This document shows positions 1-64,000 of a stretch of DNA of 64,000 nucleotides, one piece after another (position 1 is the first letter of the stretch; every line of letters begins with the position of its first letter). The translations under genes and the position numbers were made by a program. Origin of the DNA: Primulina eburnea (Eukaryota > Streptophyta > Magnoliopsida > Lamiales > Gesneriaceae); the NCBI RefSeq assembly GCF_022965805.1, contig NW_027331657.1, forward strand, positions 36,001 to 100,000, read 5' to 3'. The notes under the pieces were generated by a model. The model did not search any database. It saw nothing but the letters and a program-made list of their open reading frames with translations, and had not been told where the DNA came from.

Positions 1-6
1 GCCAAA

Positions 7-330
7 ATGTTCAAAGAGCTGAAAATGAATATGGTATATATGATAATGCAACCGAGAAAAAGGGTCTTGTACCATACTTCTCCGGATTTCAACAATGTCT
101 TTTACACGCCGAGAATCAGTTTTTCTTCGGGGATATTTGATAAGGTCGAGGAATTATCTGGAGATGGAGAGGAAGCTAAAGAATTTTGTAGCTGGAGTTC
201 AAAGAGCAGAAGCGAAAGATATCAGAAAGAGAAGGAGAAGAAGAAGGTGACGTTTATTCTGCCGAATGAAGCGGCGCCGGCTGATCATGTCGTCCTAGTT
301 TCTCCCCTCCGATCGGGTGTAATTTGTTAG
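7..330 (+). CDS. hypothetical protein, possibly the 3' end of a gene entering from the left
   Basis: An open frame of 107 codons ends in TAG. The frame is also open through the two codons before its first ATG, so it may be the last exon of a gene that begins outside the window. The protein is hydrophilic. It has a Lys/Glu-rich stretch at about residues 70-80 (KEKEKKK) followed by VTFILPNEA and a short valine-rich tail. I see no signal peptide, membrane segment or domain I can name. GC content is higher than in the AT-rich DNA that follows, which mildly favours real coding. I do not recognise the family. Confidence 0.3.
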   Translation: MFKELKMNMVYMIMQPRKRVLYHTSPDFNNVFYTPRISFSSGIFDKVEELSGDGEEAKEFCSWSSKSRSERYQKEKEKKKVTFILPNEAAPADHVVLVSPLRSGVIC

Positions 331-1201
331 ATATCTTAAATTTTTGCGTTTTCATCTTTTATAACATGATGATATATATTTGAGCTTCTGTTTCAAATGG
401 TATTAATAGCAAAATTTATATTTTGTGCTAAGCAAATTTTATATTTATAGCAAAATTTATATTTTGTACTAAGCAAATTTTATATTTAATCATTTTTTCA
501 CGTATGCAACGTCACATTAACATTTTACATAATAAATGATTAAAAATACTAAAATTATAAGATACCGGGCGGTGACAGATTTGCTATCCCTATCCCCGTC
601 CCTAAATTTCATCCACACCCTTATACCCGTCTCGATCCCTGCTTTTTCGGGTTCCGGGAATCCCCAGACCCGAAACCCGTTTCAAATATATTAATATGTA
701 AATTATGGAAAAACAAACCACGTCGTACATTCAAATTATATGTCGATCGAGCCATATAAATCCAATTAATTACAAAATTTTATTAAATTAAATTATTTTC
801 GAAAAATAAACTGTACAAACAGAACTCGTACATTGGATATTAATTTCTTATCACTCCTCTAATAGGGAAAAATCTTGAATTTCAAACAGAACACCGAACT
901 ACTGGTTAAAATTTTTTCAACAAAATTTAATGACTATTAAAAGTTGAAAAGCACGTTTAACAATTAATGTGGGCGAGCGACAAAGATGCATGGAAGTTTC
1001 GGGGGCATTAAACTCAATTTGGTTTTAATGTTTGAAAAACAAAATTCAATTTTTTTTTCTTTAGACTTTCCCAACTTAATCTTCTATGTTTCAAAATTTT
1101 ACCAAATTTGGTCATTAAAGCATAAACATTTTCAAAAAATATTCAAAATACCCTTGGTTTTATTATTAAAAGAAAATACTACTTATACATGATCATTAAA
1201 A
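331..1201. other. AT-rich intergenic DNA with small repeats
   Basis: No gene is supported. A 40-bp direct repeat occurs twice in tandem at about 407-487 (unit begins TAGCAAAATTTATATTTTG). A GC-richer patch at about 565-680 is rich in CCC, CCG and GGG words (CCCTATCCCCGTCCC, GGGTTCCGGGAATCCCC). It looks like a fragment of a dispersed plant repeat, but no termini could be set. Confidence 0.4.
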
Positions 1202-1213
1202 TGGTATCAGAGC
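1202..1213 (+). other. tRNA-Met-type primer binding site (TGGTATCAGAGC)
   Basis: TGGTATCAGAGC is the sequence complementary to the 3' end of plant initiator tRNA-Met. It is used to prime reverse transcription by many plant retrotransposons and by Caulimoviridae. It lies upstream of the capsid-, protease- and RT-like remnants on the same strand, which is the expected position for the minus-strand primer site of a pararetroviral genome. No LTR was found next to it, which favours a pararetrovirus over an LTR retrotransposon. Confidence 0.55.
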
Positions 1214-1916
1214 CTATTTTTCTTTTTTAATTTCATACATATAAAATTATTATTATTTATTTATCTTGATGAGGAGGAGATATTTCTAAAAAATTATGGA
1301 TTCGAACATATATTCGAGATTTATTATTTTCATGTCTTATTCAAATATTTTGGAACATTTAAAATAAAAAGATTTAACCAAGCTTGTTAAGTACTAGAAG
1401 CAAGTATGAATGAATCAGATTACTAAGGTAAAATTATAATTCAATGTAAAAAAATTTAAAAATAGTCTCAGATTCCTATAAGCTATGAGGATATCATAGA
1501 GAAATCCAAAACGGTAAAAAATTATGGAAATCAGATATACTATGTACCACGTAAAATTGAAGAAATCTTTGAAAAATGAATAAATTATTGAAACATTAAA
1601 AAATATTTAAACAAGAATCCAAAACCTAGAACAACCCAATTCTAGTAAAAGAATATCAGGAGGAAGGTTACCTGCCGAGATAGCTGGAAGAGTCAATAAT
1701 CAGGATAATCTATTAGCGAATAGCCGGAAGAGTCAATTATCAAGATACAAATAAGAAAAAGAAATATATTCAAGCTCTGTATAGTCTTGAATTATACGAA
1801 ATCTATTTATTTGGTGAATATATTATGTTATTCACTAGAGATAGATGAAATTTAGGAATCAAAGAATACACAACAATGCAATTTTTTTTGAAAAAATGAC
1901 AAGTCCCTAAAGAGAA

Positions 1917-2171
1917 ATGATAATAAGGGAATACATTCCTTGTAATCAATATAATTTGGCAAGAAGAACCTCATTTCTTAAAGAAAAATTAGCAGAATGG
2001 TACAAGTTGGCAGTATTACAAAAGAACTATAAAAGATTAAAGGGTATTAACAAACATACTCACATATGTTATAAAAAAAATGATCTTCCAATAATTAATA
2101 GAAGTAAACCTCAAAGGCAGAAAATTAAGAGCTTTAGATCTCATTTTTATGCTAGAAGTAGTAAAAGTTGA
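1917..2171 (+). pseudogene. capsid-like fragment of the pararetrovirus relic
   Basis: An open stretch of 84 codons contains a helix-like run (FLKEKLAEWYKLA) followed by a Lys/Arg-rich tail with a Cys-x-Lys-Lys element. The run before a basic tail and a downstream zinc knuckle resembles the C-terminal part of caulimovirid capsid proteins. The homology claim rests on this gross pattern and on position, not on an alignment. It ends in a stop shortly before the zinc-knuckle remnant. Confidence 0.4.
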
Positions 2172-2372
2172 AGTGGTTCTTGAAAACCAAGAACAATGTG
2201 GTCTAGAAAAAAAGCCAGATCTTAAAAATCTGGACAAAGAAGTAGATCGTCAAAAAGTAGGATGTCGTCTCAAGCATCAAACTCATCTTGTAGCATGACA
2301 CAGGCTCAAGCAAGAAAAACTTTTAGAAAAGCTCACAACAGAGCTAATGCAAATTTTAAAGATTTTAATTGA

Positions 2373-2417
2373 TGTACATATGGAGCAAGATGTCACATTT
2401 CGACCAATTGTCCAGAA
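2373..2417 (+). pseudogene. damaged CCHC zinc-knuckle remnant
   Basis: A C-x(6)-C-H-x(4)-C-P pattern is seen. It matches a Cys-x2-Cys-x4-His-x4-Cys retroviral knuckle in which the second Cys codon has become TAT (Tyr) and the Gly before His has become TGT (Cys). A stop lies just upstream in the same frame. The knuckle would not bind zinc normally. Confidence 0.45.
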
Positions 2418-3399
2418 AATGATAAAAAAAATAAAAGAAAAATTAATAAGGTGCTTCGAACCAACTCAAGTTTTTGAAGAAACAGTTTATTACCTAACTT
2501 AATTTCAAGTATACCAGTTTGTGGATATTCTTTCAGTCAAAAGTATATATGAAGAAGAAGAAGTTTTGAGTCAAGAATAATGTGATGAAACAGAATCAGA
2601 ATGTGAGACAAATTGTTTCGACACGAAACAAACGAAAATTTGTCTAGTTTCTTTAGGAGACAACCATATCTCATAACATGATCCAAAAGATCGTGAGAGA
2701 AAACTCAAGCCTACATAGATATCAATTATACTTTGCCGGACATGTAAAAAAGTCCTATTACCTATCAAATTTCACACACTCTATCTAATACACCATTCAG
2801 ATTTTTTTTTTTATAATTAGAAACGAGTTTATAAAAACTCCAAAAATATTTGGAAATGATGCTCAGACAATTTATCCAGAAATGATCGAGTTTCCTTTAA
2901 TACAGGAAAAAGATATCAAGATCCAGGACAAACCAATTCCACTAATGAATCAAAGTATTAGACTATGACAAAAGAGACTATCTCTTCAATGAGATATGAT
3001 CACAAGTCATATGTGGGAAAACACCCGTCGAGGATGTCCACCAATAAGAAAAAGCTTTTCAACAAGCTAAGATGTCCAGAAGGATGAATAGAAGTATAAA
3101 TAGTATTTGATAATACAAGACAAATAAATCAATTTCATTGTAATAATATATACTTGTTTGGAACAACATATGATAGGAACATATTAAAGAATGATAAACA
3201 TCAATGAATTTGAAGTTCATATCAAAAGAATTCCAGGAAAAAAACATGATCAATTGGTTTTTGGATTAGAGTTTCTCGAGGAACATAAACTTTGGAAACA
3301 ACTCAAAAACGGAATAAAATTCATGGCATGAGATTGAATGTGGAAAATTCAATGACCACGAGTCCATTCTCGATATACATTCTACTATGAATGTTATAT

Positions 3400-3480
3400 G
3401 AACAATATAAAGTTGAATATTTCGTTGCTTATTGATTCAGGGGCTATAATATATACAACAAAATGAGGAGTCTTTCCCAA
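3400..3480 (+). pseudogene. aspartic protease remnant
   Basis: A hydrophobic run leads into IDSGA (codons at 3,431-3,445), which corresponds to the D-[TS]-G-A active-site motif of pararetroviral and retroviral proteases. Position is right: after the zinc knuckle and before the RT. The surrounding frame has stops. Confidence 0.5.
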
Positions 3481-4189
3481 AGAATTGGAGGAAAAATACC
3501 TTAAATATCTGGATGAGATTTCTCGAAACAAATTTTAATCTTATGCAAATGGTTAAGAATGCGGAAATACTAATCGGAGGTGCATGACAAACACCTTGGT
3601 ACAAGGTGGAAAACAACACCGATTTACTATCATGATACACGAGAAGATATATTGTTAGGAAAAAATTCTACAAATGTTTAAATCTACACACAAGAAAATG
3701 AGACTAGAAGATTAGTATTCACAACACTATGTTATCACAAGTCATAGTCAAAAGACTGAGAGAAGCATTCTATATAAAATTGTCTATCAGGTTTTGCACC
3801 AAACATGATGATGGAGGCCAACATCTACACCCAAAAAAGATTCTAGACGGTTTTGAGAAAAAATGCTCCAATTAAGAGAAGATAAAACCTCTAACCAGAA
3901 GAAATAGAATTCTTCAAGATAGCTTTACACCAAAATGATGTAGAGTTTGAATCAAACTATCCTTAAAAGATGTCATGAGAATGATAAAATAAAAATAGAT
4001 CCTTTGAAGTGGTAGTAAAAGAACCAGAGCCAAGCCAATCTTAAAATTAAGGAATGAAAGAAATATGAGTTCGTTATATGCAAGTTTATCCCAATGAACA
4101 TAGTTAATCAAAAGGATATGTATATTATTATCAAGGAACATTTAAACTTTGTTTAATCAAATCAGAAATATCATCATACAACAGTCCAA

Positions 4190-4850
4190 GTTTTCTTGTG
4201 AGAAATCATAGTGAAATTGAAAAGAACAAACCCAGGTTAATAATCAATTATCAAGAAATTAATAAATTTTGGATTTTGATGAGTATTTTATGCATGGTAG
4301 AGATCATTTAATTAGTTGTATATGAAACACAAAAATGTTATTTAAATTTGAATGTAATTCTGGATTTTACCAGATTAGGATTAATGAAGAAAACAAGGAA
4401 TTCATAACTTTCTTTACACCACAAAATCATTATATTTGGGAAGTATTACCAATGAAATTGGCTAATGCACCACAAATATTTCAAAGAAATTAAGATGAAT
4501 AATCTATTTAAAGATTATTTTAATTTTATATTTGTTTATATTGATGATGTTTTAATATAATCTAAAAATATGTACTGACATATTAAACATTTCTCTAAAA
4601 TTTGTAAAAAAAAAAAAAGACTTGTCATATATGAAAAGAAGACATTCATCACTACAAATAAAATTGAATTCCTCGAAATAGAAATTGATGAGTTGAAAAT
4701 AATTCTGCAAAAACGCATAATAGAAGAGGTGCAGAATCTTTCAGATGAACTAAAATTTTTAAAAAAAAAACAACTTCAAATTTGTTACGAGTTATTAACT
4801 TTGCAGTAATGTTCATTAAGAACTTAGCAAAACAAAATAAAGTACTTAGT
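4190..4850 (+). pseudogene. reverse transcriptase remnant with YIDD box
   Basis: RT motifs are visible in order across shifted frames: a RLIINYQEIN-like segment near 4,235, a segment ending GFYQIR-like near 4,360, a LANAPQIFQR segment near 4,460, and the catalytic YIDD at 4,537-4,548 followed at once by a stop. A connection-domain-like segment continues to about 4,850. Stops and shifts break the frame many times, so the copy is dead. Confidence 0.75.
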
Positions 4851-4959
4851 CAATTATTAAAAAAAATCCAAGATTCATATAGTAGAAAGACTCACTAAAA
4901 GAATTAGCCAACTAAAAGATATTTGAAAAAATCTTCCAAAAATTGATATTTCTCAAGAC

Positions 4960-5280
4960 GAAGATGTTCTGGTATTGTAAAACAATGTCAATGATTACTG
5001 ATGGACAACAATTCTTACAAAGCTCACACTAGAATGAGAATAATCATGAAGATATAGCAGTGGATTATTCTCATATACAAAATTCACAAGATGACACATT
5101 ACCGAAAAAGAATTTTATACAGTAAAAAGGACTTTTGAGAAATGACCACTATTTTTACTTGCTAAAAATTTATTTTGAAAGTTGATATTGTATATGTAAA
5201 AGCTTTCTTGAAAATAGAATCGAATCTAAACACGAGAAAGAAATTTTATTAAGATGGAAAACTTATGTCAAAAAATTATA
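4960..5280 (+). pseudogene. RNase H-like remnant
   Basis: Short in-frame pieces such as a YTKFT-like run and EKEFYT (near 5,105) followed by a K-x-T-F-E run resemble the RNase H portion that follows RT in pararetroviruses and Ty3 elements. Only fragments remain, and the catalytic acidic residues cannot all be placed. Confidence 0.4.
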
Positions 5281-5362
5281 TTTTAATATTGTTATTGTCA
5301 TGCCTCGAGATGCATGGCGTGAACATTGACAATGTTATTGGAATTAAATAATTAAATTAATC

Positions 5363-5367
5363 AAAAA
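5363..5367. repeat. target-site duplication, left copy (AAAAA)
   Basis: AAAAA directly precedes the TG of the left LTR and also directly follows the CA of the right LTR (6,231-6,235). This is the 5-bp duplication expected for LTR-element integration, although A-rich flanks make it weak evidence alone. Confidence 0.6.
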
Positions 5368-5763
5368 TGTAACGTCCTAGATTCGACGACTGTCCTCACT
5401 GTATCAAGATGGGTCTTTCCAGCGTGCTTATGTCCTCACTCACACGCACCCTAGGAAACTTCCCAGGAGGTCACCCATCCCAAAATTGCCCCAAGTCAAG
5501 CACGCTTAACTTTGGAGTTCTTATGTGATGAGCTACCGAAAAGAAGATGCACCTTCGTGATATGAGTAGTACCAATCCAATCTTTTAAGCCCTCTTCAAC
5601 TGTACAGTCCATTACATTGAACAATCTCGGAATCCCTCTCATTCCCATGTGGGTCGGTTCATTAATATTCCCTCCACCTAGAAGCCTGCCAGGAGCCGCT
5701 CATTGTCCGTGCAACTGATGGCACCGGCGATCATCCCCGCCTTCTTCGGCCCCGGGCCTCACA
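5368..5763 (-). repeat. Cassandra LTR (3' LTR in element orientation)
   Basis: It begins TGTAACGTCC and ends GGGCCTCACA. It is the direct-repeat partner of 5,834-6,230, with scattered substitutions. Confidence 0.88.
5444..5553 (-). ncRNA. 5S rRNA-like region in Cassandra LTR
   Basis: The minus strand contains AAGTTAAGCGTGCTTG and GATGGGTGACCTCCTGGGAA, which match the internal promoter region and 3' part of plant 5S rRNA. The remainder is divergent. It is an LTR-embedded 5S-like sequence, not a functional 5S gene. Confidence 0.8.
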
Positions 5764-5819
5764 TGTCCACCAGCTTCCGCTTGGTTCGTCCCCGAACCAC
5801 ACCGTACTAAGAGAGGTGG

Positions 5820-5831
5820 GCTCTGATACCA
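5820..5831 (-). other. Cassandra primer binding site
   Basis: The reverse complement is TGGTATCAGAGC, matching the initiator tRNA-Met 3' end. It lies two bases inside the LTR that starts at 5,834. Confidence 0.85.
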
Positions 5832-5833
5832 CT

Positions 5834-6230
5834 TGTAACGCCCCAGATACGACGACTATCCTCACTGTATCAAGACGGGTCTTTCCAACGTGCTTATGTC
5901 CTCACTCACACGCACCTTAGGAAACTTCCCAGGAGGTCACCCATCCCAAAATTGCCCCAAGTCAAGAACGCTTAACTTTGGAGTTCTTATGTGATGAGCT
6001 ACCAAAAAGAAGATGCACCTTCGTGATATGAGTAGTACCAATCAAATCTTTTAAGCGCTTTTCAATTGTACAGTCCATTACATTGAACAGTGTCGGAATC
6101 CCTGTCATTCCCGTGTGGGTCGGTTCATTAATGTTCCCTCCACCTAGAAGCCTGCTAGGAGCCGCTCATTGTCCGTGCAACTAATGACACCGGCGATCAC
6201 CCCCCGCCCTCTTCGGCCCCGGGCCTCACA
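5834..6230 (-). repeat. Cassandra LTR (5' LTR in element orientation)
   Basis: It begins TGTAACGCCC and ends GGGCCTCACA. It is followed by AAAAA at 6,231-6,235, the right target-site duplication. Confidence 0.88.
5910..6019 (-). ncRNA. 5S rRNA-like region in second Cassandra LTR
   Basis: The same 5S-like blocks as in the first LTR are present, including GATGGGTGACCTCCTGGGAA on the minus strand. Confidence 0.8.
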
Positions 6231-6584
6231 AAAAACACTAAGCCTAAAAAAATATTTTAAATCTAAAATGTGATTTATTCAACGAATTCACTTTCTTACA
6301 ACCCAATGACAAAAACCAAACTCAGTGTTCAACTTATTCAAAATAAATGTCAGCACTACACAAAGAAATAATAATTTTCCTAGTCAAATCATCATCTTCA
6401 AAATTTAGTCAATTATTGGTCTTCTATCTCATTCTCATCTGAAAGGAAATGTAAGATATGAGCGATATTGTCGTCACTAATAATTAGAGAGAGCATATCT
6501 TCGAGTCTAAAAACATTATATTATTATTAAACTTATTCACAAGTAGATCTAAAACTTAAAAAAAACAATAAACATAAAATATCT

Positions 6585-6800
6585 ACCTTAACTCTCTAGA
6601 TTGGATCATAAGTATCTAGTTTAACTCCCTAAATTGGATTATAGTATCTGGCTTAATTTCCTAGATTTGATAATGAATGTCTATCTTAACTCCCCAGACC
6701 AGATCATAACTATCTAGCTTAACTCCTCAAATTGGATAATTTTTCTGGCTTAACTCTCCAGACTGGATCACAAATGTCTAGTTTTATCCTACTAGATAAG
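6585..6800. repeat. degenerate tandem repeat, unit about 38-42 bp
   Basis: The words TATCTAGCTTAACTCCCTAG and TTGGATCATAA recur about six times with substitutions and small indels. The copies are too diverged to be a recent expansion. No coding signal is seen. The flanks 6,236-6,584 and 6,801-7,180 are AT-rich and show nothing else I can name. Confidence 0.6.
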
Positions 6801-7199
6801 GTCACAAACAAGATCAAGACATCACCAAAAATATTTGTTGTTAAACTCTTCATGCAATAGAACCTGTATTTTTAAATTTAAGATACTATGAAAATAAAGT
6901 TACGAAAATACCATGAAAATACATGTTCCACTCACAATAATCTATAAGTGTTGAATTCAAAGTTGATTGCAAAAGAACTTGAATCCCTCTAAATGGCAAT
7001 TACGTTCTTTATAGAGAGAGAGAAAAAAAAATTGAGAGTGAATTATTTTAACGTATAATGTAGAATGACATGAATGAAGAATTTTAATTTTATACTTAGG
7101 AGAGAGTTGGACCAAAGTTATAATTGGGGTCAAGGGCTTGGGTCTCACAATTATTATTAAATCTCGTGTAAATATTATTGTAAATTTCTTAATAAGAGA

Positions 7200-8700
7200 T
7201 TAACAACGATTTCATCGTGAAAATGAAGAGGCATTTGAGGACGCATCTTGAAATGCTTCAAAACGAGTTCAACAAGCTTACCTTAAATACTTAAGTTGCG
7301 GATAAGCTACAACAAGTTGATAAGAGCACTGTCTCCGTTCAAATTATAGGATTTTTATTGACTTATACTCAGTTATGATATGTAGTGCAAAAACCTATCC
7401 TTCAGGCTATTGAAAAACTATTAGCATTTCAAAATGAGTGCTTTCGATTACATGGCTCTATACCTGGAGCAGATGTTTCAAGTACTCTTAGAACAAGTGC
7501 TAAGTCGGGATCATCATTAGATGAGTCGACCCAATAAAAAATTAAAGCTCTGAATTCTTATCTCGAGTTTTCAAGTCAACCCTTCATCTCAGGAACTAAA
7601 GAGGGAGATATCAACCTTAGATCTCAAACAGACAAAAAAAATAAAAATAAAAAGTTGATATTAATGAGTTTGTAGTTTATCCATTTTAGACATATCAGCA
7701 GAACTATGAGAAATTTAAAACTAGATTATGAATTAACCTAGCTATATCTGGGTTGACATAACATGAATGTTTTCAAGGATATGGATGAAACACAATGCTT
7801 ATCATAAAGAAGTCAAAACATGGTATGGGTTTGGGCCTGACCTCCGACTATACAACAATAGTTTCCCAGAAATACATGTAACAAAATTGATTCATTAAGC
7901 TGTTCATGAAACGATGCAAATAATGATTATTTGTCTGGAGGAGACATTATGGATGTATACTTAATGCAGTACCAAAATCGCCCGAAAAAACTCACATGAG
8001 GCTTTCCATTTCATCAAGCTTATGATGCTAGATATGAATATCCGAAAATTCATCAAGGATCCTCCAATAAAGGAAACACCATGTTTGTTTTCACTTACTG
8101 AAGATGACATCTCTACCAGAAGAGCATGAGGATATAGGTCTGTCTCACAGAGATGGACAAAATCGAGTTTCAATTTAAGCTATATAAAAATTCAATTAAC
8201 ATATATTTCATGTCAAATATAACGACAGGAAAAACTACATAATTTGTAGAAAAAATATTCTAAAAGAAAATAAAACTTATGTGGAACAGTAAGTTGTCAT
8301 GAAGTAATGAAACTCGCCGAAAATTTTACAATATGGGTCACACTGGAAGATGGTTAGAAAAATCTGATGGGAATTCCTGAACCAGAAAGAACCAGAATTC
8401 GGGAAAGGTTTTAGGCAAATATCTGACTGAAAGCATGATGCAGAGTCAAGTTCAAGTGATGAAAGTTCACACAAGCCACGTTTTCCTGAGAGACTACTAA
8501 AAAGTAAAAGATTCTCAGATAAAGTTAAAGATGACATGTGATAGACTACCACAAAAAGATATGTCCACGAATTAATGGAATAAATGGTCCTAGCTAGTGG
8601 AAGACTAAACCACCTAATACAAGACGCTCTCATACCAAATGACAAACAATAATGAATAGAGTTGTCTACAAGTCTAAAGTTCGCATTTGAAATATGGGGA
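7200..8700 (+). pseudogene. decayed coding remnants of unknown origin
   Basis: Several short protein-like stretches lie on the + strand between frequent stops. One near 7,405-7,535 contains FQNECFRLHGSIPGADVSS. One near 8,440-8,540 is Ser/Glu- then Lys/Arg-rich and reads SSSSDESSHKPRFPERL. One near 8,575-8,650 contains LASGRLNHLIQDALIPN. The base composition is GC-richer than its surroundings. These could be further pieces of a pararetrovirus or a retroelement gag region, but no diagnostic motif is present and I do not assign a family. Confidence 0.3.
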
Positions 8701-8816
8701 TGCTTTTATAAATAACATGGCATAAAGAAGTTGAAGAAATCGATCATCTCCTTTAATTTTCTCTCAAATAAATATTATAATAGTTTATTTCATATTATAT
8801 GTGTAGTACTTCCAAT

Positions 8817-9385
8817 CAGTGTTTTTATAACCGGACCGTTAATCGAATCGGTCAAGCCTTAAAAAATGGTTCAACTGGTTCAACCGGTTCCACCGAACGG
8901 TCGAACCGGATAAATAAAATTAATATTTTATTTATTTTATATAATAAATAAAATAGTAAAATATTGATTATTTATGTTTTTATAATTTTTACTTAATTTT
9001 TAAGATGAAAATTACAACAAATATCCAAATAAACATCACTTTTCAAATTCAAAAATCCAAATTACACCTAACATGTAACCACAACTTGCGACGGTTTTAT
9101 AAAAAACGTCGCTATGTGCGACGGTTTTGTAACAACCGTCGCTATGTGCGACGGTTTTTAAAAAACCGTCGCTATAAACCGTCGCTAATTCGGGTTTTTA
9201 CTTATCTCCGGTTTAACCGGGTTTTAACCGGTTTGTTCCGGTTTTTCCGGTTTAACCAGTTTTTAACCGGTTTTTTCCGGTTAAACCTGTTTTCCGGGTT
9301 TTTACTTATCTCCGGACCGGTCTGAGGGCCGGTTCGCGGTTGAACCGGTCCGACCGGCCGGTCCGGTCCGATTTGGAGAACATTG
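8817..9385. mobile_element. hAT-type non-autonomous element (MITE)
   Basis: The ends are inverted and similar: CAGTGTTTTTATAACCGGAC on the left and, read from the right, CAATGTTCTCCAAATCGGAC. They are flanked by 8-bp direct repeats CTTCCAAT (8,809-8,816) and CTTCCAAC (9,386-9,393), the duplication length of hAT transposons, with one mismatch. The interior is dominated by AACCGG/CCGGTT words and by a run of small hairpins. There is no transposase. Confidence 0.75.
9087..9190. repeat. array of short hairpins inside the hAT-type MITE
   Basis: Three successive imperfect palindromes of the form GCGACGGTTTT-N-AAAACCGTCGC are separated by TATGT. A half copy (ACCGTCGC) follows. Each can fold into a stem of about 9-12 bp. 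The flanks (CCGGTTT repeats) have a different word composition, so this may be a nested insertion. Confidence 0.7.
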
Positions 9386-9621
9386 CTTCCAACTACTATA
9401 AGTAGCCGAACAAGTAGAGAATGTTACTAATATAATAATATCTAGTATTTCTGAATAAAATCGTCATGTTTTTTGTCATTCTCATGTATTATTTTGAATT
9501 AAATCCATTACTATATACCTTGATGTATGAAACAAAATAAGGTTGTGTTAGGTGTTGCTGATGGAATATGCGTCAGGAACCATAAGTTGCACTGTGTAAT
9601 TGAGATATAAAAAGAAGTATG

Positions 9622-10377
9622 CACTACAAGAAAAAATGCTTATTGTGACATTCATAAATGTCATCATATTCAATATTTAGTGACATTTAAGTTTTAGTGA
9701 CACCTCCAAAAAATGTCATCTATTCCAATGTCGTCTTAAACTTAGTGACATTTTTTAATGTCATTATAAGATGTTAATGAATACTTCACACGTGTTACTA
9801 ATAATTCATATAATGACAATTTTAAATGTCAGGAAAACTCATATTTAAATACATTTATAGATGTCTTGTTATTATAGTAATAATGACAAATTTATATGTC
9901 AGTTAAATCATTTATAATGACAACTAAAAGTGTAGTGTATGTTATTTATAGTGACAATAACAAATGTGGGAATATTTGGGTTGGATAAATATAGGAGGGA
10001 AATTAGATAAAATAAATGTGAGAATAAAAAAACATATTAGATTAGTTATCTTGACATTTTTAATTGATGTCATTCTTTATATGGGGGTAGACAATTATTT
10101 TCCCTCCTTCAATATTTATCTAAACCAAATATTCTCACACTTATTTATAGTGAATTTTTTTAGTTTTTAACGATTTTTTACGATGTGGGAAAATTAATTG
10201 TTTCCCTCTATATAAAAGATGATATCAATTAAAAATGTCATGATAACTAATCTAATATGGTTTTTTATTTTACACATTATTAATTTTTTTACAAGTGTCA
10301 TTATTAAGTATTTGTAACAACATTTAATTAAAAGTGTCTACAAAAAAGTGTCACAATAGCCATTTATTGTTGTAGTG
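9622..10377. mobile_element. CACTA-type non-autonomous element
   Basis: The termini are CACTACAAGAAAAAATG and TTATTGTTGTAGTG, which are inverted repeats of the CACTACAAGAAA type found on plant CACTA elements. A 3-bp duplication ATG flanks the element (9,619-9,621 and 10,378-10,380), as expected for CACTA transposons. Subterminal TGACATTTNNAATGTCA-like words repeat in both orientations. No transposase is encoded. Confidence 0.82.
9962..10143. repeat. long inverted repeat inside the CACTA-type element
   Basis: GTGGGAATATTTGGGTTGG and the following GATAAATATAGGAGGGAAA pair with TTCCCTCCTTCAATATTTATC and AAACCAAATATTCTCAC about 100 bases further on. This gives an imperfect stem of nearly 40 bp. 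It could be a separate foldback element nested in the CACTA element. Confidence 0.65.
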
Positions 10378-10380
10378 ATG

Positions 10381-10890
10381 TAAATACAGTGAAACCCGGC
10401 AACATTTTGATCAAAAGATATAAGATTTATATTACGACAACATGTTGGGTCATAAAAATTTATGATATATACGCTGAAAACATTACGTAATCTTATGCCT
10501 TGGACAAACCCGATAAATGTAATAATGCAGTGCTAAGATATGAAAAACAAAAAAATAAAAATAAAACTAGGGGAAAATGGAAATTTGGACAAAATTGGGT
10601 CCAACAAATGAATAAAAGAGATTAAAACATTGAAAAGAAAAATGTTTAAATTACAAATTGTTTAAACACTCGTCCAAGTTTTTGGATGACCCGGGCTCAC
10701 TTGGTCCATAACGTGTACGTGCTTTAAGCTGCCACGAATCTTGTACGTGTCGATATATATGTTTTTTGAACAATAAAAAAATAGTACTCCGGTATCATGT
10801 GTTACTTTATTTTATTTTATTTTGTACGCACCTACCCCCAGTAATTTCTGGATGCTGGGCCACTATGTTTACTGTACCTAACCACTTTTT
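10381..10890. other. intergenic DNA upstream of the early nodulin-like gene
   Basis: No gene is seen. It is AT-rich with one GC-richer patch near 10,680-10,735 (GACCCGGGCTCACTTGG). It probably contains the promoter of the downstream gene. Confidence 0.4.
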
Positions 10891-10892
10891 CT

Positions 10893-10974
10893 CGTTTATT
10901 TAAATATGCATAGTAAGCTCCACCGCTTCGAAGAAAGGTCGAGAAACCATTTTTGGAGAGAGAGAGAGCTGAAA
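10893..10974 (+). promoter_or_regulatory. probable core promoter and 5' UTR of the early nodulin-like gene
   Basis: A TATA-like TTTATTTAAATATG lies 70-80 bases before the chosen ATG. It is followed by a leader with a GA-repeat (GAGAGAGAGAGAGC) just upstream of the start, a common plant 5' UTR feature. The transcription start itself cannot be placed. Confidence 0.4.
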
Positions 10975-11188
10975 ATGGGGGGATTCAAGGTTTTTGCTTC
11001 GCTGCTGTTTCTTGTAGCTGTTGTTGGGAGCGGGCTGGAACAGCTGGTTTCAGCCGAGACCCACCATCATGTTGGTGGAGAAGAAGGTTGGAACTCCGCT
11101 TCCAACATCTCCTCCTGGCTGTCGGATCGGGTTTTCAGGGTTGGAGACAAGTTGTGTAAGCACCTTACTTCTTAACAAGGAATATATG

Positions 11189-11220
<32 letters not shown>

Positions 11221-11228
11221 CATACATG

Positions 11229-11271
<43 letters not shown>

Positions 11272-12173
11272 GTGAAATCAAAGAGCGCACTTTTTCTTGA
11301 ACTTGGGGACCAAAATCATTTCCATTTTAGATGCTCGACCAAATTTATTATTGATTGATAAAAAATATAGCGAAATGCGTTTTTTAGATGATATGTTGTG
11401 TATTTCATTCTTTTTTAGAATTATTTTTTTGTAAACTGTGATTTGTCATTCCCATGATATTTATTTATATTTCTTGGTCTGAATTAGAAAGATGATTCCG
11501 TGCTTTTGCATCTTTCGGAAGATTTGCACTTCTTATAATCATATACTATTGTTAGAAAAAATATATTAATTCATAATGTTGTGAAGGTTGTGTTGTTATA
11601 ATTATATATGATTTTTTCGAAATGCAAAAACACCGTCGTAATTACATTACTGAATGGTTAAATCTTGTCGGTATATTTCTTTGTCACCCAACTATGACAT
11701 AGTGAAATGGCATTGTGTGCACGAGGAACTATCAGATTCGACGTAACGGTCGAATTTGTCAAAAGAAACCCAGACGCCTTAGAAGGGTAATTTATTTTGG
11801 TCCAGGGTTTAGCGTCCCGGCAACAGCGGACTCCATTGTGGAGCTTCAGAGCCTGGAGGAGCTAGCAACATGTGATCTGCGAAACCCCATCAGAATGTAT
11901 GCTGATGGATCGAACCACGTTACCCTGGATAAAGAGGGGACTAGATATTTCAGCAGCGGGAACCAGGAAAGCTGCAAGAACGGGATGAAGCTACCTGTGA
12001 CCGTGCAGAATCGTCACGATGAAGACGAGCCTTACCGCCCTGATCCGCCAGTGGAACCTTACCCTCATCCCCCGCCTACAACTCCGCATCCCTATCCCGC
12101 TGCAGGCACATCTTTGAATGTGTTTTTTTCCGTTGTGTTTGCTGGGCTGTTCCTTTCGTGTATTGGCATGTAG
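10975..12173 (+). CDS. early nodulin-like protein (phytocyanin family), GPI-anchored, two exons
   Basis: Exons are 10,975-11,155 and 11,806-12,173. The donor is GTAAGC and the acceptor TGGTCCAG; together they encode 182 residues. The start chosen is the ATG that opens a signal peptide (about residues 1-26), not the in-frame ATG at 10,906. A plastocyanin-like domain follows: VGGEEGW, then VGDKLW built across the splice site, then DSIVEL, ATCD, NPIRMY, and a second Cys in NQESCKNGMKL. The usual blue-copper ligands (His after the core strand, Cys and His before GMKL) are absent, as in early nodulin-like proteins. A Pro-rich linker (about residues 135-160) and a hydrophobic tail predict a GPI anchor and an apoplastic, plasma-membrane location. 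Such proteins are arabinogalactan-like and act in cell-wall or reproductive development. It converges on the TFIIF-alpha gene, about 360 bp away stop to stop. Confidence 0.85.
11183..11269. repeat. AT and AC microsatellites in the intron of the early nodulin-like gene
   Basis: A (TA)n run at about 11,183-11,210 is followed by (AC)n and then an (AT)n run at about 11,231-11,269. All lie near the 5' end of the 650-bp intron. Length is likely polymorphic. Confidence 0.9.
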
Positions 12174-12533
12174 ATTTGTTTTACTAATATATATGCATGT
12201 TGCGTTGGCTGAAGTGTTTTTAGTACTATCAGTAGGTATCACCTGTGTCTGATAAAGCAACTCTTGTTTGTTCTTCTGTTTCTAATGTCATGTTTGGATG
12301 TTGGAAGCTCTTCAGATGCACTACTAAATAAAATGCTGCTTGGCCATTCAATTTATTCTCCTCTCAGCGCACCTAATTTTTTTTTAATATACAATGCGTC
12401 GGGAAAAATGTTTTACCCATTTTAGTAAGGTTAATACAGTTCATTTCCCTAGATTTAGGGAGTATGAATGAAATTACTCTATTACCGGCTTCTCTGAAAC
12501 AAGACATGAAAGTTTGAGCAATTACTTAAAGTT

Positions 12534-12623
12534 TCAGCTTTCAAATTCTCTCTCTCGGAACCACGTGGGTGGCTCCATTAGTCTTTTGTATCTCCTTAAT
12601 ATAGCATAAAAAGCATCCTTACC
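12534..12623 (-). CDS. RAP74: TFIIF-alpha last exon (eroded)
   Basis: After the acceptor TTAATGCAG it reads GKDAFYAIL in frame. A nearby frame then reads IQKTNGATHVV, which matches the conserved end of the RAP74 winged-helix domain (KDAFAAIL, KIQKTNG, YVVL). The switch of frame after AIL shows that a few codons and a frame have been lost. The opened frame ends at a TGA at 12,534-12,536. Expected helix residues (ISK) between the two motifs are missing. Confidence 0.6.
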   Translation of the reverse strand, partial: GKDAFYAILRRYKRLMEPPTWFREREFES

Positions 12624-15600
12624 CTGCATTAAGATAGTTCATTTCAACCACGTACCACATGTAAATGGAATTAATTCTACCGCATTTCAAATGACAAAAT
12701 ATATAAAGAAATTTATACCTCTTTCAGCTTCAACCCAGGTTTTAAATTTGGCAATACGATCCTGCGTGGTCGCAGATTTTACTTCCTGAAACACTGTAAA
12801 CATTTAATCTTCAAAAAGGTAAAGCACTGGTCAGCTATTTAAAAAAGGAAAAAACAAAGCCATTAAAGATGTCTCTTAACAATTTACTTACATTTTCTGT
12901 TTTTACCTTCTTTAAAGGTGTACCGTTGGTTGTTCTTGATTCCTCCACGCCAATTTTTCTTTTTCCCTTTGAAGACTTTGACGTAGATGGGGTATCCCAT
13001 GACCAGATCCAGAAGTTGTTGCCTTTAGTGGCGCGCTGTTCTCAACTGGCTTTTCGTTTGGAGCTTCCTTCTTTGGTGCAAGTACAGGAGAAATATCATC
13101 TTCGGTCTAACAAACACAGAAAATTATACTCTCGTTCGCAACCTTGTAGAATAAGCTAGAATCTAGATACACCATGACAAATAAGACATCCAAGTGTTGA
13201 CTATAAACCCAATATATGGTCCGTTACCGAGCAAGAATTGAAGAAAGAAAATAATTGGTATGAATATCTAAACATAATTTAGGCATATAAACCTCTTTTG
13301 ATTAAGAAAATCAAAACACCTTTATGATAACCATGATATCTAACTATGATGGTCCACAAGGTCTGAATATTCCCAGCAATTAACCCCTGAGAAGGATTAC
13401 TAATTCCCAAAGATTGGGATAAAACTTACCTCATCGTCATCCTCTGCGTCTGAATCATCCAGCTCATTAGCTCGCCCCAGCAGTTTCTTCTGCTGTTTTC
13501 CAGATTTGCTCAGCCCCTCTCCTCTTCATCTTCGATCTAAACAAACACAGAAAAATTATAGTCTCGCTCGCAACCTTGTAGGGTAAGAGAGAATCTAGAT
13601 ACACCATTACAAATAAAACATCAAAGTGCTGACTAAAAACCCAATTTATGGTCCGTTGCCGAACAACAATTGAAGAAAGAAAATAATCGGTATGATATAA
13701 ACATAATTAAGGCATATAAACCTCTTTTGAGTAAGAAATCAATACAACTTTATGATAACCATGATATCTAACTATGATGGTCCACAAGGTCTGAATATTC
13801 ACAGCAATTAACCCCTGAGAAGGATTGCTAATTCCCAAGGATCGCGATAAAACTTACCTCATCGTCATCCTCTGCGTCTGAATCATCCAGCTCATTAGCT
13901 CGCCCCAGCAGTTTCTTCAGCTGTTTTCCAGATTTGCTCAGCCCCTCCTCCTCGTCTGAATCATCCAGCTCATTAGCTCGCCCCAGCAGTTTCTTCAGCT
14001 GTTTTCCAGATTTGCTCAGCCCCCCCTCCTCTTCATCTTCGATCTAACAAACACAGAAAAATTATAGTCTCGCTCGCAACCTTGTAGGGTAAGATAGAAT
14101 CTAGATACACCATGACAAATAAAACATCAAAGTGCTGACTAAAAACCCAATTTATGGTCCGTTGCCGAACAACAATTGAAGAAAGAAAATAATCGGTATG
14201 ATCTAAACATAATTAAGGCATATAAACCTCTTTTGAGTAAGAAATCAATACAACTTTATGATAACCATGATATCTAACTATGATGGTCCACAAGGTCTGA
14301 ATATTCACAGCAATTAACCCCTGAGAAGGATTGCTATTTCCCAAGGATCGCGATAAAACTTACCTCATCGTCATCCTCTGCGTCTGAATCATCCAGCTCA
14401 TTAGCTCGCCCCAGCAATTTCTTCAGCTGTTTTCCAGATTTGCTCAGCCCCCCCTCCTCGTCTGAATCATCCAGCTCATTAGCTCGCCCCAGCAGTTTCT
14501 TCAGCTGTTTTCCAGATTTGCTCCGCCCCCCCTCCTCTTCATCTTCGATCTAACAAACACAGAAAAATTATAGTCTCGCTCGCAACCTTGTAGGGTAAGA
14601 TAGAATCTAGATACACCATGACAAATAAAACATCAAAGTGCTGACTAAAACCCAATTTATGGTCCGTTGCTGAACAACAATTGAAGAAAAAAAATAATCG
14701 GTATGATCTAAACATAATTAAGGCATATAAACCTCTTTTGAGTAAGAAATCAATACAACTTTATGATAACCATGATATCTAACTATGAGGGTCCACAAGG
14801 TCTGAATATTCACAGCTAACCCCTGAGAAGGATTGCTAATTCCCAAGGATCGCGATAAAACTTACCTCATCGTCATCCTCTGCGTCTGAAACATCCAGCT
14901 CATTAGCTCACCCCAGCAGTTTCTTCAGCTGTTTTCCAGATTTGCTCAGCCCCCCCTCCTCGTCTGAATCATCCAGCTCATTAGCTCGCCCCAACAGTTT
15001 CTTGAGCTGTTTTCCAGATTTGCTCAGCCCCCCCTCCTCTTCATCTTCGATCTAACAAACACAGAAAAATTATAGTCTCGCTCGCAACCTTGTAGGGTAA
15101 GATAGAATCTAGATACACCATGACAAATAAAACATCAAAGTGCTGACTAAAAACCCAATTTATGGTCCGTTGCCGGACAACAATTGAAGAAAGAAAATAA
15201 TCGGTATGATCTAAACATAATTAAGGCATATAAACCTCTTTTGAGTAAGAAATCAATACAACTTTATGATAACCATGATATCTAACTATGATGGTCCACA
15301 AGGTCTGAATATTCACAGCTAACCCCTGAGAAGGATTGCTAATTCCCAAGGATCGCGATAAAACTTACCTCATCGTCATCCCCTGCGTCTGAATCATCCA
15401 GCTCATTAGCTCGCCCCAGCAGTTTCTTCAGCTGTTTTCCAGATTTGCTCAGCCCCCCCTCCTCGTCTGAATCATCCAGCTCATTAGCTCGCCCCAGCAG
15501 TTTCTTCAGCTGTTTTCCAGATTTGCTCGGCCCCCCCTCCTCTTCATCTTCGATCTAACAAACACAGAAAAATTATAGTCTCGCTCGCAACCTTGTAGGG

Positions 15601-18600
15601 TAAGATAGAATCTAGATACACCATGACAAATAAAACATCAAAGTGCTGACTAAAAAACCAATTTATGGTCCGTTGCCGAATAACAATTGAAGAAAGAAAA
15701 TAATCGGTATGATCTAAACATAATTAAGGCATATAAACCTCTTTTGAGTAAGAAATCAATACAACTTTATGATAACCATGATATCTAACTATGACGGTCC
15801 ACAAGGTCTGAATATTCACAGCAATTAACCCTGAGAAGGATTGCTAATTCCCAAGGATCGCGATAAAACTTACCTCATCATCATCCTCTGCGTCTGAATC
15901 ATCCAGCTCATTAGCTCGCCCCAGCAGTTTCTTCAGCTGTTTTGCAGATTTGCTCATCCCCCCCTCCTCGTCTGAATCATCCAGCTCATTAGCTCGCCCC
16001 AGCAGTTTCTTCAGCTGTTTTCCAGATTTGCTCAGCCCCCCTCCTCGTCTGAATTATCCAGCTCATTAGCTCGCCCCAGCAGTTTCTTCAGCTGTTTTCC
16101 AGATTTGCTCAGCCCCCCCCTCCTATTCATCTTCGATCTAACAAACACAGAAAAATTATAGTCTCGCTCGCAACCTTGTAGGGTAAGATAGAATCTAGAT
16201 ACACCATGACAAATAAAACATCAAAGTGCTGACTAAAAACCCAATTTATGGTCCGTTGCCGAACAACAATTGAAGAAAGAAAATAATCGGTATGATCTAA
16301 ACATAATTAAGGCATATAAACCCATTTTGAGTAAGAAATCAATACAACTTTATGATAACCATGATATCTAACTATGATGGTCCACAAGGTCTGAATAATC
16401 ACAGCAATTAACCCCTGAGAAGGATTGCTAATTCCCAAGGATCGCGATAAAACTTACCTCATCGTCATCCTCTGCGTCTGAATCATCCAGCTCATTAGCT
16501 CGCCCCAGCAGTTTCTTCAGCTGTTTTCTAGATTTGCTCAGCCCCCCCTCCTCGTCTGAATCATCCAGCTCATTAGCTCGCCCCAGCAGTTTCTTGAGCT
16601 GTTTTCCAGATTTGCTCAGCCCCCCCTCCTCTTCATCTTCGATCTAACAAACACAGAAAAATTATAGTCTCGCTCGCAACCTTGTAGGGTAAGATAGAAT
16701 CTAGATACACCATGACAAATAAAACATCAAAGTGCTGACTAAAAACCCAATTTATGGTCCGTTGCCGGACAACAATTGAAGAAAGAAAATAATCGGTATG
16801 ATCTAAACATAATTAAGGCATATAAACCTCTTTTGAGTAAGAAATCAATACAACTTTATGATAACCATGATATCTAACTATGATGGTCCACAAGGTCTGA
16901 ATATTCACAGCTAACCCCTGAGAAGGATTGCTAATTCCCAAAGATCGGGATAAAACTTACCTCATCGTCATCCCCTGCGTCTGAATCATCCAGCTCATTA
17001 GCTCGCCCCAGCAGTTTCTTCAGCTGTTTTTCAGATTTGCTCAGCCCCCCTCCTCGTCTGAATCATCCAGCTCATTAGCTCGCCCCAGCAGTTTCTTCAG
17101 CTGTTTTCCAGATTTGCTCGGCCCCCCCCTCCTCTTCATCTTCGATCTAACAAAAACAGAAAAATTATAGTCTCGCTCGCAACCTTGTAGGGTAAGATAG
17201 AATCTAGATACACCATGACAAATAAAACATCAAAGTGCTGACTAAAAACCCAATTTATGGTCCGTTGCCGAACAACAATTGAAGAAAGAAAATAATCGGT
17301 ATGATCTAAACATAATTAAGGCATATAAACCTCTTTTGAGTAAGAAATCAATACAACTTTATGATAACCATGATATTTAACTATGATGGTCCACAAGGTC
17401 TGAATATTCACAGCTAACCCCTGAGAAGGATTGCTAATTCCCAAGGATCGCGATAAAACTTACCTCATCGTCATCCTCTGCGTCTGAATCATCCAGCTCA
17501 TTAGCTCGCCCCAGCAGTTTCTTCAGCTGTTTTCCAGATTTGCTCAGCCCCTCCTCCTCGTCTGAATCATCCAGCTCATTAGCTCGCCCCAGCAATTTCT
17601 TCAGCTGTTTTCCAGATTTGCTCAGCCCCCCCTCCTCTTCATCTTCGATCTAACAAACACAGAAAAATTATAGTCTCGCTCGCAACCTTGTAGGGTAAGA
17701 TAGAATCTAGATACACCATGACAAATAAAACATCAAAGTGCTGACTAAAAACCCAATTTATGATCCGTTGCCGAACAACAATTGAAGAAAGAAAATAATC
17801 GGTATGATCTAAACATAATTAAGGCATATAAACCTCTTTTGAGTAAGAAATCAATACAACTTTATGATAACCATGATATCTAACTATGATGGTCCACAAG
17901 GTCTGAATATTCACAGCAATTAACCCCTGAGAAGGATTGCTATTTCCCAAGGATCGCGATAAAACTTACCTCATCGTCATCCTCTGCGTCTGAATCATCC
18001 AGCTCATTAGCTCGCCCCAGCAGTTTCTTCAGCTGTTTTCCAGATTTGCTCAGCCCCCCCTCCTCGTCTGAATCATCCAGCTCATTAGCTCGCCCCAGCA
18101 GTTTCTTGAGCTGTTTTCCAGATTTGCTCAGCCCCCCTCCTCTTCATCTTCGATCTAACAAATACAGAAAAATTATAGTCTCGCTCGCAACCTTGTAGGG
18201 TAAGATAGAATCTAGATACACCATGACAAATAAAACATCAAAGTGCTGACTAAAAACCCAATTTATGGTCCGTTGCCGGACAACAATTGAAGAAAGAAAA
18301 TAATCGGTATGATCTAAACATAATTAAGGCATATAAACCTCTTTTGAGTAAGAAATCAATACAACTTTATGATAACCATGATATCTAACTATGATGGTCC
18401 ACAAGGTCTGAATATTCACAGCTAACCCCTGAGAAGGATTGCTAATTCCCAAGGATCGCGATAAAACTTACCTCATCGTCATCCCCTGCGTCTGAATCAT
18501 CCAGCTCATTAGCTCGCCCCAGCAGTTTCTTCAGCTGTTTTCCAGATTTGCTCAGCCCCCCTCCTCGTCTGAATCATCCAGCTCATTAGCTCGCCCCAGC

Positions 18601-21600
18601 AGTTTCTTCAGCTGTTTTCCAGATTTGCTCGGCCCCCCTCCTCTTCATCTTCGATCTAACAAACACAGAAAAATTATAGTCTCGCTCGCAACCTTGTAGG
18701 GTAAGATAGAATCTAGATACACCATGACAAATAAAACATCAAAGTGCTGACTCAAAAACCAATTTATGGTCCGTTGCCGAATAACAATTGAAGAAAGAAA
18801 ATAATCGGTATGATCTAAACATAATTAAGGCATATAAACCTCTTTTGAGTAAGAAATCAATACAACTTTATGATAACCATGATATCTAACTATGACGGTC
18901 CACAAGGTCTGAATATTCACAGCAATTAACCCTGAGAAGGATTGCTAATTCCCAAGGATCGCGATAAAACTTACCTCATCGTCATCCTCTGCGTCTGAAT
19001 CATCCAGCTCATTAGCTCGCCCCAGCAGTTTCTTCAGCTGTTTTGCAGATTTCCTCATCCCCCCCTCCTCGTCTGAATCATCCAGCTCATTAGCTCGCCC
19101 CAGCAGTTTCTTCAGCTGTTTTCCAGATTTGCTCAGCCCCCCTCCTCGTCTGAATCATCCAGCTCATTAGCTCGCCCCAGCAGTTTCTTCAGCTGTTTTC
19201 CAGATTTGCTCGGCCCCCCCTCCTCTTCATCTTCGATCTAACAAAAACAGAAAAATTATAGTCTCGCTCGCAACCTTGTAGGGTAAGATAGAATCTAGAT
19301 ACACCATGACAAATAAAACATCAAAGTGCTGACTAAAAACCCAATTTATGGTCCGTTGCCGAACAACAATTGAAGAAAGAAAATAATCGGTATGATCTAA
19401 ACATAATTAAGGCATATAAACCTCTTTTGAGTAAGAAATCAATACAACTTTATGATAACCATGATATTTAACTATGATGGTCCACAAGGTCTGAATATTC
19501 ACAGCTAACCCCTGAGAAGGATTGCTAATTCCCAAGGATCGCGATAAAACTTACCTCATCGTCATCCTCTGCGTCTGAATCATCCAGCTCATTAGCTCGC
19601 CCCAGCAGTTTCTTCAGCTGTTTTCCAGATTTGCTCAGCCCCTCCTCCTCGTCTGAATCATCCAGCTCATTAGCTCGCCCCAGCAATTTCTTCAGCTGTT
19701 TTCCAGATTTGCTCAGCCCCCCCTCCTCTTCATCTTCGATCTAACAAACACAGAAAAATTATAGTCTCGCTCGCAACCTTGTAGGGTAAGATAGAATCTA
19801 GATACACCATGACAAATAAAACATCAAAGTGCTGACTAAAAACCCAATTTATGATCCGTTGCCGAACAACAATTGAAGAAAGAAAATAATCGGTATGATC
19901 TAAACATAATTAAGGCATATAAACCTCTTTTGAGTAAGAAATCAATACAACTTTATGATAACGATGATATCTAACTATGATGGTCCACAAGGTCTGAATA
20001 TTCACAGCAATTAACCCCTGAGAAGGATTGCTATTTCCCAAGGATCGCGATAAAACTTACCTCATCGTCATCCTCTGCGTCTGAATCATCCAGCTCATTA
20101 GCTCGCCCCAGCAATTTCTTCAGCTGTTTTCCAGATTTGCTCAGCCCCCCCTCCTCGTCTGAATCATCCAGCTCATTAGCTCGCCCCAGCAGTTTCTTCA
20201 GCTGTTTTCCAGATTTGCTCCGCCCCCCCCTCCTCTTCATCTTCGATCTAACAAACACAGAAAAATTATAGTCTCGCTCGCAACCTTGTAGGGTAAGATA
20301 GAATCTAGATACACCATGACAAATAAAACATCAAAGTGCTGACTAAAACCCAATTTATGGTCCGTTGCCGGACAACAATTGAAGAAAGAAAATAATCGGT
20401 ATGATCTAAACATAATTAAGGCATATAAACCTCTTTTGAGTAAGAAATCAATACAACTTTATGATAACCATGATATCTAACTATGATGGTCCACAAGGTC
20501 TGAATATTCACAGCTAACCCCTGAGAAGGATTGCTAATTCCCAAGGATCGCGATAAAACTTACCTCATCGTCATCCCCTGCGTCTGAATCATCCAGCTCA
20601 TTAGCTCGCCCCAGCAGTTTCTTCAGCTGTTTTCCAGATTTGCTCAGCCCCCCTCCTCGTCTGAATCATCCAGCTCATTAGCTCGCCCCAGCAGTTTCTT
20701 CAGCTGTTTTCCAGATTTGCTCGGCCCCCCTCCTCTTCATCTTTGATCTAACAAACACAGAAAAATTATAGTCTCGCTCGCAACCTTGTAGGGTAAGATA
20801 GAATCTAGATACACCATGACAAATAAAACATCAAAGTGCTGACTCAAAAACCAATTTATGGTCCGTTGCCGAATAACAATTGAAGAAAGAAAATAATCGG
20901 TATGATCTAAACATAATTAAGGCATATAAACCTCTTTTGAGTAAGAAATCAATACAACTTTATGATAACCATGATATCTAACTATGACGGTCCACAAGGT
21001 CTGAATATTCACAGCAATTAACCCTGAGAAGGATTGCTAATTCCCAAGGATCGCGATAAAACTTACCTCATCGTCATCCTCTGCGTCTGAATCATCCAGC
21101 TCATTAGCTCGCCCCAGCAGTTTCTTCAGCTGTTTTGCAGATTTGCTCATCCCCCCCTCCTCGTCTGAATCATCCAGCTCATTAGCTCGCCCCAGCAGTT
21201 TCTTCAGCTGTTTTCCAGATTTGCTCAGCCCCCCCTCCTCGTCTGAATTATCCAGCTCATTAGCTCGCCCCAGCAGTTTCTTCAGCTGTTTTCCAGATTT
21301 GCTCAGCCCCCCCTCCTATTCATCTTCGATCTAACAAACACAGAAAAATTATAGTCTCGCTCGCAACCTTGTAGGGTAAGATAGAATCTAGATACACCAT
21401 GACAAATAAAACATCAAAGTGCTGACTAAAAACCCAATTTATGGTCCGTTGCCGAACAACAATTGAAGAAAGAAAATAATCGGTATGATCTATAAACATA
21501 ATTAAGGCATATAAACCCATTTTGAGTAAGAAATCAATACAACTTTATGATAACCATGATATCTAACTATGATGGTCCACAAGGTCTGAATATTCACAGC

Positions 21601-24600
21601 AATTAACCCCTGAGAAGGATTGCTAATTCCCAAGGATCGCGATAAAACTTACCTCATCGTCATCCTCTGCGTTTGAATCATCCAGCTCATTAGCTCGCCC
21701 CAGCAGTTTCTTCAGCTGTTTTGCAGATTTGCTCAGCCCCCCCTCCTCTTCATCTTCGATCTAACAAACACAGAAAAATTATAGTCTCGCTCGCAACCTT
21801 GTAGGGTAAGATAGAATCTAGATACACCATGACAAATAAAACATCAAAGTGCTGACTAAAAACCCAATTTATGGTCCGTTGCCGAACAACAATTGAAGAA
21901 AGAAAATAATCGGTATGATCTAAACATAATTAAGGCATATAAACCCATTTTGAGTAAGAAATCAATACAACTTTATGATAACCATGATATCTAACTATGA
22001 TGGTCCACAAGGTCTGAATAATCACAGCAATTAACCCCTGAGAAGGATTGCTAATTCCCAAAGATCGCGATAAAACTTACCTCATCGTCATCCTCTGCGT
22101 CTGAATCATCCAGCTCATTAGCTCGCCCCAGCAGTTTCTTCAGCTGTTTTCTAGATTTGCTCAGCCCCCCTCCTCGTCTGAATCATCCAGCTCATTAGCT
22201 CGCCCCAGCAGTTTCTTGAGCTGTTTTCCAGATTTGCTCAGCCCCCCCTCCTCTTCATCTTCGATCTAACAAACACAGAAAAATTATAGTCTCGCTCGCA
22301 ACCTTGTAGGGTAAGATAGAATCTAGATACACCATGACAAATAAAACATCAAAGTGCTGACTAAAAACCCAATTTATGGTCCGTTGCCGGACAACAATTG
22401 AAGAAAGAAAATAATCGGTATGATCTAAACATAATTAAGGCATATAAACCTCTTTTGAGTAAGAAATCAATACAACTTTATGATAACCATGATATCTAAC
22501 TATGATGGTCCACAAGGTCTGAATATTCACAGCTAACCCCTGAGAAGGATTGCTAATTCCCAAAGATCGCGATAAAACTTACCTCATCGTCATCCCCTGC
22601 GTCTGAATCATCCAGCTCATTAGTTCGCCCCAGCAGTTTCTTCAGCTGTTTTCCAGATTTGCTCAGCCCCCCTCCTCGTCTGAATCATCCAGCTCATTAG
22701 CTCGCCCCAGCAGTTTCTTCAGCTGTTTTCCAGATTTGCTCGGCCCCCCCTCCTCTTCATCTTCGATCTAACAAAAACAGAAAAATTATAGTCTCGCTCG
22801 CAACCTTGTAGGGTAAGATAGAATCTAGATACACCATGACAAATAAAACATCAAAGTGCTGACTAAAAACCCAATTTATGGTCCGTTGCCGAACAACAAT
22901 TGAAGAAAGAAAATAATCGGTATGATCTAAACATAATTAAGGCATATAAACCTCTTTTGAGTAAGAAATCAATACAACTTTATGATAACCATGATATTTA
23001 ACTATGATGGTCCACAAGGTCTGAATATTCACAGCTAATCCCTGAGAAGGATTGCTAATTCCCAAGGATCGCGATAAAACTTACCTCATCGTCATCCTCT
23101 GCGTCTGAATCATCCAGCTCATTAGCTCGCCCCAGCAGTTTCTTCAGCTGTTTTCCAGATTTGCTCAGCCCCTCCTCCTCGTCTGAATCATCCAGCTCAT
23201 TAGCTCGCCCCAGCAGTTTCTTGAGCTGTTTTCCAGATTTGCTCAGCCCCCCCTCCTCTTCATCTTCGATCTAACAAACACAGAAAAATTATAGTCTCGC
23301 TCGCAACCTTGTAGGGTAAGATAGAATCTAGATACACCATGACAAATAAAACATCAAAGTGCTGACTAAAAACCCAATTTATGATCCGTTGCCGAACAAC
23401 AATTGAAGAAAGAAAATAATCGGTATGATCTAAACATAATTAAGGCATATAAACCTCTTTTGAGTAAGAAATCAATACAACTTTATGATAACCATGATAT
23501 CTAACTATGATGGTCCACAAGGTCTGAATATTCACAGCAATTAACCCCTGAGAAGGATTGCTATTTCCCAAGGATCGCGATAAAACTTACCTCATCGTCG
23601 TCCTCTGCGTCTGAATCATCCAGCTCATTAGCTCGCCCCAGCAATTTCTTCAGCTGTTTTCCAGATTTGCTCAGCCCCCCCTCCTCGTCTGAATCATCCA
23701 GCTCATTAGCTCGCCCCAGCAGTTTCTTCAGCTGTTTTCCAGATTTGCTCAGCCCCCCCTCCTCTTCATCTTCGATCTAACAAACACAGAAAAATTATAG
23801 TCTCGCTCGCAACCTTGTAGGGTAAGATAGAATCTAGATACACCATGACAAATAAAACATCAAAGTGCTGACTAAAACCCAATTTATGGTCCGTTGCTGA
23901 ACAACAATTGAAGAAAGAAAATAATCGGTATGATCTAATCATAATTAAGGCATATAAACCTCTTTTGAGTAAGAAATCAATACAACTTTATGATAACCAT
24001 GATATCTAACTATGAGGGTCCACAAGGTCTGAATATTCACAGCTAACCCCTGAGAAGGATTGCTAATTCCCAAGGATCGCGATAAAACTTACCTCATCGT
24101 TATCCTCTGCGTATGAATCATCCAGCTCATTAGCTCGCCCCAGCAGTTTCTTCAGCTGTTTTCCAGATTTGCTCAGCCCCCCTCCTCGTCTGAATCATCC
24201 AGCTCATTAGCTCGCCCCAGCAGTTTCTTGAGCTGTTTTCCAGATTTGCTCAGCCCCCCCTCCTCTTCATCTTCGATCTAACAAACACAGAAAAATTATA
24301 GTCTCGCTCGCAACCTTGTAGGGTAAGATAGAATCTAGATACACCATGACAAATAAAACATCAAAGTGCTGACTAAAAACCCAATTTATGGTCCGTTGCC
24401 GAATAACAATTGAAGAAAGAAAATAATCGGTATGATCTAAACATAATTAAGGCATATAAACCTCTTTTGAGTAAGAAATCAATACAACTTTATGATAACC
24501 ATGATATCTAACTATGACGGTCCACAAGGTCTGAATATTCACAGCAATTAACCCTGAGAAGGATTGCTAATTCCCAAGGATCGCGATAAAACTTACCTCA

Positions 24601-27600
24601 TCGTCATCCTCTGCGTCTGAATCATCCAGCTCATTAGCTCGCCCCAGCAGTTTCTTCAGCTGTTTTGCAGATTTGCTCAGCCCCCCTCCTCGTCTGAATC
24701 ATCCAGCTCATTAGCTCGCCCCAGCAGTTTCTTCAGCTGTTTTCCAGATTTGCTCGGCCCCCCCTCCTCTTCATCTTCGATCTAACAAAAACAGAAAAAT
24801 TATAGTCTCGCTCGCAACCTTGTAGGGTAAGATAGAATCTAGATACACCATGACAAATAAAACATCAAAGTGCAGACTAAAAACCCAATTTATGGTCCGT
24901 TGCCGAACAACAATTGAAGAAAGAAAATAATCGGTATGATCTAAACATAATTAAGGCATATAAACCTCTTTTGAGTAAGAAATCAATACAACTTTATGAT
25001 AACCATGATATTTAACTATGATGGTCCACAAGGTCTGAATATTCACAGCTAACCCCTGAGAAGGATTGCTAATTCCCAAGGATCGCGATAAAACTTACCT
25101 CATCGTCATCCTCTGCGTCTGAATCATCCAGCTCATTAGCTCGCCCCAGCAGTTTCTTCAGCTGTTTTCCAGATTTGCTCAGCCCCTCCTCCTTGTCTGA
25201 ATCATCCAGCTCATTAGCTCGCCCCAGCAGTTTCTTCAGCTGTTTTCCAGATTTGCTCAGCCCCCCCTCCCCTTCATCTTCGATCTAACAAACACAGAAA
25301 AATTATAGTCTCGCTCGCAACCTTGTAGGGTAAGATAGAATCTAGATACACCATGACAAATAAAACATCAAAGTGCTGACTAAAAACCCAATTTATGATC
25401 CGTTGCCGAACAACAATTGAAGAAAGAAAATAATCGGTATGATCTAAACATAATTAAGGCATATAAACCTCTTTTGAGTAAGAAATCAATACAACTTTAT
25501 GATAACCATGATATCTAACTATGATGGTCCACAAGGTCTGAATATTCACAGCAATTAACCCCTGAGAAGGATTGCTATTTCCCAAGGATCGCGATAAAAC
25601 TTACCTCATCGTCGTCCTCTGCGTCTGAATCATCCAGCTCATTAGCTCGCCCCAGCAATTTCTTCAGCTGTTTTCCAGATTTGCTCAGCCCCCCCTCCTC
25701 GTCTGAATCATCCAGCTCATTAGCTCGCCCCAGCAGTTTCTTGAGCTGTTTTCCAGATTTGCTCAGCCCCCCCTCCTCTTCATCTTCGATCTAACAAACA
25801 CAGAAAAATTATAGTCTCGCTCGCAACCTTGTAGGGTAAGATAGAATCTAGATACACCATGACAAATAAAACATCAAAGTGCTGACTAAAAACCCAATTT
25901 ATGGTCCGTTGCCGAATAACAATTGAAGAAAGAAAATAATCGGTATGATCTAAACATAATTAAGGCATATAAACCTCTTTTGAGTAAGAAATCAATACAA
26001 CTTTATGATAACCATGATATCTAACTATGACGGTCCACAAGGTCTGAATATTCACAGCAATTAACCCTGAGAAGGATTGCTAATTCCCAAGGATCGCGAT
26101 AAAACTTACCTCATCGTCATCCTCTGCGTCTGAATCATCCAGCTCATTAGCTCGCCCCAGCAGTTTCTTCAGCTGTTTTGCAGATTTGCTCAGCCCCCCT
26201 CCTCGTCTGAATCATCCAGCTCATTAGCTCGCCCCAGCAGTTTCTTCAGCTGTTTTCCAGATTTGCTCGGCCCCCCCTCCTCTTCATCTTCGATCTAACA
26301 AAAACAGAAAAATTATAGTCTCGCTCGCAACCTTGTAGGGTAAGATAGAATCTAGATACACCATGACAAATAAAACATCAAAGTGCAGACTAAAAACCCA
26401 ATTTATGGTCCGTTGCCGAACAACAATTGAAGAAAGAAAATAATCGGTATGATCTAAACATAATTAAGGCATATAAACCTCTTTTGAGTAAGAAATCAAT
26501 ACAACTTTATGATAACCATGATATCTAACTATGAGGGTCCACAAGGTCTGAATATTCACAGCTAACCCCTGAGAAGGATTGCTAATTCCCAAGGATCGCG
26601 ATAAAACTTACCTCATCGTCATCCTCTGCGTCTGAATCATCCAGCTCATTAGCTCGCCCCAGCAGTTTCTTCAGCTGTTTTCCAGATTTGCTCAGCCCCC
26701 CCTCCTCGTCTGAATCATCCAGCTCATTAGCTCGCCCCAGCAGTTTCTTGAGCTGTTTTCCAGATTTGCTCAGCCCCCCCTCCTCTTCATCTTCGATCTA
26801 ACAAACACAGAAAAATTATAGTCTCGCTCGCAACCTTGTAGGGTAAGATAGAATCTAGATACACCATGACAAATAAAACATCAAAGTGCTGACTAAAAAC
26901 CCAATTTATGGTCCGTTGCCGGACAACAATTGAAGAAAGAAAATAATCGGTATGATCTAAACATAATTAAGGCATATAAACCTCTTTTGAGTAAGAAATC
27001 AATACAACTTTATGATAACCATGATATCTAACTATGATGGTCCACAAGGTCTGAATATTCACAGCTAACCCCTGAGAAGGATTGCTAATTCCCAAAGATC
27101 GCGATAAAACTTACCTCATCGTCATCCTCTGCGTCTGAATCATCCAGCTCATTAGCTCGCCCCAGCAATTTCTTCAGCTGTTTTCCAGATTTGCTCAGCC
27201 CCCCCTCCTCGTCTGAATCATCCAGCTCATTAGCTCGCCCCAGCAGTTTCTTCAGCTGTTTTCCAGATTTGCTCAGCCCCCCCTCCTCTTCATCTTCGAT
27301 CTAACAAACACAGAAAAATTATAGTCTCGCTCGCAACCTTGTAGGGTAAGATAGAATCTAGATACACCATGACAAATAAAACATCAAAGTGCTGACTAAA
27401 ACCCAATTTATGGTCCGTTGCTGAACAACAATTGAAGAAAGAAAATAATCGGTATGATCTAAACATAATTAAGGCATATAAACCTCTTTTGAGTAAGAAA
27501 TCAATACAACTTTATGATAACCATGATATCTAACTATGAGGGTCCACAAGGACTGAATATTCACAGCTAACCCCTGAGAAGGATTGCTAATTCCCAAGGA

Positions 27601-30600
27601 TCGCGATAAAACTTACCTCATCGTCATCCTCTGCGTCTGAATCATCCAGCTCATTAGCTCGCCCCAGCAGTTTCTTCAGCTGTTTTCCAGATTTGCTCAG
27701 CCCCCCCTCCTCGTCTGAATCATCCAGCTCATTAGCTCGCCCCAGCAGTTTCTTGAGCTGTTTTCCAGATTTGCTCAGCCCCCCCTCCTCTTCATCTTCG
27801 ATCTAACAAACACAGAAAAATTATAGTCTCGCTCGCAACCTTGTAGGGTAAGATAGAATCTAGATACACCATGACAAATAAAACATCAAAGTGCTGACTA
27901 AAAACCCAATTTATGGTCCGTTGCCGGACAACAATTGAAGAAAGAAAATAATCGGTATGATCTAAACATAATTAAGGCATATAAACCTCTTTTGAGTAAG
28001 AAATCAATACAACTTTATGATAACCATGATATCTAACTATGATGGTCCACAAGGTCTGAATATTCACAGCTAACCCCTGAGAAGGATTGCTAATTCCCAA
28101 GGATCGCGATAAAACTTACCTCATCGTCATCCCCTGCGTCTGAATCATCCAGCTCATTAACTCGCCCCAGCAGTTTCTTCAGCTGTTTTCCAGATTTGCT
28201 CAGCCCCCCCTCCTCGTCTGAATCATCCAGCTCATTAGCTCGCCCCAGCAGTTTCTTCAGCTGTTTTCCAGATTTGCTCGGCCCTCCCTCCTCTTCATCT
28301 TCGATCTAACAAACACAGAAAAATTATAGTCTCGCTCGCAACCTTGTAGGGTAAGATAGAATCTAGATACACCATGACAAATAAAACATCAAAGTGCTGA
28401 CTAAAAACCCAATTTATGGTCCGTTGCCGAATAACAATTGAAGAAAGAAAATAATCGGTATGATCTAAACATAATTAAGGCATATAAACCTCTTTTGAGT
28501 AAGAAATCAATACAACTTTATGATAACCATGATATCTAACTATGACGGTCCACAAGGTCTGAATATTCACAGCAATTAACCCTGAGAAGGATTGCTAATT
28601 CCCAAGGATCGCGATAAAACTTACCTCATCGTCATCCTCTGCGTCTGAATCATCCAGCTCATTAGCTCGCCCCAGCAGTTTCTTCAGCTGTTTTGCAGAT
28701 TTGCTCAGCCCCCCTCCTCGTCTGAATCATCCAGCTCATTAGCTCGCCCCATCAGTTTCTTCAGCTGTTTTCCAGATTTGCTCAGCCCCCCCTCCTCGTC
28801 TGAATTATCCAGCTCATTAGCTCGCCCCAGCAGTTTCTTCAGCTGTTTTCCAGATTTGCTCAGCCCCCCCTCCTATTCATCTTCGATCTAACAAACACAG
28901 AAAAATTATAGTCTCGCTCGCAACCTTGTAGGGTAAGATAGAATCTAGATACACCATGACAAATAAAACATCAAATTGCTGACCAAAAACCCAATTTATG
29001 GTCCGTTGCCGAACAACAATTGAAGAAAGAAAATAATCGGTATGATCTAAACATAATTAAGGCATATAAACCCATTTTGAGTAAGAAATCAATACAACTT
29101 TATGATAACCATGATATCTAACTATGATGGTCCACAAGGTCTGAATAATCACAGCAATTAACCCCTGAGAAGGATTGCTAATTCCCAAGGATCGCGATAA
29201 AACTTACCTCATCGTCATCCTCTGCGTCTGAATCATCCAGCTCATTAGCTCGCCCCAGCAGTTTCTTCAGCTGTTTTCCAGATTTGCTCAGCCCCCCCTC
29301 CTCGTCTGAATCATCCAGCTCATTAGCTCGCCCCAGCAGTTTCTTCAGCTGTTTTCCAGATTTGCTCAGCCCCCCCTCCTCTTCATCTTCGATCTAACAA
29401 ACACAGAAAAATTATAGTCTCGCTCGCAACCTTGTAGGGTAAGATAGAATCTAGATACACCATGACAAATAAAACATCAAAGTGCTGACTAAAAACCCAA
29501 TTTATGGTCCGTTGCTGAACAACAATTGAAGAAAGAAAATAATCGGTATGATCTAAACATAATTAAGGCATATAAACCTCTTTTGAGGAAGAAATCAATA
29601 CAACTTTATGATAACCATGATATCTAACTATGATGGTCCACAAGGACTGAATATTCACAGCTAACCCCTGAGAAGGATTGCTAATTCCCAAGGATCGCGA
29701 TAAAACTTACCTCATCGTCATCCTCTGCGTCTGAATCATCCAGCTCATTAGCTCGCCCCAGCAGTTTCTTCAGCTGTTTTCCAGATTTGCTCAGCCCCCC
29801 CTCCTCGTCTGAATCATCCAGCTCATTAGCTCGCCCCAGCAGTTTCTTGAGCTGTTTTCCAGATTTGCTCAGCCCCCCCTCCTCTTCATCTTCGATCTAA
29901 CAAACACAGAAAAATTATAGTCTCGCTCGCAACCTTGTAGGGTAAGATAGAATCTAGATACACCATGACAAATAAAACATCAAAGTGCTGACTAAAAACC
30001 CAATTTATGGTCCGTTGCCGGACAACAATTGAAGAAAGAAAATAATCGGTATGATCTAAACATAATTAAGGCATATAAACCTCTTTTGAGTAAGAAATCA
30101 ATACAACTTTATGATAACCATGATATCTAACTATGATGGTCCACAAGGTCTGAATATTCACAGCTAACCCCTGAGAAGGATTGCTAATTCCCAAGGATCG
30201 CGATAAAACTTACCTCATCGTCATCCCCTGCGTCTGAATCATCCAGCTCATTAACTCGCCCCAGCAGTTTCTTCAGCTGTTTTCCAGATTTGCTCAGCCC
30301 CCCCTCCTCGTCTGAATCATCCAGCTCATTAGCTCGCCCCAGCAGTTTCTTCAGCTGTTTTCCAGATTTGCTCGGCCCTCCCTCCTCTTCATCTTCGATC
30401 TAACAAACACAGAAAAATTATAGTCTCGCTTGCAACCTTGTAGGGTAAGATAGAATCTAGATACACCATGACAAATAAAACATCAAAGTGCTGACTAAAA
30501 ACCCAATTTATGGTCCGTTGCCGAATAACAATTGAAGAAAGAAAATAATCGGTATGATCTAAACATAATTAAGGCATATAAACCTCTTTTGAGTAAGAAA

Positions 30601-33600
30601 TCAATACAACTTTATGATAACCATGATATCTAACTATGACGGTCCACAAGGTCTGAATATTCACAGCAATTAACCCTGAGAAGGATTGCTAATTCCCAAG
30701 GATCGCGATAAAACTTACCTCATCGTCATCCTCTGCGTCTGAATCATCCAGCTCATTAGCTCGCCCCAGCAGTTTCTTCAGCTGTTTTGCAGATTTGCTC
30801 AGCCCCCCTCCTCGTCTGAATCATCCAGCTCATTAGCTCGCCCCATCAGTTTCTTCAGCTGTTTTCCAGATTTGCTCAGCCCCCCCTCCTCGTCTGAATT
30901 ATCCAGCTCATTAGCTCGCCCCAGCAGTTTCTTCAGCTGTTTTCCAGATTTGCTCAGCCCCCCCTCCTATTCATCTTCGATCTAACAAACACAGAAAAAT
31001 TATAGTCTCGCTCGCAACCTTGTAGGGTAAGATAGAATCTAGATACACCATGACAAATAAAACATCAAATTGCTGACTAAAAACCCAATTTATGGTCCGT
31101 TGCCGAACAACAATTGAAGAAAGAAAATAATCGGTATGATCTAAACATAATTAAGGCATATAAACCCATTTTGAGTAAGAAATCAATACAACTTTATGAT
31201 AACCATGATATCTAACTATGATGGTCCACAAGGTCTGAATAATCACAGCAATTAACCCCTGAGAAGGATTGCTAATTCCCAAGGATCGCGATAAAACTTA
31301 CCTCATCGTCATCCTCTGCGTCTGAATCATCCAGCTCATTAGCTCGCCCCAGCAGTTTCTTCAGCTGTTTTCCAGATTTGCTCAGCCCCCCCTCCTCGTC
31401 TGAATCATCCAGCTCATTAGCTCGCCCCAGCAGTTTCTTCAGCTGTTTTCCAGATTTGCTCAGCCCCCCCTCCTCTTCATCTTCGATCTAACAAACACAG
31501 AAAAATTATAGTCTCGCTCGCAACCTTGTAGGGTAAGATAGAATCTAGATACACCATGACAAATAAAACATCAAAGTGCTGACTAAAAACCCAATTTATG
31601 GTCCGTTGCTGAACAACAATTGAAGAAAGAAAATAATCGGTATGATCTAAACATAATTAAGGCATATAAACCTCTTTTGAGGAAGAAATCAATACAACTT
31701 TATGATAACCATGATATCTAACTATGAGGGTCCACAAGATCTGAATATTCACAGCTAACCCCTGAGAAGGATTGCTAATTCCCAAGGATCGCGATAAAAC
31801 TTACCTCATCGTCATCCTCTGCGTCTGAATCATCCAGCTCATTAGCTCGCCCCGGCAGTTTCTTCAGCTGTTTTCCAGATTTGCTCAGCCCCCCCTCCTC
31901 GTCTGAATCATCCAGCTCATTAGCTCGCCCCAGTAGTTTCTTGAGCTGTTTTCCAGATTTGCTCAGCCCCCCCTCCTCTTCATCTTCGATCTAACAAACA
32001 CAGAAAAATTATAGTCTCGCTCGCAACCTTGTAGGGTAAGATAGAATCTAGATACACCATGACAAATAAAACATCAAAGTGCTGACTAAAAACCCAATTT
32101 ATGGTCCGTTGCCGGACAACAATTGAAGAAAGAAAATAATCGGTATGATCTAAACATAATTAAGGCATATAAACCTCTTTTGAGTAAGAAATCAATACAA
32201 CTTTATGATAACCATGATATCTAACTATGATGGTCCACAAGGTCTGAATATTCACAGCTAACCCCTGAGAAGGATTGCTAATTCCCAAGGATCGCGATAA
32301 AACTTACCTCATCTTCATCCCCTGCGTCTGAATCATCCAGCTCATTAGCTCGCCCCAGCAGTTTCTTCAGCTGTTTTCCAGATTTGCTCAGCCCCCCTCC
32401 TCGTCTGAATCATCCAGCTCATTAGCTCGCCCCAGCAGTTTCTTCAGCTGTTTTCCAGATTTGCTCGGCCCCCCCTCCTCTTCATCTTCGATCTAACAAA
32501 CACAGAAAAATTATAGTCTCGCTCGCAACCTTGTAGGGTAAGATAGAATCTAGATACACCATGACAAATAAAACATCAAAGTGCTGACTAAAAACCCAAT
32601 TTATGGTCCGTTGCCGGACAACAATTGAAGAAAGAAAATAATCGGTATGATCTAAACATAATTAAGGCATATAAACCTCTTTTGAGTAAGAAATCAATAC
32701 AACTTTATGATAACCATGATATCTAACTATGATGGTCCACAAGGTCTGAATATTCACAGCTAACCCCTGAGAAGGATTGCTAATTCCCAAGGATCGCGAT
32801 AAAACTTACCTCATCTTCATCCCCTGCGTCTGAATCATCCAGCTCATTAGCTCGCCCCAGCAGTTTCTTCAGCTGTTTTCCAGATTTGCTCAGCCCCCCT
32901 CCTCGTCTGAATCATCCAGCTCATTAGCTCGCCCCAGCAGTTTCTTCAGTTGTTTTCCAGATTTGCTCGGCCCCCCCTCCTCATCATCTTCGATCTAACA
33001 AACACAGAAAAATTATAGTCTCGCTCGCAACCTTGTAGGGTAAGATAGAATCTAGATACACCATGACAAATAAAACATCAAAGTGCTGACTAAAAACCCA
33101 ATTTATGGTCCGTTGCCGAATAACAATTGAAGAAAGAAAATAATCGGTATGATATAAACATAATTAAGGCATATAAACCTCTTTTGAGTAAGAAATCAAT
33201 ACAACTTTATGATAACCATGATATCTAACTATGACGGTCCACAAGGTCTGAATATTCACAGCTAACCCCTGAGAAGGATTGCTAATTCCCAAGGATCGCG
33301 ATAAAACTTACCTCATCGTCATCCTCTGCGTCTGAATCATCCAGCTCATTAGCTCGCCCCAGCAGTTTCTTCAGCTGTTTTGCAGATTTGCTCAGCCCCC
33401 CCTCCTCGTCTGAATCATCCAGCTCATTAGCTCGCCCCAGCAGTTTCTTCAGCTGTTTTCCAGATTTGCTCAGCCCCCCCTCCTCGTCTGAATTATCCAG
33501 CTCATTAGCTCGGCCCAGCAGTTTCTTCAGCTGTTTTCCAGATTTGCTCAGCCCCCCCTCCTATTCATCTTCGATCTAACAAACACAGAAAAATTATAGT

Positions 33601-36600
33601 CTCGCTCGCAACCTTGTAGGGTAAGATAGAATCTAGATACACCATGACAAATAAAACATCAAAGTGCTGACTAAAAACCCAATTTATGGTCCGTTGCCGA
33701 ACAACAATTGAAGAAAGAAAATAATCGGTATGATCTAAACATAATTAAGGCATATAAACCCATTTTGAGTAAGAAATCAATACAACTTTATGATAACCAT
33801 GATATCTAACTATGATGGTCCACAAGGTCTGAATATTCACAGCAATTAACCCCTGAGAAGGATTGCTAATTCCCAAGGATCGCGATAAAACTTACCACAT
33901 CGTCATCCTCTGCGTTTGAATCATCCAGCTCATTAGCTCGCCCCAGCAGTTTCTTCAGCTGTTTTGCAGATTTGCTCAGCCCCCCCTCCTCTTCATCTTC
34001 GATCTAACAAACACAGAAAAATTATAGTCTCGCTCGCAACCTTGTAGGGTAAGATAGAATCTAGATACACCATGACAAATAAAACATCAAAGTGCTGACT
34101 AAAAACCCAATTTATGGTCCGTTGCCGAACAACAATTGAAGAAAGAAAATAATCGGTATGATCTGAACATAATTAAGACATATAAACCTCTTTTGAGTAA
34201 GAAATCAATACAACTTTATGATAACCATGATATCTAACTATGATGGTCCACAAGGTCTGAATATTCACAGCAATTAACCCCTGAGAAGGATTGCAACTTC
34301 CCAAGGATTGCGATAAAACTTACCTCATCGTCATCCTCTGCGTCTGAATCATCCAGCTCATTAGCTCGCCCCAGCAGTTTCTTCAGCTGTTTTCCAGATT
34401 TGCTCAGCCCCCCCTCCTCGTCTGAATCATCCAGCTCATTAGCTCGCCCCAGCAGTTTCTTCAGCTGTTTTCCAAATTTGCTCAGCCCCCCCTCCTCTTC
34501 ATCTTCGATCTAACAAACACAGAAAAATTATAGTCTCGCTCGCAACCTTGTAGGGTAAGATAGAATCTAGATACACCATGACAAATAAAACATCAAAGTG
34601 CTGACTAAAAACCCAATTTATGGTCCGTTGCCGAACAACAATTGAAGAAAGAAAATAATCTGTATGATCTAAACATAATTAAGACATATAAACCCATTTT
34701 GAGTAAGAAATCAATACAACTTTATGATAACCATGATATCTAACTATGATGGTCCACAAGGTCTGAATATTCACAGCAATTAACCCCTGAGAAGGATTGC
34801 TAATTCCCAAGGATTGCGATAAAACTTACCTCATCGTCATCCTCTGCGTCTGAATCATCCAGCTCATTAGCTCGCCCCAGCAGTTTCTTCAGCTGTTTTC
34901 CAGATTTGCTCAGCCCCCCCTCCTATTCATCTTCGATCTAACAAACACAGAAAAATTATAGTCTCGCTCGCAACCTTGTAGGGTAAGATAGAATCTAGAT
35001 ACACCATGACAAATAAAACATCAAAGTGCTGACTAAAAACCCAATTTATGGTCCGTTGCTGAACAACAATTGAAGAAAGAAAATAATCGGTATGATCTAA
35101 ACATAATTAAGGCATATAAACCTCTTTTGTGGAAGAAATCAATACAACTTTATGATAACCATGATATCTAACTATGAGGGTCCACAAGATCTGAATATTC
35201 ACAGCTAACCCCTGAGAAAGATTGCTAATTCCCAAGGATCGCGATAAAACTTACCTCATCGTCATCCTCTGCGTCTGAATCATCCAGCTCATTAGCTCGC
35301 CCCAGCAGTTTCTTCAGCTGTTTTCCAGATTTGCTCAGCCCCCCCTCCTCGTCTGAATCATCCAGCTCATTAGCTCGCCCCAGTAGTTTCTTGAGCTGTT
35401 TTCCAGATTTGCTCAGCCCCCCCTCCTCTTCATCTTCGATCTAACAAACACAGAAAAATTATAGTCTCGCTCGCAACCTTGTAGGGTAAGATAGAATCTA
35501 GATACACCATGACAAATAAAACATCAAAGTGCTGACTAAAAACCCAATTTATGGTCCGTTGCCGGACAACAATTGAAGAAAGAAAATAATCGGTATGATC
35601 TAAACATAATTAAGGCATATAAACCTCTTTTGAGTAAGAAATCAATACAACTTTATGATAACCATGATATCTAACTATGATGGTCCACAAGGTCTGAATA
35701 TTCACAGCTAACCCCTGAGAAGGATTGCTAATTCCCAAGGATCGCGATAAAACTTACCTCATCTTCATCCCCTGCGTCTGAATCATCCAGCTCATTAGCT
35801 CGCCCCAGCAGTTTCTTCAGCTGTTTTCCAGATTTGCTCAGCCCCCCTCCTCGTCTGAATCATCCAGCTCATTAGCTCGCCCCAGCAGTTTCTTCAGCTG
35901 TTTTCCAGATTTGCTCGGCCCCCCCTCCTCTTCATCTTCGATCTAACAAACACAGAAAAATTATAGTCTCGCTCGCAACCTTGTAGGGTAAGATAGAATC
36001 TAGATACACCATGACAAATAAAACATCAAAGTGCTGACTAAAAACCCAATTTATGGTCCGTTGCCGAATAACAATTGAAGAAAGAAAATAATCGGTATGA
36101 TCTAAACATAATTAAGGCATATAAACCTCTTTTGAGTAAGAAATCAATACAACTTTATGATAACCATGATATCTAACTATGACGGTCCACAAGGTCTGAA
36201 TATTCACAGCTAACCCCTGAGAAGGATTGCTAATTCCCAAGGATCGCGATAAAACTTACCTCATCGTCATCCTCTGCGTCTGAATCATCCAGCTCATTAG
36301 CTCGCCCCAGCAGTTTCTTCAGCTGTTTTGCAGATTTGCTCAGCCCCCCCTCCTCGTCTGAATCATCCAGCTCATTAGCTCGCCCCAGCAGTTTCTTCAG
36401 CTGTTTTCCAGATTTGCTCAGCCCCCCCTCCTCGTCTGAATTATCCAGCTCATTAGCTCGGCCCAGCAGTTTCTTCAGCTGTTTTCCAGATTTGCTCAGC
36501 CCCCCCCTCCTATTCATCTTCGATCTAACAAACACAGAAAAATTATAGTCTCGCTCGCAACCTTGTAGGGTAAGATAGAATCTAGATACACCATGACAAA

Positions 36601-39600
36601 TAAAACATCAAAGTGCTGACTAAAAACCCAATTTATGGTCCGTTGCCGAACAACAATTGAAGAAAGAAAATAATCGGTATGATCTAAACATAATTAAGGC
36701 ATATAAACCCATTTTGAGTAAGAAATCAATACAACTTTATGATAACCATGATATCTAACTATGATGGTCCACAAGGTCTGAATATTCACAGCAATTAACC
36801 CCTGAGAAGGATTGCTAATTCCCAAGGATCGCGATAAAACTTACCTCATCGTCATCCTCTGCGTTTGAATCATCCAGCTCATTAGCTCGCCCCAGCAGTT
36901 TCTTCAGCTGTTTTGCAGATTTGCTCAGCCCCCCCTCCTCTTCATCTTCGATCTAACAAACACAGAAAAATTATAGTCTCGCTCGCAACCTTGTAGGGTA
37001 AGATAGAATCTAGATACACCATGACAAATAAAACATCAAAGTGCTGACTAAAAACCCAATTTATGGTCCGTTGCCGAACAACAATTGAAGAAAGAAAATA
37101 ATCGGTATGATCTGAACATAATTAAGACATATAAACCTCTTTTGAGTAAGAAATCAATACAACTTTATGATAACCATGATATCTAACTATGATGGTCCAC
37201 AAGGTCTGAATATTCACAGCAATTAACCCCTGAGAAGGATTGCAACTTCCCAAGGATTGCGATAAAACTTACCTCATCGTCATCCTCTGCGTCTAAATCA
37301 TCCAGCTCATTAGCTCGCCCCAGCAGTTTCTTCAGCTGTTTTCCAGATTTGCTAAGCCCCCCCTCCTCGTCTGAATCATCCAGCTCATTAGCTCGCCCCA
37401 GCAGTTTCTTCAGCTGTTTTCCAAATTTGCTCAGCCCCCCCTCCTCTTCATCTTCGATCTAACAAACACAGAAAAATTATAGTCTCGCTCGCAACCTTGT
37501 AGGGTAAGATAGAATCTAGATACACCATGACAAATAAAACATCAAAGTGCTGACTAAAAACCCAATTTATGGTCCGTTGCCGAACAACAATTGAAGAAAG
37601 AAAATAATCGGTATGATCTAAACATAATTAAGACATATAAACCCATTTTGAGTAAGAAATCAATACAACTTTATGATAACCATGATATCTAACTATGATG
37701 GTCCACAAGGTCTGAATATTCACAGCAATTAACCCCTGAGAAGGATTGCTAATTCCCAAGGATTGCGATAAAACTTACCTCATCGTCATCCTCTGCGTCT
37801 GAATCATCCAGCTCATTAGCTCGCCCCAGCAGTTTCTTCAGCTGTTTTCCAGATTTGCTCAGCCCCCCCTCCTATTCATCTTCGATCTAACAAACACAGA
37901 AAAATTATAGTCTCGCTCGCAACCTTGTAGGGTAAGATAGAATCTAGATACACCATGACAAATAAAACATCAAAGTGCTGACTAAAACCCAATTTATGGT
38001 CCGTTGCCGGACAACAATTGAAGAAAGAAAATAATCGGTATGATCTAAACATAATTAAGGCATATAAACCTCTTTTGAGGAAGAAATCAATACAACTTTA
38101 TGATAACCATGATATCTAACTATGAGGGTCCACAAGGTCTGAATATTCACAGCTAACCCCTGAGAAGGATTGCTAATTCCCAAGGATCGCGATAAAACTT
38201 ACCTCATCGTCATCCTCTGCGTCTGAATCATCCAGCTCATTAGCTCGCCCCAGCAGTTTCTTCAGCTGTTTTCCAGATTTGCTCAGCCCCCCCTCCTCGT
38301 CTGAATCATCCAGCTCATTAGCTCGCCCCAGTAGTTTCTTGAGCTGTTTTCCAGATTTGCTCAGCCCCCCCTCCTCTTCATCTTCGATCTAACAAACACA
38401 GAAAAATTATAGTCTCGCTCGCAACCTTGTAGGGTAAGATAGAATCTAGATACACCATGACAAATAAAACATCAAAGTGCTGACTAAAAACCCAATTTAT
38501 GGTCCGTTGCCGGACAACAATTGAAGAAAGAAAATAATCGGTATGATCTAAACATAATTAAGGCATATAAACCTCTTTTGAGTAAGAAATCAATACAACT
38601 TTATGATAACCATGATATCTAACTATGAGGGTCCACAAGGTCTGAATATTCACAGCTAACCCCTGAGAAGGATTGCTAATTCCCAAGGATCGCGATAAAA
38701 CTTACCTCATCTTCATCCCCTGCGTCTGAATCATCCAGCTCATTAGCTCGCCCCAGCAGTTTCTTCAGCTGTTTTCCAGATTTGCTCAGCCCCCCTCCTC
38801 GTCTGAATCATCCAGCTCATTAGCTCGCCCCAGCAGTTTCTTCAACTGTTTTCCAGATTTGCTCAGCCCCCCCTCCTCTTCATCTTCGATCTAACAAACA
38901 CAGAAAAATTATAGTCTCGCTCGCAACCTTGTAGGGTAAGATAGAATCTAGATACACCATGACAAATAAAACATCAAAGTGCTGACTAAAAACCCAATTT
39001 ATGGTCCGTTGCCGGACAACAATTGAAGAAAGAAAATAATCGGTATGATCTAAACATAATTAAGGCATATAAACCTCTTTTGAGTAAGAAATCAATACAA
39101 CTTTATGATAACCATGATATCTAACTATGATGGTCCACAAGGTCTGAATATTCACAGCTAACCCCTGAGAAGGATTGCTAATTCCCAAGGATCGCGATAA
39201 AACTTACCTCATCGTCATCCCCTGCGTCTGAATCATCCAGCTCATTAGCTCGCCCCAGCAGTTTCTTCAGCTGTTTTCCAGATTTGCTCAGCCCCCCTCC
39301 TCGTCTGAATCATCCAGCTCATTAGCTCGCCCCAGCAGTTTCTTCAGCTGTTTTCCAGATTTGCTCGGCCCCCCCTCCTCTTCATCTTCGATCTAACAAA
39401 CACAGAAAAATTATAGTCTCGCTCGCAACCTTGTAGGGTAAGATAGAATCTAGATACACCATGACAAATAAAACATCAAAGTGCTGACTAAAAACCCAAT
39501 TTATGGTCCGTTGCCGAATAACAATTGAAGAAAGAAAATAATCGGTATGATCTAAACATAATTAAGGCATATAAACCTCTTTTGAGTAAGAAATCAATAC

Positions 39601-42600
39601 AACTTTATGATAACCATGATATCTAACTATGACGGTCCACAAGGTCTGAATATTCACAGCTAACCCCTGAGAAGGATTGCTAATTCCCAAGGATCGCGAT
39701 AAAACTTACCTCATCGTCATCCTCTGCGTCTGAATCATCCAGCTCATTAGCTCGCCCCAGCAGTTTCTTCAGCTGTTTTGCAGATTTGCTCAGCCCCCCC
39801 TCCTCGTCTGAATCATCCAGCTCATTAGCTCGCCCCAGCAGTTTCTTCAGCTGTTTTCCAGATTTGCTCAGCCCCCCCTCCTCGTCTGAATTATCCAGCT
39901 CATTAGCTCGGCCCAGCAGTTTCTTCAGCTGTTTTCCAGATTTGCTCAGCCCCCCCTCCTATTCATCTTCGATCTAACAAACACAGAAAAATTATAGTCT
40001 CGCTCGCAACCTTGTAGGGTAAGATAGAATCTAGATACACCATGACAAATAAAACATCAAAGTGCTGACTAAAAACCCAATTTATGGTCCGTTGCCGAAC
40101 AACAATTGAAGAAAGAAAATAATCGGTATGATCTAAACATAATTAAGGCATATAAACCCATTTTGAGTAAGAAATCAATACAACTTTATGATAACCATGA
40201 TATCTAACTATGATGGTCCACAAGGTCTGAATATTCACAGCAATTAACCCCTGAGAAGGATTGCTAATTCCCAAGGATCGCGATAAAACTTACCTCATCG
40301 TCATCCTCTGCGTTTGAATCATCCAGCTCATTAGCTCGCCCCAGCAGTTTCTTCAGCTGTTTTCCAGATTTGCTCAGCCCCCCCTCCTCTTCATCTTCGA
40401 TCTAACAAACACAGAAAAATTATAGTCTCGCTCGCAACCTTGTAGGGTAAGATAGAATCTAGATACACCATGACAAATAAAACATCAAAGTGCTGACTAA
40501 AAACCCAATTTATGGTCCGTTGCCGGACAACAATTGAAGAAAGAAAATAATCGGTATGATCTAAACATAATTAAGGCATATAAACCTCTTTTGAGTAAGA
40601 AATCAATACAACTTTATGATAACCATGATATCTAACTATGATGGTCCACAAGGTCTGAATATTCACAGCTAACCCCTGAGAAGGATTGCTAATTCCCAAG
40701 GATCGCGATAAAACTTACCTCATCGTCATCCCCTGCGTCTGAATCATCCAGCTCATTAGCTCGCCCCAGCAGTTTCTTCAGCTGTTTTCCAGATTTGCTC
40801 AGCCCCCCCTCCTCGTCTGAATCATCCAGCTCATTAGCTCGCCCCAGCAGTTTCTTCAGCTGTTTTCCAGATTTGCTCGGCCCCCCCTCCTCTTCATCTT
40901 CGATCTAACAAACACAGAAAAATTATAGTCTCGCTCGCAACCTTGTAGGGTAAGATAGAATCTAGATACACCATGACAAATAAAACATCAAAGTGCTGAC
41001 TAAAAACCCAATTTATGGTCCGTTGCCGAATAACAATTGAAGAAAGAAAATAATCGGTATGATCTAAACATAATTAAGGCATATAAACCTCTTTTGAGTA
41101 AGAAATCAATACAACTTTATGATAACCATGATATCTAACTATGACGGTCCACAAGGTCTGAATATTCACAGCAATTAACCCTGAGAAGGATTGCTAATTC
41201 CCAAGGATCGCGATAAAACTTACCTCATCGTCTCCTCTGCGTCTGAATCATCCAGCACACTAGCTCGCCCCAGCAGTTTCTTCAGCTGTTTTGCAGATTT
41301 GCTCAGCCCCCCCTCCTCGTCTGAATCATCCAGCTCATTAGCTCGCCCCAGCAGTTTCTTCAGCTGTTTTCCAGATTTGCTCAGCCCCCCCTCCTCGTCT
41401 GAATTATCCAGCTCATTAGCTCGCCCCAGCAGTTTCTTCAGCTGTTTTCCAGATTTGCTCAGCCCCCCCTCCTATTCATCTTCGATCTAACAAACACAGA
41501 AAAATTATAGTCTCGCTCGCAACCTTGTAGGGTAAGATAGAATCTAGATACACCATGACAAATAAAACATCAAAGTGCTGACTAAAAACCCAATTTATGG
41601 TCCGTTGCCGAACAACAATTGAAGAAAGAAAATAATCGGTATGATCTAAACATAATTAAGGCATATAAACCCATTTTGAGTAAGAAATCAATACAACTTT
41701 ATGATAACCATGATATCTAACTATGATGGTCCACAAGGTCTGAATATTCACAGCAATTAACCCCTGAGAAGGATTGCTAATTCCCAAGGATCGCGATAAA
41801 ACTTACCTCATCGTCATCCTCTGCGTTTGAATCATCCAGCTCATTAGCTCGCCCCAGCAGTTTCTTCAGCTGTTTTGCAGATTTGCTCAGCCCCCCCTCC
41901 TCTTCATCTTCGATCTAACAAACACAGAAAAATTATAGTCTCGCTCGCAACCTTGTAGGGTAAGATAGAATCTAGATACACCATGACAAATAAAACATCA
42001 AAGTGCTGACTAAAAACCCAATTTATGGTCCGTTGCCGAACAACAATTGAAGAAAGAAAATAATCGGTATGATCTGAACATAATTAAGACATATAAACCT
42101 CTTTTGAGTAAGAAATCAATACAACTTTATGATAACCATGATATCTAACTATGATGGTCCACAAGGTCTGAATATTCACAGCAATTAACCCCTGAGAAGG
42201 ATTGCAACTTCCCAAGGATTGCGATAAAACTTACCTCATCGTCATCCTCTGCGTCTAAATCATCCAGCTCATTAGCTCGCCCCAGCAGTTTCTTCAGCTG
42301 TTTTCCAGATTTGCTCAGCCCCCCCTCCTCGTCTGAATCATCCAGCTCATTAGCTCGCCCCAGCAGTTTCTTCAGCTGTTTTCCAAATTTGCTCAGCCCC
42401 CCCTCCTCTTCATCTTCGATCTAACAAACACAGAAAAATTATAGTCTCGCTCGCAACCTTGTAGGGTAAGATAGAATCTAGATACACCATGACAAATAAA
42501 ACATCAAAGTGCTGACTAAAAACCCAATTTATGGTCCGTTGCCGAACAACAATTGAAGAAAGAAAATAATCGGTATGATCTAAACATAATTAAGACATAT

Positions 42601-45600
42601 AAACCCATTTTGAGTAAGAAATCAATACAACTTTATGATAACCATGATATCTAACTATGATGGTCCACAAGGTCTGAATATTCACAGCAATTAACCCCTG
42701 AGAAGGATTGCTAATTCCCAAGGATTGCGATAAAACTTACCTCATCGTCATCCTCTGCGTCTGAATCATCCAGCTCATTAGCTCGCCCCAGCAGTTTCTT
42801 CAGCTGTTTTCCAGATTTGCTCAGCCCCCCCTCCTATTCATCTTCGATCTAACAAACACAGAAAAATTATAGTCTCGCTCGCAACCTTGTAGGGTAAGAT
42901 AGAATCTAGATACACCATGACAAATAAAACATCAAAGTGCTGACTAAAAACCCAATTTATGGTCCGTTGCTGAACAACAATTGAAGAAAGAAAATAATCG
43001 GTATGATCTAAACATAATTAAGGCATATAAACCTCTTTTGAGGAAGAAATCAATACAACTTTATGATAACCATGATATCTAACTATGAGGGTCCACAAGA
43101 TCTGAATATTCACAGCTAACCCCTGAGAAAGATTGCTAATTCCCAAGGATCGCGATAAAACTTACCTCATCGTCATCCTCTGCGTCTGAATCATCCAGCT
43201 CATTAGCTCGCCCCAGCAGTTTCTTCAGCTGTTTTCCAGATTTGCTCAGCCCCCCCTCCTCGTCTGAATCATCCAGCTCATTAGCTCGCCCCAGTAGTTT
43301 CTTGAGCTGTTTTCCAGATTTGCTCAGCCCCCCCTCCTCTTCATCTTCGATCTAACAAACACAGAAAAATTATAGTCTCGCTCGCAACCTTGTAGGGTAA
43401 GATAGAATCTAGATACACCATGACAAATAAAACATCAAAGTGCTGACTAAAAACCCAATTTATGGTCCGTTGCCGGACAACAATTGAAGAAAGAAAATAA
43501 TCGGTATGATCTAAACATAATTAAGGCATATAAACCTCTTTTGAGTAAGAAATCAATACAACTTTATGATAACCATGATATCTAACTATGATGGTCCACA
43601 AGGTCTGAATATTCACAGCTAACCCCTGAGAAGGATTGCTAATTCCCAAGGATCGCGATAAAACTTACCTCATCTTCATCCCCTGCGTCTGAATCATCCA
43701 GCTCATTAGCTCGCCCCAGCAGTTTCTTCAGCTGTTTTCCAGATTTGCTCAGCCCCCCTCCTCGTCTGAATCATCCAGCTCATTAGCTCGCCCCAGCAGT
43801 TTCTTCAGCTGTTTTCCAGATTTGCTCGGCCCCCCCTCCTCTTCATCTTCGATCTAACAAACACAGAAAAATTATAGTCTCGCTCGCAACCTTGTAGGGT
43901 AAGATAGAATCTAGATACACCATGACAAATAAAACATCAAAGTGCTGACTAAAAACCCAATTTATGGTCCGTTGCCGAATAACAATTGAAGAAAGAAAAT
44001 AATCGGTATGATCTAAACATAATTAAGGCATATAAACCTCTTTTGAGTAAGAAATCAATACAACTTTATGATAACCATGATATCTAACTATGACGGTCCA
44101 CAAGGTCTGAATATTCACAGCTAACCCCTGAGAAGGATTGCTAATTCCCAAGGATCGCGATAAAACTTACCTCATCGTCATCCTCTGCGTCTGAATCATC
44201 CAGCTCATTAGCTCGCCCCAGCAGTTTCTTCAGCTGTTTTGCAGATTTGCTCAGCCCCCCCTCCTCGTCTGAATCATCCAGCTCATTAGCTCGCCCCAGC
44301 AGTTTCTTCAGCTGTTTTCCAGATTTGCTCAGCCCCCCCTCCTCGTCTGAATTATCCAGCTCATTAGCTCGGCCCAGCAGTTTCTTCAGCTGTTTTCCAG
44401 ATTTGCTCAGCCACCCCTCCTATTCATCTTCGATCTAACAAACACAGAAAAATTATAGTCTCGCTCGCAACCTTGTAGGGTAAGATAGAATCTAGATACA
44501 CCATGACAAATAAAACATCAAAGTGCTGACTAAAAACCCAATTTATGGTCCGTTGCCGAACAACAATTGAAGAAAGAAAATAATCGGTATGATCTAAACA
44601 TAATTAAGGCATATAAACCCATTTTGAGTAAGAAATCAATACAACTTTATGATAACCATGATATCTAACTATGATGGTCCACAAGGTCTGAATATTCACA
44701 GCAATTAACCCCTGAGAAGGATTGCTAATTCCCAAGGATCGCGATAAAACTTACCTCATCGTCATCCTCTGCGTTTGAATCATCCAGCTCATTAGCTCGC
44801 CCCAGCAGTTTCTTCAGCTGTTTTGCAGATTTGCTCAGCCCCCCCTCCTCTTCATCTTCGATCTAACAAACACAGAAAAATTATAGTCTCGCTCGCAACC
44901 TTGTAGGGTAAGATAGAATCTAGATACACCATGACAAATAAAACATCAAAGTGCTGACTAAAAACCCAATTTATGGTCCGTTGCCGAACAACAATTGAAG
45001 AAAGAAAATAATCGGTATGATCTGAACATAATTAAGACATATAAACCTCTTTTGAGTAAGAAATCAATACAACTTTATGATAACCATGATATCTAACTAT
45101 GATGGTCCACAAGGTCTGAATATTCACAGCAATTAACCCCTGAGAAGGATTGCAACTTCCCAAGGATTGCGATAAAACTTACCTCATCGTCATCCTCTGC
45201 GTCTAAATCATCCAGCTCATTAGCTCGCCCCAGCAGTTTCTTCAGCTGTTTTCCAGATTTGCTCAGCCCCCCCCTCCTCGTCTGAATCATCCAGCTCATT
45301 AGCTCGCCCCAGCAGTTTCTTCAGCTGTTTTCCAAATTTGCTCAGCCCCCCCTCCTCTTCATCTTCGATCTAACAAACACAGAAAAATTATAGTCTCGCT
45401 CGCAACCTTGTAGGGTAAGATAGAATCTAGATACACCATGACAAATAAAACATCAAAGTGCTGACTAAAAACCCAATTTATGGTCCGTTGCCGAACAACA
45501 ATTGAAGAAAGAAAATAATCGGTATGATCTAAACATAATTAAGACATATAAACCCATTTTGAGTAAGAAATCAATACAACTTTATGATAACCATGATATC

Positions 45601-48600
45601 TAACTATGATGGTCCACAAGGTCTGAATATTCACAGCAATTAACCCCTGAGAAGGATTGCTAATTCCCAAGGATTGCGATAAAACTTACCTCATCGTCAT
45701 CCTCTGCGTCTGAATCATCCAGCTCATTAGCTCGCCCCAGCAGTTTCTTCAGCTGTTTTCCAGATTTGCTCAGCCCCCCCTCCTATTCATCTTCGATCTA
45801 ACAAACACAGAAAAATTATAGTCTCGCTCGCAACCTTGTAGGGTAAGATAGAATCTAGATACACCATGACAAATAAAACATCAAAGTGCTGACTAAAACC
45901 CAATTTATGGTCCGTTGCCGGACAACAATTGAAGAAAGAAAATAATCGGTATGATCTAAACATAATTAAGGCATATAAACCTCTTTTGAGGAAGAAATCA
46001 ATACAACTTTATGATAACCATGATATCTAACTATGAGGGTCCACAAGGTCTGAATATTCACAGCTAACCCTTGAGAAGGATTGCTAATTCCCAAGGATCG
46101 CGATAAAACTTACCTCATCGTCATCCTCTGCGTCTGAATCATCCAGCTCATTAGCTCGCCCCAGCAGTTTCTTCAGCTGTTTTCCAGATTTGCTCAGCCC
46201 CCCCTCCTCGTCTGAATCATCCAGCTCATTAGCTCGCCCCAGCAGTTTCTTGAGCTGTTTTCCAGATTTGCTCAGCCCCCCCTCCTCTTAATCTTCGATC
46301 TAACAAACACAGAAAAATTATAGTCTCGCTCGCAACCTTGTAGGGTAAGATAGAATCTAGATACACCATGACAAATAAAACATCAAAGTGCTGACTAAAA
46401 CCCAATTTATGGTCCGTTGCTGAACAACAATTGAAGAAAGAAAATAATCGGTATGATCTAAACATAATTAAGGCATATAAACCTCTTTTGAGGAAGAAAT
46501 CAATACAACTTTATGATAACCATGATATCTAACTATGAGGGTCCACAAGGTCTGAATATTCACAGCTAACCCCTGAGAAGGATTGCTAATTCCCAAGGAT
46601 CGCGATAAAACTTACCTCATCGTCATCCTCTGCGTCTGAATCATCCAGCTCATTAGCTCGCCCCAGCAGTTTCTTCAGCTGTTTTCCAGATTTGCTCAGC
46701 CCCCCCTCCTCGTCTGAATCATCCAGCTCATTAGCTCGCCCCAGCAGTTTCTTGAGCTGTTTTCCAGATTTGCTCAGCCCCCCCTCCTCTTCATCTTCGA
46801 TCTAACAAACACAGAAAAATTATAGTCTCGCTCGCAACCTTGTAGGGTAAGATAGAATCTAGATACACCATGACAAATAAAACATCAAAGTGCTGACTAA
46901 AAACCCAATTTATGGTCCGTTGCCGGACAACAATTGAAGAAAGAAAATAATCGGTATGATCTAAACATAATTAAGGCATATAAACCTCTTTTGAGTAAGA
47001 AATCAATACAACTTTATGATAACCATGATATCTAACTATGATGGTCCACAAGGTCTGAATATTCACAGCTAACCCCTGAGAAGGATTGCTAATTCCCAAG
47101 GATCGCGATAAAACTTACCTCATCGTCATCCCCTGCGTCTGAATCATCCAGCTCATTAGCTCGCCCCAGCAGTTTCTTCAGCTGTTTTCCAGATTTGCTC
47201 AGCCCCCCCTCCTCGTCTGAATCATCCAGCTCATTAGCTCGCCCCAGCAGTTTCTTCAGCTGTTTTCCAGATTTGCTCGGCCCCCCCTCCTCTTCATCTT
47301 CGATCTAACAAACACAGAAAAATTATAGTCTCGCTCGCAACCTTGTAGGGTAAGATAGAATCTAGATACACCATGACAAATAAAACATCAAAGTGCTGAC
47401 TAAAAACCCAATTTATGGTCCGTTGCCGAATAACAATTGAAGAAAGAAAATAATCGGTATGATCTAAACATAATTAAGGCATATAAACCTCTTTTGAGTA
47501 AGAAATCAATACAACTTTATGATAACCATGATATCTAACTATGACGGTCCACAAGGTCTGAATATTCACAGCAATTAACCCTGAGAAGGATTGCTAATTC
47601 CCAAGGATCGCGATAAAACTTACCTCATCGTCTCCTCTGCGTCTGAATCATCCAGCACACTAGCTCGCCCCAGCAGTTTCTTCAGCTGTTTTGCAGATTT
47701 GCTCAGCCCCCCCTCCTCGTCTGAATCATCCAGCTCATTAGCTCGCCCCAGCAGTTTCTTCAGCTGTTTTCCAGATTTGCTCAGCCCCCCCTCCTCGTCT
47801 GAATTATCCAGCTCATTAGCTCGCCCCAGCAGTTTCTTCAGCTGTTTTCCAGATTTGCTCAGCCCCCCCTCCTATTCATCTTCGATCTAACAAACACAGA
47901 AAAATTATAGTCTCGCTCGCAACCTTGTAGGGTAAGATAGAATCTAGATACACCATGACAAATAAAACATCAAAGTGCTGACTAAAAACCCAATTTATGG
48001 TCCGTTGCCGAACAACAATTGAAGAAAGAAAATAATCGGTATGATCTAAACATAATTAAGGCATATAAACCCATTTTGAGTAAGAAATCAATACAACTTT
48101 ATGATAACCATGATATCTAACTATGATGGTCCACAAGGTCTGAATATTCACAGCAATTAACCCCCGAGAAGGATTGCTAATTCCCAAGGATCGCGATAAA
48201 ACTTACCTCATCGTCATCCTCTGCGTTTGAATCATCCAGCTCATTAGCTCGCCCCAGCAGTTTCTTCAGCTGTTTTGCAGATTTGCTCAGCCCCCCCTCC
48301 TCTTCATCTTCGATCTAACAAACACAGAAAAATTATAGTCTCGCTCGCAACCTTGTAGGGTAAGATAGAATCTAGATACACCATGACAAATAAAACATCA
48401 AAGTGCTGACTAAAAACCCAATTTATGGTCCGTTGCCGAACAACAATTGAAGAAAGAAAATAATCGGTATGATCTGAACATAATTAAGACATATAAACCT
48501 CTTTTGAGTAAGAAATCAATACAACTTTATGATAACCATGATATCTAACTATGATGGTCCACAAGGTCTGAATATTCACAGCAATTAACCCCTGAGAAGG

Positions 48601-51600
48601 ATTGCAACTTCCCAAGGATTGCGATAAAACTTACCTCATCGTCATCCTCTGCGTCTGAATCATCCAGCTCATTAGCTCGCCCCAGCAGTTTCTTCAGCTG
48701 TTTTCCAGATTTGCTCAGCCCCCCCTCCTCGTCTGAATCATCCAGCTCATTAGCTCGCCCCAGCAGTTTCTTCAGCTGTTTTCCAAATTTGCTCAGCCCC
48801 CCCTCCTCTTCATCTTCGATCTAACAAACACAGAAAAATTATAGTCTCGCTCGCAACCTTGTAGGGTAAGATAGAATCTAGATACACCATGACAAATAAA
48901 ACATCAAAGTGCTGACTAAAAACCCAATTCATGGTCCGTTGCCGAACAACAATTGAAGAAAGAAAATAATCGGTATGATCTAAACATAATTAAGGCATAT
49001 AAACCCATTTTGAGTAAGAAATCAATACAACTTTATGATAACCATGATATCTAACTATGATGGTCCACAAGGTCTGAATATTCACAGCAATTAACCCCTG
49101 AGAAGGATTGCTAATTCCCAAGGATTGCGATAAAACTTACCTCATCGTCATCCTCTGCGTCTGAATCATCCAGCTCATTAGCTCGCCCCAGCAGTTTCTT
49201 CAGCTGTTTTCCAGATTTGCTCAGCCCCCCTCCTCTTCATCTTCGATCTAACAAACACAGAAAAATTATAGTCTCGCTCGCAACCTTGTAGGGTAAGATA
49301 GAATCTAGATACACCATGACAAATAAAACATCAAAGTGCTGACTAAAAACCCAATTTATGGTCCGTTGCCGAACAACAATTGAAGAAAGAAAATAATCGG
49401 TATGATCTAAACATAATTAAGGCATATAAACCTCTTTTGAGTAAGAAATCAATACAACTTTATGATAACCATGATATCTAATTATGATGGTCCACAAGGT
49501 CTGAATATTCACAGCAATTAACCCCTGAGAAGGATTGCTAATTCCCAAGGATTGCGATAAAACTTACCTCATCGTCATCCTCTGCGTCTGAATCATCCAG
49601 CTCATTAGCTCGCCCAAGCAGTTTCTTCAGCTGTTTTCCAGATTTGCTCAGCCCCCCCTCCTCGTCTGAATCATCCAGCTCATTAGCTCGCCCCAGCAGT
49701 TTCTTCAGCTGTTTTCCAGATTTGCTCAGCCCCCCCTCCTCTTCATCTTCGATCTAACAAACACAGAAAAATTATAGTCTCGCTCGCAACCTTGTAGGGT
49801 AAGATAGAATCTAGATACACCATGACAAATAAAACATCAAAGTGCTGACTAAAAACCCAATTTATGGTCCGTTGCCGAACAACAATTGAAGAAAGAAAAT
49901 AATCGGTATGATCTAAACATAATTAAGGCATATAAACCTCTTTTGAGTAAGAAATCAATACAACTTTATGATAACCATGATATCTAACTATGATGGTCCA
50001 CAAGGTCTGAATATTCACAGCAATTAACCCCTGAGAAGGATTGCTAATTCCCAAGGATTGCGATAAAACTTACCTCATCGTCATCCTCTGCGTCTGAATC
50101 ATCCAGCTCATTAGCTCGCCCAAGCAGTTTCTTCAGCTGTTTTCCAGATTTGCTCAGCCCCCCTCCTCGTCTGAATCATCCAGCTCATTAGCTCGCCCCA
50201 GCAGTTTCTTCAGCTGTTTTCCAGATTTGCTCAGCCCCCCCTCCTCTTCATCTTCGATCTAACAAACACAGAAAAATTATAGTCTCGCTCGCAACCTTGT
50301 AGGGTAAGATAGAATCTAGATACACCATGACAAATAAAACATCAAAGTGCTGACTAAAAACCCAATTTATGGTCCGTTGCCGAACAACAATTGAAGAAAG
50401 AAAATAATCGGTATGATCTAAACATAATTAAGGCATATAAACCTCTTTTGAGTAAGAAATCAATACAACTTTATGATAACCATGATATCTAACTATGATG
50501 GTCCACAAGGTCTGAATATTCACAGCAATTAACCCCTGAGAAGGATTGCTAATTCCCAAGGATTGCGATAAAACTTACCTCATCGTCATCCTCTGCGTCT
50601 GAATCATCCAGCTCATTAGCTCGCCCCAGCAGTTTCTTAAGCTGTTTTCCAGATTTGCTCAGCCCCCCCTCCTCGTCTGAATCATCCAGCTCATTAGCTC
50701 GCCCCAGCAGTTTCTTCAGCTGTTTTCCAGATTTGCTCAGCCCCCCCTCCTCTTCATCTTCGATCTAACAAACACAGAAAAATTATAGTCTCGCTCGCAA
50801 CCTTGTAGGGTAAGATAGAATCTTGATACACCATGACAAATAAAACATCAAAGTGCTGACTAAAAACCCAATTTATGGTCCGTTGCCGAACAACAATTGA
50901 AGAAAGAAAATAATCGGTATGATCTAAACATAATTAAGGCATATAAACCTCTTTTGAGTAAGAAATCAATACAACTTTATGATAACCATGATATCTAACT
51001 ATGATGGTCCACAAGGTCTGAATATTCACAGCAATTAACCCCTGAGAAGGATTGCTATTTCCCAAGGATTGCGATAAAACTTACCTCATCGTCATCCTCT
51101 GCGTCTGAATCATCCAGCTCATTAGCTCGCCCAAGCAGTTTCTTCAGCTGTTTTCCAGATTTGCTCAGCCCCCCCTCCTCGTCTGAATCATCCAGCTCAT
51201 TAGCTCGCCCCAGCAGTTTCTTCAGCTGTTTTCCAGATTTGCTCAGCCCCCCTCCTCGTCTGAATCATCCAGCTCATTAGCTCGCCCCAGCAGTTTCTTC
51301 AGCTGTTTCCAGATTTGCTCAGCCCCCCCTCCTCTTCATCTTCGATCTAACAAACACAGAAAAATTATAGTCTCGCTCGCAACCTTGTAGGGTAAGATAG
51401 AATCTAGATACACCATGACAAATAAAACATCAAAGTGCTGACTAAAAACCCAATTTATGGTCCGTTGCCGGACAACAATTGAAGAAAGAAAATAATCGGT
51501 ATGATCTAAACATAATTAAGGCATATAAACCTCTTTTGAGTAAGAAATCAATACAACTTTATGATAACCATGATATCTAACTATGATGGTCCACAAGGTC

Positions 51601-54600
51601 TGAATATTCACAGCAATTAACCCCTGAGAAGGATCGCTACTTCCCAAGGATTGCGATAAAACTTACCTCATCGTCATCCTCTGCGTCTGAATCATCCAGC
51701 TCATTAGCTTGCCCCAGCAGTTTCTTCAGCTGTTTTACAGATTTGCTCAGCCCCCCCTCCTCGTCTGAATCATCCAGCTCATTAGCTCGCCCCAGCAGTT
51801 TCTTCAGCTGTTTTCCAAATTTGCTCAGCCCCCCCTCCTCTTCATCTTCGATCTAACAAACACAGAAAAATTATAGTCTCGCTCGCAACCTTGTAGGGTA
51901 AGATAGAATCTAGATACACCATGACAAATAAAACATCAAAGTGCTGACTAAAAACCCAATTTATGGTCCGTTGCCGAACAACAATTGAAGAAAGAAAATA
52001 ATCGGTATGATCTAAACATAATTAAGGCATATAAACCTATTTTGAGTAAGAAATCAATACAACTTTATGATAACCATGATATCTAACTATGATGGTCCAC
52101 AAGGTCTGAATATTCACAGCAATTAACCCCTGAGAAGGATTGCTAATTCCCAAGGATTGCGATAAAACTTACCTCATCGTCATCCTCTGCGTCTGAATCA
52201 TCCAGCTCATTAGCTCGCCCCAGCAGTTTCTTCAGCTGTTTTCCAGATTAGCTCAGCCCCCCCTCCTCGTCTGAATCATCCAGCTCATTAGCTCGCCCCA
52301 GCAGTTTCTTCAGCTGTTTTCCAGATTTGCTCAGCCCCCCCTCCTCTTCATCTTCGATCTAACAAACACAGAAAAATTATAGTCTCGCTCGCAACCTTGT
52401 AGGGTAAGATAGAATCTAGATACACCATGACAAATAAAACATCAAAGTGCTGACTAAAAACCCAATTTATGGTCCGTTGCCGAACAACAATTCAAGAAAG
52501 AAAATAATCGGTATGATCTAAACATAATTAAGGCATATAAACCCATTTTGAGTAAGAAATCAATACAACTTTATGATAACCATGATATCTAACTATGATG
52601 GTCCACAAGGTCTGAATATTCACAGCAATTAACCCCTGAGAAGGATTGCTAATTCCCAAGGATTGCGATAAAACTTACCTCATCGTCATCCTCTGCGTCT
52701 GAATCATCCAGCTCATTAGCTCGCCCCAGCAGTTTCTTCAGCTGTTTTCCAGATTTGCTCAGCCCCCCCTCCTCTTCATCTTCGATCTAACAAACACAGA
52801 AAAATTATAGTCTCGCTCGCAACCTTGTAGGGTAAGATAGAATCTAGATACACCATGACAAATAAAACATCAAAGTGCTGACTAAAAACCCAATTTATGG
52901 TCCGTTGCCGGACAACAATTGAAGAAAGAAAATAATCGGTATGATCTAAACATAATTAAGGCATATAAACCTCTTTTGAGTAAAAATCAATACAACTTTA
53001 TGATAACCATGATATCTAACTATGATGGTCCACAAGGTCTGAATATTCACAGCAATTAACCCCTGAGAAGGATTGCTAATTCCCAAGGATCGCGATAAAA
53101 CTTACCTCATCGTCATCCTCTGCGTCTGAATCATCCAGCTCATTAGCTCGCCCCAGCAGTTTCTTCAGTTGTTTTCCATATTTTCTCAGCCCCCCCTCCT
53201 CGTCTGAATCATCCAGCTCATTAGCTCGCCCTAGCAGTTTCTTCAGCTGTTTTCCAGATTTGCTCAGCCACCCCTCCTCGTCTGAATCATCCAGCTCATT
53301 AGCTCGCCCCAGCAGTTTATTCAGCTGTTTTCCAGATTTGCTCAGCCCCCCCTCCTCTTCATCTTCGATCTAACAAACACAGAAAAATTATAGTCTCGCT
53401 CGCAACCTTGTAGGGTAAGATAGAATATAGATACATCATGACAAATAAAACATCAAAGTGCTGACTAAACACCCAATTTATGGTCCGTTGCCGAACAACA
53501 ATTGAAGAAAGAAAATAATCGGTATGATCTAAACATAATTAAGGCATATAAACCTCTTTTGAGTAAGAAATCAATACAACTTTAAGATAACCATGATATC
53601 TAACTATGATGGTCCACAAGGTCTGAATATTCACAGCAATTAACCCCTGAGAAGGATTGCTACTTCCCAAGGATTGCGATAAAACTTACCTCATCGTCAT
53701 CCTCTGCGTCTGAATCATCCAGCTCATTAGCTCGCCCCAGCAGTTTCTTCAGCTGTTTTCCAGATTTGCTCAGCCCCCCCTCCTCGTCTGAATCATCCAG
53801 ATCATGAGCTCGTCCCAGCAGTTTCTTCAGCTGTTTTCCAGATTTGCTCAGCCCCCCCTCCTCTTCATCTTCGATCTAACAAACACAGAAAAATTATAGT
53901 CTCGCTCGCAACCTAGTAGGGTAAGATAGAATCTAGATACACCATGACAAATAAAACATCAAAGTGCGGACTAAAAACCCAATTTATGGTCCGTTGCCGA
54001 ACAACAATTGAAGAAAGAAAATAATCGGTATGATCTAAACATAATTAAGGCATATAAACCTCTTTTGAGTAAAAATCAATACAACTTTATGATAACCATG
54101 ATATCTAACTATGATGGTCCACAAGGTCTGAATATTCACAGCAATTAACCCCTGAGAAGGATTGCTAATTCCCAAGGATCGCGATAAAACTTACCTCATC
54201 GTCATCCTCTGCGTCTGAATCATCCAACTCATTAGCTCGCCCCAGCAGTTTCTTCAGTTGTTTTCCATATTTTCTCAGCCCCCCCTCCTCGTCTGAATCA
54301 TCCAGCTCATTAGCTCGCCCCAGCAGTTTCTTCAGCTGTTTTCCAGATTTGCTCAGCCACCCCTCCTCGTCTGAATCATCCAGCTCATTAGCTCGCCCCA
54401 GCAGTTTATTCAGCTGTTTTCCAGATTTGCTCAGCCCCCCCTCCTCTTCATCTTCGATCTAACAAACACAGAAAAATTATAGTCTCGCTCGCAACCTTGT
54501 AGGGTAAGATAGAATATAGATACACCATGACAAATAAAACATCAAAGTGCTGACTAAACACCCAATTTATGGTCCGTTGCCGAACAACAATTGAAGAAAG

Positions 54601-57600
54601 AAAATAATCGGTATGATCTAAACATAATTAAGGCATATAAACCTCTTTTGAGTAAGAAATCAATACAACTTTAAGATAACCATGATATCTAACTATGATG
54701 GTCCACAAGGTCTGAATATTCACAGCAATTAACCCCTGAGAAGGATTGCTACTTCCCAAGGATTGCGATAAAACTTACCTCATCGTCATCCTCTGCGTCT
54801 GAATCATCCAGCTCATTAGCTCGCCCCAGCAGTTTCTTCAGCTGTTTTCCAGATTTGCTCAGCCCCCCCTCCTCGTCTGAATCATCCAGATCATGAGCTC
54901 GTCCCAGCAGTTTCTTCAGCTGTTTTCCAGATTTGCTCAGCCCCCCCTCCTCTTCATCTTCGATCTAACAAACACAGAAAAATTATAGTCTCGCTCGCAA
55001 CCTTGTAGGGTAAGATAGAATCTAGATACACCATGACAAATAAAACATCAAAGTGCGGACTAAAAACCCAATTTATGGGCCGTTGCCGAACAACAATTGA
55101 AGAAAGAAAATAATCGGTATGATCTAAACATAATTAAGGCATATAAACCCATTTTGAGTAAGAAATCAATACAACTTTATGATAACCATGATATCTAACT
55201 ATGATGGTCCACAAGGTCTGAATATTCACAGCAATTAACCCCTGAGAAGGATTGCTAATTCCCAAGGATTGCGATAAAACTTACCTCATCGTCATCCTCT
55301 GCGTCTGAATCATCCAGCTCATTAGCTCGCCCCAGCAGTTTCTTCAGCTGTTTTCCAGATTTGCTCAGCCCCCCCTCCTCGTCTGAATCATCCAGCTCAT
55401 TAGCTCGCCCCAGCAGTTTCTTCAGCTGTTTTCCAGATTTGCTCAGCCCCCCATCCTCTTCATCTTCGATCTAACAAACACAGAAAAATTATAGTCTCGC
55501 TCGCAACCTTGTAGGGTAAGATAGAATCTAGATACACCATGACAAATAAAACATCAAAGTGCGGACTAAAAACCCAATTTATGGTCCGTTGCCGAACAAC
55601 AATTGAAGAAAGAAAATAATCGGTATGATCTAAACATAATTAAGGCATATAAACCTCTTTTGAGTAAGAAATCAATACAACTTTATGATAACCATGATAT
55701 CTAACTATGATGGTCCACAAGGTCTGAATATTCACAGCAATTAACCCCTGAGAAGGATTGCTAATTCCCAAGGATTGCGATAAAACTTACCTCATCGTCA
55801 TCCTCTGCGTCTGAATCATGCAGCTAATTAGCTCGCCCAAGCAGTTTCTTCAGCTGTTTTCCAGATTTGCTCAGCCCCCCCTCCTCGTCTGAATCATCCA
55901 GTTTCTTCAGCTGTTTTCCAGATTTGCTCAGCCCCCCCTCCTATTCATCTTCGATCTAACAAACACAGAAAAATTATAGTCTCGCTCGCAACCTTGTAGG
56001 GTAAGATAGAATCTAGATACACCATGACAAATAAAACATCAAAGTGCTGACTAAAAACCCAATTTATGGTCCGTTGCCGAACAACAATTGAAGAAAGAAA
56101 ATAATTGGTATGATCTAAACATAATTAAGGCATATAAACCTCTTTTGAGTAAGAAATCAATACACCTTTATGATAACCATGATATCTAACTATGATGCTC
56201 CACAAGGTCTGAATATTCACCGCAATTAACCCCTGAAAATGATTGCTAATTCCCAAAGATTGACTTACCTCAGCGTCATCTTCTGCGTCTGAATCATCCA
56301 CCCCATTAGCTCGCCCCAGCAGTTTCTTCAGCTCTTTTCCAGATTTGCTCAGCCCCCCCTCCTCTTCATCAGCCTCATCCTCATCCTCATCATCCTAGAT
56401 ATACATATTAATTTCAAACGGTTTTAGAATAACCATCAGCAAATAAGAACTTATTCAACATGGCAGGAAAAATGCAAAGAACACCTGCTTAATTTCTGGA
56501 GGAGCTGGCATTTCAAGCGCCAGATCTAAGCGTTCCTCTGGATCATTGCCAACTGCTTCATCATCATCCATAAAAATTTCTTCGTGCTCCCAATCGTCGC
56601 CTGGAGAAGATGGAAAAACCCTTTAAAATATAAATGGAATTTTCCCTATGAAATCCATATGGAATAGTCATATAAAAAAATTCAGGGTGCAGAAGAGATG
56701 TAGATGATATAAAATGGCAAGTTAAACATTGATAGTTTGAGGAAAACAAACACAACAAATAAGTAAAAAAAGGTCATCATCGGTCCTTCTCTCAAAAGAT
56801 CATATGCCATCAAATACCTGTGCAATGAAACATGTAGTGGACATTGAAAAGAAATAGAGGAAAACAAATTGCGTCAGGTGACAGACAAATGACATTAAAT
56901 ATTATAATCCTAACCATAAACTACTGCGGAAAAAAATGATTCTCTTACCACATATTTACACTATATTTGTTACTACATAAAACCCACACAGATGCCTTAC
57001 TCGCATGAAACTTTTAGCAGTTGCAAAGAAAATTTAAACAATTAGTTCACACCCTTTTCAATATCGTCATCGTCAAAGTCCAGGTCACCTCCTCTAGGAC
57101 CTTCATCATCATCATCCCCATTTTTTTGTTAACTCCTAGTCTACTTTTTCTTGCTGCCTCATCTTCCTCATCCTCCTCTCCCCGGTCCGAGGCATTGCCC
57201 TCATGATCATCACCTGGGGTTATTTTATGCCCTCTCACACCACCAGAGCCACTTTCTCGATCATCAACCTTTGCAACTTCACCAAATGCAGCAGGTCCAT
57301 TGTTTGCTGCTTTCATCATCCATCTTTCGTAACCATCGGCAGTTTTCCTTCTATTTTTCATCTTTTCTTCTGCTTCCTCCAAAGCGAGTTGCTTATATTG
57401 TACCACTTTGTTAAAACTGTACCAAGAAACAGAGAAAACGCACAAGGTAAATACAAAGAATGCAGAAAAAACGCTGAACTATTACTGCATAGTACCATGA
57501 ACGAGCAGGAATGGCAAGAAAGTACTTCCCCTGAAGCATCAGAAGGTTATATGTTGCTGACTGCCTCAAGGTGACCATGATATTGAGACTGGCTTGTTTC

Positions 57601-58827
57601 ATCTTCCAGCAGCCAAGGTTTATTCTTGTACTTCTCCTACGCAATGCAATCATACAATGATAGCAAACAGCTAGCAGTAAAACAAAAAAGAGTTTTACTG
57701 GCAAGAAACATAAAGCCAACCATCCTCAGACAAAGGACTTGTACTAATCAAACTTCTATGCTTATGTTATATATAAAAAAAATAAAAAATAAAAACAACT
57801 TCAGAATAGCACAGCACATCACATCACAAAGTACAGACATTACTGCATCATTATCCAATAGCACTTCCATGAAGTCTGAGAAAGATTGGCAAGGCTTTCT
57901 TTTTGTGCTTTCATTATTTCACAACTTATCTTAATTAAAAGAGGAGGCTCCACTGCTCCAGGCAATTATTCGACAAACAACAAACTCAAAAAATTCTGCT
58001 ACATAGTAAGAATTCCAGCACTTGCAACTAATGAGACAAAAAACACAAACCAAGAGTTATCTTGTAAGATGAAATCAGTACCGTAAGGCATCAGTAACTT
58101 GGCGACCCTGCAGACCTTCTTTCTGTAATAACCATTTATTCTCATGCTTCTTCTTAAAATTCGGAACTCCCGTAACAAATCTTCCAATAAAGTGACTTTT
58201 GTAGCTACTGGAACTTGCCCGGACATTATATTCCTAATATGAGACAATAACAGCCAAAATGAATTTATCAGTATTAATAGCTATTCCCTAACACGCAGGG
58301 ACGTGAATAGAAAGTAATTCATTGGCAGAATCCATTCGTGTTATCTTGCTTTAAGAGTTAATCCCTAAAATGAAACGGTTTAAGGGAGCAAAGATTGGGA
58401 ATTGATCTCGCATGCGCATTTATTTTTCAAATAATGGCCTATTTTGCAGTCGTTGGCAACTGGAAACGCATAGAAGACAAGCACACAATTAGATAAATCA
58501 AACGAAATTATAGATCCTTAAGATTTTTTATTCATGGCTATTATTTGCACTTGCAAGCCTTCACTAAAACCATTATTGAGAACGAGCAAAACTGCTCCAT
58601 GTTCTGAATTTGGAGCATACATTGCACAGATACATTGCGTTAGTAAAGGAGCGAACCCTAATCAAGCGAGTGATGGTTGTTCCGCACTCGTAACATTTGT
58701 CCCGATTCTCAGCCATGGTTTTACCGCACGCCACACAAAGCGTCAGGTGCTTGCACGTGCTTCCATAACGCTCGGCCGATGAACCACAACTGCCGCATGA
58801 TGGCTTCGATCTCAAATCTATTGGCAT
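12534..58827 (-). CDS. RAP74: transcription initiation factor IIF subunit alpha (TFIIF-alpha/RAP74), with a 43-kb internal exon array; possibly a decaying gene
   Basis: TFIIF-alpha pairs with TFIIF-beta to stabilise RNA polymerase II in the pre-initiation complex and to aid start-site selection and elongation in the nucleus. Exons run right to left: 58,827-58,657, 58,233-58,082, 57,636-57,496, 57,416-57,053, 56,600-56,485, 56,394-56,269, then about 85 array exons, then 13,106-12,892, 12,785-12,735 and 12,623-12,534. Order and content match plant RAP74: Cys-rich N-terminus, TFIIF dimerisation region, acidic middle, GLSKSGK-ELKKLLG motif, basic segment, winged-helix end. Plant RAP74 is usually about 540 residues. 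Exons 3, 4 and 7 carry homopolymer-adjacent frameshifts and the last exons are eroded. As printed, the exon 4 shift leads to a stop within exon 5. Either the gene is becoming a pseudogene or the assembly has indel errors. Confidence 0.85.
12735..12785 (-). CDS. RAP74: TFIIF-alpha winged-helix exon remnant
   Basis: After TGTTTCAG the frame reads EVKSATTQDRIAKFKTW and a GT donor follows. TTQD and AKFK match the conserved TTQDLVAKFK core of the C-terminal domain of RAP74, the part known in this family to contact FCP1 phosphatase and TFIIB. The serine-rich linker and first helix that normally precede it are absent, and the intron before it is only 106 bp. The domain is therefore incomplete, and the splice ends are a best guess. 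Confidence 0.55.
12892..13106 (-). CDS. RAP74: TFIIF-alpha exon 7 (basic linker), single-copy exon downstream of the array
   Basis: The acceptor TTTGTTAG and the intron before it are the same sequence as in every array unit. The exon starts TEDDISPV and continues with APKKEAPNEKPVENSAP. A one-base shift follows in GGTCATGGGATACC; one further G would restore frame. It then runs into SKSSKGKRKIG and LKKVKTEN before GTAAGT. It is 215 nt, one short of a phase 0 to phase 0 exon, which supports a single lost base. It encodes the basic region between the acidic middle and the winged helix. Confidence 0.75.
13107..13429 (-). other. last copy of the amplified intron
   Basis: This 323-bp intron joins the last array exon to exon 7. 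It carries the same landmarks as the other copies (GTAAGT donor, TTTGTTAG acceptor). It is more diverged from the array consensus than the internal copies, as expected at the edge of a tandem array. Confidence 0.85.
13430..33310 (-). repeat. array block A: mainly two-motif exons
   Basis: There are 39 exons with donor-side ends (within about 10 bases) near 13430, 13860, 14366, 14870, 15370, 15872, 16450, 16960, 17460, 17970, 18470, 18975, 19555, 20063, 20565, 21067, 21650, 22080, 22587, 23090, 23591, 24092, 24597, 25100, 25606, 26110, 26611, 27114, 27616, 28119, 28626, 29209, 29711, 30213, 30719, 31303, 31806, 32309 and 32810. Three-motif exons start at 15872, 18975, 21067, 28626 and 30719. 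One-motif exons are at 13430 and 21650. A four-exon, about 2.09-kb block is repeated within it. Confidence 0.85.
33311..51083 (-). repeat. array block B: higher-order repeat ladder
   Basis: Exon sizes follow a repeated order of motif numbers: 3-1-2-1-2-2, 3-1-2-1-2-2-2, 3-1-2, 3-1-2-1-2-2, 3-1-2-1-2-2-2, 3-1-2-1-2-2-2. Three-motif exons start near 33311, 36258, 39708, 41220, 44169 and 47622. Rare variants confirm the blocks: GATCTGAACATAATTAAGAC occurs near 34160, 37110, 42075, 45020 and 48475. The variant CAGCACACTAGCTCG occurs near 41253 and again 6,400 bp later. Confidence 0.85.
52170..52355 (-). pseudogene. array exon with a nonsense codon in its second motif
   Basis: Both G-tracts in this two-motif exon have the in-frame length of seven. 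In the second motif AAA of LSKSG has become TAA (52,248-52,250). If this exon is spliced in, translation would stop here. Confidence 0.8.
55794..55955 (-). pseudogene. first array exon after the founder, doubly interrupted
   Basis: It carries TAG at codon 5 (55,941-55,943) and a second TAG where a Glu codon is expected after RAN (55,824-55,826). Its first motif lacks 21 nt (seven codons) between ATCCAG and TTTC, a loss bounded by CAG at both sides. It is the most damaged copy and lies directly beside the founder exon. Confidence 0.8.
56269..56394 (-). CDS. RAP74: TFIIF-alpha exon 6, single-copy founder of the array
   Basis: Bounded by ATATCTAG and GTAAGT, it is 126 nt and phase 0 at both ends. 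It encodes DDEDEDEADEEE, GGLSKSGKELKKLLGRAN, then GVDDSDAEDDAE: one motif only. It keeps KEL, as in other plant RAP74 proteins, where array copies have KQL. Its 5' part (DDEDEDEA) is missing from all array exons, which instead start like exon 7. The intron that follows is the array intron. Confidence 0.88.
56485..56600 (-). CDS. RAP74: TFIIF-alpha exon 5
   Basis: The acceptor is TTCTCCAG and the donor GTGTTC. With the G carried over from exon 4 it reads GDDWEHEEIFMDDDEAVGND, then PEERLDLALEMPAPPEIKQ, in an unbroken frame of 39 codons. This matches the acidic middle segment of plant RAP74. Phase is 1 at the start and 0 at the end. Confidence 0.88.
57053..57416 (-). CDS. RAP74: TFIIF-alpha exon 4 (end of dimerisation domain and acidic region), one frameshift
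   Basis: It encodes FNKVVQYKQLALEEAEEKMK, KNRRKTADGYERWMMKAANN and GPAAFGEV, then a Gly/Asp/Glu-rich stretch and EEDEEDEAARKSRLGVNKK, all well conserved in plant RAP74. After the A7 run near 57,128-57,134 the conserved GDDDDEGPRGGDLD continues in the next frame; one more A would join them. In the printed sequence the shift leads to a stop inside exon 5. The acceptor is unusual: family phase suggests splicing before GTACAG, but that site is TTG|G, so the downstream CAG at 57,417-57,419 may be used instead. Confidence 0.85.
57496..57636 (-). CDS. RAP74: TFIIF-alpha exon 3 (dimerisation domain), internally frame-shifted
   Basis: One frame reads EKYKNKPWLLEDETSQSQY and GHLE. After CTTGAGG the conserved QSATYNLLMLQGKYFLAIPA continues in another frame. 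With the only clear donor of exon 2 and acceptor TAG of this exon, the first 24 codons are read out of the conserved frame but without a stop, and the second half is in the conserved frame. The exon as a whole therefore stays open. Confidence 0.8.
58082..58233 (-). CDS. RAP74: TFIIF-alpha exon 2 (dimerisation domain)
   Basis: The acceptor is CATATTAG. It reads EYNVRASSSSYKSHFIGRFV, TGVPNFKKKHENKWLLQKEG and LQGRQVTDALR, then donor GTACTG after the first two bases of the Arg codon. This is the conserved start of the RAP74 triple-barrel region that pairs with TFIIF-beta. There are no internal stops. The family pattern would place the junction after a full Arg codon, so one G may be missing at CGG|GT. 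Confidence 0.88.
58657..58827 (-). CDS. RAP74: TFIIF-alpha exon 1 (Cys-rich N-terminus)
   Basis: It encodes 57 residues starting MPIDLRSKPSCGSCGSS and ending TITRLIR before donor GTTCGC. Cys residues at about 11, 14, 25, 31, 34, 45 and 48 form Cys-x2-Cys pairs typical of the N-terminus of plant RAP74 and probably bind zinc. The start was chosen because it matches the usual plant N-terminus. The frame is open further upstream to an ATG at 58,941, but a good acceptor (TTTTTGACGCAG, ending 58,846) lies between, which suggests a 5' UTR intron. Confidence 0.88.
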
Positions 58828-59240
58828 TTTCCTTCTGTAATCGTCCTGCGTCAAAAAGAATGCATTCTGGAGATAAATACACACGTTCGCTCGAAATAAC
58901 GAATGCAGAGTGGGATCACAAACTGTGGACGAGGCTCTCATTGATCAGTAACCAACAAATGGGAAATTTGAAGTTTGATATGCACCTTCTTGGTTGTATA
59001 TTTTTGAATCTGGACTTTCGGCGTCAAAATCGCCTATCATAGTCACTTATACAAGTAATTCAAAGAGCCCCGACGCCAACAACTCCTCGATCTGAAATTT
59101 GAATTGAACCTTAACATTCCTGAACATTGAGGAGGCCTGGGATTACATAGACAAGGATCATGGACCAACTCTCCTCTCCATCTGAATTCCTCCGATCTGC
59201 GGCAATTCAAATTTGAATATCAACAGCATCTAGGCCTTTT
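58828..59240 (-). promoter_or_regulatory. probable 5' UTR, UTR intron and promoter region of TFIIF-alpha
   Basis: A pyrimidine-rich tract and CAG at 58,846 suggest a 5' UTR intron ending 18 bases before the ATG. Upstream DNA to about 59,240 is GC-richer than the AT-rich spacer beyond and is the likely promoter. I cannot place a TATA box or the transcription start. Confidence 0.4.
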
Positions 59241-59299
59241 ATACTTGGAATAATAGGGCCCAGAAACCTCGTTGGGCCGATAATAATGCTCCCGAATTG

Positions 59300-59921
59300 T
59301 GCCATCATGGTAAATTGATATTAGTGCCTTTAAAAATTAAATTTTAATAAAATTAATCAATAATTCGTAAATATCTAAAATCACAATTTTTTTAAGTGCT
59401 TGCAAAGTTTGTTATATTTGGGGAGATGTATTTGAAATATATGAATTTCGATTAATTTTATTGTTTACAATAAATTAATATATCAAAAATTAAATTTATA
59501 TCTTATTTATTTTTACATTAGTAAATACAAAGTAGAATTGATTTCAAATGACATCATTATTGAACGAAGTTGAAATTAACATAAAATACTATTTAAAATA
59601 CAAAATGTTGATTTGAAATTTATGTTCTTACTTCTCTAAACACTCAAAATACATTTGAAATCCACGAATTTGAAATTCATCAATTCAAGTACAACTTAAA
59701 TATTCATTAAAATAAATACGGATAGTGTATCGAATAACAAAAGGGTTAATTTCAAATTTTTAGAAAATTATTTAGTGTATATTGATGTGATACAAAATAC
59801 GAATATGTACCAGTCGAGAATATCATGTTTTAATATCATATATTAATATTTATGTAATGTGATATGATATAGACACGAAATATAAGTCGAGAATATAATG
59901 TTTTTATATCATATATAAATA
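59300..59921. other. AT-rich spacer
   Basis: No gene or element is recognised. Words such as GATATGATATA and ATTTGAAAT recur without clear period. Confidence 0.4.
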
Positions 59922-59929
59922 TATATCAT

Positions 59930-60597
59930 CATGGGCGGAGCGAGCATAGGCCCAGTGTGGGTTGCTGCCTACACTGGGCCAAAATTTTATATATATATAT
60001 ATATGTCTAAATTTTTAATTTGTGTATGCTATTATTACATGTTTAGCTGTATATACTCATCCAATTTTCTTTTAATAATTTTTAGACCCAAATTTCAGAC
60101 TAAATTTTTTACTTGTTATTAGTATCTATGTATACACTCTATATAGCCTTCTGTATGTGTTTTTCTCGAGTCATGAACGTCATATACTTTGAGTAACAAT
60201 CATTCTAATTCATTTTAATTACTGCTTAATCTTTCATAATCTCTAAAAAAACCCAAAATGTTAACAAATTTTAGGTTCGTTGTTTCGTTCAATTTTTGTC
60301 GATCGTTCAATTGTTTTATAATTTTATGTTTTTTCCAATCGATAATGAATTAATGCTTATTTTTCAAACGTATATTTTATATCATATTTTGTTTTGATTT
60401 TGGATTTTGTACACGTCGTTGTTCCTCATTTTCTGACATTTTCCCATCAATTATCAATGCTACTGGCTGTGCGTAACTTGTGTTCAAACTTTATGACACA
60501 TTATTTTTAGCTGTCGATTATTATTGCTCTCTTTTTTGCTTTATTAATTATAATATATGGTTGCCTACGCTGAACCAAGATCCTGGCTCCGCCCCTG
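59930..60597. mobile_element. hAT-type non-autonomous element
   Basis: The left end is CATGGGCGGAGC and the right end GGCTCCGCCCCTG, which are inverted repeats of the CAGGGGCGGAGC type seen on plant hAT-like elements (one mismatch at the left). Perfect 8-bp duplications TATATCAT flank it at 59,922-59,929 and 60,598-60,605. Longer subterminal similarity (GGCCCAGTGTGGGTTGCTGC versus GCCTACGCTGAACC) supports the pairing. The interior is AT-rich with no transposase. Confidence 0.85.
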
Positions 60598-60749
60598 TAT
60601 ATCATATCACATTTGTAGCTTCAACTTGTCACATAGTGATGAAACTCGAAGGAGCATGGGTCATGTGTTCTAATGAGACAATTGACATTTTTATAAAATT
60701 TATATTCATCTATCCTAAATGTATTTTTAGATGTATCAAAGGATAACAT

Positions 60750-61680
60750 CAATGGCCGATTGATGTTAACCGGGCAAATCGGGTAGTAGCCGAGTGTGCA
60801 ATTTGCCAAGTCGGATTCGTGGATGTACGTGCGATTGAATATTTTTCAGTGTAAGTTGCTAATAATCCGGGCCAGTTGATTTCCCTGTCACCTGAAGGGT
60901 AACGACCGGGATGACTTGCGTAGTAATCCTGAAATCACAGAACGTTAGGGAGGCGCCAGAAGTTATTCCGGCGTATCCACTCGACGCTCAAGTCAGTAAT
61001 GCACGCAAAGGAAAACTTGGAGAGAAAATAAGAGTGTTCGTGAGTGCTTGTGAGTAAGAAAAGAGAAGAGACCCCCCTCTGTTGAAATACCAACGGAGGG
61101 TATTTATAGATGAAGCCGGTAGATAACTTGCCCGCAAAGTTCGGATGGTGGTCCATGATTCGGGGTCATGGGCCACGTTGCAAAGTAGTGGGCCACGTAC
61201 TAAGAGTGGACCTGGTCATGGAACGTGGGAGAATGGGCTCCGCGATGTCCGGAAGACGTGGTGATCAGGGAGAGAATGTGTCTTTTTCCCGGGTGTTTCC
61301 CACCCGGGTGCCTCTGAGGTACTTCTCGGACCGGGAAGTTTTTACCCCGGGTATTGGATGATTACTCCCCGGGCGGTGGCTCGCCAAGTGGTTCATTGGG
61401 AATTCTTCTGACAATTGAATGCACAACTCGCCGGGCGTCTGAAGATCCGGGATCCATTTTCATACCGGCTCACTGAAGGTAATTGTACTTCGATATCTTC
61501 TCCCCAATCTGATCTTGCCCGAGTTCGAGAACCTTCCGGGTCAGGGTCTATACCCGGGCCCGGGTTCCCTTGGGGGCATCACCACTCCCTCCTAAAAATT
61601 CGGGCTAGAGTCTATCTCGCTGTCCCGATTAGTAAAAAACAGTTCTCCTGGTGATAGCGGAGTCTTCTAGAATTCTACAG
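60750..61680 (-). mobile_element. CCCGGG-rich segment, possibly part of a retroelement LTR
   Basis: GC content rises sharply compared with its left flank, and CCCGGG words recur (61,289-61,370 and 61,550-61,565). On the minus strand a TATA-like CTATAAATACCC occurs at 61,096-61,107. It is followed by a Cys-poor, stop-rich leader, an arrangement like an LTR promoter. No matching second LTR, primer site or duplication was found, so the class is uncertain. Confidence 0.3.
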
Positions 61681-61871
61681 ATGTGGATACCATTGCTGAT
61701 GCTGTCGTAAGCCTTAAAATTCAAACTTATCCACAATGTTTCGCGTTTCGAGGACTGTTATGATATCTCGACATTTACGCCTGTCTTTTCGACTGCTCGG
61801 TGCAACTTCCAATATTCACCTCAACCGTTGATATATTCGAGAATCAACGATCGTGATACACTCCTCTTTCC

Positions 61872-61881
61872 TATATATATA
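61872..61881 (+). promoter_or_regulatory. TATA-like box upstream of a small ORF
   Basis: TATATATAT lies 50 bases before the ATG at 61,931. The spacing fits a plant core promoter with a short leader. Confidence 0.35.
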
Positions 61882-61930
61882 TGATATCCTCCAACCCTTC
61901 CACTATCCCTTGCTGATTACTTCAATAGAT

Positions 61931-62345
61931 ATGGCCGGTGCAAGCAGCTCAAGAACTCCAGGGATGACCGAAGCCCTTAGGGAGCCCAACCTGGAAGTCC
62001 AAAAATCCATCATAGAAGACGAAGTGCTTAACGAAGTTCTCGGCTATTGGGAAGAGCTCAAGAACTGAAACTTCTCTATGATTCTGGGGAAGCCACCACC
62101 CCTGCCCTGTATCCAAACTAAAGAACGTGCGCAAACAACTACACATAGCTGAGTGGGTGGACATCTTCACGGATGGCATGTATACAGCTGATGCTTCGGA
62201 AGGAAATTGAAGCTCCTGAAGAACATTCTCGGTTCTCCCAGCTTCATGCAAGGTCCACTCCCCCGCTGTCTGCTTGGTTGAAGATACGCATAATTGTCAT
62301 AGAAGAGAAATATGACGATGTAGTGCGTGCCAATGTATACGGTTA
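61931..62345 (+). pseudogene. small gene of unknown family, probably broken
   Basis: From ATG at 61,931 it reads MAGASSSRTPGMTEALREPN, then LEVQKSIIEDEVLNEVLGYW, and stops at 62,068. Similar protein-like text continues in other frames to about 62,345 (LMLRKEIEAPEEHSRF). It resembles the ORF at 62,951-63,378: both have a Ser-rich start, then I-E-[ED]-x-[VI]-L-x-[EQ]-V-x-x-x-W, then MLRKE. I do not recognise the family. Confidence 0.4.
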
Positions 62346-62479
62346 AATAAAAATTTATCTCAGTTTCCTTCTCTGTCACTGCTTGGATACGACAATTTTA
62401 AATCCATTAATTGACACGTATATCACGGATGCATACAATTATCTGATGAAATGACTCACTAGAACTCCCGAACTTAATA

Positions 62480-62650
62480 CCCGAGACATTAACACAAACG
62501 CCGGGGCCTCGTGCTTCCCGGGCTGTGAATGACACGCCTGGGCCTCGTGTCTCTCGGGCCTCGCAAAATACCGAGGACTCATGTTTCCCGGGCTTCACAA
62601 ATGCCGATAACCTAAGACTTCCCGACCCCTGGTATGGTGTCACAACCACA
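62480..62650. repeat. diverged CCCGGG/CTCGTG repeat
   Basis: The words GGGCCTCGTG and TTCCCGGGCT recur about four times with a rough 40-bp spacing. Word content is related to the 36-bp minisatellite at the right edge. Confidence 0.5.
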
Positions 62651-62906
62651 CCATTCTGATTCTTAACATTAAAATCCTATCGAGGGACGTTTCATTTCCC
62701 GAGGCAATGATGACACTGCGACATTGATATTGTTCACGTCCCCTTCGACTGCTCGAACAATTTACGAGGCGTTTCCTGACCATACCACGTGGGCTTAGGT
62801 CACTGGCTGCACTTAACCTCTCTCCTCCACAAATGCGCCATCGCTTCGCATGGTCAGAGGCTCTTTCGGCTTTCTTTCTCCTTCTCCGCCTTAATACCCA
62901 CCTGCC

Positions 62907-62913
62907 TATAAAA
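62907..62913 (+). promoter_or_regulatory. TATA box upstream of the second small ORF
   Basis: TATAAAA occurs 38 bases before the ATG at 62,951. Confidence 0.4.
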
Positions 62914-62950
62914 ACGTAGATGAAGGCGAAGTGAGAGCAATCGTTTCAAC

Positions 62951-63378
62951 ATGCCGAGTTCAAGCGAAACTACCCTCACAGCAGCCCGTATGGCCACTTG
63001 CCACCCTCTACGCGTGCTCATTTAGAGTCGTTGAAGAGGACCATCGAGGAGTTTATTCTAGCGCAAGTCATGTCCACTTGGCATAAGATTCATAATCTTG
63101 TGCAATCAGTCCAAGATGGTCTGGCTTTCACCAGGCCACAGAGAGCACTGGCCAGGAGATACAAACGGATATTTTATGTGACGCACGTGGCCGAGCTAGC
63201 CACTGATCAAGTTCTGCTGCAGGCAATGCTGCGGAAGGAGTGGAAACAGCTGCGCAAGCTTGCTGCTACCGAGTCCTTTGCCAACCTTCCCTTCCCTGAG
63301 CTGCATAGCTGGATGTCGGAGTGGGAGGATCATGTAGGCTCTAGGCTAGCCACTGCAATATTTCACCGATTCTATTAA
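62951..63378 (+). CDS. small protein of unknown family, with a probable frameshift near its start
   Basis: An ATG at 62,951 opens MPSSSETTLTAARMAT, but that frame stops at about 63,025. From about 62,998 a second frame is open to TAA at 63,376-63,378 and reads PPSTRAHLESLKRTIEEFIL, AQVMSTWHKI, then a helix-rich, Arg/Lys/Leu-rich body with MLRKEWKQLRKLA and a C-terminal WMSEWEDHVG. One base more or less near 62,995 would join the two. It resembles the ORF at 61,931 and has its own TATA box. No known domain is recognised; it could be a host gene or retroelement cargo. Confidence 0.45.
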
Positions 63379-63436
63379 TAAAATTTTACTTTGCGCACTT
63401 TGCTTGTGTACTTCCTTCAATTTTATGGGTTTTAAA

Positions 63437-64000
63437 GTAAAAAACCGGGGTTTAAAACCTCCCGGGCTAAAATAACCTGCCGAGGCTTAAAACCTCCCGG
63501 GCTTGAAATAACCTGCCGGGGCCTTAAACCTCCCGAGCTTAAATAACTTGCCGGGGCCTTAAAGCTCCCGGGCTTGAAATAACCTGCCGGGGCCTTAAAC
63601 CTCCCGGGCTTGAAATAACCTGCCGGGGCCTTAAACCTCCCGGGCTTGAAATAACTTGCCGGGGCCTTAAACCTCCCGGGCTTGAAATAACTTGCCGGGG
63701 CCTTAAACCTCCCGGGCTTGAAATAACTTGTTGGGGCCTTAAACCTCCCGGGCTTAAAATAACTTGGGGCCTTAAACATCCCGGGCTTGAAATAACTTGC
63801 CGGGGCCTTTAACCTCCCGGGCTTGAAATAACTTGCCGGGGCCTTAAACCTCCCGGGCTTAAATAATATGCCGGGGCCTCGAACCTCCCGGGTTTAAAAT
63901 ATCATGCCGAGGCCTCAAACCTCTCGGGCTTAAAATAATATGCCGGGGCCTCAAACTTCCGGGTTTAAAATATCATGCCGGTTATCTTTTTTGAATACTA
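63437..64000. repeat. 36-bp minisatellite, about 15 copies, running off the window
   Basis: The unit is GGGGCCTTAAACCTCCCGGG followed by CTTGAAATAACTTGCC, 36 bp. About 15 copies occur from 63,437 to the edge. The central copies (63,560-63,720) are nearly identical, while copies from about 63,840 on drift. Because 36 is a multiple of three, the minus strand is open for 115 codons with a 12-residue period (FKAP-x-x-YFKPGR), but there is no other sign of coding. Confidence 0.85.

Follow-up and report, generated by a model that had tools for sequence, protein, structure and literature searches.

A satellite-like array of 85 exon-intron units inside a RAP74 gene copy of Primulina eburnea

A paralogue of the gene for the general transcription factor TFIIF-alpha (RAP74) in Primulina eburnea carries, between two of its exons, a tandem array of 85 exon-intron units. 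The reading that we prefer (probability about 0.7) is a satellite born from a gene, in which a complete exon-intron unit was amplified and homogenised, and not a giant protein. The analysed window is a stretch of 64,000 nucleotides (positions 36001-100000 of contig C1126) from an assembly of 812 Mb in 1,224 contigs.

Structure of the array and its support in the assembly

Repeat and splice-site mapping placed the array at 13107..56268, where the 85 units, with 86 introns, are bounded by exon A (exon 6 of RAP74; 56269..56396) on the upstream side and by exon B (exon 7; 12892..13106) on the downstream side. All of them are on the minus strand, the orientation of the gene itself. The array is confirmed as present in the sequence, chance not being at issue, and the mapping agrees with the sequence-only reading, which had described, at 13430-56268, about 85 copies of a TFIIF-alpha exon with its intron, in tandem within the gene and in its orientation. 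Exon A is the original exon with one copy of the motif counted below, and it has single counterpart exons at the RAP74 loci on two other contigs, C14 and C15. Most array exons are 186 (39 exons), 185 (13), 108 (12), 264 (seven) or 263 nt long (five), and the rarer lengths are 107, 184 and 187 nt (two exons each) and 265, 262 and 165 nt (one each); in many cases, a difference of 1-2 nt between exons is due to a single G-run of variable length. The introns are 313-323 nt long. Donor and acceptor sites had been reported as preserved in nearly every copy, and in fact all 86 introns start with GTAAGT and end with AG. When up to 9 edits were allowed, 169 cores of a 78-bp (26-codon) motif were counted in the 85 array exons, which contain one (15 exons), two (56) or three copies (14), and one more core was counted in exon A. 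The donor-to-donor spacings are mainly 502-506, 428 (seven times) and 580-586 bp. Among the 17 loci compared, full-length units were found only at the loci on C1126 and on the chromosome-size contig C8.

Using exon size class plus 22 intron columns to define a unit type, we found 34 types among 86 exons, and these types recur in order. A higher-order repeat, defined by unit types and exon coordinates, extends over 33896..45797 on the minus strand: a run of nine units at 33896-37886 recurs by unit type at 41807-45797, and within each of the two a stretch of units is repeated at a distance of six units (2,949 and 2,948 bp). On average, the intron at one edge of the array differs from the rest by 7.9% and that at the other edge by 3.3%, and inner introns differ by 1.1-2.6%. 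This homogenised middle with divergent edges looks like a satellite under unequal exchange and, together with the higher-order structure, bears out the earlier description of the array as satellite-like.

The only contig spanning the array, C1126, is unplaced and exactly 100,000 bp long. C8 has the same 5' part of RAP74, followed by four array exons, of which the fourth is incomplete, and matches the window at 54321-59330 with 99.74% identity. It then breaks inside the array at a gap of 100 N (C8:8655892-8655991), beyond which its DNA matches the left flank of the window only in repeats. Since C8 carries the 5' edge, the array is not an oddity of one contig, and its full length still depends on C1126. 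Over about 7 kb, C8 and C1126 show 18 differences, namely 11 substitutions and seven one-base indels, one of these indels being at the very end of the compared stretch. Those indels that fall in homopolymers seem to be consensus errors. Ten of the 11 substitutions are at or below 56509 and one is in the remaining 4.8 kb; this pile-up at the end of the array may be due to read mixing or gene conversion, and the two contigs may represent alleles or one locus assembled twice.

We consider it unlikely that the copy number is wrong because the assembler lengthened or rearranged an array that is really shorter. The reliance on one unplaced contig of round length, the equally round lengths of two other small contigs examined (100,000 and 125,000 bp), the break of C8 inside the array and the clustered substitutions would fit such an error, whereas the 34 unit types in recurring order, the divergent edges and the agreement of C8 and C1126 on the array edge at 99.7% speak against it. 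Moreover, every string of 2,000 bases is unique within the array, so that accurate long reads can be placed in it. The two other round contigs, C1223 and C1224, are unplaced like C1126, and all three look like pieces cut during scaffolding. The eight contigs examined among the first 18 of the assembly are 29.6-65.8 Mb long and C19 is 11 kb, which suggests 18 chromosomes.

The host gene and its relatives

The gene was identified as TFIIF-alpha (RAP74) by matches to Pfam PF05793 at 57119-57427 (E = 2.7e-28) and 56485-56610 (E = 1.6e-5) of the window and by its exon-by-exon likeness to plant RAP74. On the minus strand, exons 1, 2 and 3 are at 58657-58827, 58082-58233 and 57496-57636, exon 4 runs from about 57416, and exon 5 is at about 56485-56601; on the other side of the array, the remains of exons 8 and 9 (the winged-helix end) are at 12547..12780. 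Exons 7 and 9 are collinear with C14 and C15, as is a neighbour gene with two open exons on the plus strand (10975..12173), which we take to be phytocyanin-like and which has collinear pieces beside RAP74 on both contigs. A chimeric join of unrelated DNA was ruled out, since the 5' exons of RAP74, the remains of exons 7-9 and the neighbour are matched in the same order on C14 and C15. At the contig end (63455-63981), a 36-bp sequence is repeated about 15 times as a minisatellite.

A shift of -1 at the donor of exon 2 and a loss of 5 bp in exon 3 are present in both C1126 and C8. These two shifts cancel each other, and exons 1-4 are open except for about 25 scrambled residues. The acceptor AG of exon 4 is lost, and another AG is found 6 nt on. 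The lesions on the 3' side, namely a +2 shift leading to a stop in exon 7, a large internal deletion in exon 8 and a 10-bp deletion in exon 9, come from one contig only, and the one-base differences at 57120 and 56353 each make a frame lesion in only one of C8 and C1126. The introns are kept between the exon remains and the neighbour gene is collinear, as would be the case for an unprocessed pseudogene.

A profile search in which the best candidates were scored gave PF05793 matches on C14, C15, C8, C1126 and, as a fragment, C5. The host of the array is a third RAP74 copy beside the loci on C14 and C15. The intact protein P0006 of Henckelia pumila was the sister of the C8-type copy (support 100) in a tree built from 21 sequences, but the branch of the C8-type copy is about 7.6 times longer (0.106 versus 0.014). 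At 19 columns this copy has a residue that none of the other 19 sequences has, and 11 of these columns are otherwise invariant; Henckelia has two private residues. Henckelia was also the first match in a search with the C8-type protein (90%), and no closer protein was found among the best 120 of 533 matches. Over 297 codons, dN and dS between the host copy and the C14 gene are 0.088 and 0.83, and those between the host copy and the C15 gene are 0.080 and 0.72, so that the host copy looks constrained over its history as a whole. The genes on C14 and C15 differ from each other at a dS of 0.17; they could stem from an event involving H. pumila and P. huaijiensis, and the C8 copy from an older one (dS 0.72-0.83). 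For the C14 gene, the closest protein is one of Primulina huaijiensis (96%); the C15 gene clusters with P. huaijiensis and P. tabacum proteins. A small fragment near position 7111462 of C5 resembles exon 4 of RAP74 and adjacent sequence, being 81-90% similar to the copy in the window.

A check for a second intact RAP74 locus had been proposed. Two further loci exist, on C14 and C15, and each shows one apparent frame lesion, in exon 8 of the C14 gene and in exon 1 of the C15 gene. These frameshifts are absent from the P. huaijiensis proteins P0002 and P0001 and are either assembly errors or changes in the species, and lesions of 1-2 bases in the host copy should therefore be treated with care because some may be assembly errors. 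For the host copy, the lesions in exons 2, 3, 7, 8 and 9 and the long branch point to a pseudogene, whereas the low dN/dS, the cancelling shifts and the lesions in the other copies point the other way. A long-dead pseudogene was ruled out by the low dN/dS over the whole history, according to which any decay is at most recent. We conclude that the host gene has probably undergone a recent loss of constraint and become a pseudogene, a status that is not proven. The view that the basal transcription factor itself is affected found no support, given that the array sits in a third copy, which has a long branch and shows lesions beyond the array, and that two other RAP74 loci exist.

Coding potential of the array

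As written, 45 of the 85 array exons are open, 26 are out of frame and 14 more have stops. Most of the frame losses are located in a G-run, and setting every G-run to 7 raised the number of exons that keep the frame from 59 to 81; 65 exons were then open and 20 had stops, four of these also being out of frame. In 15 of the 85 exons, the fifth codon is TAG. Counted from the 5' side, the first array exon (55791..55955, minus strand) contains one in-frame TAG in both C1126 and C8 and a second TAG in the window only. These stops and frame losses do not sustain the proposal that the protein gains about 170 copies of the motif.

We looked for a coding signature in the variation of the array, comparing motif with introns and codon positions with each other, and found none. 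Diversity is 0.025 in the motif versus 0.017 in the introns (0.015 in the inner ones), as compared without a significance test and among array copies that are not independent, and it is 0.023, 0.031 and 0.022 at codon positions 1, 2 and 3, likewise without a significance test, being highest at position 2. On the stops, the frame losses and this absence of a coding signature, we rejected the giant-protein reading. The preserved splice sites had also been taken as a sign of use; among the 84 inner introns, 266 of 320 columns are invariant, and random sets of columns of the size of the splice sites were also invariant in 46% (2+2) or 17% (6+3) of draws. Splice-site conservation is therefore no better than the background, and we rejected it as evidence of use. 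Note that a 920-amino acid array query, scored against the 7,981 candidates sharing most words among eligible proteins of about 506-1610 residues, found 97 proteins, none of which covered more than 14% of the query, and no protein relative with the array was found among them.

It seems very unlikely, on this evidence, that the array is a working coding array from which some exons are spliced in to give RAP74 variants in which the charged motif GGLSKSGKQLKKLLGRANELDDSDEE is present several times. The intact GTAAGT...AG ends, the open exons (as written and with the G-runs set to 7) and the possibility of reading exons 1-4 as open would suit it, but the TAG that C8 and C1126 share in the first array exon, the TAG at the fifth codon of 15 exons, the higher diversity of the motif than of the introns, the shift and stop in the downstream exon 7 and the poor coverage of the array query by known proteins do not. 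Even less likely is a regulatory RNA locus, in which array transcripts feed small RNAs acting on the remaining RAP74 genes. Satellites often make siRNA; the array and the C15 gene region have ten 21-mers and seven 24-mers exactly in common, and the C14 region has 51 21-mers that differ from the array at 1-2 positions. This likeness is nevertheless expected from common descent, and the array and the C14 region have no exact 21-mer in common. A broader scenario, which we regard as quite unlikely, is that the array is partly transcribed and spliced, which would mean about 85 introns gained in one burst, a variable exon number, and RAP74 variants or small RNAs tuning the two remaining RAP74 genes.

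Origin of the unit and comparison with known systems

The preferred reading, a satellite born from a gene, would be explained as follows. The starting sequence is ATCGAAGATGAAGAGGAG in the array exons and ACCGAAGATGATATT in exon B, and exon A contains GGCTGATGAAGAGGAG; the array exons and exon B share the acceptor CTGTGTTTGTTAG as well as their first bases, and GATGA is common to the two breakpoint sites, in exon A and just inside exon B. The founding step was probably a tandem duplication in the RAP74 paralogue with its breakpoints at these GATGA sites, where a crossover would have fused the acceptor and the first 11 nt of exon B to the 3' part and donor of exon A, yielding a chimeric exon. 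Its product would have been a complete exon plus intron of 428 bp, and the smallest common class of units indeed consists of a 108-nt exon and a 320-nt intron (428 bp). Because 108 nt is a whole number of codons, each added unit would have kept the frame at birth. Unequal exchange would then have multiplied this unit, duplications of the 78-bp stretch inside the exon would have given one, two or three copies, and later exchanges of multi-unit blocks would have produced the higher-order repeats. In this lineage, the host gene, whose Henckelia counterpart is intact, would have lost constraint, and we propose that growth or persistence of the array was possible because the gene had ceased to matter.

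If this is correct, a satellite has been caught close to its birth, with its source exon and intron, its junction, the size of its first unit, the 78-bp duplications and the higher-order blocks still readable at one locus, and in a paralogue whose intact relative is known. The array also cautions against taking arrays with intact splice sites in assemblies to be coding; splicing of any of its exons would make it a large natural experiment on how the spliceosome handles tens of near-identical exons.

From titles and the openings of abstracts, we recognised no array of the same kind in the literature, which is not proof of absence. The closest known kinds are the kringle IV type 2 (KIV-2) repeat of human LPA and intron gain by tandem duplication. 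LPA KIV-2 has a 5.6-kb unit with two exons in 1 to more than 40 copies per allele (PMC6314250). Like the RAP74 array, it is an intragenic tandem array of exon-intron units. The LPA units are translated, whereas the RAP74 array consists of 85 units of about 0.5 kb in higher-order blocks, with many stops and in an apparently decaying host; in place of the open frame of a coding intragenic VNTR of the KIV-2 kind, 45 of 85 exons are open, or 65 with the G-runs at 7, and the first is stopped. In intron gain, tandem duplication across an exon-intron border creates a new intron that inherits its splice signals (PMC4974935). The GATGA junction and the GT-AG ends of all 86 introns resemble this process, but there one new intron was detected as an intron, and here a whole intron was copied 85 times, with predicted splice sites. 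With satellite DNA having higher-order repeats, finally, the RAP74 array shares the long homogenised core, the divergent edges and the recurring multi-unit runs, and it differs in being small (43 kb), in being found at one locus so far and in having its source exon and founding junction still readable.
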